A DNA stretch of 64,000 nt, from assembly GCA_019828595.1 (NCBI GenBank), contig JAHQRK010000019.1:124001-188000 (forward strand). The letters run 5' to 3'. Shown one piece after another: positions 1 to 64,000 of this stretch. The DNA is from Aphanomyces cochlioides (Eukaryota > Oomycota > Saprolegniomycetes > Saprolegniales > Verrucalvaceae). Each line of letters starts with the position of its first letter. Position 1 is the first letter of the stretch. The translations under genes and the position numbers were made by a program. Under the pieces are notes generated by a model, which was not told where the DNA came from, ran no database searches, and worked only from the letters and a program-made list of their open reading frames with translations.

Positions 1-950
1 ACTCTAAGTTAATGCATCCTTCCACTCGTCAACCGAATCACCAGTGATAAGCTGAGATTCACTTCGCGCAGAAGACGATTGTCCTTTGAAGTCTCTTGCG
101 CTCTTTGACACAGGAACACTGAAGAGCGTGACGGAGGCTGCTTCGCTCGAGTTTTGCATGAGGGAGAACTGGAATTAATTCATTACTCGATTATGATTGG
201 CTGCGGGGTTCTCGTACTTTTGAGAGTGGTGAGAGTGAGTGCTGAAAAAAATCCCGACTTTTTGGGCACTTTAAAACAAACTCACAATATGGGGAATCAA
301 ATTAGAAAAATCAGCTGCTTTTGCATTTCGACCACGCTTTTCGAGTTTTGCTTTTCGTAGGCCAAAAATTAAAAGTGTTACTTTTGCTTTTCGAAGAAAC
401 AAAAAAAATTCCTTTCGAAGAGATCGAAAACAAAAAGGAAAAACAAAATCCCTAATTTGGTTCCCCCTAATATTTAAATATTTCCTAAATATCATAACTT
501 TTTTGCAGTCTCTGCTTGCGAGTACCTGGCTCGTTGCCATTGCAGTCTCAAGATCGGTCCTTCTGGTGCCGCATTTGTCCATGCAAACACGTGGAAGTCA
601 ATTCGAAGTCGAGTTCATCATGGGGTCGTCGACACAAGCTCCCAGGCCAACCTCCCCATCTAACTTACTCTGCATCCCCCAAGGCAACTCCCACTGATCA
701 AACCTTGGAAAATATAAACTTCAGACTTACTTTCAGCCCAAGACGGAGAATGAAACTTACTCGAAAGCAACGCCGCCTCGATAAACAACTTTTCTCGGGC
801 ATGGTCGAAGAATAACTTATTCGCCAAGACGAACCGGTTGAGTAATTACATGAATAACTCTTGTAAAGATATACAAAATGTATTCATCGGTCTTAACACC
901 TACCGGATTTACGTAGCGTCCTGGTCGATACGGAGGGCCTCAGACACGTC
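1..950. other. No gene recognised
   Basis: Only short open frames without recognisable motifs are present. Around 245-500 there is AT-rich sequence with runs of A and T and CTTTTCGA-type words. It probably belongs to the repeat-rich block that follows. I see no RNA gene or clear promoter. Confidence 0.4.
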
Positions 951-952
951 TA

Positions 953-2429
953 CTAGACCCCAGAATTTCTTGTTAGCGTAGAGAAACATTTGGGCTTCAA
1001 AATTCCGTGGCAAAATCGACCTGCGGCGATCGCTAAGAGCAAATTTTGCTGACAAGAAAAAGCGCTCGCAGATATTTGATTAGGCCGAATAAATCGGCAA
1101 TCACAATACGTGTCTGTGTTTGTCTTGCGGCGCTTGGATTGCTGGACTAAGGACATGCCGTCGTTGCTATCCACAATTCCTGACGAATCGTTCAACAAAT
1201 GACAAACACTCTGGCACTCATCATCACTCATACATGCCCCTGATTGACTCAAAATCTTGACAACGCCATGTTCGAAATTTTCATTTTGGACGATGGCCGC
1301 ACTGGTTGCCAAGTAGCGTGCCGCTGACGAATATTGCTCGATGACGGTATCGAAGACACGCCACACATCATTCATGCTGACATCTTCACCCTGTAGGTAC
1401 AAGGTGACCTCGTGCATTTACTCCATCACAAGCTCCAGCCGCTCCAGCTCACGGTGCTGCGCCACCGTTGGCATCATCGAGTCAACGGTAGCGTCTTCCA
1501 ATTCAACCAGGTATCCACGAAGCTCACCAATGCATTTGACCATGTCGTAGCATGAGCTCCATCGAGTTTGCTGTCGCGTTTTTGGCAGAAGGGACGTGTG
1601 GCACCTAAGTTTTGCCGCGAGTATGAGACCACGTAGCTTCTTCGTAAGAGCATTAACTAGTGTAAGGATGTCTTCGAATTGACTCAAATAGTCCATGACA
1701 AAGAGGTTAAAGCGATGGCTTGCACAGCCCACAAGTGGAACACCAGCCTCACGCGCAATCGCGTCATTCGTCGAGCAATTGTCGCCAACAAGTGCAACCA
1801 CGCTCTTCCACGATTTTCCGTATCATTCCAAAACATAATCCGCATAATCAATATGAGCTTCTGCATCCAAACTTGTCTCGTCGTTGATTGGTGAAAATCC
1901 AAGCAAATTTTTTATAGCCAATAGGATCAGAGGATGGAAAACTCGCAAAAATGGCAACAAAATGAGATAACGCTGAGGACCAACCATCAAAGATTAAAGC
2001 AAATTTTGACAGCAGCAGAGAGGCTATATTCTTCTCAAGTGCTTGGGTGACCATATGCATGTACTTGAGTAGTGTTTTTCCGCAGATTGGACTCAAATTA
2101 GTGTGTCTTTTCGTCATATCGTTTTCAACAAATGAAAATGGCAAGAGGGAAGTAGAAACCCATTGGAGCCATCCATAAATTTTACACATCGTTGGAGACA
2201 CAAGCATGTCAAGCACAGTCAGCTCGTTAGAGGGGTCATTGGGGCGTAGAGTTATGTACTCGGGGTGGGACCGATAAATGTGCCCTGCTAAGTTGGAATA
2301 CCCCGAGCTTGATTGCTCGAGCACTTTGCCGCATTTGCATGTCCACATGTCCCCAGTGGGCGAGTCGCGCTTGAAGAAAAGCATGGCAAGCTCTTTGCCT
2401 TCAACAGAGTAGGTAGATTTCGGTGCCAT
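953..2429 (-). pseudogene. BED-finger hAT transposase, decayed
   Basis: Read on the minus strand, the N-terminal piece (ATG at about 2429) holds a BED-type zinc finger: Cys-x-Cys in a WTCKCGK context, then a His-x4-His in GHIYRSHPEY. It is followed by the DGWSS motif typical of hAT transposases. A middle piece contains GDNCSTND and a CASH.. LF motif. The C-terminal piece has a YCDCRFIRP segment that resembles the start of the hAT dimerisation region (YxDLRFLxPTS). The reading frame shifts near 1850 and is cut by an in-frame TAA at 1418-1420, so no full protein can be made. Inference: an old hAT DNA transposon copy. Terminal repeats and target duplication were not identified. Confidence 0.75.
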
Positions 2430-2435
2430 TGACAA

Positions 2436-3640
2436 AAATCGAAAATGAATTCACGATTAAAGTTATCGAAATGCTATTTGAATGGTCATCGTGGCTTGGT
2501 GAGTGGTAACCACTCAAGTTATTATCCCGAACCGTGGAAAATTCGACCGAATTTTGGAGTATTTTCGTGTGATTTTTCTCCGAATTTGAAAGAGTAGTTA
2601 TGAATGGCTGTCGTTGTTTGAATGGCAAGACAAATTGCACAAAATATTGGAAAATATTTGTTTGGTCACATATTGCGTCGGCAAGAATCCACCCGAGCCA
2701 ATTTATCCATGAGGAAATACTTCTCCCAATCATCTGCGCAACCCTTTCGAGGGCGCAAGAAAAACACCCTCCCCACCCTGCTTAAAGATGACTTGTGTAA
2801 GCTCTCTCCACCTTTGTCGCTCTCGTCCCTTGATGATCGCAACAACCTTCATGCCATCGCCCAAAATAGATCAAGATGGAAAGTTCTACTTCACCGTCTC
2901 GACGAAGCGCACAGCCAACAGCCCATGAAAGGAAGACTGACAAAACCGCACATCATTTTACAGAAAGGGTAATGAAACAACATGTCGTCTGAGGGCTTGA
3001 ACATATACATATAGTTATGACACAGTCATGAAAACAAGAATTGAACGATTTGGAGTTGTGTAGCTTGAGATATTCACGAAAAGGTGCGATGGCCGATCGA
3101 ATTAGCTCGCGCGGCAAATATAATGCCTTTGGCGGTCCGGAGTGCCCTGTTCTTTTTTATATTCCACATAAAAAGTTAAGGATAAAATTTACATATGAAA
3201 TTATATAAATACGTATTTTCATAGTTAGAAATTATATAAAAATTTGAACATATTGTCGTTTGGGTCCAAAACTGGAAATTTGAGATGTTTTGAAAATGTT
3301 TCAATTAATTAACGCATACACTATTTAAAGCTTACGCAAACGATCATTACCATTAAATAGTGTAATTTCAAACGTTTTAAATGTTTGAAAAACATGCTCG
3401 AAACATTCAATTTATTTTCACTTGAAATTTGTATGCGTCAATTGTTGCGTCAATTTGCTTGCGTAAAGAATTTATTCCGCACGACTCCAGTTTTTTATTA
3501 AAACCACAATATTGTTCAGAGATATTTTAATCATACGTCGCAAAAAGACAGCGAATTTGCCCTATATATGAAAAGTGTTGGCCATACTTTTTAAAAGACT
3601 GCCGACGTGTTCTCTACTGATTGCGTCGTGTGATTTAATT
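2436..3640. other. AT-rich repeat-like DNA, no supported gene
   Basis: There are no recognisable coding motifs. An open frame at 2622-2972 on the plus strand (116 codons) has no family features. The part from about 3160 to 3560 is very AT-rich, with short inverted words around 3300-3470 (for example CACTATTTAAA against TTAAATAGTG), suggesting a decayed non-autonomous transposon. Confidence 0.3.
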
Positions 3641-3649
3641 TTGTCATGA

Positions 3650-4290
3650 TTGAATTCACTCTACCTCTACAGTCGAGGCTGAATTAAATTCTGTCTGCAG
3701 AACCACGTCGTGAGATTAAATTCTCTCTGCACGGAACGACGTAGATACTTTGCTGTCTATCATATAACATCATGACTTGTCCTTGAGAGCCTCATCTGAA
3801 AGATATCAAGGATGTTTTTCATATATCGATTAAGACCACAGCGAACTGTGATAGAATCTATCTCATAAGGTTCAAGTAGCAGTAAGGCCACACGAAGGCA
3901 CCAAGTTGAATATATTTGATAGAACCAAGTCGGTTCACCCCTGATAGAACCATGGAGAATTAAATTCACTCTCAGCAGGACCAAGTCATAAGAGAATAGA
4001 CTATCTGCGATAGAACCATGGAGAATTAAATCCGTCCTCTGGACGACAAGGCAGTAGGAGAATTTTAATTTAGCGTGGAGTGCACCAAGGCGAATTAAAT
4101 ATCGTCTCTGTAGGACACGGAGTAAGAGAATTAAAGTACCTTGACAGAAGCAAGGACAATTAAATTAAGTTGTCTGCAGAACCAAGTCGTAAGAGAATTA
4201 AATTACCCCGAGAGGAATCAAATATGTCCTCTGCGGAACCAAGTCGCGAGAGAATTAAATATGTTGTCTGCAGAACCAATCGGACCACGC
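3650..4290. repeat. Degenerate minisatellite, unit about 40-60 bp
   Basis: The words GAATTAAAT, GAACCAAGTC and TCTGCAGAACCA recur in the same order at least ten times across this stretch. They are separated by variable spacers and carry many substitutions, so this is an old, diverged tandem array. The best-preserved units lie at about 4165-4280. No promoter or gene was recognised in it. Confidence 0.7.
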
Positions 4291-5183
4291 GGACACACTC
4301 GGACATGGCTGACAGGCTCGACATCTCCCACAGAGACTGTCGCCCAAGACTTTTCTAGTTCACGTATGCGAAAACTATAGTTGTAGCTAACGCGAAACGT
4401 CATCATCATCATTGGAAAATATTCATTCTCCGGAATTTGTGGGCAATTTTAACGAGTTTTAGAGCATTTGTGGGACAAAGTGTCCCATATTTTCAAGAAA
4501 ATCAAAATTTTCGTGTCAGTCTTTTTTATACATTTTCAAGAGCACACACAATTTCTGTGGATTTTGTGGGGCAGAGTCCCACACAATTAATTTATAGGAT
4601 GTTGACATTTGACGTTTTTTTCTGGCATAAGTGCCAAAAAGACGCCAAAACTATGGAGAAACGCTGCTCATGTGTGAACATCAGTGAGAAAGCCACGAGC
4701 GAAGCTAATATTTATACCATTTGAGTAAGCTTTGAGTCACCCCTTTAAGAACATCACCTGTAAAGCTCCAGAAGCTTAGATTTCACACGGCAGCACCATT
4801 GATACATGCATGAACGACATAATTATCATCATGTTCTACATTATGGTTCAAAGTGAAAATTCAACACGACAAAATATTGCATAACGAGTGCTGCATCTAA
4901 AGTTTGGCTCTTTCGGTCGGATTTGGCGACTCATATTATAAGTCGCCATATCCTTAGCTGTACAACTAAAGCCATCTGACAACCTAAGCGAGCTTGCAAT
5001 CCTTGCAGCTTACACAGGTCTTGTTTATACAGTCCAATGACACGAGGAGAACGCTTTTATTTCATAACTAAATGTTTTAAGCTAGCAGGTATGAAAACAA
5101 GTAGTGTATACTAACTGTAAAGCAAATACTGATGCTTTCAATTCGTCAAGCACGACACAGCCGAGTCCCCTTGATGATAAGTT
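4291..5183. other. No gene recognised
   Basis: AT-rich DNA with short open frames only. Two GTGGGACAAAG / GTCCCAC-type words around 4470-4585 are inverted relative to each other and may be transposon debris. Nothing else was supported. Confidence 0.3.
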
Positions 5184-5248
5184 GTGAATAACATCAACGA
5201 GCTGCTGAAGGGATGATATTGCTTCAGCAGCTCGTTGATGTTATTCAC
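5184..5248. repeat. Perfect 27-bp inverted repeat (hairpin)
   Basis: The left arm 5184-5210 and right arm 5222-5248 are perfect reverse complements, with an 11-bp spacer between them. The right arm ends only four bases before the TTA target duplication of the MITE that starts at 5255. Confidence 0.9.
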
Positions 5249-5254
5249 TACTTA

Positions 5255-5487
5255 GACCCCGTTTCATGTTAAAGTAACTTAAGTTGTGTAAATGCTGAAC
5301 AGATTTCGTGAGATTCTATTGGCTAAATATTTACTCGACTTACACAAGTTTCCATGGTCCAGCGAGGTCTTGTAAGTTTATCAAGTCACGTAAACGAAAT
5401 TTACTCAATTTACCAAAATATTCGTTTCAGTTTAAAGTGAATTCACAACAAGAACATATTTAAGTTACTTTGACATGAAACGGGGTC
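5255..5487. mobile_element. Harbinger/PIF-like MITE with TTA duplication
   Basis: A 233-bp non-coding element. Both ends read GACCCCGTTTCATGT inward, and the terminal inverted repeats run for about 29 bp with one T/C mismatch. The copy is flanked by TTA at 5252-5254 and 5488-5490. A 3-bp TTA/TAA duplication is the hallmark of PIF/Harbinger (Tourist-type) MITEs. No coding capacity is present. Confidence 0.85.
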
Positions 5488-5490
5488 TTA

Positions 5491-6216
5491 TGGAGTCACT
5501 GCTTTGCCACCTCAAAGGGAGGCATGAGAGTCACTTTGAAAAAGGGTAGACAATCCGCCTAACTATTTAACTTGCAAGTTATATACTAGAAGTACTATCA
5601 ATGTGTGCGTTTTATAATACCCACGATTGTCCCACAAACTCCGGCTAAGAGTCATTGTTCTTTACCTATCTATTTTTTGTATACATTTTCTTTAAATAAC
5701 CTATTTTCGAGATTATTTATTGACTCGTTCAATGAAAAATAAATAATGTTTTGATGGAAATCAATATATTTTTAAAAACGTTATTTTTTCCAAGATTTGC
5801 CACTGATGCTTCCATCACCGACAACACTGGACTTGCTGGACATTGATGTCATAAATTTCATTGGCTGCAGATGTTAATCCTGCTAAGTTCGATAAAAGTA
5901 GTTTCAAGTGGAGTTGAGTCATTCCAACCATTACTTCAACCACTCAAGCATGACACACGTCTCAGTCGTCTGAGCATTTGCACTCCAGAGCTTTCCTCAC
6001 AGTTGATGCATTCATCGCATCCAAGCTCACCCGATCACTCTGCCTACGTATGTTCCGGCATTGTTAGCGTACGTGTACCGTTTCGACTTCCTCCAGAGGC
6101 ATTCAACCCACAGAGGCAATGACAATCATAAAGAATTAGAGGTTACAGTTGTTGGTGAATAGAAATATATATTTTCACCAAGCCATCATGAACGTCAAGT
6201 GAACACGATTGATGAG
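5491..6216. other. No gene recognised
   Basis: An AT-rich stretch (5560-5800) followed by more balanced sequence. The open frame at 5871-6122 has no recognisable motif. Nothing supportable was found. Confidence 0.3.
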
Positions 6217-7205
6217 AGAACGGTAAGCGCTCCCTATGTACGCATGTCTAATTGAACACGTAGAATGAAAGCAATATTGTGATGAGTTTGCGCTCTGCAT
6301 GGCGCTACTGTTGCGGTGGCTGGCAGTCCCGAGGCTGTCGATGAAGTGAATAGACGGCCAGCGAAATAATTATTTATTATTTATTTCATGATTGGATATT
6401 TACAAATAAATAACTTGATACATTCCCTGGCAGGAATAAATATATTCACACACAAAAATATATTTATGCAAATTAACTAAGTTGTTTTCTAACCTTCATT
6501 AATCTTTTCATTGACAAATGTGTTGATGTCATGAACATCCCACAAGAAAGAGTTCGCATTCAGGAACACTTGGGCTTCACAGTTGATTGGAAGCACATTT
6601 TGGCGTCGATCTCCGAATGCATTCTTCACTCTCGAGAACAAACGTTCGCAGACGTTTGATGTGGGGACAAGAAAGCGCAAATCGCAATAGGTAGACTCAG
6701 TTTTCTTCCTCTTCAAAGCTCTATCGAGGATAGAATTGTCAACACAAATGTCGTCAGAACCTGTTTTAAAGCCATTCAACTCATGAATGGCCCCAAACTG
6801 TTGTGCTTGGCGAACGTAATGACCACTCAAATATTTGAATTTATTTCATCGAAATAAATAAATATATTTGTATTCTCTCGATTGTGAAATAAATATATTT
6901 ATGAGAAATATATTTATTTATTTGATACAAATATATTTTTCGGAGCCACTGGGCCAGCCGCCGCGACTGAGGAGAGAACGGTAAGCGCTCCCTATGTACG
7001 CATGTCTAATTGAACACATAGAATGAAAGCAATGTTGTGATGAGTTTGCACTCTGTATGGCACTACTGTTGCGGTTGCTGGTCGTCCCGAGGCTGTCGAT
7101 GAAGTGAATAGACGGCCAGCCACCACGACCGGGGCAATTATGGTAAGCGCTCTGGCCATGTGCATGACTAACTCGACACGTAGAACCAAGACAATGTTGA
7201 TGTAT
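6217..7205. repeat. Tandem repeat of about 165 bp, three copies, split by a hAT insertion
   Basis: A block beginning AGAGAACGGTAAGCGCTCCC occurs at 6217-6362 and again at about 6964-7120 with only a few substitutions. A third, more diverged unit starts with ATGGTAAGCGCTC at about 7139. Copies two and three are spaced about 165 bp apart. Copy one is separated from copy two by a roughly 590-bp insertion (6363-6951), so the original array was head-to-tail. Confidence 0.8.
6363..6951 (-). mobile_element. hAT remnant with C-terminal transposase piece
   Basis: The insertion interrupts the tandem repeat and is flanked by GGCCAGC on both sides (6356-6362 and 6952-6958); with the preceding base this is close to the 8-bp duplication expected for hAT. 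The right end read inward begins CAGTGGCTCCG, a hAT-like terminus. The left end does not match, so that end may be truncated. A minus-strand frame at 6489-6830 encodes the hAT dimerisation region (STYCDLRFLVPTSNVCERLFS). Only the C-terminal part of a transposase remains, so the copy is defective. Confidence 0.7.
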
Positions 7206-7216
7206 TATGCATTACT

Positions 7217-8509
7217 CTACGTTTCTAAGGAGCCGCTCACAATACACGAGAGGATGTGAGCACGTTTTGCCTTGATCAAACTGGAGTTGATGAGCCCTGG
7301 ACTCACATCGCCTAGTAGTTTTTCGACTAACCAACAAACAAAAATTCCTGAATCGTTGGGATTCCTCAATCGGGGAGTCCTATTGTGGTTTCTTTCGACA
7401 AACCACTTTGTCTTGCGCACCGATGTTTTGAAAGCGTCGTCTTGGATGGCGTACATGGCATTGAGAATCTTCACGACGAAATCGGCAAACTCAAACTGCT
7501 TGTCGTCTCGTAGACAGCCCCGGACTGTTCTCGTTGATGCTACACAGAGAATCAATGACCAGTGGGAGCCGTTGATTCTACATGGCACAACTATTTTTTC
7601 GGCTTGTAGAGCACGTTCTCCAGTTTCCTTTAGAGAGTCCACATCACGCAACTGTTTGTTGAATGTCCACAATTCTTGTAGCCAAGTGGGCTCCACCAGA
7701 AAGCAATCATTGACATCACCAGTTGGGGTCATTGCATTGTGTACCATTGTTAGCCAAGCACCAACGACTATTTCGTTGACATGTTCATTTGGGCGTAGGC
7801 ATACCAAATCACGACGGCAAATTTCTAGACCGCCAACTACACCGAAAATTTGGTCGTCTTTGCCACGCAGGATAGAGAAGATGCTGGGCTCAACAATATC
7901 TTTAGTTGATCCCGTGCGCGTTTCCCGCGCCACAATTGCAGGCAAAGCCAAGTCTTGTGCTTCAGTCGTCGCCACAACAACCTCAAGCGAAGTGTCATTG
8001 TAGCCTTCGCGTTCAGATTCGTCAAAAAATGTCAGAATAGCTGAGATCGGTTTTGCCTTGTTTTCACTTGCTGGTTGGACTGGAGTTTCTTGTGGCGGTC
8101 GATGTTGTAAATCTTCTAATATCTTGAAAGTTTTCATCTGATATGAGGACATTTCAACTTGCAATTTTTGCAAGTCAGACACTTTCTTCATCAGCTCACT
8201 CAATTGATTTGCTACGTCATCGAGATGTTCGCGACAGTAAGGCACACTATGACTGTGCATTGCAATTTCTTCTTTCACAGTGACCAATGCTTCATGGGTA
8301 TGAAGCTGCTCGAGTTTTAGAAGGACACCGCACGGCTTTCTCTTGCACGCAAAGCACACATATGACTTCTTTCCACGTACGTAAGAGTCCCTCTTGTAGA
8401 ACTCCACGCAAAGACTTCTCTCAAAATCCTCGCGGCAGACTTCAACATCTTCCCATGACTTAAAGGAGGAGCCAAACACTTCAACAAAGGACACGTTGCA
8501 TTCTTCCAT
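7217..8509 (-). CDS. FLYWCH/FAR1-like zinc finger plus Ulp1 (C48) protease-like protein
   Basis: A 430-residue intact frame beginning MEECNVSFVEVF. The N-terminal third has a FAR1/WRKY-GCM1-like zinc module (FERSLCVEFYKRD, CFACKRKPCG, then a THEALVTV..MHSHS His-rich segment), typical of proteins tied to MULE-type transposons. A predicted coiled-coil stretch follows (about residues 95-135). The C-terminal part has a Ulp1-like core: His in GSHWSLILC and Cys in NDSGIFVCWLVEKLL; the Asp of the triad is not obvious. Known biology: transposon-borne Ulp1 domains occur beside FAR1-type modules in plants and oomycetes. Inference: a transposon-derived or domesticated protein. No terminal repeats were found around it. 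Peptidase activity is uncertain because of the unclear acidic residue and the Q-to-N change before SG. Confidence 0.6.
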   Translation of the reverse strand: MEECNVSFVEVFGSSFKSWEDVEVCREDFERSLCVEFYKRDSYVRGKKSYVCFACKRKPCGVLLKLEQLHTHEALVTVKEEIAMHSHSVPYCREHLDDVANQLSELMKKVSDLQKLQVEMSSYQMKTFKILEDLQHRPPQETPVQPASENKAKPISAILTFFDESEREGYNDTSLEVVVATTEAQDLALPAIVARETRTGSTKDIVEPSIFSILRGKDDQIFGVVGGLEICRRDLVCLRPNEHVNEIVVGAWLTMVHNAMTPTGDVNDCFLVEPTWLQELWTFNKQLRDVDSLKETGERALQAEKIVVPCRINGSHWSLILCVASTRTVRGCLRDDKQFEFADFVVKILNAMYAIQDDAFKTSVRKTKWFVERNHNRTPRLRNPNDSGIFVCWLVEKLLGDVSPGLINSSLIKAKRAHILSCIVSGSLET

Positions 8510-9453
8510 GATATCGAGAACTGCTTCATGCCTAATTGGATGTCAGCAGCCACCAAAATCGCTTTCCACTTCCATTGGCTAATGATAAACTGTATTATCC
8601 GTGACAATATACGGTACTACAGGGAGCGACGTTGAATAACAGCGCGTATGAGCTTTTTGATTGGCCACGAAATTGGACTTATATGGCCAATCATATCGAG
8701 CTAATCAAACCCTTGAATAAAAATACGACAGCTGGTTCATTGACAAAATATAATTTTGTAGTAGTTTATTTGTTGATAAGAGAAAATTCACATAGATGAT
8801 TGTTGAAACAACGAAACAGTTAACAAAGGCCACAAGGTATTAAAGGTAGCATATTTAAATCATGCAGAACTTCAAGAAGGAGAATTCGTGCATCCATTCA
8901 AAGGTTAGACATCTCATCCCAATTTAAAAAAAACGGATAAAATACTCTATACTTTAATCAATATAATATAACATATTTTATTTTAAATACCTTGTTTAAA
9001 ATATCACAATATCCTGCAACCAGTCGTTCTTTTATACATCATGTTCTTTCAATCAGGCGCTATGTTTCTACTGTGCTTTACCTCTACGCCGACTCATGGA
9101 CACCAGATCAATTCACTTCCCGATTTCCTGTCAAACAGTCGCATGCTCGTCTTAATCCCTCTTCGGGGGGGGTGGTCTGCCCCAAGCCAGCGACATCGCT
9201 ACCCTACACCTTGGTTCTCTAGGACACAGTTCCCCGCGAGAATAGACCAGGGCAACAGGTCAACAGTGCTACTGTCGTTTGGAAATCCAAAGTTATTTTT
9301 GGGTGGGGCACCCAGACTTTAGTAAAAAAACTCTTTGGCGGGATATCATTTTAATTTTAATAAATCTTTTTTTGTTCTGTGTTCTAAAATGGTGTTTAGT
9401 TTCCTAAACATCATTTTAACTCATTTTAAAGAACATTTAGAATTGAAAATTTG

Positions 9454-9630
9454 TTTTAAAACTAATTTTCAATTCTGATTTATAAAGGCATTGTTTAAAA
9501 TCAATGCTTTAATTTTTTTTAAAACTAATTTTCAATTCTGATTTATAAAGGCATTGTTTAAAATCAATGCTTTTATAAATCAGAATTGAAAATCAGTTTA
9601 AAACAAATTTTCAATTCTAAAGTGTGAAAT
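9454..9630. repeat. 57-bp direct repeat plus large inverted repeat inside the pogo element
   Basis: The block 9454-9510 recurs at 9517-9573 (period 63). The second copy is followed by its own inverse (TTTATAAATCAGAATTGAAA), giving a hairpin around the palindromic core GCATTGTTTAAAATCAATGC. Sequences down to about 9660 continue the inverted pattern. This looks like nested MITE or fold-back DNA. Confidence 0.75.
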
Positions 9631-9836
9631 CAATGTTTTAGACAATGCTTTTACACTTTAGAATACAATTCTTTTATATTTTAGAAACGGAATCTCTTTC
9701 TAAATTATAAAAGAACCTATTTAAAAAAGAACTCAAGAGTTCTTAAAAGAGAAAAAGAACATGTATATTAAAGTTGAGATTTAAATCGACAAAACCTTTT
9801 TGAAACTCGCTCGCACTTCATTATCAGTTAAATATA

Positions 9837-10973
9837 TTAAAAATTTAGAAATAAATCAAACTTTTTTAAAAGATCGGATATCATGCTCCAAGCTCGAATG
9901 GCCCTTTCTATCATAACAATTCGCTTTTCTTTTGCAGTTGTGGCTGTGACATCAGACATGATCCACAAATCTCGCAAGTGTTGCTTGAAAGGCCCCATGA
10001 TAGAAACATCTAATGGCTGGCAGTGCGAGGTACTGTTGGGGGGGCAGAGGGTAAAGTACACGTCCAAGTTCGTCACCAATGATGCGTTCGCTTTCGTTGC
10101 TGACATGACAGTCAAAATTGTCCACCAAGAGAGCAGATGGATCCTCAATGTTGTCCGCAAGTACATCGCGCAGATACCTCTTCCACACATTTCCATTCAT
10201 CCACGCCTTCTGTTGCATGTAATAGAAATGACCAGCTGGGTAGCTGTCAAACTCGTTCTTCTCAATTGAGCCACCATCAACACCGCGAATGATAAACACA
10301 ATTGGCAATTTCAGACCATCGGCACGCACTGTGAGTAAAGCTGTCATTCGACTCGAATGCTTATCACCGGACGCAACATAACTTCCACCACCACGAACGG
10401 CCCATATAGTGTTGGGACACATGTCGAAATAAATGCCAGTTTCGTCAGCATTGTACAAACAGTTTGTTGGCAAGTCAGCATGCTTCTCAGAGAATTCTGT
10501 GGCGAAGGCACGTCGCGTCTCTTCAAGATCGATTTGTGTCTTCTTTTGACGACAGATGCGCTGACGAGTAAAGTCGTGGCGATGAGCGAAGTTTTGGAGA
10601 AGACGAAGCAAGGATTTGTAGCCAGATGATCTTGTTGTAACATATTCCTGAAGCCAAGTGTTGTGATTCACGCGGAGGTACTTGATAAGGTGAGCGGTCG
10701 TCACGGCCTTCTCTTCACGTCTTAAGTCGCGGACATAAATTGCAAGTTCGTAGCTGTCAGGGATGATTGGCTTGGCCCCACAGTTGCCAGTATTCTTCTT
10801 TCGTGCCTTTGAGCCTTTGAAAATTTTCAGCTTGTCAATGTCCCGAATCCATTCACGCAAGGAACTCTCGTAATTCTTGCGGCTTCGCGAACAGATGTGC
10901 TTTCAGCAATGGTAACAGCGCGCAACTTCTCAGCCACGGTAGGTCTGGCACGTCGAGTCTTGGTAGCATTCAT
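9837..10973 (-). pseudogene. pogo/Tigger transposase (HTH_psq, HTH_CENPB, DDE_1), frameshifted
   Basis: The start MNATKTRRARPTVAEKLRAV at about 10973 resembles the psq-type DNA-binding helix. After a frameshift near 10870 the frame continues through a CenpB-type HTH region into DDE_1 motifs: YNADETGIYFDMCP (first catalytic Asp), LLVDNFDCH (second Asp, usually LLLDNxxxH), and after another shift near 10180, PPNSTSHCQPLDVSIMGPFK, the classic pogo/Tigger PPNxTxxxQPxD motif. The missing frame continuity makes it non-functional. Confidence 0.85.
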
Positions 10974-11130
10974 CCGAGGCTATCAATTTTCGCGGTTGTC
11001 AAATTCAAAACAATGGGAAATTGTGCCGCGAAAAATTTAGCCAATAATTTTTTTTATCAGAAATTAAGATCTATGATTGGTGAATTCAAATTTAATTATG
11101 CCACGCTGTTATTCAACGTAGCTCCCTGTA

Positions 11131-11463
11131 TATGACAACTAATTTACTTGTGTAGGCAGTCTCGTTTGATCGTACGACTTTTCTATGTCAGCCCCAGATG
11201 TGTTATTTGATTGGGGGGGTGATTGCAATTGTCAAGTGTGCAGTATAATCACACGACACCTTTGTTATGAAGCTGTCGTTCAATCTTACGTCATCTTAGA
11301 CCAAACAATGGCGCATCGTACAATAGTACGACATGACATATATGGGTCAAGTGTGTGTCGTAAGCACATACGACGCGTGGAAAGTGGTCTATGCTAGGCC
11401 AAAAACGTGTCATACCACCAAACGACAATTGAGAGGGGGGTCAAATAACTTTGATCATGTTTA
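11131..11463. other. No gene recognised
   Basis: Mixed sequence with a G run at 11214-11220 and a TACGACATGACAT-type word pattern. No motif or RNA gene was seen. Confidence 0.3.
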
Positions 11464-12018
11464 TTACGCGGTTGTGGCCTTTCGCTTTTTATTCATGGAA
11501 GCTTTGCACTTGTATTCTTGTTGTAAAAATTGTCTGCCTTGTTCAACATTTGGTCCAAGAGGAAGGCGCTTTAACTCTTCAGCAGGCAATTTGGAGAAGA
11601 CTTGCACAAAAGACGTAACAGTTATGTGCGCGTCAACAACCCACCCGTCCGCAAGAATACCGCACATTGCTTCATTTGCTATCGTTTGAAGGCACGTCAG
11701 ATAATCTCGATTGAGCTCGGCGTTTGTAGGTCGTGTAGGCACTATTTCCTTGAGAAAGAGGTAAAAATACAGTACTCCATAGCTCGCTTCATGTTTGAAA
11801 ACACTTTCACACTTTTTCCAATAATGAAATGCACCTGCCCTAAAACACGTCCATGTCGGATTTATAGCAGGTGAATCATTTGACAACTCAACACCACGTT
11901 TCTTCCAGCTACGGCCTGAACTTCGTAGATTGCCACCTTCTAGATCGATAGAAAAGGACCAGGCATTTTGTTTCCCAAGAAATCCAACGTCAGATCTGGC
12001 AAGCGCGAAACGAGCCAA
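11464..12018 (-). CDS. Unknown ORF fragment, about 180 codons, no ATG start
   Basis: An open frame on the minus strand without an ATG at its upstream end, so if real it is an exon or a decayed gene. It has several aromatic-rich stretches (FHYWKKCESVF, YGVLYFYLFLKEIVP) and ends in a basic tail (MNKKRKATTA) that could act as a nuclear signal. No family was recognised. Its position between two transposons suggests transposon debris. Confidence 0.25.
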   Translation of the reverse strand: MARFALARSDVGFLGKQNAWSFSIDLEGGNLRSSGRSWKKRGVELSNDSPAINPTWTCFRAGAFHYWKKCESVFKHEASYGVLYFYLFLKEIVPTRPTNAELNRDYLTCLQTIANEAMCGILADGWVVDAHITVTSFVQVFSKLPAEELKRLPLGPNVEQGRQFLQQEYKCKASMNKKRKATTA

Positions 12019-12659
12019 AGGGAGAAGGTAATTTATATGTTAACTCCGCTAGAGCACTTCTATCTCTCAGTGTCTCTGACGGTCTCTCTCTTAATGCGGT
12101 GCGGTTATACCAAGCATTTCTCCGCTCTCTGCTGGTCCTTCTAAACTCATGTCGACAGGTACGGACCTTGTGTCTGTTCCTACAGTACTTAACGTATTCA
12201 AAGATTCATGGTCCAAGCAATCAGGTGTGTGCCGTATTGCTCGTTTGAAAAGAATACCCCAGGATCTGGAAAGCAAAACATGCCATGAAATGGTATACAA
12301 TTTATGAATGATATCATCCAACGAGCCGCATCACCCATAAAATAATTAGAGCGTATATTTGAATTTCTGTATGCCACAATAATTTCCAACTTTTCCAGAG
12401 CACCAGTACACATCGCTGGACATCAGACGTCCAAAGGGTCCAGCAGACAGAACAGCTCTTTCGTAACTCTGAACATAATCTATTCGAGATAATTTGAGAT
12501 GTTGTGCATTCTAACGACTGCATCTATGTTGTCCATTCTTACGACTAAGTCTATAACGTAAACGCTGACGACTGCTATGGAACAAACTCGTGAATAAGTC
12601 GGCGCGTTCACATTTCAAAAGCCTTACTTCTCAATTGAATTGGGTAATTCCAAGCTCGC
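12019..12659. other. No supported gene
   Basis: Overlapping minus-strand frames at 12091-12523 lack consistent frame or known motifs. They could be decayed exons. Nothing else is visible. Confidence 0.25.
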
Positions 12660-12869
12660 ATGTGCTCATGTGTTTCAGTAGGATGTTGGGTCATTCATAG
12701 AACCAACTCGCACGTGACTCTTGAAACTCCGTTTCTCCGATACGAAGAACCATGTCTAGTGCAAGCTGCTCTACTTGTGGATCATGCGAGCCCCAAAGGC
12801 TTTGCAATGAAACATGCAACTCATGCTCACTTATCCAGGTTGTGCAGGTTTGTGATTCTTGTGGCAATG

Positions 12870-14058
12870 TTCAAGAGAATTCAATGCGATGGCTGTGGTA
12901 TAACGGCACATGCTGCAGAAAATGAATCAATGCAGCTCACCAAGGACCGAAATGCACCTGAAAATTTGACGAGCACCGTGGACGACGAATTGGGTGTTCA
13001 GCTGGGATCTATTATTGAGGTGGCTACCCGTGACGGAACTCAAAAACGTCGGAACGCAGCTTGTAAGCACTTGTCATACTTAGTTCAAAAGTACTGTGGC
13101 TCAGTTCGTGCTGAAAATTGGAAAGATATTTCTTTGATTGACATGACTGAAAGTCTTATTCAGCAGTTCGCTACTTATTTGGCTCGCTTTGCAACTCAAG
13201 GAATGAAAGCTGGTGCGCCGTTGATATCGTACTATACTGCAGACACGATTTTGAGCCAGGTATGTCATGTTAGCTAGAAATCACCTTGCCGACAGCACTT
13301 GATAGGTTAAGGTGTCTATTCAAATGCATTATGGAGTACACGAAAGTCTCCTATTCCTTGAAGGGTCATCATGGGCCAGGATTAGATCGTCAATGAAGTC
13401 TGTCTTTACGATTCGCAACGTATCAGCTGGACTACCTATGATGACGCCACATGCCGCTGCATCAGCAGATGATCTAATTGCTTTGAGTAAGGTGTGCTTC
13501 TGGGCTGGTGATGAAAATGCTGCCAATGCAATTTTGTTTCTCCAATCTCTTGTTCAATGTGTTGGCCGGGGATCTGAAGTCGCCATGATTAAACACGAGG
13601 ATATCCGCCTCACCACTATTCAAGAAACTCAAGAGTGGAACATTTTGAAGATCAGGTTGTGGCGTCAGAAAACCAGCAAGGAACAGGTACAGTGTAATAT
13701 GTGACACACTGTACGTTGTCGTAGGAATTGTCTGTATTTGCTCACGCAGAAAGCTTTTTGAGAGATTGTTATTTTGCATATGCTTATGTTCTCATTATGA
13801 GGACGTTTTCGTCGTCTCAACTTTTTCCTGATCTCTTTGAGACGGTGAAAATCGACAAAAAGACGGTTTGTGGGAGTTCATCTCGTCTATCATAATTCAC
13901 TGTAGCAACAATTGAATACGACAGGAGTATCAAAAGGAATAGAACGATTACTCCGCAAGTACAGTTTGATTGTATCTGATTATGCTGCTTTGGACGACGA
14001 ATTTGGTGATCGATCTGCATTTGAACGATTGAACACCAACATGGGCGGTAAGACATAG
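12870..14058 (+). pseudogene. Crypton-type tyrosine recombinase remnant with introns
   Basis: A core-binding-like helical region (KRRNAACKHLSYLVQKYC, then a WKDISLIDMTESLIQQFATY stretch) leads into a likely intron (about 13259-13307, GTATGT..TAG). After it comes VKVSIQMHYG and the box I motif FLQSLVQCVGRGSEVAMIK, whose Arg in GRGSE matches the first catalytic Arg of YR recombinases. A second intron-like gap (13687-13723) and a third near 13890 connect pieces ending in TTGVSKGIERLL and a stop at 14056-14058. The downstream H-x-x-R and catalytic Tyr are not found, so the gene is truncated. Known biology: Cryptons use YRs and occur in fungi and oomycetes. The assignment is by motif and is moderately sure. 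Confidence 0.55.
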
Positions 14059-14432
14059 TGCAGTATGTAGCATCGTACGAATAGAAAGGCAGAGTACTCG
14101 CACAAAATGCCTCAAGGAAATTCCATGTAGAGCAGAGTTCCGTCGCCGCCGTAGCCGTTGTTTGACACATTCGGTTCCATGGGTAGTGTTACAACACTAC
14201 AGGGAAGGACGGAAAGTAATCCTAAGTGGTACTTTTGATCCAAGTTGAATATTTTATCCAATCAGAACGATTCAACAAATTTGATTGGTGGATAATATTT
14301 CGCGAGGAAAATGTATTCGATTGGACATTTTTTAATCTTTGTGAAATTGCATACATTGCAGCATTTTGTAGGCAAATCAAGTTAACAACTGTAAGTTGTA
14401 TTTCATGACACTCCACATTAAAATACACTCAA
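14059..14432. other. No gene recognised; short inverted words
   Basis: Contains ATTTGATTGGTGG-type and complementary words and a few short frames. Nothing is supportable beyond debris flanking the Crypton remnant. Confidence 0.25.
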
Positions 14433-14434
14433 TA

Positions 14435-15566
14435 CAGAACTCCCCCGGAATAACGAACCCACTTAAACTTAATATACTTTATAAAATTATAACTTACAGA
14501 AAAACCTGCTAGTTTAAACACCTCGGCTAGCTAAACGCCTTTCGAACTGAACAGGTTTTCAATCCACGGACAGATTTCCATATATGTCGACCCTGGTAGA
14601 TTGAACAAAAACCTCTCATGCTAAACGAAGTAATTTGATCAAATATGAGTTGTACTACGTAACGTCAGAACACATCGTTGGTTAGCCACACATTGTTAGT
14701 CTTGGTGGAAGGATGGTCGACTTGAGCATGGAAGACAAAGTCACCATGCTGAAGATGATCGATGAAGGCACTCCATACGAAGACATCAAGAAGCGCTTCA
14801 AGTGCTCGGTTGAGACAGAGTAGAGTGTATTGATTGATGAACGACAGACGTTACTTATGGAAATGTCCTGATACCATACGGTAAATTAGTAACTTAAAAT
14901 TTGTATGCCTATACAAACGCTTCGATAAAGCTATAGCTGAACACCTTTGGAATTGAACAAGAATCCCACTCCACCGCGCGTTGTTCAAACAAGCAGGTTT
15001 ATCTGTATTGCATGAACACAAATATAGATTTTAGAAGTTCTTTTCACGATTTTGATGTCAATTTGCGACAACATGCCTCTCGATTACGACTCACAATTGA
15101 GGAGAAACAACTCCTGACATTGTGGACAAATTTGAGCTGCTTCTTGGTACGGCAGACGACGCCGACAAGGAAAATTTTGCCTCACTTGTGAAAAAACTGC
15201 ACGATGTCAGTTTGTTGCAAGCGTTAGAGTGGGCCATTGAGGCATGGCAATGTGTTATTCAAGACACAATAGCTAATTGTTGCCGGCATACAGGCATATT
15301 AGACGAAGAAGTTTATGAGTTGGTAGACGGTATTCGTAAGCTCTAAGAGAAGTGTGTGGTCTGTGTTGTGCGTTCTGTCTTCTGGAGGTTGCTACCCCTC
15401 CAGAATCAGAATAATATTCGGATTCAGCAAGTGTAAACATAGATGTTCTGACCAATCAGATGCAAGTGTCACCCATCTAAAAACCCACTTAATCTTATAC
15501 TTGTGCATGACAAATACCTCTAAAAACTGATATTTTTTGGAGATTCGTTATTCCGGGGGAGTACTG
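14435..15566 (+). mobile_element. Deletion derivative of a second pogo/Tigger family
   Basis: Both ends read CAG(A/T)ACTCCCCCGGAATAACGAA inward and are flanked by TA (14433-14434 and 15567-15568). Inside, two pieces of a transposase survive in plus orientation: an N-terminal CENP-B/psq helix-turn-helix beginning MVDLSMEDKVTMLKMIDEG at about 14713, which hits a stop after roughly 36 codons, and a C-terminal piece at 15122-15346 (LLQALEWAIEAWQ..NCCRHTGIL) typical of Tigger tails. The DDE core is missing. The element is 1,132 bp long. Confidence 0.85.
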
Positions 15567-15568
15567 TA

Positions 15569-16500
15569 ATATAATAAACAAATGACTTGTTGTCGGAAAA
15601 CGTAAATCGGTGGATTTACACAAGATTATCGTCCAATTAGAGTGCAATGAGTTGGATGATGTGTTGAGATTGGGCAGAAATAGTTAATTTGGAAAGGCAC
15701 CAGCCCGATCACAACATGAAGTCTAGCCAAACTTTCTGCACGCAACTTGCAGCGCAGTGCTTCTCTGGATCTGATTGATGGAACGATCCAGAGAAGTACG
15801 CATATAAGGTAAGCGGCTTTTGATTCCGCTAGAGGAACAATGTATTGATTGTGAGTAGAACGGAAGCGCACACTGGCGATTCAACTCCTGTTTGGAGATG
15901 TGTGGCATATCCCAACATGTAATGTAATTAAAAACACAAGCAGCACAAACTAAAAATGTGTCCTTCCATAATCTACATACACGACACATCGCTGGAACTG
16001 AAAGAAAATGGTCAAGCTCTGGAGTTAAAGATGGCACAACGTTCACCAGTCGATAAGTTTAATGTTGTCCCATCTTTAGCCTCAGAGCTCGGCCGAAGGA
16101 AGTTGCCGTGCTGGTCAAGACTAACCACATTTACCTGTTCACTATTCGAGCACAGGCTTCTGCTTCGGTTTTTGCTTGCTTCGCAGTGCAACATCGATCA
16201 TAATTGGGGAGTGAATTCTTTGATGTTTGATTGGCTCTCCTTCCAGTAAATCTGTGGATTTGCGTTTTCTCTGCGGCTCTCTCCGAAGAAAATTTATTAA
16301 ATTTCATACAAATATTCATATTGTTTTGAATAATAATGTGAAATAAAAGATTAACTTATCGAAATTGTAAATCATTTGATTTACTCGAGAGTATAATTTC
16401 CTCTATATGATTTACAAAATCTTGATTATGAGCATAAATGCCTCAAGCTCCGCGGACAATATCTCACACTGACTCTACTTGCTTTTGCTTTTCGACGTCT
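15569..16500. other. No supported gene; small hairpin
   Basis: Several short frames overlap on both strands without known motifs. A 12-bp inverted repeat (CTTCTCTGGATC at 15760-15771 against 15785-15796) forms a small hairpin. The rest is AT-rich after about 16260. Confidence 0.3.
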
Positions 16501-16542
16501 TTTGATTTTCGCAAAACTTTATAAAGTTTTGCGAAAATCAAA
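16501..16542. repeat. 42-bp perfect palindrome
   Basis: The first 21 bases (start TTTGATTTTCGC, end CTTTA) are followed without spacer by their exact reverse complement. There are no mismatches. It lies about 40 bp before the decayed repeat-protein copies. Confidence 0.95.
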
Positions 16543-16584
16543 CTAACAGTATCGACTAAGTCTACCGTAGTCTGATTCAGCCTA

Positions 16585-16995
16585 TTGCATGCACTTCACG
16601 AGGACGATGGCAAGTTCGCCAATCGTTGCCACAACTGCATTTCCGATACTATCCTCAGTCATCATGTGCCTCCTTATCATTTGCGTACTGGACAGTCGAC
16701 AACATTGACAAAGGAAAGATTGCGCTCAAGAGCCCCCCTGGCAGCTATCTCGCTCGTTGCCACAGGTGCGTCCACGGTGCCGGCTCCACCCGATGCGCTC
16801 TTTGTCCAAATGACGGATTGAAAGTCACAGTTGTGGGTCTAATTCACATGTGAAGAAGCAGGTAATGGGAAGATCGCGTTGAAGGTTGAGAGAGGCAACT
16901 ACATTGGACGCTTGCGGTGGTCTTGGGTGACAACTATTGCAAGCACGAAGCCAACGCGTAGAGGCAATCAGTCATCCTTCCTCAAGGACCACGAG
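16585..16995 (+). pseudogene. Decayed copy of the Cys-rich repeat (fascin-like) gene
   Basis: Translated pieces in shifting frames show the repeat signature of the intact downstream gene at 17668: GKFANRCHNC, GKIALKSPPGSYLARCHRC and GKIALKVERGNYIG. Frames change between the units and no start or signal peptide remains. This is a degenerate tandem duplicate. Confidence 0.7.
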
Positions 16996-17667
16996 CACGT
17001 TTGAAATGCCCTCTAAAGCATTAATCCGCTCATGTCGACTTGAAAGAGGTTCGTAGTCAAGCTCTCATGCTTCATGCCGGCAACCCGATGGAACATGGAA
17101 CATCGCCTTTCAACGAGTCGGTGGGGCAGTATGTTATCTGCTAACCTCTTGGACGAAGGATAGCAGCTTTAAAAGGGACAACAGTGAAGTAGTCCCAAGT
17201 TGACTCGGTTCCATGTTGCCTTTTGAACCCTTGACTGCTGTATGAAAATGCAAATGTTCTTGCAGCTTCTTCGCATGGAGAGGCCTTAGGAAGGGAATCG
17301 ACGAAGTGTTTTCTCGAAATGACTTACAACATAACGATTCCAAAGGAAGGAGGACGAATCTTTGACGAAGTACTGAAGAGGACGCGAGCGATGGAGAGAG
17401 GTGATAGTCCTACATTGTACGTCAGATGTTCTGCATGGCAATGGATGGTCCCATTGCGTCTCTATCATCCTTTCTCTTTGGTTTTGAGCATGCTACCATC
17501 ATCATCCATTGTTCATCCAAGCATCGTTGGAGAGGTACACTGTAGACGCGAAATTCCCTTCTCGATCGTACACTGCATGGGTGAAAGATCAGCAACTTCC
17601 ACAATCACCACTGCACGACGCACTCGTCGCTCATTTTCCAATTTGCTCTCAAAGAATCCCAACTACA
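16996..17667. promoter_or_regulatory. 5' flank of the repeat-protein gene
   Basis: There is no recognisable gene here. The open frame that runs through from 17509 in phase with the gene lacks a signal peptide in its extra part and is probably 5' leader. A CAACTACAATG context precedes the chosen start. Confidence 0.35.
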
Positions 17668-18858
17668 ATGGTCTCTGCTCAAGCGATTCTCCTCGGCGCA
17701 TTCGCCTTTGCCCAAGCTGTCCTTGGTGTCGACCGGTGCAATTTCCGCAACGGTGACGTCATTGCATTGAAGGGCGACACTGGCAAGTACCTGACCCGCT
17801 GCCTCAATTGCGTCGGCGGATCCACGCACCCAGACTCGGTCAACTTTCAAGGCCAACCGAGCAACGGCACGCCCGCGTACTCGTATTGGACGGTCGTCAC
17901 GCTCGGCAACGGCAAGCTGGCTCTCCGTGGTGACACTGGCAACTACCTCGCCCGCTGTGAAAACTGCGTCTCTGGAGCCAAGTACCCCAACACAGCGTTC
18001 GTCCACGTGCCAGACTGGTCGGGACCATGGGCTCAATGGACGTGCGAGAACACGTTGGCCGGCAAGATCGCGTTCAAGGCCGACAATGGACTCTACTTGG
18101 CTCGCTGCAACAACTGCGCCGACAATTCTCCACCCGACGTCGCGTTTGTCTATGCCGAGACGTGGAAGAACACGCCGTACGCACAATTCGACGCCGAGTT
18201 CTACAAGCGCGGCTCCAACTGCAACTTTAACGATGGAGACGTGATTGGACTCCTTGCAGACACTGGGAAATACATCACGCGCTGCAGCAACTGCATCCCT
18301 CGAGGAACCTTCATTGACTCGGTGAGCCTTCAATTGCCGATGGCGAATCTCCCAGCGTACCAGTACTGGACAGTCTACAACGCTGACAATGGCAAACTGG
18401 CGTTCAAGGGCGACTTGGGCAACTACCTCGCTCGCTGCTACAACTGCGCGCCTGGCTCGACATACCCCAACATGATCTTCGACCACGTTGCGGACTGGAG
18501 AGCTAATCCCCTGGCGCAGTTTTCCTGCGAGGACGCCGCCGACGGCAAGATCGCCTTGAAGGCAGACACAGGTCGGTACGTCACACGCTGCTGGAAGTGT
18601 GTCCCTGGCGGTCCAGACGAGCTCGTTTCCATGCATGTGAATGACTGGCGGGAAGGAGCGTGGGCTCAATTCACAGTCGTGAGGAAACCACTCGTGTTGA
18701 CGATGGCACTGAATGAAGAAGTGAACACCGTGAGGCCATCAAGCCGCGGGACTTTCATTGTGCTTGGCTCCATGTTGGCTGGTTGTTGCTTGACGCTCGT
18801 GGCTGTCTATGGCTACAACTACCGCAAGCATGAAGCCAAAGGTTTCCAACGTGTCTAA
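17668..18858 (+). CDS. Secreted, membrane-anchored Cys-rich repeat protein (beta-trefoil/fascin-like)
   Basis: A 396-residue protein. The start at 17668 was chosen because it opens directly into a signal peptide (MVSAQAILLGAFAFAQAVLG). Six repeats follow, about 45-60 residues each, with the core GK(I/L)A(L/F)K.DTG.YL.RC.NC at residues 35-49, 84-100, 134-150, 193-209, 244-260 and 294-311. Units 1-3 (residues 23-178) and 4-6 (184-340) look like an internal duplication. Three repeats per half suggests two beta-trefoils of the fascin type (inference from pattern and count). The paired cysteines RCxNC suggest disulfides in an extracellular location. A transmembrane helix (about 361-383) and a short basic tail end the protein, so it is probably type I at the cell surface. 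Broken copies lie on both sides. Confidence 0.75.
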   Translation: MVSAQAILLGAFAFAQAVLGVDRCNFRNGDVIALKGDTGKYLTRCLNCVGGSTHPDSVNFQGQPSNGTPAYSYWTVVTLGNGKLALRGDTGNYLARCENCVSGAKYPNTAFVHVPDWSGPWAQWTCENTLAGKIAFKADNGLYLARCNNCADNSPPDVAFVYAETWKNTPYAQFDAEFYKRGSNCNFNDGDVIGLLADTGKYITRCSNCIPRGTFIDSVSLQLPMANLPAYQYWTVYNADNGKLAFKGDLGNYLARCYNCAPGSTYPNMIFDHVADWRANPLAQFSCEDAADGKIALKADTGRYVTRCWKCVPGGPDELVSMHVNDWREGAWAQFTVVRKPLVLTMALNEEVNTVRPSSRGTFIVLGSMLAGCCLTLVAVYGYNYRKHEAKGFQRV

Positions 18859-18954
18859 GGAAAGGACTGTCTTCCTCGTCGGCAAGGAGCAAGTCGAGAC
18901 GTCTCCGTCTTCTGTAATTGTACTAATGCATGCATGTCAATTCAAAACTCTTTG

Positions 18955-19226
18955 TGCAGTTGACAACGCCATCTCCTCCGACATGGTTTCCATTGCAGGC
19001 CATGTCGCCAGTCATTGGCATATTGGGGACGATCGCGCATGCTGGCAGCGGCAAGATCGCTCTCAACGGAGACGCACGAGATTATCTCGTTCGGTGTACG
19101 AATCTCACCACCACATCGTCGAATTCAAACACTACATTGATCCTCGTCTCCGACTGGAAGCAGGACTCTCGAGGGTCTGCCGCGTCTGCAGATTTGAGCT
19201 TTAAGACAAAGTTTCGGCTGGCATGA
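18955..19226 (+). pseudogene. Decayed repeat-protein fragment
   Basis: A single repeat unit is readable: GKIALNGDARDYLVRCTN, then LILVSDWKQ, matching the unit of the intact gene ending at 18858. No signal peptide, anchor or full repeat set is present. It is a downstream tandem remnant. Confidence 0.6.
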
Positions 19227-19333
19227 AGGGCTTCTACTTGCCGGTGGAGCAACTGCTGAGGGAAACGCAGACTCCTTGAATTTGTTTGACGCTCGTTCTT
19301 TCATGAGGCATCTATTAGATGACGCAACAGGCC

Positions 19334-19727
19334 TCAAACGCGTAAGAATCGCCCAACTTCCCCACTGCGCAGTATCAACATGAGTTTGACTTCTGCATTT
19401 TGCACTGCAGTTGCGAATCTCACATAGAGTGGCTGGTGCTGTCGATGTAATCCCATGGAGAAGATTGAAAAGGGGAACTCGCCCTTGATCTCCTCTTCCC
19501 TTGGAAGATGCTCAAAGCTCAGCTTGCGACTTTGGCGGTCAAGTGAGACTTGGCATTTCATGTAACAAGCTTGAATCCATTCCCCGCATGAAGTTTAGGC
19601 AAACTTTGGTGTTGGAAGCTGCTGTGCCAGGTTGAATGACTTGATCTGCATCGCTTTCTCCGCCAGAACGAGTTTGACGGCGATGCTCCAAGCTCGCCAC
19701 GTGGTCATCTTCTTTTTTACCAGTCAT
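19334..19727 (-). pseudogene. Possible SPRY-like or unknown gene, two overlapping frames
   Basis: Two minus-strand frames overlap at 19539-19561: an upstream one ending MRGMDSSLLHEMPSLT and a downstream one with CQVSLDRQSRKLSFEHLP and FPFSIFSMGLH..PLYVRF. The second resembles the concanavalin-like fold pattern of SPRY-type domains (SLD..R.LSF, then PLY..F), but only weakly. A frameshift or unrecognised intron would be needed to join them. Low confidence. Confidence 0.25.
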
Positions 19728-19737
19728 ATTGCTGCAT

Positions 19738-20565
19738 ATGGATAGTCATGGCAAGGCGGCAACGGCGGCAATAAGTGTGCTGCTAGATCAGAACTGCTTT
19801 GTCTTGATCACGCAGTTCCAAGACGGCATCTTCGAAGATCTCCACGAACGATTCACAGAGCGCTTCCAGACTGCTTTCTCTATCCAGCATGTCCTCGATG
19901 GCGATGGTGTGCCGTGCCTAACGCGGCATTACCTTCCGCCGTCGTTTCGATCCATCCGAGGAGAATCAACCAGCAAAGGTCGCCGGTTCTTGGAAGGCCT
20001 CGCGTTGTACACACATAGTCGCGATCGACGGTTTCCATTGCATCTGGCGATTCTCGAAGGCGACATGAACATCGTCCGTCGTATCCTTGCATGCCAACCC
20101 GGTCTTTTGTCCCTCGATGCTCTTTGCTGTGCTGTATATCACCAAAGTCTCGAGTTCGTCCAAGAGCTTCTTCCCATGCTTCAGGCGAAATTATCGCCAA
20201 AAGCCATGAGCATTTACGCTGGATTGCATTTGGAACTCCATGCGTCGTTTGTTGATATTGCCGCCGAGAGGAATAATTTCGCGCTTCTTGTGTACTTGCA
20301 TGACCACGATATGGGTGAAGTTTCGGTCAAAGCCATGGAACATGCCGCTAAACATGGCAATCTCGACATGGTTCGCTTTCTCTACAGCTTGAACTGTGCT
20401 TGCAACTACGATGCACTGCTCAACGCCGTCTCAATTGCTCAAAGTGCTGATGTGGTCGACTTCTTGCTCCAGCACTACTCGAACGAGATGGAAAACCACT
20501 ACCAACAAGCAGTGGAGGATGCATTTTTTGAAGATTCCATCTTCGATGCTGGTCTCCACGACGTG
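19738..20565 (+). pseudogene. Ankyrin-repeat gene, 5' half, disrupted by the Maverick
   Basis: The ATG at 19738 opens a frame (MDSHGKAATAAISVLLDQ) with ankyrin-type units: HLAILEGDMNIVRRILACQ, ALCCAVYHQSLEFVQELL, AAERNNFALLVYLHDHDM and HAAKHGNLDMVRFLYSLN. The frame runs into the element at 20566 and meets a stop after four foreign codons (20578-20580). Reading on from the duplicated GACGTG at 37839-37844 restores the same frame (..AGLHDV then VREAARLG..), so the uninterrupted gene would encode about 668 residues. As it stands this copy is truncated at about 279 host residues. Known family: long oomycete ankyrin proteins, role unknown. Confidence 0.88.
20560..20565. repeat. Target-site duplication GACGTG, left copy
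   Basis: GACGTG occurs directly outside both ends of the element (20560-20565 and 37839-37844). A 6-bp duplication is typical of Maverick/Polinton integration. Confidence 0.95.
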
Positions 20566-20901
20566 AGTAATAGCTGTTAAAGGTATATCGTGGCCACTTC
20601 AAAATTCTCACGACGAGAAGCATTAGTAAGGCATCATCCATTAGCTAAGAATGGATTCTCACCCATTTCCACAACCATACGCTAGAGACACCCTCGAGCA
20701 AAAACACAATTAACACTTGTGGAAGTGTCCAAAGGCAAAATGATCACCACTCAAAGCATTTTGCATCACCAGCATAATCTTGACCTTCATACAGACTGAA
20801 GATCTGAAGGTCACTGGTTCGATCCCGGTTCGTGGCATTGTTTTCACCACCACACCAATAAAATTCATTTGATCTTGAACAATAATTATTTATAATATAA
20901 T
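20566..20901. repeat. Left terminal inverted repeat, 336 bp, with tRNA-derived insertion
   Basis: It matches the reverse complement of 37563-37838. The first 225 bases are identical except for a run of five A against six. After CTTGACCTTCAT (20790) a block of about 68 bp is present only on this side, then homology resumes at AAAATTCATTTGATC and ends at TATAATATAAT (20901). Confidence 0.95.
20791..20837 (+). other. 3' half of a tRNA-Phe(GAA) gene inside the left inverted repeat
   Basis: The stretch ACAGACTGAAGATCTGAAGG holds the anticodon loop CTGAAGA (anticodon GAA). It is followed by a variable loop, a T arm with the B-box GGTTCGATCC, and an acceptor 3' strand ending CGTGGCA. Immediately after comes TTGTTTTC, which resembles a Pol III terminator, and no CCA is encoded. 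The matching 5' half (D arm and acceptor 5' strand) is absent upstream. The fragment is missing from the right inverted repeat, so it entered after or during the last copying of the ends. Confidence 0.85.
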
Positions 20902-21055
20902 GCGATATTCAGATTTAACAAATTACCCAATAATTTACGCAAAAACTTATTGGGAGTCATTTAGCGTTCCAGAAACACTTGATCGTCCTGATAAATTAAT
21001 TGTTGATAATAGGAATAAATTTGTTGAATCATTAGCGAAAGAATTTTTTGTATAA
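20900..21055 (+). CDS. Small ORF at the inner edge of the left repeat, 51 aa
   Basis: The frame MRYSDLTNYPIIYAKTYW.. ends at TAA 21053-21055. The start codon overlaps the last base of the inverted repeat. Composition (Asp/Asn/Lys/Tyr-rich, AT-rich codons) matches the element's other genes rather than the cargo gene next to it. No family was recognised, and it could be chance. Confidence 0.35.
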   Translation: MRYSDLTNYPIIYAKTYWESFSVPETLDRPDKLIVDNRNKFVESLAKEFFV

Positions 21056-21274
21056 ATCGATCGGGTAAAATTGCCAAATAACTGAAATGCGCAATACTTG
21101 AAATACACTTTATTACGTTTATTTTAATATGAATACGAACATTTTTTTTTGTATTCACTCACGCCCTGGTATTCGCAAGTACTGTAGCCGTCGTACGTCA
21201 AATGACAGGGGTAGGATCGCAAGGGTGTAGACTTTTGAGCGCCAGCAGAAACATATATATATATTGATCAATCC

Positions 21275-22952
21275 TTAGACTTCAATCTCAAGCACATATT
21301 GTGGAATCATATTCAAATATGACAAGTCGCACACCTGCTTCAGTCGATCGATGTGCTTGGTCAGAAGCGCAAACTCTTTTTTCACCTCCGGATCCTCAGC
21401 ATGAGCCATCAAATCTGAACAAGTAAAAATTTTCTTGGCGTGCAACTTCTTTTGCAGGACTGGCCCAATATTTGGAATACATCTCACGCCGGCTCCCATC
21501 AAATCTTCCAAACGCAAATTTTGAGAGATCAACTGTTGATTCTTGTACGAGCCGCCCATTCCTTGAGGCACAACAAATATCAGTTGAGCAAAGCGTGGGT
21601 TTTGTTTGATCTTGTCAACAAGCTCCAACTTTGCAAACAATTCCACTAATCCTGCACAATCGACTGGATGGTTCATTGATTTTGTAATTTGAAACAACAG
21701 CAACGTATGATCCAAATGGATAAATGAGTCAATGGACTTGAATGTTTGAGATATCGGGATTTGATACACATTCTGAAAGACCATTTCCAAAGTAAAGTTT
21801 GTTGCAAACCGCTCATAATGCCCCATGGTCTTATTGATCGTCAGCGATTTCTCTTGCTTTGGTTCGTCAAGTTGTGCGTACTTGAATGTATCACCTTCAA
21901 GAAATTTTTCATGCACGAGATTTTCAAACAACCACCCATTAAACGTAGACGCCTTTCCTGCACCGTCAAGCCACTTCATCAACTTTGCTCGCTCTTTGCT
22001 AAGTTTAACGGCGAGTTGGTTGTAAACCCGTATTCCAATCCAATCCGAACCAAACTCGAGTGTTGCAAATGTTGGATCCTCTTCAGGAATGTAATGCAGC
22101 AGTCGATGAACTACAAGATTTAACGGCACAGACATTTCAAAGCACGCTTGAACATCCTCGAACGTTTTAATCTTCTCAATCGCTTGTTGCATGTCGATCA
22201 ATCCCTTTCGATAGTATCTGGCTGATTTTGCCAGACAATAGCGCGGGACACCACCAAACTGTTTATATCTCTCGGCCAGTTCTTCGTCTGATATCTCCAA
22301 ATTCAACACTTTGACGGCGTCACCCAACTCGCTCAATTCCCAAACAGGCATATACAGCTCGCAATGAGCTGCGTTCTTCCGCATCGAATCGAGCCAACCA
22401 AAATTGGGACTTGTGAAAGTTACCATTTTTGAATCCGCAGGTGGCACAAATGGTGGTCCATCGCAGAGATGGAGTGCATTGGGATATTCATGCTGCAAAC
22501 GCGCAAACGACACTGAATCAAAAGTGTGCACCACAGGACCTTTTGGACCAAACACGACACACTTCATCAACCCTCGATCCTTGTTGAAAGAGGCAGTAAC
22601 AATAATAGCCTCTGGGTGTTCGTTTCGGTATCGAGAAAAGAAGTAGTCATAAAAGATCGATTTGCCAATGCCTACACAAAACACACGCGTCTGTTATCCA
22701 TCTTTTAATCGTATACAAGTTCAAACCTGGTGTTCCCGTCACTGAGATGTACTTGTATGTCTGTAGAAGTTCAAGTACACGATCATAATACGATGAGTAC
22801 GCTTTTCTCACATAGTATTCTTCCGCGAGATACTCGAAAGCAGTTGGCAAGCCGATAGTCACGTCCTGCACACTTTGCGCTTCGTCGGCCACGTTCGTCT
22901 GCGGTGCAGGAGCTGGGACGGGACTTTGCGCTAAGTTCGGGCTGCCGTCCAT
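21275..22952 (-). CDS. Crinkler/RHS-type P-loop NTPase-nuclease, Maverick cargo
   Basis: Two exons, 22952-22727 and 22671-21275, joined over a 55-bp GT..AG intron (22672-22726), give 540 residues. The intron splits the Walker A codons; splicing gives GTPGIGKS (residues 73-80). Further P-loop features are LHLCDGPP (142-149, Walker B position) and LYMPVWELSEL..YKQFGGVPRY (181-220), characteristic of Crinkler/RHS ATPases. A restriction-nuclease-like core follows (FENLVHEKF 324-332; DHTLLLFQITKSMNHP 396-411), then a helix-hairpin-helix (CIPNIGPVLQKKL, 473-485). There is no signal peptide or Crinkler header (LFLAK), so it is probably not a classic secreted effector. Codon usage is more GC-rich than in other element genes, and a TGATTGG box lies about 55 bp upstream, as in host genes here; both suggest capture from the host. 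Known: RHS/Crinkler proteins are linked to mobile elements; the role here is unknown. Confidence 0.85.
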
Positions 22953-23513
22953 TTTGAAAGTGACGATATTACCCAATAATTGCTTATCTCGTTGAATATT
23001 ATCAACCAATCATATGCAACGAAATCAGCGAATGGCTGTCAAAATCTCATAATGAAAAAATGTGTGCGATCTTCGTATTCCAACAAATGTTCTTTTCAAT
23101 TATTTAGATTTCCTTGGGTGTTAACAGTAAGTACTACTACATAGTAGTACTAACTCTTCTTTAGGTTTTTGGACTATGATACAATGTATTTCACAATATG
23201 TTCATTTTAAGTTATTTGTTTTCGAAAAAAAATGAGAAACGTGAAAAAACAGTTTGCTTCAATTTTCATCACCGTGTCCCCCATTTTGGACGGGCGAAGT
23301 TACCGTACTCCAATATCTCAACTATGTTGATCAGCATTTGGTACAAATATATTAAAATTTGATTTCCAACTTCCATTATAAAACATCACACAATTTTATC
23401 ATTATTTTATATTTATTCAAAACGGGACAATAACAATTGCACCTATTTTAATTATTGTAAAATTTAAAGCAAGATATAGAACATATTTATGTAATAATTA
23501 CGAAAACCGTGAA
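22953..23513. promoter_or_regulatory. Cargo promoter and AT-rich spacer with hairpin
   Basis: On the minus strand TGATTGGTTGATAAT lies about 50-60 bp upstream of the cargo ATG, a CCAAT-type box. A perfect 22-bp hairpin (AGTACTACTA, CA, inverse) sits at 23130-23151. The remaining DNA is AT-rich and noncoding. Confidence 0.5.
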
Positions 23514-23723
23514 ATGTTTGACCACGTAGAGATTTATAAAACAAACGATGATGCTTATATTGTAATTACAAGTCCATACGGAGATAAAGATTATGAAGGA
23601 TTCTATGGATTTAATAAAATCTATAAATTGTATAACGATTGGGCTACTACGTATTTTAAAAGAATGAGTAAAGCAGAAATAATTAACTGTAATAAAATAT
23701 TTAAAAGCGAGTTTGGATATTAG
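23514..23723 (+). CDS. Small acidic/aromatic ORF, 69 aa
   Basis: MFDHVEIYKTNDDAYIVIT.. with many Tyr, Asp and Lys, in AT-rich codons like the other element genes. No motif was recognised. It has the size and composition of small virion or regulatory ORFs of polintoviruses, but function is unknown. Confidence 0.4.
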   Translation: MFDHVEIYKTNDDAYIVITSPYGDKDYEGFYGFNKIYKLYNDWATTYFKRMSKAEIINCNKIFKSEFGY

Positions 23724-23745
23724 TATGTTTACATCTGTTTCAGTT

Positions 23746-23880
23746 TAACTCATAGTCAATGAAATAACCATATTTTTTGTCCATCATTTGTTTGAATTTA
23801 ACTCAATGTCAATAAAAGACGTGTTTTTATATGTCCATTTGATTGAAAATAACTCAATGTCAGTCATTATATATTTAGAG
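23746..23880. repeat. Imperfect tandem repeat, unit about 52 bp, 2.5 copies
   Basis: TAACTCA(A)TGTCAAT starts at 23746, 23799 and 23850; the intervening parts share TTTTT.TGTCCAT..TTGAA. The position, between two small ORFs in an AT-rich noncoding stretch, would suit a regulatory or replication-related site. Confidence 0.7.
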
Positions 23881-24073
23881 AGAAATGGTTAATCGGAACT
23901 GACTTGATTTATTATTGGAAAAATATGCCGTTTTCCCGACAAAAACCTGATGAACATAACAGACAGTCCAACATTTACTCACAAAAATTGAACATCCAAA
24001 CTTGACCAATTCAAAAATTCAATATTTAATTAATTTTAAAAATACCTATCACCTATAGAATATATTAAAAATA

Positions 24074-24379
24074 ATGGAATTAAATTTCGGAAAATACAAA
24101 GCTAAGACTATTCAAGAAGTTTTTGAGATTGATCAAAATTACTGTAAATGGTTAATAAATCAGGAAATGTTATTGTCAAACAAACCAGAAATTAAGACAT
24201 ATTTAACCGAAAAATTAAAAGATGCTGATTTGTCTTATAAAATGCGATGGGGTAAGCATAGAAATCTAACTCTGAATAAAATTAAAGAAATTGACCCAAA
24301 TTATATTGATTGGTTAAAAAATAATCAATATGTGATAGAAAATTGCCCAAAGTTAATATCTGAGCTTGAGCAATTTTAG
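24074..24379 (+). CDS. Small protein with two ExoX-C-like units
   Basis: A 101-residue protein made of two similar halves: LNFGKYKAKTIQEVFEIDQN..YCKWLINQ (residues 3-30) and MRWGKHRNLTLNKIKEIDPN..YIDWLKNNQ (57-86). The pattern FGKYKGKTIxEVxxxDxxYLxWL is that of the ExoX-like C-terminal domain (also found in DUF3820-type proteins), usually attached to nucleases and other DNA enzymes. Here it stands alone as a tandem pair without a nuclease. Inference: a DNA- or protein-binding accessory factor of the element. The last four bases overlap the end of the convergent protease gene. Confidence 0.65.
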   Translation: MELNFGKYKAKTIQEVFEIDQNYCKWLINQEMLLSNKPEIKTYLTEKLKDADLSYKMRWGKHRNLTLNKIKEIDPNYIDWLKNNQYVIENCPKLISELEQF

Positions 24380-24756
24380 CTTTCAAATGTTTTATCGTTT
24401 AGATCGTGGAACCCATCAAATAAATCCATACGATTATTCTGTTTTGCATATAACCAAAGCATACACCATATACCGCAATATTCAGCATACGTTGATTGAT
24501 ATTGTTTTTTGTTATATTTTTTTATTCCCAAAATCAAAGGCGGTGGCTCGCCCATAGAATCAAAATATTCATTTTTATAAATCGCAGTCCAATGTCCAAT
24601 TCCACCACCATTTTCTAACAAAATAATATAATTTCCGTTTTTGGGCAATTGTTTTTTTATTTCTTCAAAAGTGTAAATATTTGTTATTTCAACACCCAAT
24701 AAATTAGATAATTTAATTAACTGATGATCGCTTGTAATTCCTTTTATTAGGTCCAT
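24376..24756 (-). CDS. PRO: Adenain-like maturation cysteine protease
   Basis: A 126-residue protein. The catalytic His55 is in GGGIGHWTAIY, a likely acidic partner is Asp66 in YFDSMG, the oxyanion Gln87 is in YQSTYAEY, and the nucleophile Cys94 is in YCGIWC. The Gln-to-Cys spacing of seven residues equals that of adenovirus protease (Q115-C122). Known role: cleavage of capsid precursor proteins during virion maturation in adenoviruses, virophages and polintoviruses. It is short compared with adenain (about 200 aa), as is usual for Polinton proteases. Its gene is divergent from the capsid gene, with a shared 54-bp spacer. Confidence 0.85.
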   Translation of the reverse strand: MDLIKGITSDHQLIKLSNLLGVEITNIYTFEEIKKQLPKNGNYIILLENGGGIGHWTAIYKNEYFDSMGEPPPLILGIKKYNKKQYQSTYAEYCGIWCMLWLYAKQNNRMDLFDGFHDLNDKTFES

Positions 24757-24810
24757 TAAATAATTTAAAAAATAATCTTATCTGTGGCTGTATATAATTA
24801 ATAAAATATA
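24757..24810. promoter_or_regulatory. Shared bidirectional spacer between protease and capsid genes
   Basis: A 54-bp AT-rich spacer containing TATATAATTAATAAAATATA just before the capsid ATG. TATATA-type words also occur directly upstream of the fibre/ATPase pair (28890-28915) and the 443-aa gene (about 32985), suggesting element-specific TATA-like promoters. Confidence 0.45.
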
Positions 24811-26568
24811 ATGAGTGAGTATCAATTAGCCGATCAATTTTTATATGAAAGCTCTTTAAAGGGTGAACCATCTATTAGCGTTTCTAAAGGAAAACGAATG
24901 GTTCAAGTCCCCGATGTAAATCAAGGTAGCTATCAATCTGGTATTATTTCAATTGATGCTGCAACAAGTCTTCAAGGCGCTAAAGGCTTTGCTTCTTTAA
25001 AAGATGCTTATCTTACGCTACCATATATTGTCTCTATGAAAAATACTGGCGCTGGTACATTCGGTGCTATCAATCGTTATTGTACTGCTTTAAAAGCTGG
25101 AGTATTTAATATCATTGATTCAATGACAGTAGAACTTAATGGACAAACTATCATTACTGAATCGGATTTCAAACTCTACTGGAATAACATTCGAGCAATG
25201 ACTGAATGGAGCATTTCTGACCTTAATAAACACGGTGCTGACGCTTTTATGAGCGCGGATGATTGGCAATCTATGTCTTTTTCTTCAGCAACGACTTCGT
25301 TATCAGGCGATGGTTTTACAAACAATTTCTCAAATTGCACCGCTACTTTGGGAACTGTACCAACTGAGGCATCGTTGAAAGAAAATAATGGATTTATTTC
25401 TCGTATTTACAGCAATCCACAACTTACTGGAAACATTGACTCATCGGGAAACTATACGGGTGGAGTAAATGCCTACAATTGGATTACACAGCGATCTTCT
25501 GTAGCATCAACCATTGCAGCTCAAAACGGCAAAGGAGCTTTTGTCGTAAATACTGCACCAGTGGCGGGCTCGGTTCTTGGTGTTTGGCATCATATGTTAA
25601 AAATTCGTCTTGTTGATCTTCATCCAATTTTTAAAGAATTGGATCTTATCGGAAATCCTCAATTGAAATTACGACTTAAAGTAAATAGTGGTTATTGCGA
25701 TATTGCAGTTACTACTACTGGGCTAACGTTAGCTTCTACAACTATGACAAGCGGCAATACCGTTCCAGTTATGTTGGCCTCTGCTGATTCTGCAAACGCT
25801 CTTGCTGGATGTAATACAGCTTCGACGACTGTTCGTTTAGCATTTGGTCCCCTTCAGAATAACATTACAACGCTAGCCCAAGCTGGGCAATACCTTCCAT
25901 TTACAACAGCCAGATTAAATATTCCATTCTATGATATTGCTAATCCGTTACCGATTGTAAGTCAGCCTGTAAAGAACGTGAAATATCTTGATTGTTATGC
26001 TCAATATTTCCGAGGAAAAGCCGGCACTGGTGCTCTTTCTTCAGCTCAACAAAATGCTACATTCAATCTTCAATTATCTGGTTCTTGGAAAAATATCAAA
26101 TATGTTTGTTTGGTACCATACAGCGAAACAAGCAGCGGACATTTTGCAAATTCGTCGGCTAATGGTGTAGAACAATTCCAAAGCCCATTTGATAGTGCGC
26201 CTTGGACTTGTCAAGCAGGTAGTTCAATTCGTAGCTTTCAAGTTCAAGTTGGAAATGACAACGTATTTAGTAAAACATTGGATTACGACTTTGAAGCTTG
26301 GAATGACGAATTTAAGAAACTTGGAGCAATTAATGGTGGTCTTACCCACGAAATTTCAAATGGTTTGATTGATTTTCAAAAGTGGCAAACGATTCAGCGT
26401 ATTATGGTCGCCGACTGTTCTCGTATTACTAACCCAGACGTTCCACAATCAGTTATCGTAAGCGGTGTCAATGCTTGCTGCCAAGGAACAAATTGCTTGA
26501 TTTTAGTTGTGTATGAACGAGATCTTTCTGTTGACCGTTTAACTGGGGAAATTCATCATTGGACTTAA
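24811..26568 (+). CDS. MCP: Major capsid protein (double jelly-roll type)
   Basis: 585 residues starting MSEYQLADQFLYESSL. The size, lack of signal or membrane segment, Ser/Thr/Asn/Gly-rich beta-type composition and position among protease, fibre, ATPase and penton genes fit the Polinton double jelly-roll capsid protein (usually about 550-650 aa). The N-terminal segment YLTLPYIVSM and the following MTVELNGQ are reminiscent of the first jelly-roll of virophage and Polinton capsids. The assignment is mostly from synteny and size. The stop is followed by CTAAGCGAGCTTAG, a small hairpin. Confidence 0.8.
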   Translation: MSEYQLADQFLYESSLKGEPSISVSKGKRMVQVPDVNQGSYQSGIISIDAATSLQGAKGFASLKDAYLTLPYIVSMKNTGAGTFGAINRYCTALKAGVFNIIDSMTVELNGQTIITESDFKLYWNNIRAMTEWSISDLNKHGADAFMSADDWQSMSFSSATTSLSGDGFTNNFSNCTATLGTVPTEASLKENNGFISRIYSNPQLTGNIDSSGNYTGGVNAYNWITQRSSVASTIAAQNGKGAFVVNTAPVAGSVLGVWHHMLKIRLVDLHPIFKELDLIGNPQLKLRLKVNSGYCDIAVTTTGLTLASTTMTSGNTVPVMLASADSANALAGCNTASTTVRLAFGPLQNNITTLAQAGQYLPFTTARLNIPFYDIANPLPIVSQPVKNVKYLDCYAQYFRGKAGTGALSSAQQNATFNLQLSGSWKNIKYVCLVPYSETSSGHFANSSANGVEQFQSPFDSAPWTCQAGSSIRSFQVQVGNDNVFSKTLDYDFEAWNDEFKKLGAINGGLTHEISNGLIDFQKWQTIQRIMVADCSRITNPDVPQSVIVSGVNACCQGTNCLILVVYERDLSVDRLTGEIHHWT

Positions 26569-26641
26569 ATACACAAAAAAAACTACTAAGCGAGCTTAGA
26601 ATTGCTTTTTTTATTACTAAGGGTCGAGAGACTTCGCTCTA
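26569..26641. terminator. Convergent 3' spacer with hairpin
   Basis: Between the stops of the capsid (plus) and fibre (minus) genes. CTAAG-CGAG-CTTAG gives a five-pair stem with a tetraloop, followed by a T-rich tract. Possible 3'-end signal; unproven. Confidence 0.35.
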
Positions 26642-28858
26642 TTACAGCAAAGCGCTGCTTTTTGTGCGTCGAACAGGTTTAGTTGTCAGTTGTTCCATCT
26701 GCATCTGCTGCTTTCCAACAACTTGAGTAAGATTATCAATTTTCTTAAGCGCACGTTTAAGAGCAGAATGCAGCAATGGTACAATACTAATCACATCGAC
26801 AACAAGGCGGCTGTCAGATCCAATCTGAATAACATCACCATTAACACACTCAATCATTTCCTCGGGCAATGGTTCATCCGAATCAGTAGCGCCAACTAAC
26901 ACACTCAAACCATGTTTCACGAGTTCTTGTGCACCATAGCCATAATGGCGTTTATCAGGATTTGCCTTATAGCTATACTCGATAGGAGTGATATTACGGA
27001 CAAATCGCTCGGATTGATCTTGAGATAGATCGATTACATCTGATTTTGTTCTCAGATCTGAAAGACAATCAATTTCACCAGAAGCAACCATAATCCCACC
27101 ACTCGTCTTAAGAGAGAAGTTTCTATTACTAAATCCAGTCGCCTGACCAACTGAACTACTCGTAATGAAAGTAAAGCCCGATCCAGTTGATTGTGAGCCA
27201 GTACCAAGGATTTCCAGAGGACATCCAGGATTGTTTGTGCCCACGCCCCAAAAACCGTTAGATGACTTATAGAAGAGTGAGGATTGAATGTTGATATCTT
27301 TGTATTGAGACGATGAATAATCGAAGCATTGTAGAATGCCAACACTCGAACCAGTCGAATAATGCATATGCATACCTGGACCTGTGGTGCTAAGATCACC
27401 CGCATTGAGACCATAGCAATGAACTCCACCATTAGCAATATTGAGATTACCACCAGTACTCAGCTGCATCTGCTGAGTACCAGTGATAGCCGGCGTAGTT
27501 GAGTTGTTGTAAAACCAAGTATGCAAGCCACCAGACGTATAATTGAGTGATAAGCTCGATACGCCGAGCATGTAGGATGGGCTTGTGTTATTGGTCTGAG
27601 CAAGACAAATGATATTGTCTTTCGATGTATTAGTTCCGAGATCCATTTTATGACTATTGCGCGCTGAGATACCAGATAGTTGAATCTGCCCATTATTAGC
27701 AAACGTATAATATGTGCTTGTTCCTCCATTCGTACTCGATAGCACAATATCGCCTCCAGAACTTGTATTGATAGTCGAATTAACGGTTGCACTATAATAC
27801 ATTGCCAAGTGGTATCCAACGCTTGTAATCGAAAGGGTCCCGCCAGTATTCGAAGTAGAACCAATCGTAGCCGTAGTTGCTGAGATCGATGCGCCAGAAT
27901 TGATAGCTCCACCAGTATTGATAGCTCCTGATACGCCCATTCCTCCAGCGATTACCAAACTACCATTCGACTGCGTTGTTGAAGCAATATTAGAATTGAT
28001 ATTGATTATACCAGAAGCTGCTACTTCGAGTAATCTGCTACCTCCGTAAAATCCAATTTGAAATCTATTATTGGTTGATCCGCTGCCAGCATAATAAAAG
28101 GAAAGTTCAGCTTGATTATTATTGTTGGTTGATTGACCAAGCGTAATATAAGAAGTGCCAGCAATAGCAAGATTATTGTTTAAGCAAGATATTGCTCTTG
28201 ATGTATCTGTGCTCGTTCCTTGAAGTATAGATCCGCTTACTGATGCATTACTATCTACATACAGTTTCTTAGCAATAGCGCACCCACCATATATAGTCAT
28301 TGAGCCGCCTGCACTCGAAGATGTAGCATCCGAAGTGCTTAGAAAACCTGTATTGCCTGCAGTGGTCATACTCATCAGAAATGATCCATTCCAAATGTAG
28401 AGCTGACCAGGAAGCTGTGAATTCGTCGATCCACGGCTACCAATCTCGAACGTACCTTGGTCATTAATAAATGCGCACGTCGATCTTCCCGCAGTATTTG
28501 ACGAACTATTTAGATTGATTTGCGCGGTTCCATTAATGATATTGATATCGCTACCGGCATAAATTTTCTTGGACACCGCCAATCCACCTGCAGTAATCAT
28601 CGAGCCTGTAATAGTGCTTGATGCATCGGTAGTGCTTGTGTTTGTGTAAATACCAGTCATACCAATCGAGTTGATTCCACTTATTGAAAGCCCTGAATCT
28701 AAAATTAATGCCTTTTTAGCACTTGCTTGCCCAGCAGTTAGATTACTGATATATGAGACTCTAGGATCACTTTTTCTCAAATAAACATCACTTGTGTAAT
28801 TTGACGGATTGTATGTTGAACTATTTATAGTAGGTGTATTAGCTATGATTCCACTCAT
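26642..28858 (-). CDS. Fibre-like protein with S74 intramolecular chaperone
   Basis: 738 residues. The body is Ser/Thr/Gly/Asn-rich and contains repeated GS(M/L)..(A/Y)GG.(A/G)V..K-type units (for example MITAGGLAVSKKIYAGSD, MTIYGGCAIAKKLYVDS, LVIAGGMGVSGAINTGG), as expected for a trimeric fibre shaft. At residue 600 begins a Peptidase_S74-type chaperone domain: SDLRTKSDV (cleavage before Ser600, with its Lys), FVRNITPIEYSYK, RHYGYGAQELVKHGLSV and VVDVISIVPLLHSALKRALK, ending in a coiled coil. Known: S74 domains drive trimerisation of phage and viral fibres and cut themselves off. Inference: a host-attachment fibre or spike. It lies between capsid and ATPase genes in the structural block. Confidence 0.85.
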   Translation of the reverse strand: MSGIIANTPTINSSTYNPSNYTSDVYLRKSDPRVSYISNLTAGQASAKKALILDSGLSISGINSIGMTGIYTNTSTTDASSTITGSMITAGGLAVSKKIYAGSDINIINGTAQINLNSSSNTAGRSTCAFINDQGTFEIGSRGSTNSQLPGQLYIWNGSFLMSMTTAGNTGFLSTSDATSSSAGGSMTIYGGCAIAKKLYVDSNASVSGSILQGTSTDTSRAISCLNNNLAIAGTSYITLGQSTNNNNQAELSFYYAGSGSTNNRFQIGFYGGSRLLEVAASGIININSNIASTTQSNGSLVIAGGMGVSGAINTGGAINSGASISATTATIGSTSNTGGTLSITSVGYHLAMYYSATVNSTINTSSGGDIVLSSTNGGTSTYYTFANNGQIQLSGISARNSHKMDLGTNTSKDNIICLAQTNNTSPSYMLGVSSLSLNYTSGGLHTWFYNNSTTPAITGTQQMQLSTGGNLNIANGGVHCYGLNAGDLSTTGPGMHMHYSTGSSVGILQCFDYSSSQYKDINIQSSLFYKSSNGFWGVGTNNPGCPLEILGTGSQSTGSGFTFITSSSVGQATGFSNRNFSLKTSGGIMVASGEIDCLSDLRTKSDVIDLSQDQSERFVRNITPIEYSYKANPDKRHYGYGAQELVKHGLSVLVGATDSDEPLPEEMIECVNGDVIQIGSDSRLVVDVISIVPLLHSALKRALKKIDNLTQVVGKQQMQMEQLTTKPVRRTKSSALL

Positions 28859-28926
28859 ATTTTTAATAGAGTTGAAGACAAATAAGTATATATTCTAAAA
28901 TATATATAATATTAGCTTTCTAATAA
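28859..28926. promoter_or_regulatory. Bidirectional AT-rich promoter between fibre and ATPase genes
   Basis: A 68-bp spacer with AAGTATATATTC and AAATATATATAATATT; the two genes diverge from it. TATA-like element on both strands. Confidence 0.5.
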
Positions 28927-29610
28927 ATGAGTTCCAATGAAATAGAGGACTGGGGAGGAAAATTACCTAAGGCTTATAAAAGTAAGTCTCATGGTATAAA
29001 CAAAGATCTTAAAATTCAGAACCTTTTCAGAGCTATCGTGCTGGGACCCAGCTATTCTGGTAAGACGAATCTAATTTTCCATATTCTCAAGCACTCTCCT
29101 CATATTTACAGCCATTTGCATATTATTGCTCGCAATCCTGAGCAAAGTCTGTATAATTACTTAAAAGATAAATTAAAAGACTTCATTACGATTTATGACC
29201 CAAATGAACCACCTCCTTCTGTTGACGATATTCCAAATAATGGCTCATTACAATTAGTTATCATCGATGATTATTCAAATGACAAAATGCTTCAAAAAAA
29301 TATATTTACGCATTATTTCACCCGTGGAAGACATAAATTGTTAAGCACTATATTTTTAGCTCATTCATATTTTGACACATATAAAACCATTAGATTGAAT
29401 AGCGAATATGTATTTATTTTAAAAGCAAATAGCAAAAGAGATCTTCAAATGGTTTGTAAGGATTTTAACATTCCTGAAGTTAATGAAGACAAAATGATCA
29501 AGGCATACAATAAAGCTACTGCAAGCAAAGGCCAAGCTCTGTTTGTTGATTCTGTTAATCAAGAATTGAGGTATAATTTTGGGAAAAAAATTGATTTGAA
29601 TACACTTTGA
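28927..29610 (+). CDS. ATP: FtsK/HerA-type genome-packaging ATPase
   Basis: 227 residues. Walker A GPSYSGKT at 40-47, Walker B LVIIDDYS at 110-117 with the acidic pair, and a downstream TRGRHKLLSTIFLAHSYFD segment matching the sensor region of A32-like ATPases. Known role: pumping DNA into preformed capsids in NCLDVs, virophages and polintoviruses. The compact length fits Polinton packaging ATPases. It is followed in the same orientation, after 79 bp, by the penton gene. A small hairpin (TTGC-TTTCA-GCAA) follows the stop. Confidence 0.93.
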   Translation: MSSNEIEDWGGKLPKAYKSKSHGINKDLKIQNLFRAIVLGPSYSGKTNLIFHILKHSPHIYSHLHIIARNPEQSLYNYLKDKLKDFITIYDPNEPPPSVDDIPNNGSLQLVIIDDYSNDKMLQKNIFTHYFTRGRHKLLSTIFLAHSYFDTYKTIRLNSEYVFILKANSKRDLQMVCKDFNIPEVNEDKMIKAYNKATASKGQALFVDSVNQELRYNFGKKIDLNTL

Positions 29611-29689
29611 TAAGCTTGCTTTCAGCAATTAGAGAGACAATTATTTCAATCAAATAATAAATAAATGATATAAAATAACATAAGAAAAA

Positions 29690-30547
29690 ATGAGCTCACT
29701 TATTGTTCTTAATTCAACTCATATTGTGAATAATGGCTATAATAATACGCTAAGATATACATTTGGGAATAGTGCAGTCAATTTTAGCAATATGGAAATT
29801 GCTGTTGCTGGGATTCAATTGTATAATTCTCAATTCAATATTAATTCAACCTTGTACGGAAATAATACATTTCAAATTATTGTACCATATGGCGCTACTA
29901 CATCGACCATATCTATCACTTTACCTAATGGTTATTACAGTTATGCTGATATTCAAAATTATGTAGCTTCTAAACTTATCGCGGCTGGTGCATATCTGAT
30001 TGATTCTAATGGAAACAATGTGATATATTTTAATATTTCAGAAAATTCTACATATTATGGTTGCCAAATTGATTTATTACCTACTCCTTTAAGTTTACCA
30101 ACAGGCTGGTCGCTACCAGCCAGTGGGTTATATTCAACAGGCGTACCAACAGGTGGCTATGCTCCGCAAATTATCATTCCAAGTGGATTTAATTTAATAG
30201 TTGGCTATCAAGTTGCAACATTTCCTCCCTCTCGTCAAACGACTGCTCAATCGTTTTTAAGTAGTTTTACTCCACAAGTAAACCCTGTTTCAAGCTTTTT
30301 AGTTCGTTGTAATTTAGTTAATAATCCATACACTTCTGTTCCTGATGTTTTAACGACTTTTACATCACAAAACACCACTATTGGGGATTTAATAGATGTA
30401 AGATATCCTGAGTATTCTTGGGTAGAAATTTCTGATGGCTCAAGACCATACATAGAAGTGATAATTTGCGATCAGAATTATAATATTGTCAAGTTTGAAG
30501 ATAGTCAAATTTTGATTCAGTTGATTATTAGACCGAAAAAAAATTAG
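29690..30547 (+). CDS. mCP: Penton (minor capsid) protein, single jelly-roll
   Basis: 285 residues. The pattern LNSTHIVNNGYNNTLRYTFGNSAVNFSNMEIAVAGIQLYNS.FNIN and ITLPNGYYSYADIQNYVASKL is the typical N-terminal half of Polinton and virophage penton proteins (LPxGxYxxxDI). The remainder is beta-rich, with a VSSFLVRCNLVNN segment and an ending of the LIIRPKK type. Known role: pentamer at the capsid vertices. It sits directly downstream of the packaging ATPase, as in many Polintons. Confidence 0.85.
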   Translation: MSSLIVLNSTHIVNNGYNNTLRYTFGNSAVNFSNMEIAVAGIQLYNSQFNINSTLYGNNTFQIIVPYGATTSTISITLPNGYYSYADIQNYVASKLIAAGAYLIDSNGNNVIYFNISENSTYYGCQIDLLPTPLSLPTGWSLPASGLYSTGVPTGGYAPQIIIPSGFNLIVGYQVATFPPSRQTTAQSFLSSFTPQVNPVSSFLVRCNLVNNPYTSVPDVLTTFTSQNTTIGDLIDVRYPEYSWVEISDGSRPYIEVIICDQNYNIVKFEDSQILIQLIIRPKKN

Positions 30548-30558
30548 CTTACTATTCT

Positions 30559-30753
30559 CTAATTATTTCTTTCGATCTCTATAATTGCTTTTTTATGTGC
30601 ATATGATCTTTGATGACTAAAACGATATCTCACGTTTACTGATTCACCGCAATCACAAATGTATCGGTTTCTTTTGTATGGATTCAGATTTCGTTTAACT
30701 TGAGCATCAATCATTTCTTGAGTCTTCTTTATTAATGTTAAATCGATAAGCAT
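30559..30753 (-). CDS. Small zinc-finger-like protein, 64 aa
   Basis: The ATG at 30753 is chosen; the longer frame would need a GTG start. The C-terminal half reads RYICDCGESVNVRYRFSHQRSYAHKK, with Cys33, Cys35, His47 and His53 able to form a small zinc site next to a basic stretch. Short zinc-finger proteins occur in polintoviruses and giant viruses. The upstream spacer contains the 12-bp palindrome CTCTATATAGAG. Function unknown. Confidence 0.55.
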   Translation of the reverse strand: MLIDLTLIKKTQEMIDAQVKRNLNPYKRNRYICDCGESVNVRYRFSHQRSYAHKKAIIEIERNN

Positions 30754-30867
30754 TGTTGAAAGCACAAGCTTATACTCTATATAGAGGTATTTTTTTTACT
30801 ACCGATTTTTTACAAAAGCTTGATGTTTTGGTGTTCAAAGCTCATGGTCAAACGTAAAATGGTATAT

Positions 30868-31347
30868 TTATACTAGTCGAAAACTACCACCACGTTTCTT
30901 CGCACGAACAAGGGCCATACGATCTTTAGCCGCTTGAGAGCCCTTTTGAAAACCTACGCCGCTAAGTTTACGAATGCCTTCCCTAATAGGGGCCAATTCT
31001 GGATTACTATATGCGATTGCATCTCCAACTCCACTTAGTACAGGTTTAATTACACTATTCCAAGCCGTACTCAAACCTGATCTCAAACTATCCCAAATGC
31101 TTCCGCCTTGGTGATGGCTTAAATCGTGATGAATTTCCCCTTCAGTAAAATCCAAACGAGCTCCTTTATTAGCTTTTTGAGCTTGAACTATTTTGCTATA
31201 ATTAGCTGGATGCACAAGCATTGGCTTACTTCCTTTTAAATCATCAGCGCTAAATACAACTGTACCACCTTTGGATGCTTTAGAAAGTTTTTTCTTTGAA
31301 AGAGATGATGATACGTGAACTACTTTATAACCTCCTGTTCCTTTCAT
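30868..31347 (-). CDS. Putative minor virion protein with adenain-type sites (protein VI/X-like)
   Basis: 159 residues, basic. The features are a GG-rich N-terminus (MKGTGGYK), a predicted amphipathic segment at 83-112 (SIWDSLRSGLSTAWNSVIKPVLSGVGDAIA) and a basic tail (RAKKRGGSFRLV). Three stretches match the adenovirus protease consensus (M/I/L)xGx-G: MKGT-G (1-5), LSGV-G (104-108) and LSGV-G (128-132). In adenoviruses the precursors of proteins VI, VII and X are cut at such sites, and protein VI has an amphipathic membrane-lytic helix. Inference: a virion-internal protein processed by the element's own protease, perhaps membrane-active. Homology itself is unproved. Confidence 0.6.
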   Translation of the reverse strand: MKGTGGYKVVHVSSSLSKKKLSKASKGGTVVFSADDLKGSKPMLVHPANYSKIVQAQKANKGARLDFTEGEIHHDLSHHQGGSIWDSLRSGLSTAWNSVIKPVLSGVGDAIAYSNPELAPIREGIRKLSGVGFQKGSQAAKDRMALVRAKKRGGSFRLV

Positions 31348-31418
31348 ATTTCGTTGATTTAAACGAAGTCTATATTTTATGAATTACATAAAAAATAAAA
31401 ATATATTATTAAATCATC

Positions 31419-31625
31419 TTAAAGAGCAAATGTCTTTGATTTTTGCTCTAATTTCTTTTTTCTTTTATATTCATCAATAGATGGTCCATATCTTTGAAAA
31501 CTTGATTTTGGTTCTGTATTATCAATGATTAAGTTTTCCATCGTTTCAATTAGTCTATCTTCATTTTCTTTGGCCTTTTTATTATATATTTTTAAAAATG
31601 GATGTTTAACATTAATCGTTCTCAT
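31419..31625 (-). CDS. Small basic protein, 68 aa
   Basis: MRTINVKHPFLKIYNKKAKE.. with 15 or so Lys/Arg and a predicted helix; the end is KRKKKLEQKSKTFAL. Its stop lies 71 bp from the protein VI-like gene, and its start is 5 bp from the stop of the next gene upstream, so it is probably co-transcribed with the 443-aa gene. No family was recognised. Confidence 0.5.
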   Translation of the reverse strand: MRTINVKHPFLKIYNKKAKENEDRLIETMENLIIDNTEPKSSFQRYGPSIDEYKRKKKLEQKSKTFAL

Positions 31626-31630
31626 AGCTT

Positions 31631-32962
31631 CTATATTGTCATCATCAAAATATCATTGAATTGTTTATCGCTTAAAATTCCATTTTGAAATAAATGAATC
31701 GACATCTTCTTTAGTTCCGATTTGATCAAAGGATTATCATTACCGATCTTGATTTCACCAATGAGCTTATTGAATTCAGCAACATATTTATCACTACCAT
31801 CTCGTGGATCGCTAATAGTTTCTTTAAACGAATTTAATAGTTTACAAACTTTTAGAGTATCGTAAAACGCAATTTTATCTTTGTTGTCAAGCTGATTATA
31901 AAGACTATAATCAATAACTCCATCAAATAACAAGATTTTGATGATTTGAAGTAGTTTATCTGACATTTTTAATCGTTTAAAACAGGAATTACCAGACGGA
32001 TGGCGTAAACTTAAATATCCTTGACCAAGAGCTTTCAAATTTACATATTTAGCTCCAAGAGGTCGATATAAATAATCTTTTTCAAAATTATGTAAATGCG
32101 AAATTCCCGCGCCGATTAAGCCTCGTCCAATGAGTTTTTTACGGGCGATTAATTTAAAGCCTTGGCCTTCCATTTTGATATCAGGTTCGCTTTTAATTGA
32201 CATTTGAGTAACGCCTTGTTGGATGCCATTCACACGTCTATTTTCATCAATAATTTTGTCAATTTTTTCTTTTGTAGCAACCCAATCGTAATCAATTATA
32301 CGTTTATTCTTATTTTCATGATCACTCCGTATGGTAAATAGTCTTCCCGATCTTCCCAAGTATACACTCTTATCTTCATCACCATTTAGTAATATCGGAG
32401 AAATCTTTCTTGTTTTAAAGAAGTTCCAATTGTCCTTATAAAGTTTTATAATTTGTTCTCTTGGAGTTTTTTTGTTATCCTCTGCGGGAAATATTGGTTT
32501 TGACTCTTCGTCGTCTTCATCAGACAAAATTCTGAAACGATTTCTTGTTTCGACAGGGGGCATATTTTCTAATTTGATTTGATCCCTTGTTTTAATTCTG
32601 GGTTCGTATCTTGGATTACTTTCATATTGAGTTCCAGTTGTAATACCCATTGGCTCGGTTTGAGCAGATCTGGCTTTCGTATTTCGTTTAGTTTGGGTTT
32701 GTATAGTTCTACCGTTTGATTCGGTTTGAACTTCAATGGTTCTTGGGTTTGATGAATCTGTTTGAATTTCAATTGTTCTGCCAATATTTGAAGACATTTG
32801 AGGTTTTGGTAGAATTACATTTGATGCAACATCACTACTCCAAATAGCAGTTTCATATGCCTTTTGTTTAATAGCATCGATCTTTTTATCAAGTTTGATT
32901 TGATCATAATATTCTTGTAATTTTGCTTTTTTATCAGCGAGATCCTTATAGCTCGGATACAT
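31631..32962 (-). CDS. Putative virion protein with LC8-like QT repeats and adenain sites
   Basis: 443 residues. A coiled-coil-like N-terminus (8-40) is followed by four tandem motifs: IEIQTD (64-69), IEVQTE (76-81), TIQTQTK (86-92) and RSAQTEP (98-104), spaced 11-12 residues. This is the pattern of multivalent binding sites for dynein light chain LC8. After a disordered acidic stretch comes a cluster of three (M/I/L)xGx-G sites: MEGQ-G (264-268), LIGR-G (277-281) and LIGA-G (282-286). The C-terminal domain (LGAKYVNLKALGQGYLSLRHPSG..KMSDKLLQII) resembles a recurrent Polinton protein of unknown role, from memory of such sequences. Inference: a precursor of a minor capsid or core protein with a trafficking segment. 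Confidence 0.6.
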   Translation of the reverse strand: MYPSYKDLADKKAKLQEYYDQIKLDKKIDAIKQKAYETAIWSSDVASNVILPKPQMSSNIGRTIEIQTDSSNPRTIEVQTESNGRTIQTQTKRNTKARSAQTEPMGITTGTQYESNPRYEPRIKTRDQIKLENMPPVETRNRFRILSDEDDEESKPIFPAEDNKKTPREQIIKLYKDNWNFFKTRKISPILLNGDEDKSVYLGRSGRLFTIRSDHENKNKRIIDYDWVATKEKIDKIIDENRRVNGIQQGVTQMSIKSEPDIKMEGQGFKLIARKKLIGRGLIGAGISHLHNFEKDYLYRPLGAKYVNLKALGQGYLSLRHPSGNSCFKRLKMSDKLLQIIKILLFDGVIDYSLYNQLDNKDKIAFYDTLKVCKLLNSFKETISDPRDGSDKYVAEFNKLIGEIKIGNDNPLIKSELKKMSIHLFQNGILSDKQFNDILMMTI

Positions 32963-33000
32963 TTTACTACGAATTAATTAACGTATATATATTTGGTAGT

Positions 33001-34089
33001 TTATATTACCTGTGCAAAATAATTTTTTTCTAATTGACTCATTTGATTTTTATTAAATATTCTTAGATTCTTCTGAGGCTCCCATGATTCACTTCCATCA
33101 GCCCATTTAACCAGATATTTGTATTGACCATTTTTTAGTTTCTTGTGACTTAAAATTTTCTCAGCTTCATAAATGTCATTTGCTCTTCCATCAGCGTCAG
33201 TAGTTTGAGCTTCTACTATTTTTATATCATTAACTGGTTTATATACGACGTGATTATTTTTTGATCGTAAATGCGTCTTTAGTCCATCTAATCCAATAAA
33301 TTCATAAACGGATTTTGAATATTTAGCACCTTCTTTTTGAAATGGATTTTTTGGTTTCAATTTGTAACGTACTTTTGAGCCAATCGGGATGCTTTCTAAG
33401 ACTTGCTTTGCTACATTTTGGTTATGATCATTTTCGGAAAATATGACTTTTCCTTTCATCTCATTTGGCGTTGCATGAATGGATGAATGTTCCGTGTCAT
33501 TGTAATTTGAAATTGCATCGTTTAGATGCTTTTGAGTTAGCTTTTTAAAGATTCCTGTCTCGAACATTTTGGTTAGTCTTGATTTTAACGTTCTAATGAA
33601 TCGATCTACCTTGCCTAGAATTGTATGATCCCCAGACTCTCCAGCGTAATGACTGATATGTTCTTTTGTTAACAGTTCTTGAACTTTTTTATTCATAAAC
33701 TCATTTCCATTATCTGATGTAAACGAATGTGTTTTGTTTCGAGAAAGAAATTCTTCTATTGCTTTTCTAACTACAGGCGCAGTTTTGTTTTTCAACAATT
33801 TGGCGAAGCCGATTCGACTGTTAATATTGATTGCGATAAATATTGGTTGTTTTTGCCAAAAAGCTAAATCCATTTGCCATGAGTTTGGATTGTTGCTTGC
33901 AATTTTGAACTCAGGAAATTTCTTGTTTTGAGCTGAATGCTGTTGAATATCAGTTTGTTTCTTATACCAATCGCGAACTTGTTTTAGAGTAATAGAATTA
34001 TTAAGTTCTTTTGCTTTTTTATACAATGCTGTTGCGCTAATGAATCCAATCTTTGGATCATAGTATAATTTTTTAAGAAGTGCAGACAT
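33001..34089 (-). CDS. INT: RVE-family integrase with C-terminal chromodomain
   Basis: 362 residues. An N-terminal helical region (1-60) precedes the RNase-H-like core with Asp74 (WQMDLAF) and Asp126 (FTSDNGNEF). The third acidic residue, at the exact D-35 spacing, is Asp162 in ILGKVDRFIRTLK instead of the usual Glu. The C-terminus (306-345) is a chromodomain: YEAEKILSHKKLKNGQYKYLVKW and SESWEPQKNL. Known role: integration of linear DNA at a staggered 6-bp target. The chromodomain may steer insertion to modified histones. The ORF stop is separated from the next gene by 38 bp; the polymerase stop is only 9 bp upstream. Confidence 0.93.
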   Translation of the reverse strand: MSALLKKLYYDPKIGFISATALYKKAKELNNSITLKQVRDWYKKQTDIQQHSAQNKKFPEFKIASNNPNSWQMDLAFWQKQPIFIAININSRIGFAKLLKNKTAPVVRKAIEEFLSRNKTHSFTSDNGNEFMNKKVQELLTKEHISHYAGESGDHTILGKVDRFIRTLKSRLTKMFETGIFKKLTQKHLNDAISNYNDTEHSSIHATPNEMKGKVIFSENDHNQNVAKQVLESIPIGSKVRYKLKPKNPFQKEGAKYSKSVYEFIGLDGLKTHLRSKNNHVVYKPVNDIKIVEAQTTDADGRANDIYEAEKILSHKKLKNGQYKYLVKWADGSESWEPQKNLRIFNKNQMSQLEKNYFAQVI

Positions 34090-34098
34090 ATTATATAT

Positions 34099-37000
34099 CT
34101 AAGCAAATGAAACTTTTCTTGTAAACTTCAATCTCTTGCTTACCTTTTGTGTCTTAGTGTTAATGTCGATTGAACAACATTCGCTTAGATCAAATTCCAT
34201 TGATTCACCATTATACATCTTCACATACTTTTCGAGAGGATTTTCTTTAAGAAGCTTTCCAGGAATACCCTTCATACGAATATGATGTCCCTCAACATCA
34301 TTACCATCGCAAGATAGCACATTCACATAGCTTTTTTTTCCTAAGAATATTGACTCCTTAGCATAAACCTCTCCTTTTGAACCTTCAAGACTAAAATCTG
34401 TATGAAATTGCCCCATTTGCTTTCCAATTAGTTCTCTTCCATATTTTTCTTTAAAAGCGATTGCCAATTTTGGAACCCCATCACGATCAATCATCATCGA
34501 ATCTGTATCCTGATACCAAATGTTAGCTTTAATATCTTCTGCAAGACACATAACTTCATTCATAATATGTTTTGAAGAATCGAGTATCTGAACTCCAAGA
34601 TGAGCTGGTGAATAATGTTCGTAGAGATATTTGTGTTCTTCAAATAATGCCAAATCATCAGTAATTGGCGTTCTTGAAATCATTTTATGAATCTTTCGTT
34701 TTGTTCGCTCTTTAATCTCGTCAGATCCTTTGACAAGTATCTTCTCTTTTACAATTGGTTTTTGAATTAGCTTTCCGTAAGCGCTATTGAGGAGCAATTT
34801 GATTCCTTCTTGTAGAGGATTGCCTTCTTTTTTCAACTTAAGTCGTTCGTTGAATAATTCTTTTACTGCTTCTACTATCTTTGGATTAAAACCTTCATCC
34901 CAATAACAACCTTCAATTACCGTATATGTAGCATTTTGAAATTTTACAATATCTTCAAGAGCTTGCTTTCCAATAACCATTGTTTGTCCTATGATATCAT
35001 TTGTAAAACCACGTGATCCATCTTGTTGAATACTTAAAAGTGGAAAACTTTGATGTTTTCCGATAGAGTTAAATCTAACTCGAGCAATGTAATAATCAGC
35101 ATTATTCGGAATTGTATCTTTAAAGAATTTTGCTTTACCTTTTACATAACCGCTTAATATTGATTGTCCTGATGGATATAGTGAAACAGCATCAAAATCC
35201 GATAATTGATGTTTAATGTGATACTTCTTATTATCTCGAGTCATAATTCGTCCTCCAACAATAGCTTGTCTGATAAATCCCAGAACGATTCCATTTTGTT
35301 CATAGCAACCATCAAAGCAATCTTGATTATGTTGAATTGCATAAGCAATTGATGGCATAGACATAAATCGATATACATCAATGTTGAAACGATTAATAAA
35401 CATCATTCTGAAAGCTTCAAAACAAGTGTGAAGAACATCAACATCGCGATTACAATAATGTATAGCATACTTCTGGATATCGATTTGGTCTTCAATTACT
35501 GCACCGATCTTGTTTGCGTTGGCAATCATAGCTCCTTTGTCTTCAAATCCATTGAGATAGCTAAGCTTCCACATTGACTTGAAGTTGTTTTCATTTATGA
35601 AGTCATGATGAAATGATTCTTTTTCTAAGTTAAGATCTTTGCTTGCATCCTTGAACATCTTTGGAAGATTTGCAAGCTTGCTATTAATAAAACTCATTGA
35701 GCATTTGACTACAAGTTCAGAGCTTTTATAAAAGCAATGAGCTTGCTTTAGTCGAGTTCCGCATTCTATCATATTGCTCTTTTGAGAAAAGCTTGTTACG
35801 TGTTTCATTAGAAAACGCAAATCGAATCCAGCATTGTGAGCCCAAAGTAAATTATGACTCTTTTCGGGAATTGACTCTAGAAATCGTTGAGCACAGTCAA
35901 ACCCATAAAAGTTTTGTGTTTCGCCTGTTGAATACAGCTTTCTAAATTTATACTTTAGGATCTTGAAAGATATGCAGTAGGCAACGTGCTCGTTATCATT
36001 ATTTACTAATGTTTCAAAATCGAAATAGATAACATTAAAGTTGATTATTTCTTCATATTGTTTAGTGTATTTATTAATTACTTGATTGAAAGGCGATTGA
36101 CCAAATTTCATTGTACCATCAACACGTCCAATTTCTTTGAATGTATTCTCATCAAAGTCTTCTTCATATAATGAATCAACTTTTTGATACTCATTGTTAA
36201 GTAGTTTAGGAACATTACTTTGAGTAATAGGAATAAGTAATTTATCTCTGTTGTGATATAAATGTGAAATGACTTCAAAACTGTCAAGAAACTTGATTCG
36301 TTTTGAATTATAACTAACTCGTCCGTGATGAAGTATAAATTCAGTCGATCCTTCTATTTTTACAATTTCTGGATTATTAAGAGCTGTTAGAGTGATTTTA
36401 GTTTCTTTAATAGCAAATACGTGTTTTGGCGTTACTCCAAGACGAATTACATTGTTACTATGAGGTCCATAATTATTAATATTATAACTTTTAACTCCAT
36501 TATTGTTTTTATAGGTTTTTACTTCCAATCTTAACTTAAACTTTTCTGCTATTTTTTTAAACAAATTAGTTGTAATACCTGAATGAAACATTAGTTGCTT
36601 AATTTTATTAACAATGACTTTTGAAACTCCTCCTTGCTCAAGAGCATATAGAAAGCATGGAATTTCTGATTCTTTTGGAAGACCATTTGGTGATTCAGGA
36701 TATACTTGAAATTGGTCAAGTAAATAATCTGCTTTTGTTAAATAACGGAAAAAGTTTTTGCGAGATGATCTGGATTGCTTTGGATCTTCAATCCATTCTA
36801 ACGTTATCATTGTTGTTGGAAGAATGTTAAGATCAACATCAGCTCCGGATGTGTATTCATTATTTTCAGTTATATAAAGATTTTCAATATTTACTTGATT
36901 AGAATTCAAATGATACGTTCGAAGAGTTGATCCATCTATATCCAGAAAATGAACTAATAAGTTTTTGTCGGCAGGAGCAATGATGTTTGGACGAATTCGC

Positions 37001-37272
37001 TTAAATTGTTCAAGAAGCAAAGTTGTTGTTTGATAACTGTTAACCTTCTTTAATGCTTTGAAATCACTTAATTGTGATTTAGCTTTATACATCTTAAAGA
37101 CTGATGCAATTTTAGTCTGAGAGTCAGCTTTACGTTGTGGTTGATTTAGGATTTCTTGGATCTTGGATATTTTCATATCCCATCTAACGGGGAGACCAAG
37201 TGATTTAGCCTGTTGATAGACTACTGACTTGGCTCTAGTTGCTTTAATTGCATTATTAGCTTTTGAAGACAT
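34099..37272 (-). CDS. pPolB: Protein-primed family B DNA polymerase
   Basis: 1057 residues. Exonuclease motifs: FDFET (Asp418, Glu420), AHNAGFDLRF (Asn480, Asp484) and HYCNRDVD (Tyr606, Asp610). Polymerase motifs: A, DAVSLYPSG at 694-702; B, KLLLNSAYGKLIQKP at 825-839; C, YQDTDSMMID at 920-929; and a KGIPGK motif near the end. The sequence between motifs A and B is of the length expected for TPR1/TPR2 insertions of protein-primed enzymes. The first 400 residues may hold the terminal-protein or OTU-like region seen in some Polinton polymerases, but no motif was identified there. Known role: replication of the linear genome from the terminal repeats. All catalytic motifs look intact. Confidence 0.97.
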   Translation of the reverse strand: MSSKANNAIKATRAKSVVYQQAKSLGLPVRWDMKISKIQEILNQPQRKADSQTKIASVFKMYKAKSQLSDFKALKKVNSYQTTTLLLEQFKRIRPNIIAPADKNLLVHFLDIDGSTLRTYHLNSNQVNIENLYITENNEYTSGADVDLNILPTTMITLEWIEDPKQSRSSRKNFFRYLTKADYLLDQFQVYPESPNGLPKESEIPCFLYALEQGGVSKVIVNKIKQLMFHSGITTNLFKKIAEKFKLRLEVKTYKNNNGVKSYNINNYGPHSNNVIRLGVTPKHVFAIKETKITLTALNNPEIVKIEGSTEFILHHGRVSYNSKRIKFLDSFEVISHLYHNRDKLLIPITQSNVPKLLNNEYQKVDSLYEEDFDENTFKEIGRVDGTMKFGQSPFNQVINKYTKQYEEIINFNVIYFDFETLVNNDNEHVAYCISFKILKYKFRKLYSTGETQNFYGFDCAQRFLESIPEKSHNLLWAHNAGFDLRFLMKHVTSFSQKSNMIECGTRLKQAHCFYKSSELVVKCSMSFINSKLANLPKMFKDASKDLNLEKESFHHDFINENNFKSMWKLSYLNGFEDKGAMIANANKIGAVIEDQIDIQKYAIHYCNRDVDVLHTCFEAFRMMFINRFNIDVYRFMSMPSIAYAIQHNQDCFDGCYEQNGIVLGFIRQAIVGGRIMTRDNKKYHIKHQLSDFDAVSLYPSGQSILSGYVKGKAKFFKDTIPNNADYYIARVRFNSIGKHQSFPLLSIQQDGSRGFTNDIIGQTMVIGKQALEDIVKFQNATYTVIEGCYWDEGFNPKIVEAVKELFNERLKLKKEGNPLQEGIKLLLNSAYGKLIQKPIVKEKILVKGSDEIKERTKRKIHKMISRTPITDDLALFEEHKYLYEHYSPAHLGVQILDSSKHIMNEVMCLAEDIKANIWYQDTDSMMIDRDGVPKLAIAFKEKYGRELIGKQMGQFHTDFSLEGSKGEVYAKESIFLGKKSYVNVLSCDGNDVEGHHIRMKGIPGKLLKENPLEKYVKMYNGESMEFDLSECCSIDINTKTQKVSKRLKFTRKVSFA

Positions 37273-37389
37273 AATTTTTCAGATCTATATAATTACAATT
37301 TTTCTTTCAAGATCAAATTGTTTTTCTTGAAGATGTATATGAGTTGGAATAAAAAAAATATAGCTTAGAAAATATCAAAATTCTGTGTC

Positions 37390-37545
37390 TTAAACATTGA
37401 TTTGTCTTAACAAATTAACTTCTCTTTTGTAGTGATTTCTAGCATTAATTCGATCCAAGATGCGTTGTTGATGTTTGTAGTAATAATCGTGATTCACCTG
37501 AACTCTTGGTTTTTTGTCTTCGGGTGATTTCTTTGGTGGAGCCAT
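37390..37545 (-). CDS. Small basic ORF, 51 aa, near the right repeat
   Basis: MAPPKKSPEDKKPRVQVNHD.., ending at the TAA 37390-37392. It is Lys/Arg/His-rich with a helical C-terminal half, and AT-rich codons. It sits between the polymerase start and the right inverted repeat (18 bp from it). Size and basic charge would suit a DNA-binding or terminal protein; this is speculation. Confidence 0.45.
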   Translation of the reverse strand: MAPPKKSPEDKKPRVQVNHDYYYKHQQRILDRINARNHYKREVNLLRQINV

Positions 37546-37562
37546 TTGTGATTATTTGTTGT

Positions 37563-37838
37563 ATTATATTATAAATAATTATTGTTCAAGATCAAATGAA
37601 TTTTAAAATTTTATGAAGGTCAAGATTATGCTGGTGATGCAAAATGCTTTGAGTGGTGATCATTTTGCCTTTGGACACTTCCACAAGTGTTAATTGTGTT
37701 TTTTGCTCGAGGGTGTCTCTAGCGTATGGTTGTGGAAATGGGTGAGAATCCATTCTTAGCTAATGGATGATGCCTTACTAATGCTTCTCGTCGTGAGAAT
37801 TTTGAAGTGGCCACGATATACCTTTAACAGCTATTACT
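37563..37838. repeat. Right terminal inverted repeat, 276 bp
   Basis: Reverse complement of the left repeat, lacking the 68-bp tRNA-containing insertion (here replaced by AAAATTTT) and with one extra A in a homopolymer run. Confidence 0.95.
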
Positions 37839-37844
37839 GACGTG
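37839..37844. repeat. Target-site duplication GACGTG, right copy
   Basis: Second copy of the 6-bp duplication that also lies at 20560-20565. The host reading frame resumes with GTG CGT GAA after it. Confidence 0.95.
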
Positions 37845-39023
37845 GTGCGTGAAGCCGCTCGCCTCGGAAGGATTGATATCCTGACTATGCTCATGAACCA
37901 CTTTCCGAACGTCGCGCTTGCGAACGTGTTTGTGGATGCAGCTTGGGCTGGTCATACCAACGTCTTGGAATGGTTGTGGGATGTCCATGGCGAGCCTGGG
38001 TCGCTCGACTGCTGGAAAAACGTCTTGCGAAACCAACAATTCCAAACCGCGGAGTGGATCATTTCCCGAAAATTGCTCACTGCCACCGAAGTTGAAGCCC
38101 AACCGGCTATGTTTGATTTTTCAGCACCAGTGTCGTCGATTGAGATGGTGGATCTATTGCATTCAGTCAGCCATCCGCTAGACAAACTCTGTCCTACCAC
38201 TGTGGAAGTTGCAAAATATCTCCAAAAGCATGGCATTGTCTTTAGCTCATTGCATCTTGAGGGTGTGATCGATTGTGCCAAGGCAGATGATTATAGAGAC
38301 CATTTGGAGGTGGTGAAATACTTCCATAATAATTGCCCTTCGATCATTTTCAAAACTCAAGCCATGGACATTGCCGCAAGAAACGGACTGCTCGATATTG
38401 TTGATTTCCTTCATAAAAATGGCACTGAAGGCTGTACGCCGGCTGCCATGGAATATGCAGTACGATGTGAGCATTTGCAAGTGGTCGAGTACTTGACAAA
38501 ACATTGCTCAGAGTGTGCTTCGATCGATTTGCTCCACGAAACAGCCCATGCTCATGTGGATGTGCTCTCAATGGATCCATACGCCAGAGAATCCTTGACA
38601 CCATCAGCTTTTGAAGTCTTAAGGGCCTTGGGAATTTGGCATGGACAAATCTTCACGATCTTACCTGTCGTACGACGTCAAAGCGAGGGAGCTATTCAAG
38701 AGAGCAGTATGCTTCTCACTGACGCCGTTCATTTTGGTCAAACCGACCACCTGAAACTCATTGACGAGCTCTACGGTTTATCTCCCATAGAGATCGAACA
38801 GGCCATCGAACAAGTAATTGAATTCGGCGCGCTCCATCTCTTCAACACACTCTGGGAGATGCTGGAATGCCGTGACGGTTTCAGGAGAGACTTCCTGATT
38901 CATATCAAGCTGCTTTTGCGAAAAACAGCACAGCAGTTTTGGTACTCGGGGCCGTGGCGACCATATCGTCGAAAAATCAGCGCTCGCTTGAGACAGCTTT
39001 TGTCTCATCAGCCAATGTCCTAA
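37845..39023 (+). pseudogene. Ankyrin-repeat gene, 3' half, separated by the Maverick
   Basis: The frame continues from the 5' half: VREAARLGRIDILTMLMNHFPN, FVDAAWAGHTNVLEWLWDV, IAARNGLLDIVDFLHKNG and YAVRCEHLQVVEYLTKHC are ankyrin units. The natural stop is at 39021-39023. No start codon or promoter of its own is evident, so this half is probably silent while the element is present. Host-like codon usage and absence of further lesions show that the break is young. Confidence 0.88.
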
Positions 39024-39131
39024 GTGAGTTTTTTTAATCCTCATGGCGATGATGTTTGAGCGTTAGTGAGCTTTTGCTATTGTCCGTTGACGAAGTGGAG
39101 CAACAGAGTTATGCCTTCGAGTTAAACAGTC

Positions 39132-39563
39132 TTAATAGTCTTGTGACGCTGAATCCTTTCCCTTCTTTCCTTCCTTCGAGGATGTAGCAGACGAACTCTT
39201 CTTCGGGAGTAAAACGTTGTGGATGTTGGGTAGCACGCCCCCAGATGCAATGGTTACATTTCCAAGCAATTTGTTCAATTCTTCGTCGTTTCGCACAGCT
39301 AACTGAATATGGCGAGGGATAATGCGAGACTTTTTGTTGTCACGGGCAGCATTGCCAGCCAATTCCAAAATTTCAGCGCATAGGTATTCCAACACTGCGG
39401 CCAAATAGACTGGAGCACCGCCTCCAATACGCTGAGCATATCTTCCCTTTTTCAAAAATCGTGCAACGCGGCCCACGGGAAATTGGAGTCCAGCCTTCGC
39501 TGAACGCGACGATGTCTTGCCTTTCTTCCCTCGACCACCGGTTGCTTTCCCTTTGCCGGACAT
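39132..39563 (-). CDS. H2AX: Histone H2A.X, copy 1
   Basis: 143 residues from the ATG at 39563 ([16 protein letters not shown]). The histone fold is complete: [34 protein letters not shown], acidic-patch region [17 protein letters not shown] and [16 protein letters not shown]. The C-terminus SASQDY carries the SQ(D/E)-aromatic motif phosphorylated after DNA breaks, so it is an H2A.X form. The extra N-terminal codons of the longer frame are 5' leader. A CCAAT box (GCCAATCAC) lies about 55 bp upstream. The copy at 46157 is nearly identical in protein but differs in codon usage and in the tail. Confidence 0.95.
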
Positions 39564-39923
39564 GGCTTCAAATTGAGAAATGGCGAAAAACGTTGAAAGT
39601 TGTTGCAATGTGCACATTCTGCCAATCACAACTTTCCCGAAAAGTCCGTTGGTGCACCTTCCACACGGTTTGACAATCTTAGCATTGTAGGTTTTGAGAA
39701 GTTGAGCCATCTCAGAGCAGCAAAACGTGGCATCGTCTTGTGGAGAAGGCGATCAATCCTCAGTAACCCAAGTCGTCAAGGAAACCAAGGATGATGACAC
39801 TTGAGAATTGAGAGTTCTTCTGGAAAATATCCCAAGCTGAGAAGCTGATGTTCCACGATAAAGTAATTCGCACTGTGGATATACATGGTTGACACTTGAG
39901 TGGGTCCTGGTTCGTAACGAAGG

Positions 39924-41756
39924 TCAATGTCCCAAGACTTTTCGTGCATTCAGGATCGCAAGTGCTTCTTCACACAGCAGAATTCGTTGGACAAGCATAC
40001 GAACAATATCATCATCCAAGTAACTGAAGTCCTCCTCCTCCAAAAGCGTGTCTTGAGCTAGGTCCTCGCTGGCAAGGGCTACTGAAGGTTGCTGATCAAG
40101 CAGCTTGGTCTTGTCAACTTGTTTGTCACGCACCTCGGGCTCATTTGAGTCTCCACGCTCTTCAGTCTTTGGTTCGGAGTTGATGACTGGTGTCTTTGCT
40201 CCATCAGCCCATGAGAGAACGACGCTCGTGACGAGGTTATCCACAATATCTCCAACAGCAATATCTTCTGCTTCACTTGATGATGTGACCTTCGCGATGT
40301 CTTTAAGAGGTCCATTCGAATCAGGTGCTTTTGCAAGTAGGTCGTCTGAAGATGTTTGTCCTGCGTCATATACCTGATATATTTCCGCTGGGGCGTCTAT
40401 CGCTTCCATTTCGTCAAAAATACTTGTAACTTGATCTGGTGACTCTTTATCCTTTACTTCAGGGTGGATTGGAGGGAGAGGCAAGTGGTTTCGATTTCGA
40501 AATGCAATGCCTATTGATTTCTTGTACTCTGTAGATACTTCCTCTTTCTTTTCGTTCGAAGTGTCAGCGATCTCCATCGGTATGTCTGCTGTAGACTCTG
40601 GTCTAGACACTTGACGGCTTTCTTCTTCAGGGGGTGACTCTCCTGTAGTTGCTGTGTCAGTTTGCTGATTCTCATTCGACGGGTTAAAAGCGTCCACGTC
40701 ATTTGAGTCTTCATGAGGCAGTTCGATTGCACTCTCATTTTCAACTGATACCCTCTTAGTCTTTGAAGATTCCAAGTTTTCAGGTTGACACTCGAATAAA
40801 TCTTCCTCTGTCGATTTAGCAACAGATTCATGTGCTTCGCCCAAGTTGACATAGTCGTTTGGAAATGCACTTGTAGGAGACACGGCAACTGATGGCACGT
40901 CAAGCTGGAATGCCGACAGTCTTCGTTCAATTGTAAGGTCAAACGATGATGGGGACACAGACATGACGTCTCCTCCATAGAAGAAGTGTTGCGTGGGTGG
41001 AGCGAATGATAGCGGCTCGATAGAGGGTGAGAAAGGGGAGTCGATTAGGTGGCTATTGAGTGTATCTTCAGTCCATAATGATGGGAGGCCAAGCCGTGAT
41101 CGAAGACGCTGAATTGTCACCTCAGGATCTTCGACCAAGACGTCTTCAGGACGAGAGGCATACCACGATGACTCAATGCTGCTGTTTATTGACAAGGACG
41201 GTGCCTTCTCTTGATTCAACGGCTCATCAAATGATCGATGCGTTGACATTGAAGTCATCTGTCTGGCGTCAGAATGCAAAAGAGATTCTATTGACGAATG
41301 CGCAGGAGAGGGTAGTCCAGCAATGACGTCCAAGGTTGATTCGTCGAGATCTGGGCTTCGTCGAGGCGGCACATTTTCTTCTGACGCTTCGTTAATTGTA
41401 TCGAGATGAGGTGGTGGTGTTGGTGGCGGTGGCGGTACAGCCAATGGCGAAGAAGGTGGCGAGGCAGTTGCGAGTTCATCCATTGACATGGCTTGATCAT
41501 GTGTGCTCCGACTCATCTGACTATGCATCGAGTCGAGATCTTCATCGTAGTAAACATCGTTTGAGAGTGCATCAACATCACGGGACTGCTGCAACTCGTG
41601 TACTTCACTCCTCTGGGGCTTTTCATTCTGTGATGCTTTATCCACCCACCAAAAGTCTTTCTCCCTTTCTTCTCGTGCTCTTTCTCGCTCTTCTCTTGAC
41701 GTTGGTGGCCCGCGAAAGCGTCGAATGTACGTCGCTATCGTCGATGTCCTTTCCAT
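39924..41756 (-). CDS. Large acidic disordered protein with conserved N-terminal basic motif
   Basis: 610 residues from the ATG at 41756. The N-terminus MERTSTIATYIRRFRGPPTSREERERAREEREKDFWW contains the RFR..PPTSRE.R pattern that I associate with PROSER3-like and centrosomal proteins; this is a weak recollection. The rest is low-complexity: proline runs at about 107-117, many Ser/Glu/Asp, no folded domain visible. The end (SYLDDDIVRMLVQRILLCEEALAIL) looks helical. No introns are needed. Located 182 bp downstream of the RCC1-BTB gene on the same strand. Function unknown. Confidence 0.6.
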   Translation of the reverse strand: MERTSTIATYIRRFRGPPTSREERERAREEREKDFWWVDKASQNEKPQRSEVHELQQSRDVDALSNDVYYDEDLDSMHSQMSRSTHDQAMSMDELATASPPSSPLAVPPPPPTPPPHLDTINEASEENVPPRRSPDLDESTLDVIAGLPSPAHSSIESLLHSDARQMTSMSTHRSFDEPLNQEKAPSLSINSSIESSWYASRPEDVLVEDPEVTIQRLRSRLGLPSLWTEDTLNSHLIDSPFSPSIEPLSFAPPTQHFFYGGDVMSVSPSSFDLTIERRLSAFQLDVPSVAVSPTSAFPNDYVNLGEAHESVAKSTEEDLFECQPENLESSKTKRVSVENESAIELPHEDSNDVDAFNPSNENQQTDTATTGESPPEEESRQVSRPESTADIPMEIADTSNEKKEEVSTEYKKSIGIAFRNRNHLPLPPIHPEVKDKESPDQVTSIFDEMEAIDAPAEIYQVYDAGQTSSDDLLAKAPDSNGPLKDIAKVTSSSEAEDIAVGDIVDNLVTSVVLSWADGAKTPVINSEPKTEERGDSNEPEVRDKQVDKTKLLDQQPSVALASEDLAQDTLLEEEDFSYLDDDIVRMLVQRILLCEEALAILNARKVLGH

Positions 41757-41937
41757 GTGGAAATGCGATCTCCAATGGAAAAAAAGAAAATGACAAAAAT
41801 GAGAAAAAAATTGGAATTTTCCTTGACCCCCCACAAACACAAGATTCTTATCCATAAACTCTTCTACAACCTGCACCGGGAAGAGTGTGATGATCGCTTT
41901 AGATGTAGCATTACTGGCATGTCTTGTGCTGGTGGAA

Positions 41938-44900
41938 TTAGGCTTTCGATTCGACGAGTTCAGAGGTTTGGAGCATCATGTCGCATTGAGTTTTAAGGCG
42001 CTGGAGATTCAAACTACACCACGATTATAAACATACAATGAAGGAAGAGCGCACCTGTCGGCAATTTCCCAGCACATCGATGACACGTCGGGCGATTTGG
42101 CCAAAGCGACGAGCTTGGAGAGGATATTTGTGCAGACATTGACGAGTCCGTCGAGGCCAAGCATGTTGGCCATCATCAGTAGCGGAACCACTAAATCAGA
42201 TTTTAGTTATCTCGTTCCTGGGTTGATGGCAGTACCTTGGTCGAGCTCCATCGATTCGAATTCAACGCGGGATCCGGTGTAGAGCCATTTTAGAGCAGTT
42301 TTGAACATTTCGACACGCATGCCGTCGGCAGCCATGCCAGCCATCGAAAGCGCACTTGTCGACGATTCTCGAAATCGCCCAGACAACATGGTGGCAAAGT
42401 AGTCCACTTGGTTCAAGATAACTTGATGCGCTGGAATACGCTCTTCTGTGCCGTCAGGGGATGGCCACGTGAACCAAACGTCGGCAAAATCTTCCTGCAG
42501 AGCAACATGCGCCATGTCCGTTGCAAAGCTTGACACCAAAGCTTTTTCTCCGACGAGTAAGCCTGCACGCATCTCACACCGAGCAACTAAAATCCCCTGG
42601 CCAACATGTTAATATAACAGATGGTTGATGCAGTACCAGTCCAAACGCCTCGGAGACGACAATCAATGCTCGAATCTTATGCGCGGCAACATCCAGGCGA
42701 TCCGTGTAGAGATACGTCAAGACAGCTTTCAGGACCTAGAAATTCAGGGTTCAGTTATCGAGGAAAAGCATTGGGAAGGAACCGGAGCATCAAGTGGCAA
42801 GTCTGGGAAGTGCAAAGCCACCACTGATGAGTCCTCCTCCTCTGCCATTGAAGCTACTGCCGATCGGACATAGCCATACAAGAATGGACATCGCGCTTTC
42901 AGGAGCAACTTGTGCACTGGAAACACAACCTACGACAGGTTTATTTGGACTTTGAGATGAGCGACTATACTTTTGTTTTTGGCAAAGTCAGCGTGATGTC
43001 ACTCATCTACAAAGGCTTAGCTGAATTCACGATGAAATTGAACCTTCGTTGTCTCAGGAATCACAAGCGAGCGGAAATTCATTGCGTGCGGGGATCCAAC
43101 GTACTGCACGATCGCTCCAGACTGATTATAACCAGCCTAACATCACCACGTGAGTTTGGAATTCTGTAGAGATTGATCAATTTACCATGATACGAGTAAC
43201 ATTGTAGCCATTCAGCGACTCAACCCATTGCGGCGCTGTCGTCGTGAGAAAGTGGCCAAGACCGAGCACGCCGAACCTAATCACGACGTCAGAACAAAGT
43301 TGTCACAAGCTATAAAGCTCTTACGAATTCCAGCCCCACGAATAGATCTTGCCGTCCCGGCTCGTGCTCATTGTGAAATGTGAGCCTAGACACTCTAAAT
43401 AGCATGTCTTGGTGAAGAACATTTACCGCAGCAGACGGAGACCATCGGTACATCTGCAAGGGACATTTGCTGCCGAGGAATAAAGTATTCACGGGGATCG
43501 TATAAATCCCGTCCGGCATACGACACTCCATGCTAAAAAAGACCATGAGCAACTGAAAAATTCGAAAGATCGACGTACTTGGCCATATTCACTATGACCC
43601 CACGTATAAACACGTCCTTCACTGTCGACCGCCGCACTATGATGGCTGCCCTGCACCAGACGCACAGTCAGGCAGCTAATTGATACCATGTCTTACCGCA
43701 CCGACACTCACAATGGCATCAAGGATGCCTTGCACTAGCTTTGGCACCTAAAGTCGAAGATTACTCAATGGACTTCATATATTAGGCGTACGGCAAAGGA
43801 ACGGCGAGTTCCATGACCAAGTTGTCCCAATGCCCTAGTGCCATGTGCCTTACAATGCATTGCATGTCATGATTGTGTTACCCAAGACCCCAAGTAAAGC
43901 AACGAGCGACTCCATCGAGTCGCACCTGGGCTAAATTGTGCTGTTGGCCACACACAATGTCTTCCACAAACAAGCCTTGGAACGCTTTGATCTGTGGACC
44001 AGTCAGTGTCACCAGCATCGTTTCATACTCTTTGCACCTTTTCGAACTGCACGACAGTATTTGAATGCCCCAAACCAAGCTAATCAGTGCATTTTCGTTG
44101 ATTCGACCAAGTTGCAAGGTGTCTTACTTGTCCATGCTCATTGTAGCCACAGCTGAAGACTTCGCCTTTAGAACTGAGCGCTAAATTGTGCCCCGATCCA
44201 GCTGAGACTTTAATGATGAAATGCCCGACCAAGGACGCTGCTAAGCGTGGAATGGATTGCCGTCCGCGATGCTAGAGCACATTGTCAGTGACTTTTTTGT
44301 ACGAGAATTCGTACCAGTCTGAATTGGTCCATTCCTTGTTCAAAATCACTCACTTGGTTTGTTCCTTCACGATATTGAGCCTCAGCATCACGTACGACAC
44401 GCGCCAAAATGGGGTCATTCTGCGCTAGTGCATTCTGCTCTGCAAGACCGACAAGCATTCCGGAAGCTCCATCGGTGGCTTCTTCGATCTCGTCTTTGTC
44501 GCTAGCCGTGTCATGTAGTAAGCCCCACATGTACACTTGTCCCGTGATTGTTGTCGCCTCGTGTGAGCATAAGAACACCATGATGACTCGAAGAATATAC
44601 CATGGAGTGGATATTGCCGCATGACACGTTCACGACAATATGCTCTTCGAGGCTCTTGATTTTAGTCGGTATCGTTATGTCTTCGCGCGGCTCACCTTGG
44701 CCTAATTCTCCGTCTTTTCCACGTCCCCTGGAATAGCTCAGTCGCTCTTGTCACTGACAGGAACCCATACCACGAGTAGACGTCGCCAAATTCAGTCACG
44801 GCGAGCGCATGGTTCTCACCTGCTGCAAAATCCATGATCACTTCACTGCCGAAATGTTCGACAAACGTCTATGCACATGCAAAATTAGCTTTTATACTTG

Positions 44901-45055
44901 CCCACAAGACTCACCGGATAGACGACTGTCTTCTCGCGCTCCGTTGCTTGAAGATCACACGCACAATTCTTTCCCCACACGTACAACGCCATGCCACTCG
45001 CCGTCCAAGTCTGCTTATGACCTTCCTGATTTGCATCAACATCTTCTACCAACAT
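41938..45055 (-). CDS. RCC1-repeat and BTB-domain protein, many introns
   Basis: The start at 45055 gives MLVEDVDANQEGHK.. then MALYVWGKN, the first RCC1 blade. Further RCC1 units are spread over short exons: AAGENHALAVTEFGDVYSW, GRGKDGELGQ, TITGQVYMWGLL, HNLAQVRLDGVARCFTWGLG and GSHHSAAVDSEGRVYTWGHSEYGQ. Two BTB/POZ regions follow: VHKLLLKARCPFLYGYVRS (about 42900) and IPAHQVILNQVDYFATMLSGRFRES (about 42430). Introns are short; the last (42020-42042, GTATGT..GTAG) joins ..DRCALPS to FLNLQRLK.., with the stop at 41938-41940. Known: RCC1-BTB proteins act as adaptors of cullin-3 ubiquitin ligases; RCC1 propellers can also act on small GTPases. The exact substrate is unknown. Confidence 0.8.
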
Positions 45056-46156
45056 TCACGTATCCGGATAAATATTTTCATTTAATTCAAAATTTTCGAG
45101 TGAATATTCAGTTTATCCTATTTTAGATATTCGAATTTGAATTGTCTACATTTATTCATTATTTATGGGGTTCTTCCGTTCGATTATTTTCATTTTCGAA
45201 GAAGTGTCGTTTTGACAACGTGGATCGACGGACCTGAGCATGTACTGTCGCTTGATGAGCTCGTCGTAGAACAAAATGGAGCAGTTTTGTTCAAACCGAT
45301 TGAAACGACCTGCGAGAGGAAGGTAGACTTCTTGCAGCACTCTACTTCCAACGCACTTTTGATTCTAAACACGGTCAGATATGTTCAACGCGACAAATTC
45401 CACAGCAGATATAAACGATATCTATTGTTCTCAAGTCTTTTGGAGCAAGTCGTCCTTCATGTAATGTAGGTGGCCCCATTGGCACTAGCACCAGCACCAT
45501 TCAAATGCTTGATTGTGGCGGAACACTACCACCTGCCAAGCTACATCACCAAGTCCAATAGGCACTCGATAAGTTAGCTGCACCTCTGACGTTGCACGTT
45601 CCCACTCGAAGCAGCATAATTCATTTTGAATGACTTGTCGTGCGATTACTTATATAACTTCATCCCGAATGTCCGAAGCGTCGTAAGTAGTGCCTCCGAC
45701 TCAAGATAGTAGTGAAGGTTCCGTTCCAGAGCCCATTCATCAACGAAGTTAGCGCACGACAACCATCCATCGTGGTTCTGTTACACAAGCCGTTGAAACT
45801 TTGCACGTTAATTGGAATCATCGCAGACCACTTTACCAGCATTGGTGTCCTGGATAGGTGCTACATGACGTTCGTCAACTCCAGCCACGGGACTGCCCAA
45901 TCCACTCTGTGGCCAAGCAAGCTTCCAAGCAGTGTTTCCACCAAGTCACATCCACAACTATGAAGAAACTATCCATAACATGTCTATGGAGCGCTCGTCT
46001 ATCTGTATATCAGAGGGCATCCTAGTCAAATGAGCTCAGCTATAAATGGGCACAGTGGACAAAAACAACTTCTCAACGAGAGGGTGGCTTTGAAAAAAGC
46101 CAGGTGAGAAAACATCACGTGATTTGGATCACGCGTTGCAGAGGTAGAGTGTTGAC
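45056..46156. other. Intergenic, no supported gene
   Basis: About 1.1 kb between the RCC1-BTB start and histone H2A. Several frames of up to 110 codons exist on both strands (for example YLPLAGRFNRFEQNCS on the minus strand near 45300), but none has known motifs or consistent splice signals. It could contain a decayed gene. Confidence 0.3.
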
Positions 46157-46591
46157 TTAATAGTCTTGCGAGGCCGAGCTCTTGCTCTTCTTGCCATCCT
46201 TGGTAGGGACAACACCGGTGGCGCTCTTCTTGGGCAACAAGATGTTGTGGATGTTTGGCAACACACCACCGGAAGCAATCGTGACATCGCCCAACAACTT
46301 GTTCAATTCTTCATCGTTGCGGACGGCCAATTGAATGTGGCGAGGAATGATACGGGACTTCTTGTTGTCGCGAGCGGCGTTACCGGCCAATTCCAAGATT
46401 TCGGCGCAAAGGTATTCCAACACGGCGGCGAGGTACACAGGGGCACCACCACCAATACGTTGAGCAAAGCGGCCCTTCTTCAAGAAACGAGCGACACGAC
46501 CGACAGGGAATTGAAGGCCGGCCTTGGACGAACGGGACGAGGCCTTGCCCTTCTTGCCGCGGCCACCAGTTGCTTTTCCTTTACCAGACAT
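46157..46591 (-). CDS. H2AX: Histone H2A.X, copy 2
   Basis: 144 residues, [25 protein letters not shown].., complete histone fold, tail [21 protein letters not shown] ending in the SQDY damage motif. More GC-rich and codon-biased than the copy at 39132, suggesting that this is the highly expressed S-phase gene. It is transcribed divergently from H2B (start 46807). Confidence 0.96.
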
Positions 46592-46806
46592 GAGTTCTTG
46601 AGCGCAAATTTAAAAATGACCTTTGCTGAGACTAATTTTGCCGCGATGAAAAATCCCGCCAATCAAAGTTTAGTATATCACAGTGGACCAATCAAATATC
46701 AACAAAACGAGCCAAGTAAATTTGGATCGAGAGTATCCGGAATTCCAGATATGAAATCGGAGCATCCGAATTTGACCATTATCGAATTGGAGTTCACGTG
46801 ATCAAC
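46592..46806. promoter_or_regulatory. Divergent H2A/H2B promoter with CCAAT boxes
   Basis: A 215-bp spacer with CCGCCAATCAAAG (about 46655) and GGACCAATCAAAT (about 46683), two CCAAT boxes 29 bp apart in the same orientation, giving TTTGATTGG on the minus strand. No classic TATA box was seen. The layout fits coordinated S-phase expression of the pair. Confidence 0.7.
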
Positions 46807-47163
46807 ATGGCCAAGACCCCTAGCAAGAAGTCCGCCAAGGCCCCCAAGAAGGCTGGTGACAAGAGCAAGAACCGCAAGGCTAAGCGCATTGAGTCGTACT
46901 CGACCTACATCTACAAGGTGTTGAAGCAAGTTCACCCTGAAACCGGTATCTCCAAGCGTGGCATGTCCATCATGAACTCGTTCATCAACGATATCTTCGA
47001 ACGCATTGCGTCTGAAGCTGGCAAGTTGAGCCGCTACAACAAGAAGTCCACCTTGTCTTCCCGCGAAATCCAAACCGCCGTGCGTCTCATGCTTCCTGGT
47101 GAATTGGCCAAGCACGCCGTGTCCGAAGGCACGAAGGCTGTGACCAAGTTCACTTCGGCCTAA
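46807..47163 (+). CDS. H2B: Histone H2B
   Basis: 118 residues from the ATG at 46807 ([18 protein letters not shown]); an earlier in-frame GTG is not used as a start. Fold motifs: [61 protein letters not shown] and the C-terminal helix [22 protein letters not shown] with the Lys normally ubiquitinated in the AVTKFTS context. Short N-tail typical of protists. Confidence 0.97.
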
Positions 47164-47384
47164 ATTGTCGGCTTGCGAGCAATGAGACCTTTTCCCTGTG
47201 TGGGCGTCTCTGCCTCCTCTATATCCTGGTGTTTATTAACACCACCCTCTTTCTAAGAAGTTGAATGTTGTCCAGATCATGAAATATTTATTTGAATTGA
47301 TGGGTTTGTCCTGTGGCAGATGGTCTACATGACAGGTTCTCAGGCGGTGGGGGGCAAATCCTAGCCGATGTGAACAGCGACCTC
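47164..47384. other. 3' flank between H2B and the DMXL gene
   Basis: 221 bp with no gene. The two transcripts converge here. No histone stem-loop (GGC..TTTT..GCC) was recognised after H2B; the mRNA is probably polyadenylated. Confidence 0.4.
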
Positions 47385-50300
47385 CTACACAGGTAATGCC
47401 GTCGTGACTGGAGTCTGGTATCGCTGAATGATGCCATCTGTGCTGCACGCGTAAAAGAAGTCTTCTGTTGCAAAAGTGTCGGTGATACCAATTATAGTCT
47501 ATGGCATTGATGAGCAGTACAAGATTGTCAAAAGTACCGGAGCAGTGGTCGCAAATGAGGATGCATCACCGAGAAACGACGGTTGCTTCGGCTTCCCACT
47601 TGTCCAGTTCGATAGTTCTCGAAACAAGGGCAATGACCAAATCTACACATGTTACCGATTTATAGTCGAGATCAGTGGGTTCGTGGTACCTTAACATCTC
47701 CCGTGGCTGAACCTGACAGCACGCAGTGACCTTTTGGATGCAACGCCAACGCCGTGATTGCACTATCATGAGCAGTCGACACGGTATAGAGCACTCGTTG
47801 GCGTCGAACGTCAAATATATTGAGTGAGCCGCTTTCACCACCAGATATCAAAAGCTGCAACAAACTAAGCAATATCAGGCAGAAAAATATACCTGATGTC
47901 GAGATGAAAACACAACTGATGCGGCACCAAGAGGATGACACTGAGGAGCACATATCAAAGCTTTATGGGGAGGAAGCAGAGTGTCCCAGAGGCACAAATT
48001 CTTTTTCCTACAGGGCTAATATGAAGATGATAGATTGATGACTGTACTTGGTCGAGAGGCCAACTGATGCTACACAACTGCTTGCGTTTAAGAAGGCAAA
48101 GTCACGAGTTCCTCGATTATGGCACTAGGAATGTCTTGTGAGCATGAAATCACAGGATTTTGAACCTGTAGATGCGCATAGCAAGCTACAGCGCCTTCAC
48201 TTGCAAAGTTCCACAAGTAGACGTAACCCAAAGCGTCACAGGCACCAAGCTAGAGGGAAACATACATCAATAGAATTGCAAGCACAATAACTCACAATGT
48301 GACCAGTGTTTGCAAAGCGAATCCGATGTACATCGCGCCGAGGAGTCGTAAGCGGCGCCAGGGCATTCTAACGACATTGAAGTCTCGAAGTACAGGGCAA
48401 GAGTCGTACTGTTGCTGGTAACACTTGGTGTTCAAATACATTGCACGATGACGTCTCGTCGAATCTCCACACTTCGATCGTGCCTTTGACAGTTCCGCTG
48501 CAAAAGAGTGGCAAAGACGGATGCGACTGAACCGCAATAGGCTTGTAGCTCCCCGTTCCTTTGCTGTCTGGTTGAGGTGATATCACGCTTGGTGTTGGAG
48601 GTTTGACCTAGCAAACGCAACGAATAAGACTAGCTGAAACACTATGGAAATAAGACTTGATCGCTCTCGCTGGCAAAGAACGCAGTTGGTGGTGTGAACT
48701 TCGCATTTACATGTAGCTAGAAGGGCATGATGAACTGCAAACCAGACACAATCGTACCTGACAATTTGACGTGTCGCTGGACGTTTTGGGGGGCTTTTTT
48801 GCAAGTGCTCGATAGATAAAGCGGCCATTCGTAAAGACTACAGTGTTCTTTTGCTGGTTGTTGCAGCACATCGCTCGAATATGCTCCCCAGGGACATCGC
48901 TGCGATAAATCACTTCAGTGAACATATCGGGAGGTTCAATTCGTTGAACAGGATCAAATTCAAGAGATGGAGATGGCACCAACAATTGAAAGAGTTTATG
49001 CCATTCACAGGAAGGCGTGCACGAGCAAGATGTAGGAGACACGACCCGGGGAGTGTAATAATCCTTCCAATTGCTTAAAAGCTGTTGAGCCAATGTCAGT
49101 TGATCTGTCAGTCTTTGAACGTGTTGCTCCATCGTGTCGTGCACTGCAGCCATAAGTGCAGACCAGTAAGGGCATTTGGATGACGGTGTCTTTGATATTG
49201 AAGTCGAGAGAAGGAGCTGGATCATTGAATATAAGTAAGGCAAATCACGTCGTAATGATGGCATCAAGCGAGGTTTGAATTCCAAACATGTTAGGCATTG
49301 GTCATAACCACTGGAAGTGATCTCTTTCTGGGGGCACATGAGGCTCAGTAAGCGGACAAGGCAACATCCTGGCAAACTAGTTGCATATACGGGAAAGACA
49401 ACAGCAAGCGCTGTGTAAATAGCGGCCGTGGCCACTCGAACCAAGCCGGGCTCTTCATCTTCTACGAGATGGAGGTATTGAACTAATGTCAGAGCAGCTT
49501 GCAGAACCCATTTTGGAACTGACGATATAGCTTGCAATGAGCTCGTAATGATAGCTATTTGGTCAAGCACAGGTTGAGACGTATTTTGAAGCCACCGGGA
49601 CACGATCATCCATGCAATCGGGGAACAACGACGTAGCAAACAGGCAACCTCTGATGGTAAAATTTGAGGGAAAAAGCTCCAAGCTTGCTCAACTTTATCC
49701 TGTAGATCAAGCGACACTGGGGCTGTGTTTTGCTGACGGAGGGATTCGTCTAGAGACTCGAGGAAGGGGGGACAAATCGTTTGAAGTTGATGTTCTAAGC
49801 AAGCCAAACTTATTTCGTGTCGAAGCGACTGAGCCCATGTCCATTGAGGCAAGTACTCATTTGAAGAAAATACTTCAGCCATATCAGCAAGTACACTGTA
49901 GCTCAAATAGTAATGGCCCTGGGCATGCAATCTTGATGCAGCCTAGAATGAGATGAGAGCTCTGCGGATGGGTGTTAGTTACCATGCAGTGAAGGGAAAT
50001 GCAGCTGGCTTCTTGTTCTTCTCGAATAGTATGTCGAGCATGTTGCACCAATTGGCATCCGTTGTAAAGAGTTGCGCCCAAGACACGCCAATACGTGCTC
50101 GATGTTGTTTGGAACACACAAGTCATAGTTCCAGCAGGTTTTGTCAAAAAGGGATCCAAATCCAACCTATTGTTGACGAGAAACGAGCAGAGACATTGCA
50201 TGTACACATCGTTGCAGCTTTTCGCCTTCGTCAACAATGCAGCTAGGATGAATTGTTGAGTAGTGGGTCCCAAGTCTGAAAGCGAAGATGGCTCTGAGAG

Positions 50301-53300
50301 TCGCAAAATTAGAAACGAGAGGACAAAAGTCGGGTCAGCCGATTCAGCTATGGACGCAGCCTCGTAGACTTTTCCACCAAGTAGAAAAAATGTTGCTGCT
50401 AGAGCATATCTACGCAGTAAAATATGAGCTATGTAGAGCCTGAGATGCATACCGTTGTTTCGATTTCAAGACAAATGCATTTTTAATGGCAGCGGACTTC
50501 CATCGTTCTTCAGTGAAGTCATTTGCCAAGAGCTCTGCAATTTTCAACTCTTTCGCAACGCGAAAGAGTCCGGAAAGCAATTTGGTCTTTCCTAGCAGAA
50601 CGTAATACAGCGCGATTGAAAAGGGATCTTTGCTAGCTAATTAAAGAAATTAGATTAATATCCAAATAAGGCAATGTACCTGCATATTCTCGTTGTGCAA
50701 CTTGCTCCGTCTTTTGTTTCAAGCGCTGGATATCATCCAGCCAAAATGGAAGTCGCAAGTCAAGCATGTTCTTCCATTCCATTGTGAGAGTTTGAAAATA
50801 TGGTAAAGAAAATATGTCCATCTTGGTTAGTCGGGCCCACAGTAATGCTTCAGCACACAACCCATGGGTGTTAGTTTCATCCCACAATAGTCGCATTGAG
50901 AACTTAAGACCTGGTAAGTCTGTCGCATTTTCCTCCCCTTTGAGCATCTTGCAAATTGATTGAAACATTGCTGGTTCGGACACTTTTGACAATCTTTCAG
51001 AAGTAAAAAAAGATTGAAAATCTGTAGATTTCTTCGTAGCAGAGGCCACCGAGCTCACCCGAGGGGCGAACAGCATTGCAGCCGTGTCTTTTTTCTGGGA
51101 GAAAGTCATTCTGTCGTCCTTCCCCAGCTTGTCAAGGCACACTTTTTTCCAAGCCATCCACGGAAATCTTGCACGGGTCTCTTTCATTGCCACATAACTT
51201 TGGGTTTCATGATGCGTAATGGCGTCAACAAGAGTTTGTAGTACTCGTTCAGCAGCCTTGATCTTTCCTTTGAGTATAAAATGTAAGAGCACAATTGGTG
51301 TCCAGGGATTTGCGTCAGGTATTGTTGATGCGATGATGGAGGGATCCTTCGCTCGAAACTTAGTCACAAAAGAGCCATGTGAAACAAAAATCAAAGGGAA
51401 ATCAGACCGTTGCTCAATGCAGACCGAATTTGGAATTCCTGGTGACACGTCGTGGCTAACAAGTGGTGTTCCATCAACGTTAAACACGTATAGTGTTGTC
51501 GTAGATAGACAAACAACTTGGTGCTGCATCCATGCAATGGTATGGACTGAGCTGTCAACTGGCCACTTGTGTAAGTAAAGGGGATCCCATAGATACTGAA
51601 TTTGCACGATTGGCTCGCTTAAAAGGATTGCCAATCGACCCATCCGGTCTACCTTTAGTTGCCGAATCGAAGCTGCAAGATCTATTTCGTGGACAACTTT
51701 CATCGATAGTAGCTCGTCTTCAATCTTCCAAAATTGGATTGAGCTATTTGCAGCCGTGGACGACACAGTAATAGTCGAGTCACACGAACTCAAATATGAG
51801 CCATGTATGGCAGTCCCCAAAGAGGCAGTATCGTGTTTCTCAAGCACACGAGGTTGGCTTGGAACTTCGACGTCGATGCGCCAAAGAAACAAACGATTTG
51901 CTGACACTCCAAGCAACCGCACATTTCTTTCCTTGTCTTCTCTACCAAGGACCAGGCTCAGTATATTCCAAGCTTCACTTTCTTGTGATGCAGAATCCAG
52001 CATAATTTTTTCCTCACGATTGCACACAGCGAGCAATTTCGACTCAGTTGTCACACAAAAAACGAGGTCGAGAGATACAGTCACACAAGCTTGAATTTGC
52101 TCCTCGTACGTTGTGAGGCACTCAGTTGGGGCATCCAAACCAAAACATGTTCGATGGGTGTCACGCAGTAATAAGCTGTTTGCTTCATTCACCTGTATTT
52201 CTTCAAGTGGGAAAAGCGAACCAGCCGAGGTTACAAGGTCAGGGACACCTTTCCACGTGAGAGAATGCTGAGACTTCGAGTCAGAAAACTGCAGCAAAAG
52301 TGATGCTAAACCATGAGAGGATGTATGTAGCAGAGCCGACAATTGAAAGGACGATGATTGCACTGGCAAAATATTAGTAAGAATGTAGTTGAAGAGATTC
52401 CCACCAGAGAAGTCAACTGATGACATTTTCAATAGTTCTGCATCTTTTAATTCCTCGTGCAAATCCAATGTGTAAGTTACTTGTGTAACTCGAGGTGTGG
52501 ATGTCTAATAAAAGCTTGTCAAGGTTTTATAAGATCAAGTTTTACCAAAAAGGATGTGAATTCAACACGCCACACCCTTAATCCCCCATCTTCTTGGATT
52601 GCATAGACGAGATATGCGATGGAGCATTTTGGCAATGCAATATTTCCTTGGATAAACTTCTCGCCTGGCATATTTAAGACGAACAAGCCAAAATGCACGT
52701 TACCTTCGTGTGAATCGGCAGTGGCACCTGGTCGATATGAGAATCCAAGTGTTTTGGATGATTTTGTTTGGAATCGGTCCATTGTATGAGTGTATAAATC
52801 GTAATGCTTTTCCTTGGGTGCTGAGGATTTCCATAATTTCACTGGCATGTCGTTTGTACCCCACTTTGTTATTTGTGGTGACATTTGTTGCACAATTGAG
52901 CCACAGGAGCGAATGACAGACTCACTTCGGGATTCATATAGAAACATTCGAATGAACGCAAAAGTAGCTGCATTTGAGTCTTCGCGCCAAAAAGTTACTT
53001 CTCCACTTCGATCCAACGTTAAAAGAGTCGCATTATCAATTGCTCCAATCCCATGATGCATCCACTCTAAATGAGCACTAAGATTGATATCGTGTTGCTT
53101 ATACGAGCAAACCTATAGATGTGATTGAATGGAAATGACCCAAGAAGACACAAAATGGTTTCGTCATCTCCGTTGTCCATGAATGCAAGCTCCATACCTA
53201 AACAAAAATTTTAATGCTAAACACCGTAACACGCGATACCCACTTTAACTAGTCGAGCATGGGGGCTAGATGTTGTCGCAACATATCTCCCCAAAGCGCA

Positions 53301-53861
53301 CACGTCGAAGAGATGTGTCATAGTGTCCAATTGAAATGACCGATTCGAATAGACAGTGACTGCATCATCAACAACTTTCCACAACGAGATCATGGTCGCT
53401 GCAGCAATCAACCATACGTCGTCCTTTGATTGACACCACTTAATTGGAGCAGCCATATTCGATTCACATCTACAATTGTTGTTGAACTCGCTGTGAGCTT
53501 TGAATTACCTCCAAGTTGCCTCGCAATGCCAAACAAGTGACGCCTCGTTGATCAACTCGAACGATGAGCATCTCGTTTCCGGACCGTAGAGCAGTGCCTG
53601 ACCATCAATACATGCAACTGCTATACGACATGTTGGCGTGTGCAGTGCAATACTTTGCGCTATCGAAGGGAGATGAAGGATTTGCACTAGTTTGTATCTC
53701 TCCAAGCTTGTATCTTGCTTCAGAGGTGCTTTAGAAATGACCAAGCACATGGAGGACTCCGAGGTGTAGAATAGCCAACGGTAGTTGCTAATATCACATT
53801 GCGCCACTAGCTGAGCTGTAGGCGGACAGGCGCTCACGCAGCAGACTGACCCTTCCAGCAT
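47385..53861 (-). CDS. DMXL: Rav1/DMXL-type (rabconnectin-3alpha) WD40 protein
   Basis: A large multi-exon gene. The ATG at 53861 (MLEGSVCCVSACPPTAQLVAQ) was chosen over an earlier TTG. The N-terminal half, to about 50650, consists of WD40-like blades (SLVWHCEATWR, WLIAAATMISLWKVV, LLTLDRSGEVTFWRED, LRVWRVEF, VSSTAANSSIQFWKIED). Then comes the Rav1p_C signature: DPFSIALYYVLLGKTKLLSGL, NDFTEERWKSAAIKNAF and, after a short intron, YALAATFFLLGGKVYEAASIA. A C-terminal propeller follows (HPSLPLFCSGTVKGTIEVWRF; LISGGESGSLNIFDVRR; GSATGDVK joined to IWSLPLFREL), ending ..TPVTTALPV at a stop 47385-47387. Known: Rav1/DMXL forms the RAVE/rabconnectin complex that assembles V-ATPase. It shares a bidirectional promoter with SCC2. 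Confidence 0.88.
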
Positions 53862-54104
53862 CGACACGGATGACACTTGAAGCGAATCCAAACCTTAAAT
53901 CTATCGTATCCGGACAATTTTCGACCCGCGGGTCGAATAATTCTTGAGATTTGGTTAGTCAAATTGTCAACCCGCGTGTTCACAAAGAATAAAATTTGAT
54001 TGGCTAAAAATAATTCTTCGAATAAATTCAGCCAATTAAAAGAAGGTACGGTTTTGTTGCGGGCTTGGCTTCATTCAAACCCCAGTTGCGCGCGGACATT
54101 CGAG
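53862..54104. promoter_or_regulatory. Bidirectional DMXL/SCC2 promoter with an 18-bp palindrome
   Basis: TTCGACCCGCGGGTCGAA at 53920-53937 is a perfect 18-bp palindrome in otherwise AT-rich DNA. A related half (CAACCCGCG) occurs at 53969. Further on are TTTGATTGGCTAAAAATAAT (53995-54014) and an opposed GCCAAT at 54031-54036. A palindromic activator site plus CCAAT boxes is a reasonable reading. Confidence 0.65.
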
Positions 54105-57100
54105 ATGAGCAAGAGCCTTCCGCTCTTCGTCCCAGATCAAGAGGGAGAAAGTGAAGACATATCAATATGGAACTTGCCACCGCCTCCAATTGCGTACAAT
54201 GGAGCGAGATCAATCGATCCTTCTCGTGTCAATACGGAGGCAATGCATTTGTTCCTGCGCAATGTGCCTGAATCCTTGCTGTGCGTTGAATTTGTGCTAT
54301 TTCGCTGATTCATACTTGTAGACCTGAAGTCAAAGCTCCCAAAGTCACTTGGGAGAATATGTCTCCACTTCTACGAGCTGTAGTGTCAAGTGGACCCACG
54401 TTGTCTCCAAATGTCTCTCGCGAATTGACTGATCCACCAACCAAGAAACAAAAGTTACACGACGAAAAAACGTCTACACAGTCGCCTGAGAAGAAACCAA
54501 AACGAATCAAAGTGATTGAAATCCACGATAATGATGAGGACGAACAAATTCCAGCGTCGCCACTTGCAATCGAAACTCAAGAATCAAAGAACATTCTCCT
54601 GGTTCAAAAATATCAGGACGAGCTACAAGGTCTGGTGGCTCAGTTGTCTACAACACCGGACGTACCACGGATCACGAAGAAAATCATGCAAACTCTTCAG
54701 TTGCTCCATAAGTCTCACAAGAAACTCATTCGACACATTTCATATGACCTGCTGACAGACCTTATGTCCGTATTAGACGCCAGGGTCAGTTGTGCATCGA
54801 AGAATGACTTGAGACAGCTTATTTCTAGGTTGCAGAGGCTTTGACTATCGATTTATTCGCTGTTGCCTGTGCCGATAGTGGAGACGCCGATTGGGAGAGT
54901 TCTGGCATTGACTTGAGCAAACTTGAGGATTTGGTGTGCGCGATGGATGCTGCCAGCTGCATGCTCTACGTTATAACTTCGCCCAGTATAGACCGTCGGT
55001 TGCTTTCTGAAGAGGCAATTGATCACTGCGTCTCCTTGCTGAAACATGTAATATTGAACTGGAATGTATTGCCTCATTTGAAAATGCAGGTTCTCCTGAG
55101 ATTGGTCTTTCCATCTTTAGACACCCTGTCGTTGACTCAACTACTACATGATATGAAATTGACTATACATCCCAAATATCACGGTTCTTTGAAGAAGAAA
55201 ATTGAAAAGGCAGGTCTCGTCCACGTCACGAGTGCGTTCATGGAGACGATGGAGACACTCGTTGCTGACCTGAAATTACAAGATTGTTGGATTCTAGCTC
55301 TGTCGAGTGTTCTCGTCGGAGCGTTTGCTCTCGAAGGATCTCAGGCTACACAGTCGAATATCTCACTTCTTCAAGTCCGTGCTAGCTTGATGTGTCGTGA
55401 AATTTTCTTACATTACCCTCCCCATCGATCCCCTCTTCTCGACGACATATTTTCAGTCTTTTTGAAGCTTCCGACTAGCAAGCGCAATTTGCGAACCTAT
55501 TGTTTGTCTCATGGCGACTCTCAAGTTCAAATGATTTCGATGCTATTGGTCACTCTAGCCCAATCTTCCATTCAGATATCTCTCGATAGCGTTCGAGAAA
55601 CTGCCAAGTAAGATGCCCAGTTTGCCTCGTAATAGGAACTATGTAGATCCATTGTCCATTGTTTCGTTCAAAAATGCATGAAAAAGGAAGAGGACCATGA
55701 CTTCAGACAGAAATTTGAAAATTTCGTCGATGATTTACTGGCCATGATGTTATTTCCAGAGTGGCCTGCTGTTGAGGTGATTTTGATGGCAGTATCAGGT
55801 GGTTTAACCAATTTAATGGTTCAACAAAAATCAAGCAAACTGGAGTCGCAATCATCACTACTCGCTTTGCACCTGTTGGGCAAAATATGCGCCAGCATCC
55901 GTCAGGTGTCATGCGAAGCGCGGGATAATCCAATATGCGAGGTGAAGCGCCCTCCAGCGTTGATTGAGTTTAGAGAGTACGCCGTGGGGACTCTGTCATC
56001 CAAAGGTCTGTGGTTATGGCGGCACATTTTCTAATTTCTGATAGATATCGAAACATCTCCGACAAATATCGTCCAAATGATGGTATTGATGTATCTTAGT
56101 GAAGCAAAAACACACATTTCTGTGGATGCCGAACCATTTCACCAAGCCAAGTGCAGTTTCTCAGAAGACTTTGTTTCATTGAAAGCAAATATGACAGTGG
56201 CTGGTTCAATTGTGCGGCAACTAATGACAGCTCTCGTTGCTAAAAGCGAGCTTTGCCAACACTTTGACCAGATGTTAGTGGCAATTATGGCGTTTTTATC
56301 CCGAGGACAACCGACATTTCGAGCTCGAGTTTTGAAAGCTCTGGGGTTGATTGTTGACTCGGATCCAATGCTGATGGCAGATGACCATTTCCAAAAAGCA
56401 ATTACAGTCTGTTTAATGGATGAAGCCACTTCAGTCCGACAATCAGCTGTGGAATTAGTTGGAAAATATGTTGGCATGCAGCCATCCTTGGTACACCATA
56501 CAACTAATTTTTCTGACCGTATTTTAGTTTGCAACATACTATCCAATGTTGGCTGACAGACTGCGCGATAAAGGAATCAGTGTCCGCAAGAGTGTCTTGA
56601 AAAATTTCCGTGTCTATTTGCAGTCAACACCAATTGAACCCGAGGCTTCTGAGTGGATTTCGAAAGCTCTGCGCGCTCTTGTCGAACGAATTGGTGTCGC
56701 CAGCGAAGAGGAAAGCGTCAAGGAAACAGTTTTGACTACTATTCAGGAGATTTGGTTTGGTGCTCCCCAGCAACCTAATCGACGAAATAGCAATACAAGT
56801 GAAGCAATTGTTACACCAGCTAGCTTGAAGAAAAAGTCATCGAGTAACCACAAAGTTTTGTCCATCATTGATGTCGTGCATCATGTGAGCAACAGCGAGT
56901 GGATTGTGAGTTTAATTACACGTCTGATGAAGAAAAATGATTCCCAAATCAATACAGCTTGTGCTGCAATGGTCTCTGAGCTGATGGAACTTTTGCTGCA
57001 GTTAGAAGAAAAACAACAGCTTAAGTATCTTTCCTTTCAAGGTAGACGTGCCATGAAACGTTGTTAAACGTTCTTAGATGAAGAAGCTCAGCGAGTTGCC

Positions 57101-59331
57101 ACGTTCAAGACGTTGCATATCATTTGCGAAGCATCTCCTGAATTAGTCTTGCCTTACTTTGAAACACTCACAATTTATCTGCAACCAGATGATAGCTTGA
57201 GCAAACGAACGCAAATGCAAATTCTAGCAATTGCAACCAGCACAATTACTTTGGTTTTCCCTCTGTTAAAGAGATATGGTAAATGAGCATGACACCATCA
57301 GCTCAACAATCCAAATGTAGCTGACAATAAGGTGTCAAAACTCGAAGCAGACTTGAAAAAACTTATCCTCGGTGCGCCACCTCAAGTCGTGAAACCTGCA
57401 GTAAAATGTCTCGCCACAATTGCTGAGAGTACCAATCGTCCACCAAAACTTTTGCTGGAAATTCTCGAAGGACTCTACGTCTTTTTAGTAAAGGTACAGG
57501 ACACGTTGTAGCTCCGTTTAATCGTTGAATCTCAGACAGAAACTCTTGTGAAGTTGGACAAACCAATATCTGAAGTGCCCAAGTTGCTCAGATCTCTATT
57601 TGTAGCTGGTTTGGTTGCGGGTAGCTTAGATTGGGGATCACTGCAGGGTATTTCAAACTCAGTATTACCCCAACCAAAGGTACCATTCATGCTACACTCC
57701 CCTCTGACGGCGCTTTTCTCTCCAGCTTGTTGAAATGGTATACGATGTGTACGCACGATACGCCAAAGTCCCAAGTTCCCATCAGAATTTTAATGTTGCA
57801 TTGCGCGTGAAAACAGTTCAAGGGTTCGGATATTTATTTCACAGAAATCCTCGAATATTGCTGAAGGCACAACAAGACAACACATTGAAGTTGACAATAT
57901 TACACAGTGATGCAAATGTGCGAACTCAAATTTTGGCCAGCTTGACTGAGCTATTACAAGCTGAAGAAGCCCGTCTCGAAAAGCTACATGAAACTCAACT
58001 CTCGACGCAAAGCAGAGAACACGTCCAAGGCGACCAAGAAGGTAGCCATTCACAGATTTCATCGATTTCGATATGCCTGATATGATCAAATTACAGGTGA
58101 AGCTTCCTATATTGGCAGCGTGATGCAAGCACAATTGCAAAATATTCTAAAAGTTGCTCTTCAGAAAGAAGCTTCAATTCGAAGCCAAGCCATTTTATGC
58201 TTAGGTTTACTCCTCACGCAGGGCCTTGTAGCTCCCATGCAATGCATTTCAACTCTTGTTGCTTTAGAAACAGATCAAGTACCATGTTTGCTCTTTGATT
58301 CATCCTAGAGTTCTCGTGTAGATCGCAACAGTCCGAGATGCAGCGTACATGCATTTAGTCGGCATTCATGAGAAATTCCCCACCATGGTCAGTGGTCCTG
58401 CAATTCAAGGTGTCTACAGCTCGTACCAATTTCAAATGCGTGCCTTTGGCAAATGCACAGTGTGCGACGAAGATGGCGTGGTATTGACAGGCTCATCCAA
58501 ATCCCTAAGTATTTTCTAGTGCTTTTTGGGGCGTATGTATCGAGCGTGCATCCAAGGAAACTCTTCTCAGCGAAATTCGTTTTTCAATGGGCTGCTCAAT
58601 GTTTTTCGAGAGAAGGGCCCCATATTTACCGCTTTAGCCGATCAAAAAATACCCCCTGTAATGGCCTTGGGCTATTTGAGCTACGTTGCACAGATATTAT
58701 CTGTATTACCGTATGATGTTGAAGACGAACCGCTTTTTGTTGTATACACAATCAATCGCGAAGTGTCTCTCACCTTAGGGTTTGTGTCCCCCCTTATGAA
58801 TTGCTCAAGTAACTTTACAGGGCCATACAAGACAAAATGAGGAAGGTGCTAGGACGCGAAGCCACTTTCGACAACATGCCTGTTTCAGAACCCTGGCGAC
58901 CAGAATTAACGACGGTTGGACATGCAGCGTTTGCCACTGCTTTGCTCATCCGACTCAAATTGGCTCTCAAAGAAGCATACAACTTGAACAACGAAAAATG
59001 CCAGACATTTCAAACAACCAAGTCAACAAAGGTGCCCAATATCCTCGATATAGACTCAATGACTGACGCTTGACAGGCAAATGAAGTACCAGTGACGAGA
59101 GCCAAGGAAATCAATTTACTAGATCTCAAGGACATGCTTGCAGACGAAGACGTGAAAAATGGCTGGATGCACTTGACCTGGCTCGGCAATGCCGCCAAAA
59201 CAGACCAAGCTCAGCTGGACTTTGACTTCGAGAACCCACAGATGAAGAGAAAGCCTAAGCCGAAGCGAGGTCGTAAGCGAAAGGAGAAGAAGGACGAAGA
59301 GGACGAGGAACCAGTTGACGAAGTATTTTAG
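54105..59331 (+). CDS. SCC2: Cohesin loading factor SCC2/Nipped-B
   Basis: Starts MSKSLPLFVPDQEGESED at 54105 and is split by many 40-60-bp introns (the first about 54280-54322). A disordered N-terminus is followed by HEAT repeats. Diagnostic segments: LMCREIFLHYPPHRSPLLDDI, FLKLPTSKRNLRTY and QVQMISMLLVTLAQS (about 55390-55570), typical of NIPBL. The cohesin-HEAT segment RARVLKALGLIVDSDPML..EATSVRQSAVELVGKYV lies at 56330-56470. The Nipped-B C-terminal region (KTVQGFGYLFHRNPRILL, SIRSQAILCLGLLLTQGLV, RDAAYMHLVGI) is at 57800-58380. The end is a basic-acidic tail KPKRGRKRKEKKDEEDEE. Known: with SCC4 it loads cohesin on DNA. The stop lies 9 bp from that of the convergent TBC gene. Confidence 0.9.
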
Positions 59332-59340
59332 ACAATGAGA

Positions 59341-60086
59341 TTAATTCTTACATTCGCCTGTGGATGGATGAGCACTGCCTCCAGCTAGTATGCGAAAGAT
59401 GACATTTTCCAGCGCCACAGGACTCACGTCGTACATTTCCTCAAGCGATACAGGCGGCTGCAATAGTTTAAAGCCTACAACTTTATGAGATTGCACCAAA
59501 AACATCCAAAATTACCTCGGTCGATATGATCTAGAAACGTCAAAAGGCACCAAAATTGGTCGGCTGGCTCCTCTAGGACCTCTTGGATTGCAGTTGCAAG
59601 GCTTTCTATCAGTCGAACATCTTTGGACACCCAGGTATTGCCTACATAGCAAGCATGCTGCAGACTTTACAGCAAATATGTACCTTTGGCCTCATCAGAC
59701 GATAAGGACGAGTGTAAATTGGGCCTGACATAATCGATGTAGAACTTATGGAGATGCAAAAGGCGCGAGGTCTTTGTCGTTGGCGACAACGGCATGCACA
59801 CATCAGCAGCCATAGCAACGTCATCGAATATTTGGCTTCGTTCTCGTCTTACGTATTCCCATGTATCTGCTTCAGCATCACGAACCAGAGGCACCACTTG
59901 ACTCACTATACACCACACTTGGACTCGGTAGACAGCAGGCAATCCAAACTCGACGACCATGCGTACCAACTGCGACAGATTGATCGTCAAGGACGGCGTC
60001 TGTGTGTCTTCGCCAAGGAGCTCCGCGAACGAGTGCACAGGCACACCCAAGCTCTTGTAATATGTCCGACGGAAGTTGCGCGTCAT
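59341..60086 (-). CDS. TBC1D7-like TBC-domain protein
   Basis: Three exons. The first starts MTRNFRRTYYKSLGVPVHSF at 60086 and contains LVRMVVEFGLPAVYRVQVWCIVSQVVPL; after an intron (59643-59684) comes NTWVSKDVRLIESLATAIQEVL..QFWCLLTFLDHIDR. The next intron keeps frame if the acceptor is at the TTGTAG, giving GFKLLQPPVSLEEMYDVSP..NVIFRILAGGSAHPSTGECKN and the stop at 59341-59343. The order RNFRxxYY, then G(L/P)P..YR..VW matches TBC1D7, the third subunit of the TSC complex; the catalytic Arg/Gln fingers of active RabGAPs are not seen, also as in TBC1D7. The start is only 30 bp from a tRNA gene. Confidence 0.65.
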
Positions 60087-60115
60087 GGCGAAAATATCAA
60101 AAATCGAGAAAAGTC

Positions 60116-60193
60116 TGATATGAGTGGGATTTGAACCCACGCCCGAAGTCTGGTGCCTAAAACCAGCGCCTTAGACCACTCGGCCATCATACC
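60116..60193 (-). tRNA. trnL(UAG): tRNA-Leu (anticodon UAG)
   Basis: Read on the minus strand, the acceptor GGTATGA pairs with TCATATC, with one G-T pair and discriminator A. The D arm has GGCCGAGTGGTCTAAGGC, the A box of tRNA-Leu. The anticodon stem CTGGT..ACCAG encloses TTTAGGC (anticodon TAG). The T arm GTGGGTTCAAATCCCAC holds the B box. No intron and no encoded CCA. The variable region is rather short for a type II tRNA. Confidence 0.95.
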
Positions 60194-60412
60194 ACTATTA
60201 ACGATATCACAATCTAAACGTATCATATAATGAATATATGAGAAATATCAAAACAATTTTACCTCGGTTTTTCTATTGGATATGAATTTGTCCAACGAAT
60301 TTTTTTTAAAAATTCGTTTTTTCATTCTTCTTTTAAAAAGAATGAAAAAGAGAAACAATTGGCCTTGTCACTTTTTGTATTCTTTTCTTTTCTTATATTT
60401 AGTCATTACCGG
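60194..60412. other. AT-rich spacer with hairpins upstream of the rhodanese gene
   Basis: Contains TTCATTCTT..AAGAATGAA (about 60320-60350), a nine-pair hairpin, and A/T homopolymer runs. Possibly includes the Pol III terminator region of neighbouring transcription and the promoter of the following gene. Confidence 0.4.
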
Positions 60413-60940
60413 ATGAGCTCATTTCTCCATCAAGCTCGAAAGATGGCGCAAGTCGTGGAACGCATCTCGGCGCGGGAATTGGCGGCAATCTTAAAAGACC
60501 CAGCGAAGCGAAACAAAGTCCGTATCATCGATGTACGTGATGATGATTTCCGCGGTGGACATATTCGTGGTGCGATCAACCTGCCAGAAGATAACTTTCA
60601 AGATGACGACGACGTTGATAACATTGTTGAAGAGTTCAAGAACGTTCCAACCGTCGTCATTCATTGCATGATGAGGTATCCAACGCAACCGACTCAATGA
60701 CTCATTCTCAAATTGATATGCAGCCAAGTGCGTGGACCATTTTGTGCCAAACGATTCCAGTCTCGTGTGAATGTTGTCCTCGAAGGCGCGGAAACCAAGC
60801 CACAAGTTCGTATCCTCACTGGTGGCTTCAACCTATTTGGACGCGTAAGAACTCAAGATTAATTCTCTTTTACTAGCTTATGGCAATAGGAATACAAGAA
60901 CGATCCAGAGTTGGTCGAAGGAATTGCTCAGGATGAGTAG
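60413..60940 (+). CDS. CDC25/Acr2-type rhodanese phosphatase
   Basis: Three exons. Start at 60413 (MSSFLHQARKMAQVVERI) or at the second Met, 60443. The rhodanese fold is seen in RIIDVRDDDFRGGHIRGAINLP and TVVIHC. The active loop reads HCMMSQVRGP after splicing (intron about 60675-60722), a HC-x5-R signature with RGP as in CDC25 and arsenate reductase Acr2 proteins. Then VRILTGGFNLFGR joins EYKNDPELVEGIAQDE, ending at 60938-60940. Length is about 135-145 aa, like the small CDC25-like/Acr2 proteins rather than full mitotic CDC25. Known chemistry: cysteine phosphatase or arsenate reduction. The stop is 5 bp from that of the convergent BRCT gene. Confidence 0.85.
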
Positions 60941-60945
60941 TACAA

Positions 60946-63830
60946 TTAGACAGCGTATGCCATCCACACTGGCCGCTTTTGATGATCTTTTGTGACGTAA
61001 TCGATGAGGAAACCAGGCGCAACACATGGAATCTTCTTTGCTAGCCACGTTGTGAGCTTCTTATCTGTCTTCTTGACGTCATCTGCAACGAGTACAATTG
61101 TATCTTCATTCTACAAAAATCATTGCCATCATGTCCGAGACAGCGTTTACTTACGTAGGACGAAGGCTCGACGAATAGGCCACCACCAGCTTCGATAATT
61201 CGTTTACACATTTCTGGAGGCGGAACTGTTGTGCCATAGACACCAAATTGGCGTCCATCGAGTGGTCCAGGTCGCCCCGCTGCAATTTCGAGCCGCCAGA
61301 ACTTTATCGCAGGCAGACAAATGCGAGGATCGCAGCTCATGCGCTTCTTGGCGGCAGCTTGACCCCATTCGAATGGAGCTTCGTCGACAAATGTACCTTT
61401 GACTAAGGATTCCTTCAAGTAGGCAGGCGTCACGATCCACTAGTCAGACACAATTAGTATTCTCCTTAACCCACGTCTGTACTTTGCCAGAAGCGATACC
61501 AGCCACGACTTTTTCGGTGCGTCGGAGCTCTTTGCACACGATGTGCGTACAGGATTGATCAAAATTGCGCTTGCTCTGGACAACAGTGCCACCTAGAGCC
61601 ATGACGATCGACTCGTTGATGGCCATTTCTTCATGAGTTCCCGTCAAGAGGAAGATTGGTTTCTTTGTAGTCGACAAGGACTGTCGACGATTACCGCCCT
61701 GTAGCCTCCATGAGCATCATCACCGAACTAAAGACCGTACACTTTGTGACGTCCGCCGGGCTTTGACTGGGGGCATTTGGGCCACGACGACGACTTCCTC
61801 GTTGTTGTTGGTAGGGTTTGGTCGTTTCTTGGAAGTTTTGGGCTTAGTTTTCTTCTTGACGACTTCGAGCGCATTGTTTTCAATGGCTTTACGCAGTTGA
61901 ATCGGCGTCGTGACGTCTGTTGTCGAGTCGACTTTGTCCGTCTCTTTCTTTCCTGTCGTTGGTGTGTTTGTGGCTTTGAGTGGCGTGTTTTCTTTCTCAT
62001 CTAGCGCGTCCAAAGCATCCTCGACTTGAAACTTGGGTACTGCCAGTGTAGATTTCGTCACGGACAAGAGCGTGGATGTGTTGCTGCTACTCTTTTCTTT
62101 TTCGACTGGTTTGGCTTTGCCTGTCAGCCATGAGAAACTAGACGATGGTATCATCTTCCAAGCACGGGTGCATTCCACGAGCCACTAGAGGTCGATGTCA
62201 TGCCCAAGATGTCAAACGATATCATCAAACCTCGAATTGAACGACATTTGTCATGCCCCATGCTTGTGCTCGCTTGTATTTCTCCCCCGACGGTTCCAGG
62301 CACAGCAAATGCGTCGTGTGGCTCCTAGGATGCGTCAAAGTCAAAGCCCAGGACGCTTCAAGTTTACCGTGACAAGACAGCCAAATAACAAGCTCCAGTG
62401 AGTCGCACAAGCGCTTGGATTTCATCGCGGGTTGGCGACGAGCGAGCACTGAAGCCAGATAATGTGATCACGCAGCCTTCCATGCCATCAATGCCGCCAT
62501 GACGCACAGCAGGTGCGTACAGAATCTGTCGAACGAGTGGCGTGTCTACATTGTCCGTAAGCCACATGGAGACTCAAAATCGAGTCGAGACGTACGTGAA
62601 GATGCCGCCGTGGGCACGATGGTCTTGGCAGCAATGCAAGCTGCAATCCACTGCATACTCACAATCGGCTTGGCCAATTTCGTCGCGAGCGCAAACTCTT
62701 CACCGCTTTGGTAGCCACAGACAACATAAGTGGCTTTAGGGACTTGAATCATGGCATCGCCTTTGGATATCATCAAGGCAGAAGCACCGAGAGCTTCGAG
62801 AGCTTGGGCCATGCGCTGCTGGAAATGATTCGGAATATGCCGCGCCAATACAAAGGTTTCGCCAGCGAGAGAATCCCCGGAAAGCTAGCCATAACCACAT
62901 AAGAAATGGCATGCCAAGAGGCAATCGAACCTGAGCTTCATCCTTCCACAGCTCATCTGTCTGTGCGGCGGGATAGATGCTTTGCTTCTGGCAGGTTTCG
63001 ACGAGATCTTGTACAGTTAAGGAATGCTCAGGAGTTTTGGTCGATGGTTTCTCTGGGAAGTAGAATCCTTGTTCGGATACACGACGTCCTTGCTTGACGC
63101 ATTCTTGAACCCAGTCGTAGCTGACGACTTGCGGCGATAAAAGACCGCATTGGCCCAAGAGATATTGCACGACCATGTCTGGTAAACTAGCTCCTTTGCC
63201 ACAGCTCTGGTCCTTGAGAAAGCGGTCGCAACCTTCTCGAATGTCGGCTAGATTTGAAGCTACTTGTTCAAGCATTGGTTTGGTTTGACTTTGCCATTCG
63301 AGAGCTCGCTCGTAATCTGGCCCTGTATTTCGAAGGCAGAGGACGTGCGTAGCGGCAGTTGTCGGTTGTGAGACGAGCTGTCCGCCTCCATTCGAAACGA
63401 GGGAGGCAATAACTTTTCGCGGATCGGATTCCACGTGCACGCAGTACAAGACTACCGACGAGAAGACTTTCTTCGGGTTGGCCGAGAATTTGTCAGTAGG
63501 AAGCAACATCTGCGAGTTCTGCAGCACAGATCGAAAGATCCACGCAGGCGTGACGATTGGCACGTAATAGTTGTCGCGGATGCTCAAGTATGAGCTGTAG
63601 TTGCTGGAATGGCAAATCACATAAAACGAAGCAGCAGTTCCATGTGGCTTCTGAGGGTCAATGCCATGAACTTTATCGAGTGAATCTGCAATGCCGCCAC
63701 CCATGACTCGCACACATACTTCAACGCATTTACGGTGGACACCCGTGATGGAAGGACATACGTAGGCCCACCAAGAGACAGCAGCAGCGACGTCCTCTTG
63801 CGCCTTCTTTGCTTTGCTCTGTCGGGCCAT
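60946..63830 (-). CDS. Multi-BRCT DNA damage-response protein (TopBP1/Rtt107-like)
   Basis: Starts MARQSKAKKAQEDVAAAVSW at 63830. At least six BRCT units can be read: YVCPSITGVHRKCVEVCVRVMGG (N-terminal), VVLYCVHVESDPRKVIASLVSNGGG..VSYDWVQECV, FVLARHIPNHFQQRMAQALEALGA..SMQWIAACI, MEGCVITLSGFS..WLVECTRA, PIFLLTGTHEEMAINESIVMALGGTV..WIVTPAYLKESL, and the C-terminal VYGTTVPPPEMCKRIIEAGG..CVAPGFLIDYVTKD. A basic linker with a KTSKKRP-type nuclear signal (about 61820-61850) separates units four and five. Introns are short. Known: such scaffolds bind phosphorylated partners (for example gamma-H2A.X) in ATR signalling. The choice between TopBP1 and Rtt107/PTIP cannot be settled by eye. Confidence 0.85.
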
Positions 63831-64000
63831 TTTGGGAATTTCAAATTTGCTTAAAATTAATCAAAGCCTCTTACCCCATACAAACTTCAAGTCTAAATTT
63901 TCAAATAGAATAATGCGCGGCTTGGGCGATTTGAGTTGGTCGAGGTGGGAGCTCTTTTGATTGGCTAGAAATAATTATGAACGAATTTTCATTGGCTAAT
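63831..64000. promoter_or_regulatory. Promoter of the multi-BRCT gene with two CCAAT boxes
   Basis: TTTTGATTGGCTAGAAATAAT at 63955-63974 and ATTGGCTAAT at 63991-64000. The first block is nearly the same as the one upstream of SCC2. The window ends inside this region. Confidence 0.6.

Follow-up and report, generated by a model that had tools for sequence, protein, structure and literature searches.

The window analysed here, a stretch of 64,000 nucleotides from Aphanomyces cochlioides, carries an integrated Polinton or polinton-like virus of 17,273 bp with AG..CT ends at positions 20566-37838. The left end of the element starts with AGTAATAGCTG at 20566, immediately 3' of the hexamer GACGTG (20560-20565, + strand), and the right end lies at 37838, immediately 5' of the second copy of this target-site duplication (GACGTG, 37839-37844, + strand). 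The left terminal inverted repeat is made up of an outer part (20566-20795, + strand) and an inner part of 43 nt (20859-20901, + strand), while the right repeat occupies 37563-37838 on the - strand; the inverted arms measure 148, 92 and 43 nt and are 99-100% complementary. The insertion has split an ankyrin-repeat gene, of which the left part (19738-20565, + strand) and the right part (37845-39023, + strand) both give Ank_2 matches. The frame of the left part runs on across the empty site, and the two flanks joined at the duplication form a single frame of 668 codons. The first-pass annotation of this DNA had described a complete and recently inserted Maverick/Polinton with exact ends, and our analysis agrees with it that the element is complete, young and exactly bounded, the termini, repeats and duplication lying where it placed them. 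It had also suggested a search for empty sites, and here a query of 300 joined flank letters detected no empty copy of the insertion site in the assembly, matching only the two flanks of the insertion itself. Within the left repeat of the window copy sits a 65-bp segment of tRNA-Phe gene DNA (20792-20856, + strand), which splits the repeat and is 98% identical to the members of a tandem array on contig C15, where tRNA-Phe(gaa) was identified. This piece is present in the window copy only, being missing from all 19 other copies examined, and the CAGA at its start is common to both sequences at the junction; it looks like a templated insertion. Separately, a stretch reading ATTACCCAATAATT is common to window positions 20905-20935 and 22951-22981, and its second copy lies directly upstream of the start codon of the cargo gene described below, either as a control motif or by chance.

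The replication and virion genes claimed for the element proved to be open, with main reading frames of 585, 738, 227, 285, 362 and 1057 amino acids. From left to right, a 101-aa protein with two ExoX-like_C stretches (24074-24379, + strand; Pfam E 7.4e-18) is followed by a 126-aa protein (24376-24756, - strand) that has no supporting match in Pfam or further searches, and which, by motif and position only, may be an adenain-like cysteine protease. The major capsid protein (MCP; 24811-26568, + strand) has no sequence match in Pfam, PHROG or PDB, and its assignment comes from a predicted model with a double-jelly-roll fold. Searches for its relatives returned 164 proteins, many of them from oomycetes at 44-78% identity among the 120 listed, and therefore the MCP gene has been conserved over long times; the MCP alignment comprises 33 of these 120 listed matches and the window protein. 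Next come a fibre-like protein with a C-terminal Peptidase_S74 chaperone domain (26642-28858, - strand; Pfam E 4.5e-07), a packaging ATPase of the A32 type (28927-29610, + strand; Pox_A32, E 1.6e-07, 31.5 bits against a cut-off of 22.8) and a 285-aa protein (29690-30547, + strand) with no supporting sequence match, which by position only is a possible minor capsid (penton) protein. Two further proteins of 159 aa (30868-31347) and 443 aa (31631-32962) are encoded on the - strand. The integrase with its C-terminal chromodomain (33001-34089, - strand) lies above the Pfam cut-off for Chromo and below it for rve (E 2.6e-06, 28.1 bits, cut-off 32.6), and it matches retroviral integrase chains (E 4e-08) as well as chromodomain chains, so by sequence it is classed as rve-type. 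The family B DNA polymerase (34099-37272, - strand; DNA_pol_B_2, E 1.2e-25, 90.8 bits against a cut-off of 25.8) is, again as judged by sequence, a putatively protein-primed enzyme.

The first-pass annotation regarded intact elements of this kind as uncommon and proposed looking for other copies. The search found at least 20 full-length, near-identical copies in the same genome (76.2 Mb, 94 contigs), and the claim of rarity did not survive it; PMC10120064 likewise describes intact insertions of such elements as widespread among protists, and a single oomycete genome as containing as many as 299 capsid genes. Our count is a lower bound, with 61 matches listed and 40 of 140 candidates scored. 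Twenty left ends were taken, 19 of them matched by a whole 501-base query and that on C4 in two pieces, and the right end of the C12 copy was seen only in an extracted piece; a C56 copy with a right end, an interior and a rearranged cargo, and diverged copies such as those on C20, C5, C50 and C3, are left out of all counts of 20. Because the 20 copies share their ends and 19 of them carry a perfect 6-bp duplication, each a different 6-mer, chance is in practice excluded as the source of the element ends and the duplication. The copy without a duplication, C13a (contig C13, 223543-240773), has flanks that form an inverted duplicate of one another, about 2.0 kb long and 99.95% identical (L069 4045-6058 and L070 17-2029), perhaps through repeat-mediated fold-back duplication or as an assembly artefact. 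The outer repeat arms of about 232 nt are identical in 11 of the 20 copies, one alignment-edge position being set aside. The polB frame has 1059 codons in 15 copies, which differ pairwise at 0-12 of 3177 nt; it has 1040 codons in one further copy and 1063 in another, and is broken in three. MCP is full-length and open in 17 copies (one has a stop and two are split), the integrase is open in 17 (three are split), and the fibre gene gives a full-length match in a single open frame in 14. All three of MCP, integrase and polB are open in 13 of the 20 copies if the 1040-codon polB is counted, and in 12 if it is not. Part of these breaks may be assembly errors, and errors and false consensus have been reported for such multi-copy elements (PMC10120064, available text). 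A second multi-copy Polinton family is also present in the genome, with near-identical copies, eight capsid genes (seven of them 61% and the other 62% identical to that of the element) and integrases at 56-58% identity on contigs C1, C2, C3, C18, C25, C56 and C78; none of the 43 cargo matches in the genome lies near a capsid gene of this second family.

At the left end of the element lies a cargo gene that is absent from the first-pass annotation, as is the observation that cargo and fibre vary whereas the core is near-clonal. Exon 1 (22727-22952, - strand) begins with MDGSPN, and a 55-bp GT..AG intron (22672-22726, - strand), read by eye, falls within the Walker A codons; it is supported by annotated relatives that carry the spliced motif GTPGIGKS. 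Exon 2 (21275-22671, - strand) encodes a putative Crinkler-RHS-like NTPase with an REase-like and HhH-like C-terminal region, the fold matches being weak. Exon 2 is open in all 20 copies over 471-473 codons and specifies 18 distinct proteins. The closest named relatives are Aphanomyces euteiches proteins; one is 92% identical across 84% of the query, and two others reach 97% across 44% and 88% across 41%. The alignment of the family includes 32 of 54 matches and the window protein (33 members). An element on contig C20 (705198-711230) has an MCP at 95% and a fibre at 83% identity, and close to it lies a distant relative of the cargo (22% identity, a 608-codon frame, E 4.9e-4), perhaps a different cargo gene in the same slot.

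Nucleotide diversity among the copies is low in the polB region (0.0016), the outer repeat (0.0028) and positions 20860-21270 (0.0029). It rises to 0.037 in the C-terminal part of the cargo and to 0.045 in exon 1, and reaches 0.112 at 22300-22700, so that this variable block of about 400 bp is 68 times as diverse as polB. The variable block requires at least nine recombination events, compared with one in the 3.3-kb polB region. Since pN/pS is 0.52 overall and 0.69 in codons 40-80, the gene is constrained and not clearly under positive selection. Within the block, a segment of about 75 bp beside the Walker B strand, between CVVF and HLYDGPP, occurs as three cassette types in nine, six and five copies, type 1 being that of the window copy (22469-22549, - strand); cassettes of the same type are 97-100% identical to the query. 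The blocks on either side of the cassette have six variants each. These before and after blocks are linked to each other, with none of 5000 shuffles reaching the observed mutual information, whereas the cassette is linked to neither, 0.55 and 0.96 of shuffles reaching the observed value. Nine flank pairs occur, three of them with all three cassettes and six with one cassette each. All of these counts come from copies of common descent and cannot be treated as independent. Such linkage of the flanks would be kept by short-tract conversion or by selection for matching flanks, and would be broken by crossing over. Residues 44 and 87 of exon 2, which flank the cassette, are E-R in 13, K-D in four, D-R in two and E-H in one of the 20 copies; among the 33 aligned family members, the window and P0121 included, K-D occurs in 14, and E-N and D-D are also present. 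This charge pair may close the cassette loop, and a pairing of charges across the cassette is a possible reason for the matched flanks.

The cassette types extend beyond the element. A solo gene on C3 carries a segment that is 94% identical to type 3 and 49-55% identical to types 1 and 2; the gene itself is 71-81% identical from residue 113 onward and 83-93% over most neighbouring parts. On C78 the segment of the solo gene matches type 2 at 86% and the remaining types at 42-44%, the gene being 74-80% identical from residue 113 on, and that on C2 has a type 2 cassette at 88%; type 1 is found solely in its nine element copies. As solo genes on three contigs carry types 2 or 3, cassette types are common to several gene lineages, either through exchange or through long retention. 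Variation of another form is seen in the fibre. Every 200-column block of the fibre is 98-100% identical to the window in 17 of the 20 copies (16 besides the window copy), and in the other three (L078, L087 and L091) the centre drops to 51-76% while the outer blocks remain at 85-100%. An exchanged fibre centre resembles the swapping of receptor-binding parts. S74 fibres are described as widespread in polinton-like viruses in the available text of PMC12220804.

We consider the element to be a complete integrated DNA virus of the Polinton or polinton-like kind, with a probability of about 0.9. It shares with Polintons/Mavericks the rve integrase, family B polymerase, packaging ATPase, capsid protein, terminal inverted repeats and 6-bp duplication, but differs from them in an MCP without sequence match in the three databases searched and in the addition of an S74 fibre and an NTPase cargo. 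Oomycete elements with rve and pPolB, terminal inverted repeats and duplications of 5-7 bp are known (PMC7805220 and PMC10120064). The element probably belongs to the Gossevirus (GKS1) group, known from oomycetes, which it resembles in size, terminal inverted repeats, duplications (5-7 bp there) and the rve and pPolB of some oomycete members. It also has MCP relatives in Phytophthora and other oomycetes, whose proteins these two sources assign to Gossevirus. Unlike that group, it is present in many near-identical full-length copies in one genome and carries a cassette-mosaic NTPase cargo. Polinton-like viruses of cryptophytes have S74 fibres and rve members with 6-bp duplications too, but their host lineage is different; the available part of PMC12220804 states that S74 is absent from ochrophyte elements and makes no mention of a cassette-mosaic cargo. 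The cargo itself may be akin to the Crinkler-RHS (CR/CRN) proteins, in which a P-loop NTPase precedes an REase-like region and short fragments are exchanged between genes (PMC5289972 and PMC3726527, in part), and differs from them in that no header domain was matched, the gene lies within a virus-like element and its diversity peaks beside Walker B. A literature search by titles and the beginnings of abstracts, Zhang et al. 2016 on Crinkler-RHS lying outside its coverage, returned no report of this Aphanomyces element family or of a cargo mosaic. Thus, an element of this kind is known, and what is unexpected is the pattern of cargo diversity in a well-preserved and multiplied family.

How such an element would work can be outlined from its genes. 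The rve integrase would insert linear DNA through staggered 6-bp cuts, the polymerase would copy the DNA from the inverted ends, and the capsid protein, ATPase and fibre would form a particle. It is doubtful that the element is now a transposon only, with capsid genes as passengers. This would agree with the lack of particle or transcript evidence and with the broken MCP of three copies, but not with an MCP that is intact in the other 17 or with the many oomycete relatives that suggest its long conservation, and the exchanged fibre centres fit a use in infection. The cargo, for its part, would most likely function in rivalry between such elements or in protecting the host cell that they share, rather than in transposition. 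It seems improbable that the element instead carries a Crinkler effector gene aimed at plants. One relative (P0135) is labelled as Crinkler (CRN) family, and a study of Phytophthora sojae describes 63 duplicated CRN genes bordered by Polinton repeats, as well as an exchange of short fragments among CRN genes (PMC3726527); however, Pfam detects no Crinkler N-terminal header domain in exon 1 or in the 33 family members at E <= 0.01, and relatives of the cargo occur in the chytrid Terramyces.

The origin of the mosaic itself must also be considered. We think it very improbable that it is an artefact of assembly or polishing, in which reads of near-identical copies were mixed into a false local consensus. 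Every copy does derive from one assembly, and false consensus is documented for such elements (PMC10120064, in part), yet mixing tends to homogenise copies, and the cargo is the most diverse of the pieces examined while remaining open throughout; types 2 and 3, moreover, are present at solo genes. Three proteins from separate A. euteiches records fit haplotypes of the copies in a gapless comparison, with 0 differences in 225 aa, 1 in 397 and 2 in 214, and this argues against an artefact. Two of them bear the locus prefixes AeMF1 and LEN26, which we infer to be other isolates. A stronger contender, although short of even odds, is that the mosaic was made by co-infection recombination in a free or earlier virus population and was inserted later, with no exchange between integrated copies. 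The near-identical core and repeats and the intact duplications suggest that many copies may stem from one recent wave, and haplotypes common to separate records are not brand-new; but this account leaves the uniformity of the core unexplained, and cassettes shared with solo genomic genes need exchange in the host genome or long retention. Our own, tentative reading is that the cassette segment would take part in recognition, its diversity being maintained by short, conversion-like exchange. Cassettes would pass in this way from one co-resident copy to another and to or from related genes of the genome, and the alternatives would be kept by selection on the target of the NTPase, whether that is an invading virus, a competing element or a partner. 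Its broader form, which we likewise offer as speculation, is a combinatorial recognition locus, in which a virus-borne NTPase-nuclease with specificity cassettes swapped among integrated viruses and genomic relatives would be held under balancing selection as an exclusion, immunity or antiviral system among the integrated viruses of a eukaryote. The diversity pattern of the cargo is well supported at the level of sequence, and its function is putative.

In summary, one genome holds at least 20 young and exactly bounded copies of one integrated virus, which makes timing, activity and the formation of particles testable. A Crinkler-RHS-like gene is placed inside a virus-like vehicle, rather than merely adjoining repeats. 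With a core that is near-clonal, a fibre whose centre has been exchanged in some copies and a cargo built as a cassette mosaic, it also becomes a testable question whether integrated polinton viruses may compete with each other, or protect their host, by means of variable recognition genes.
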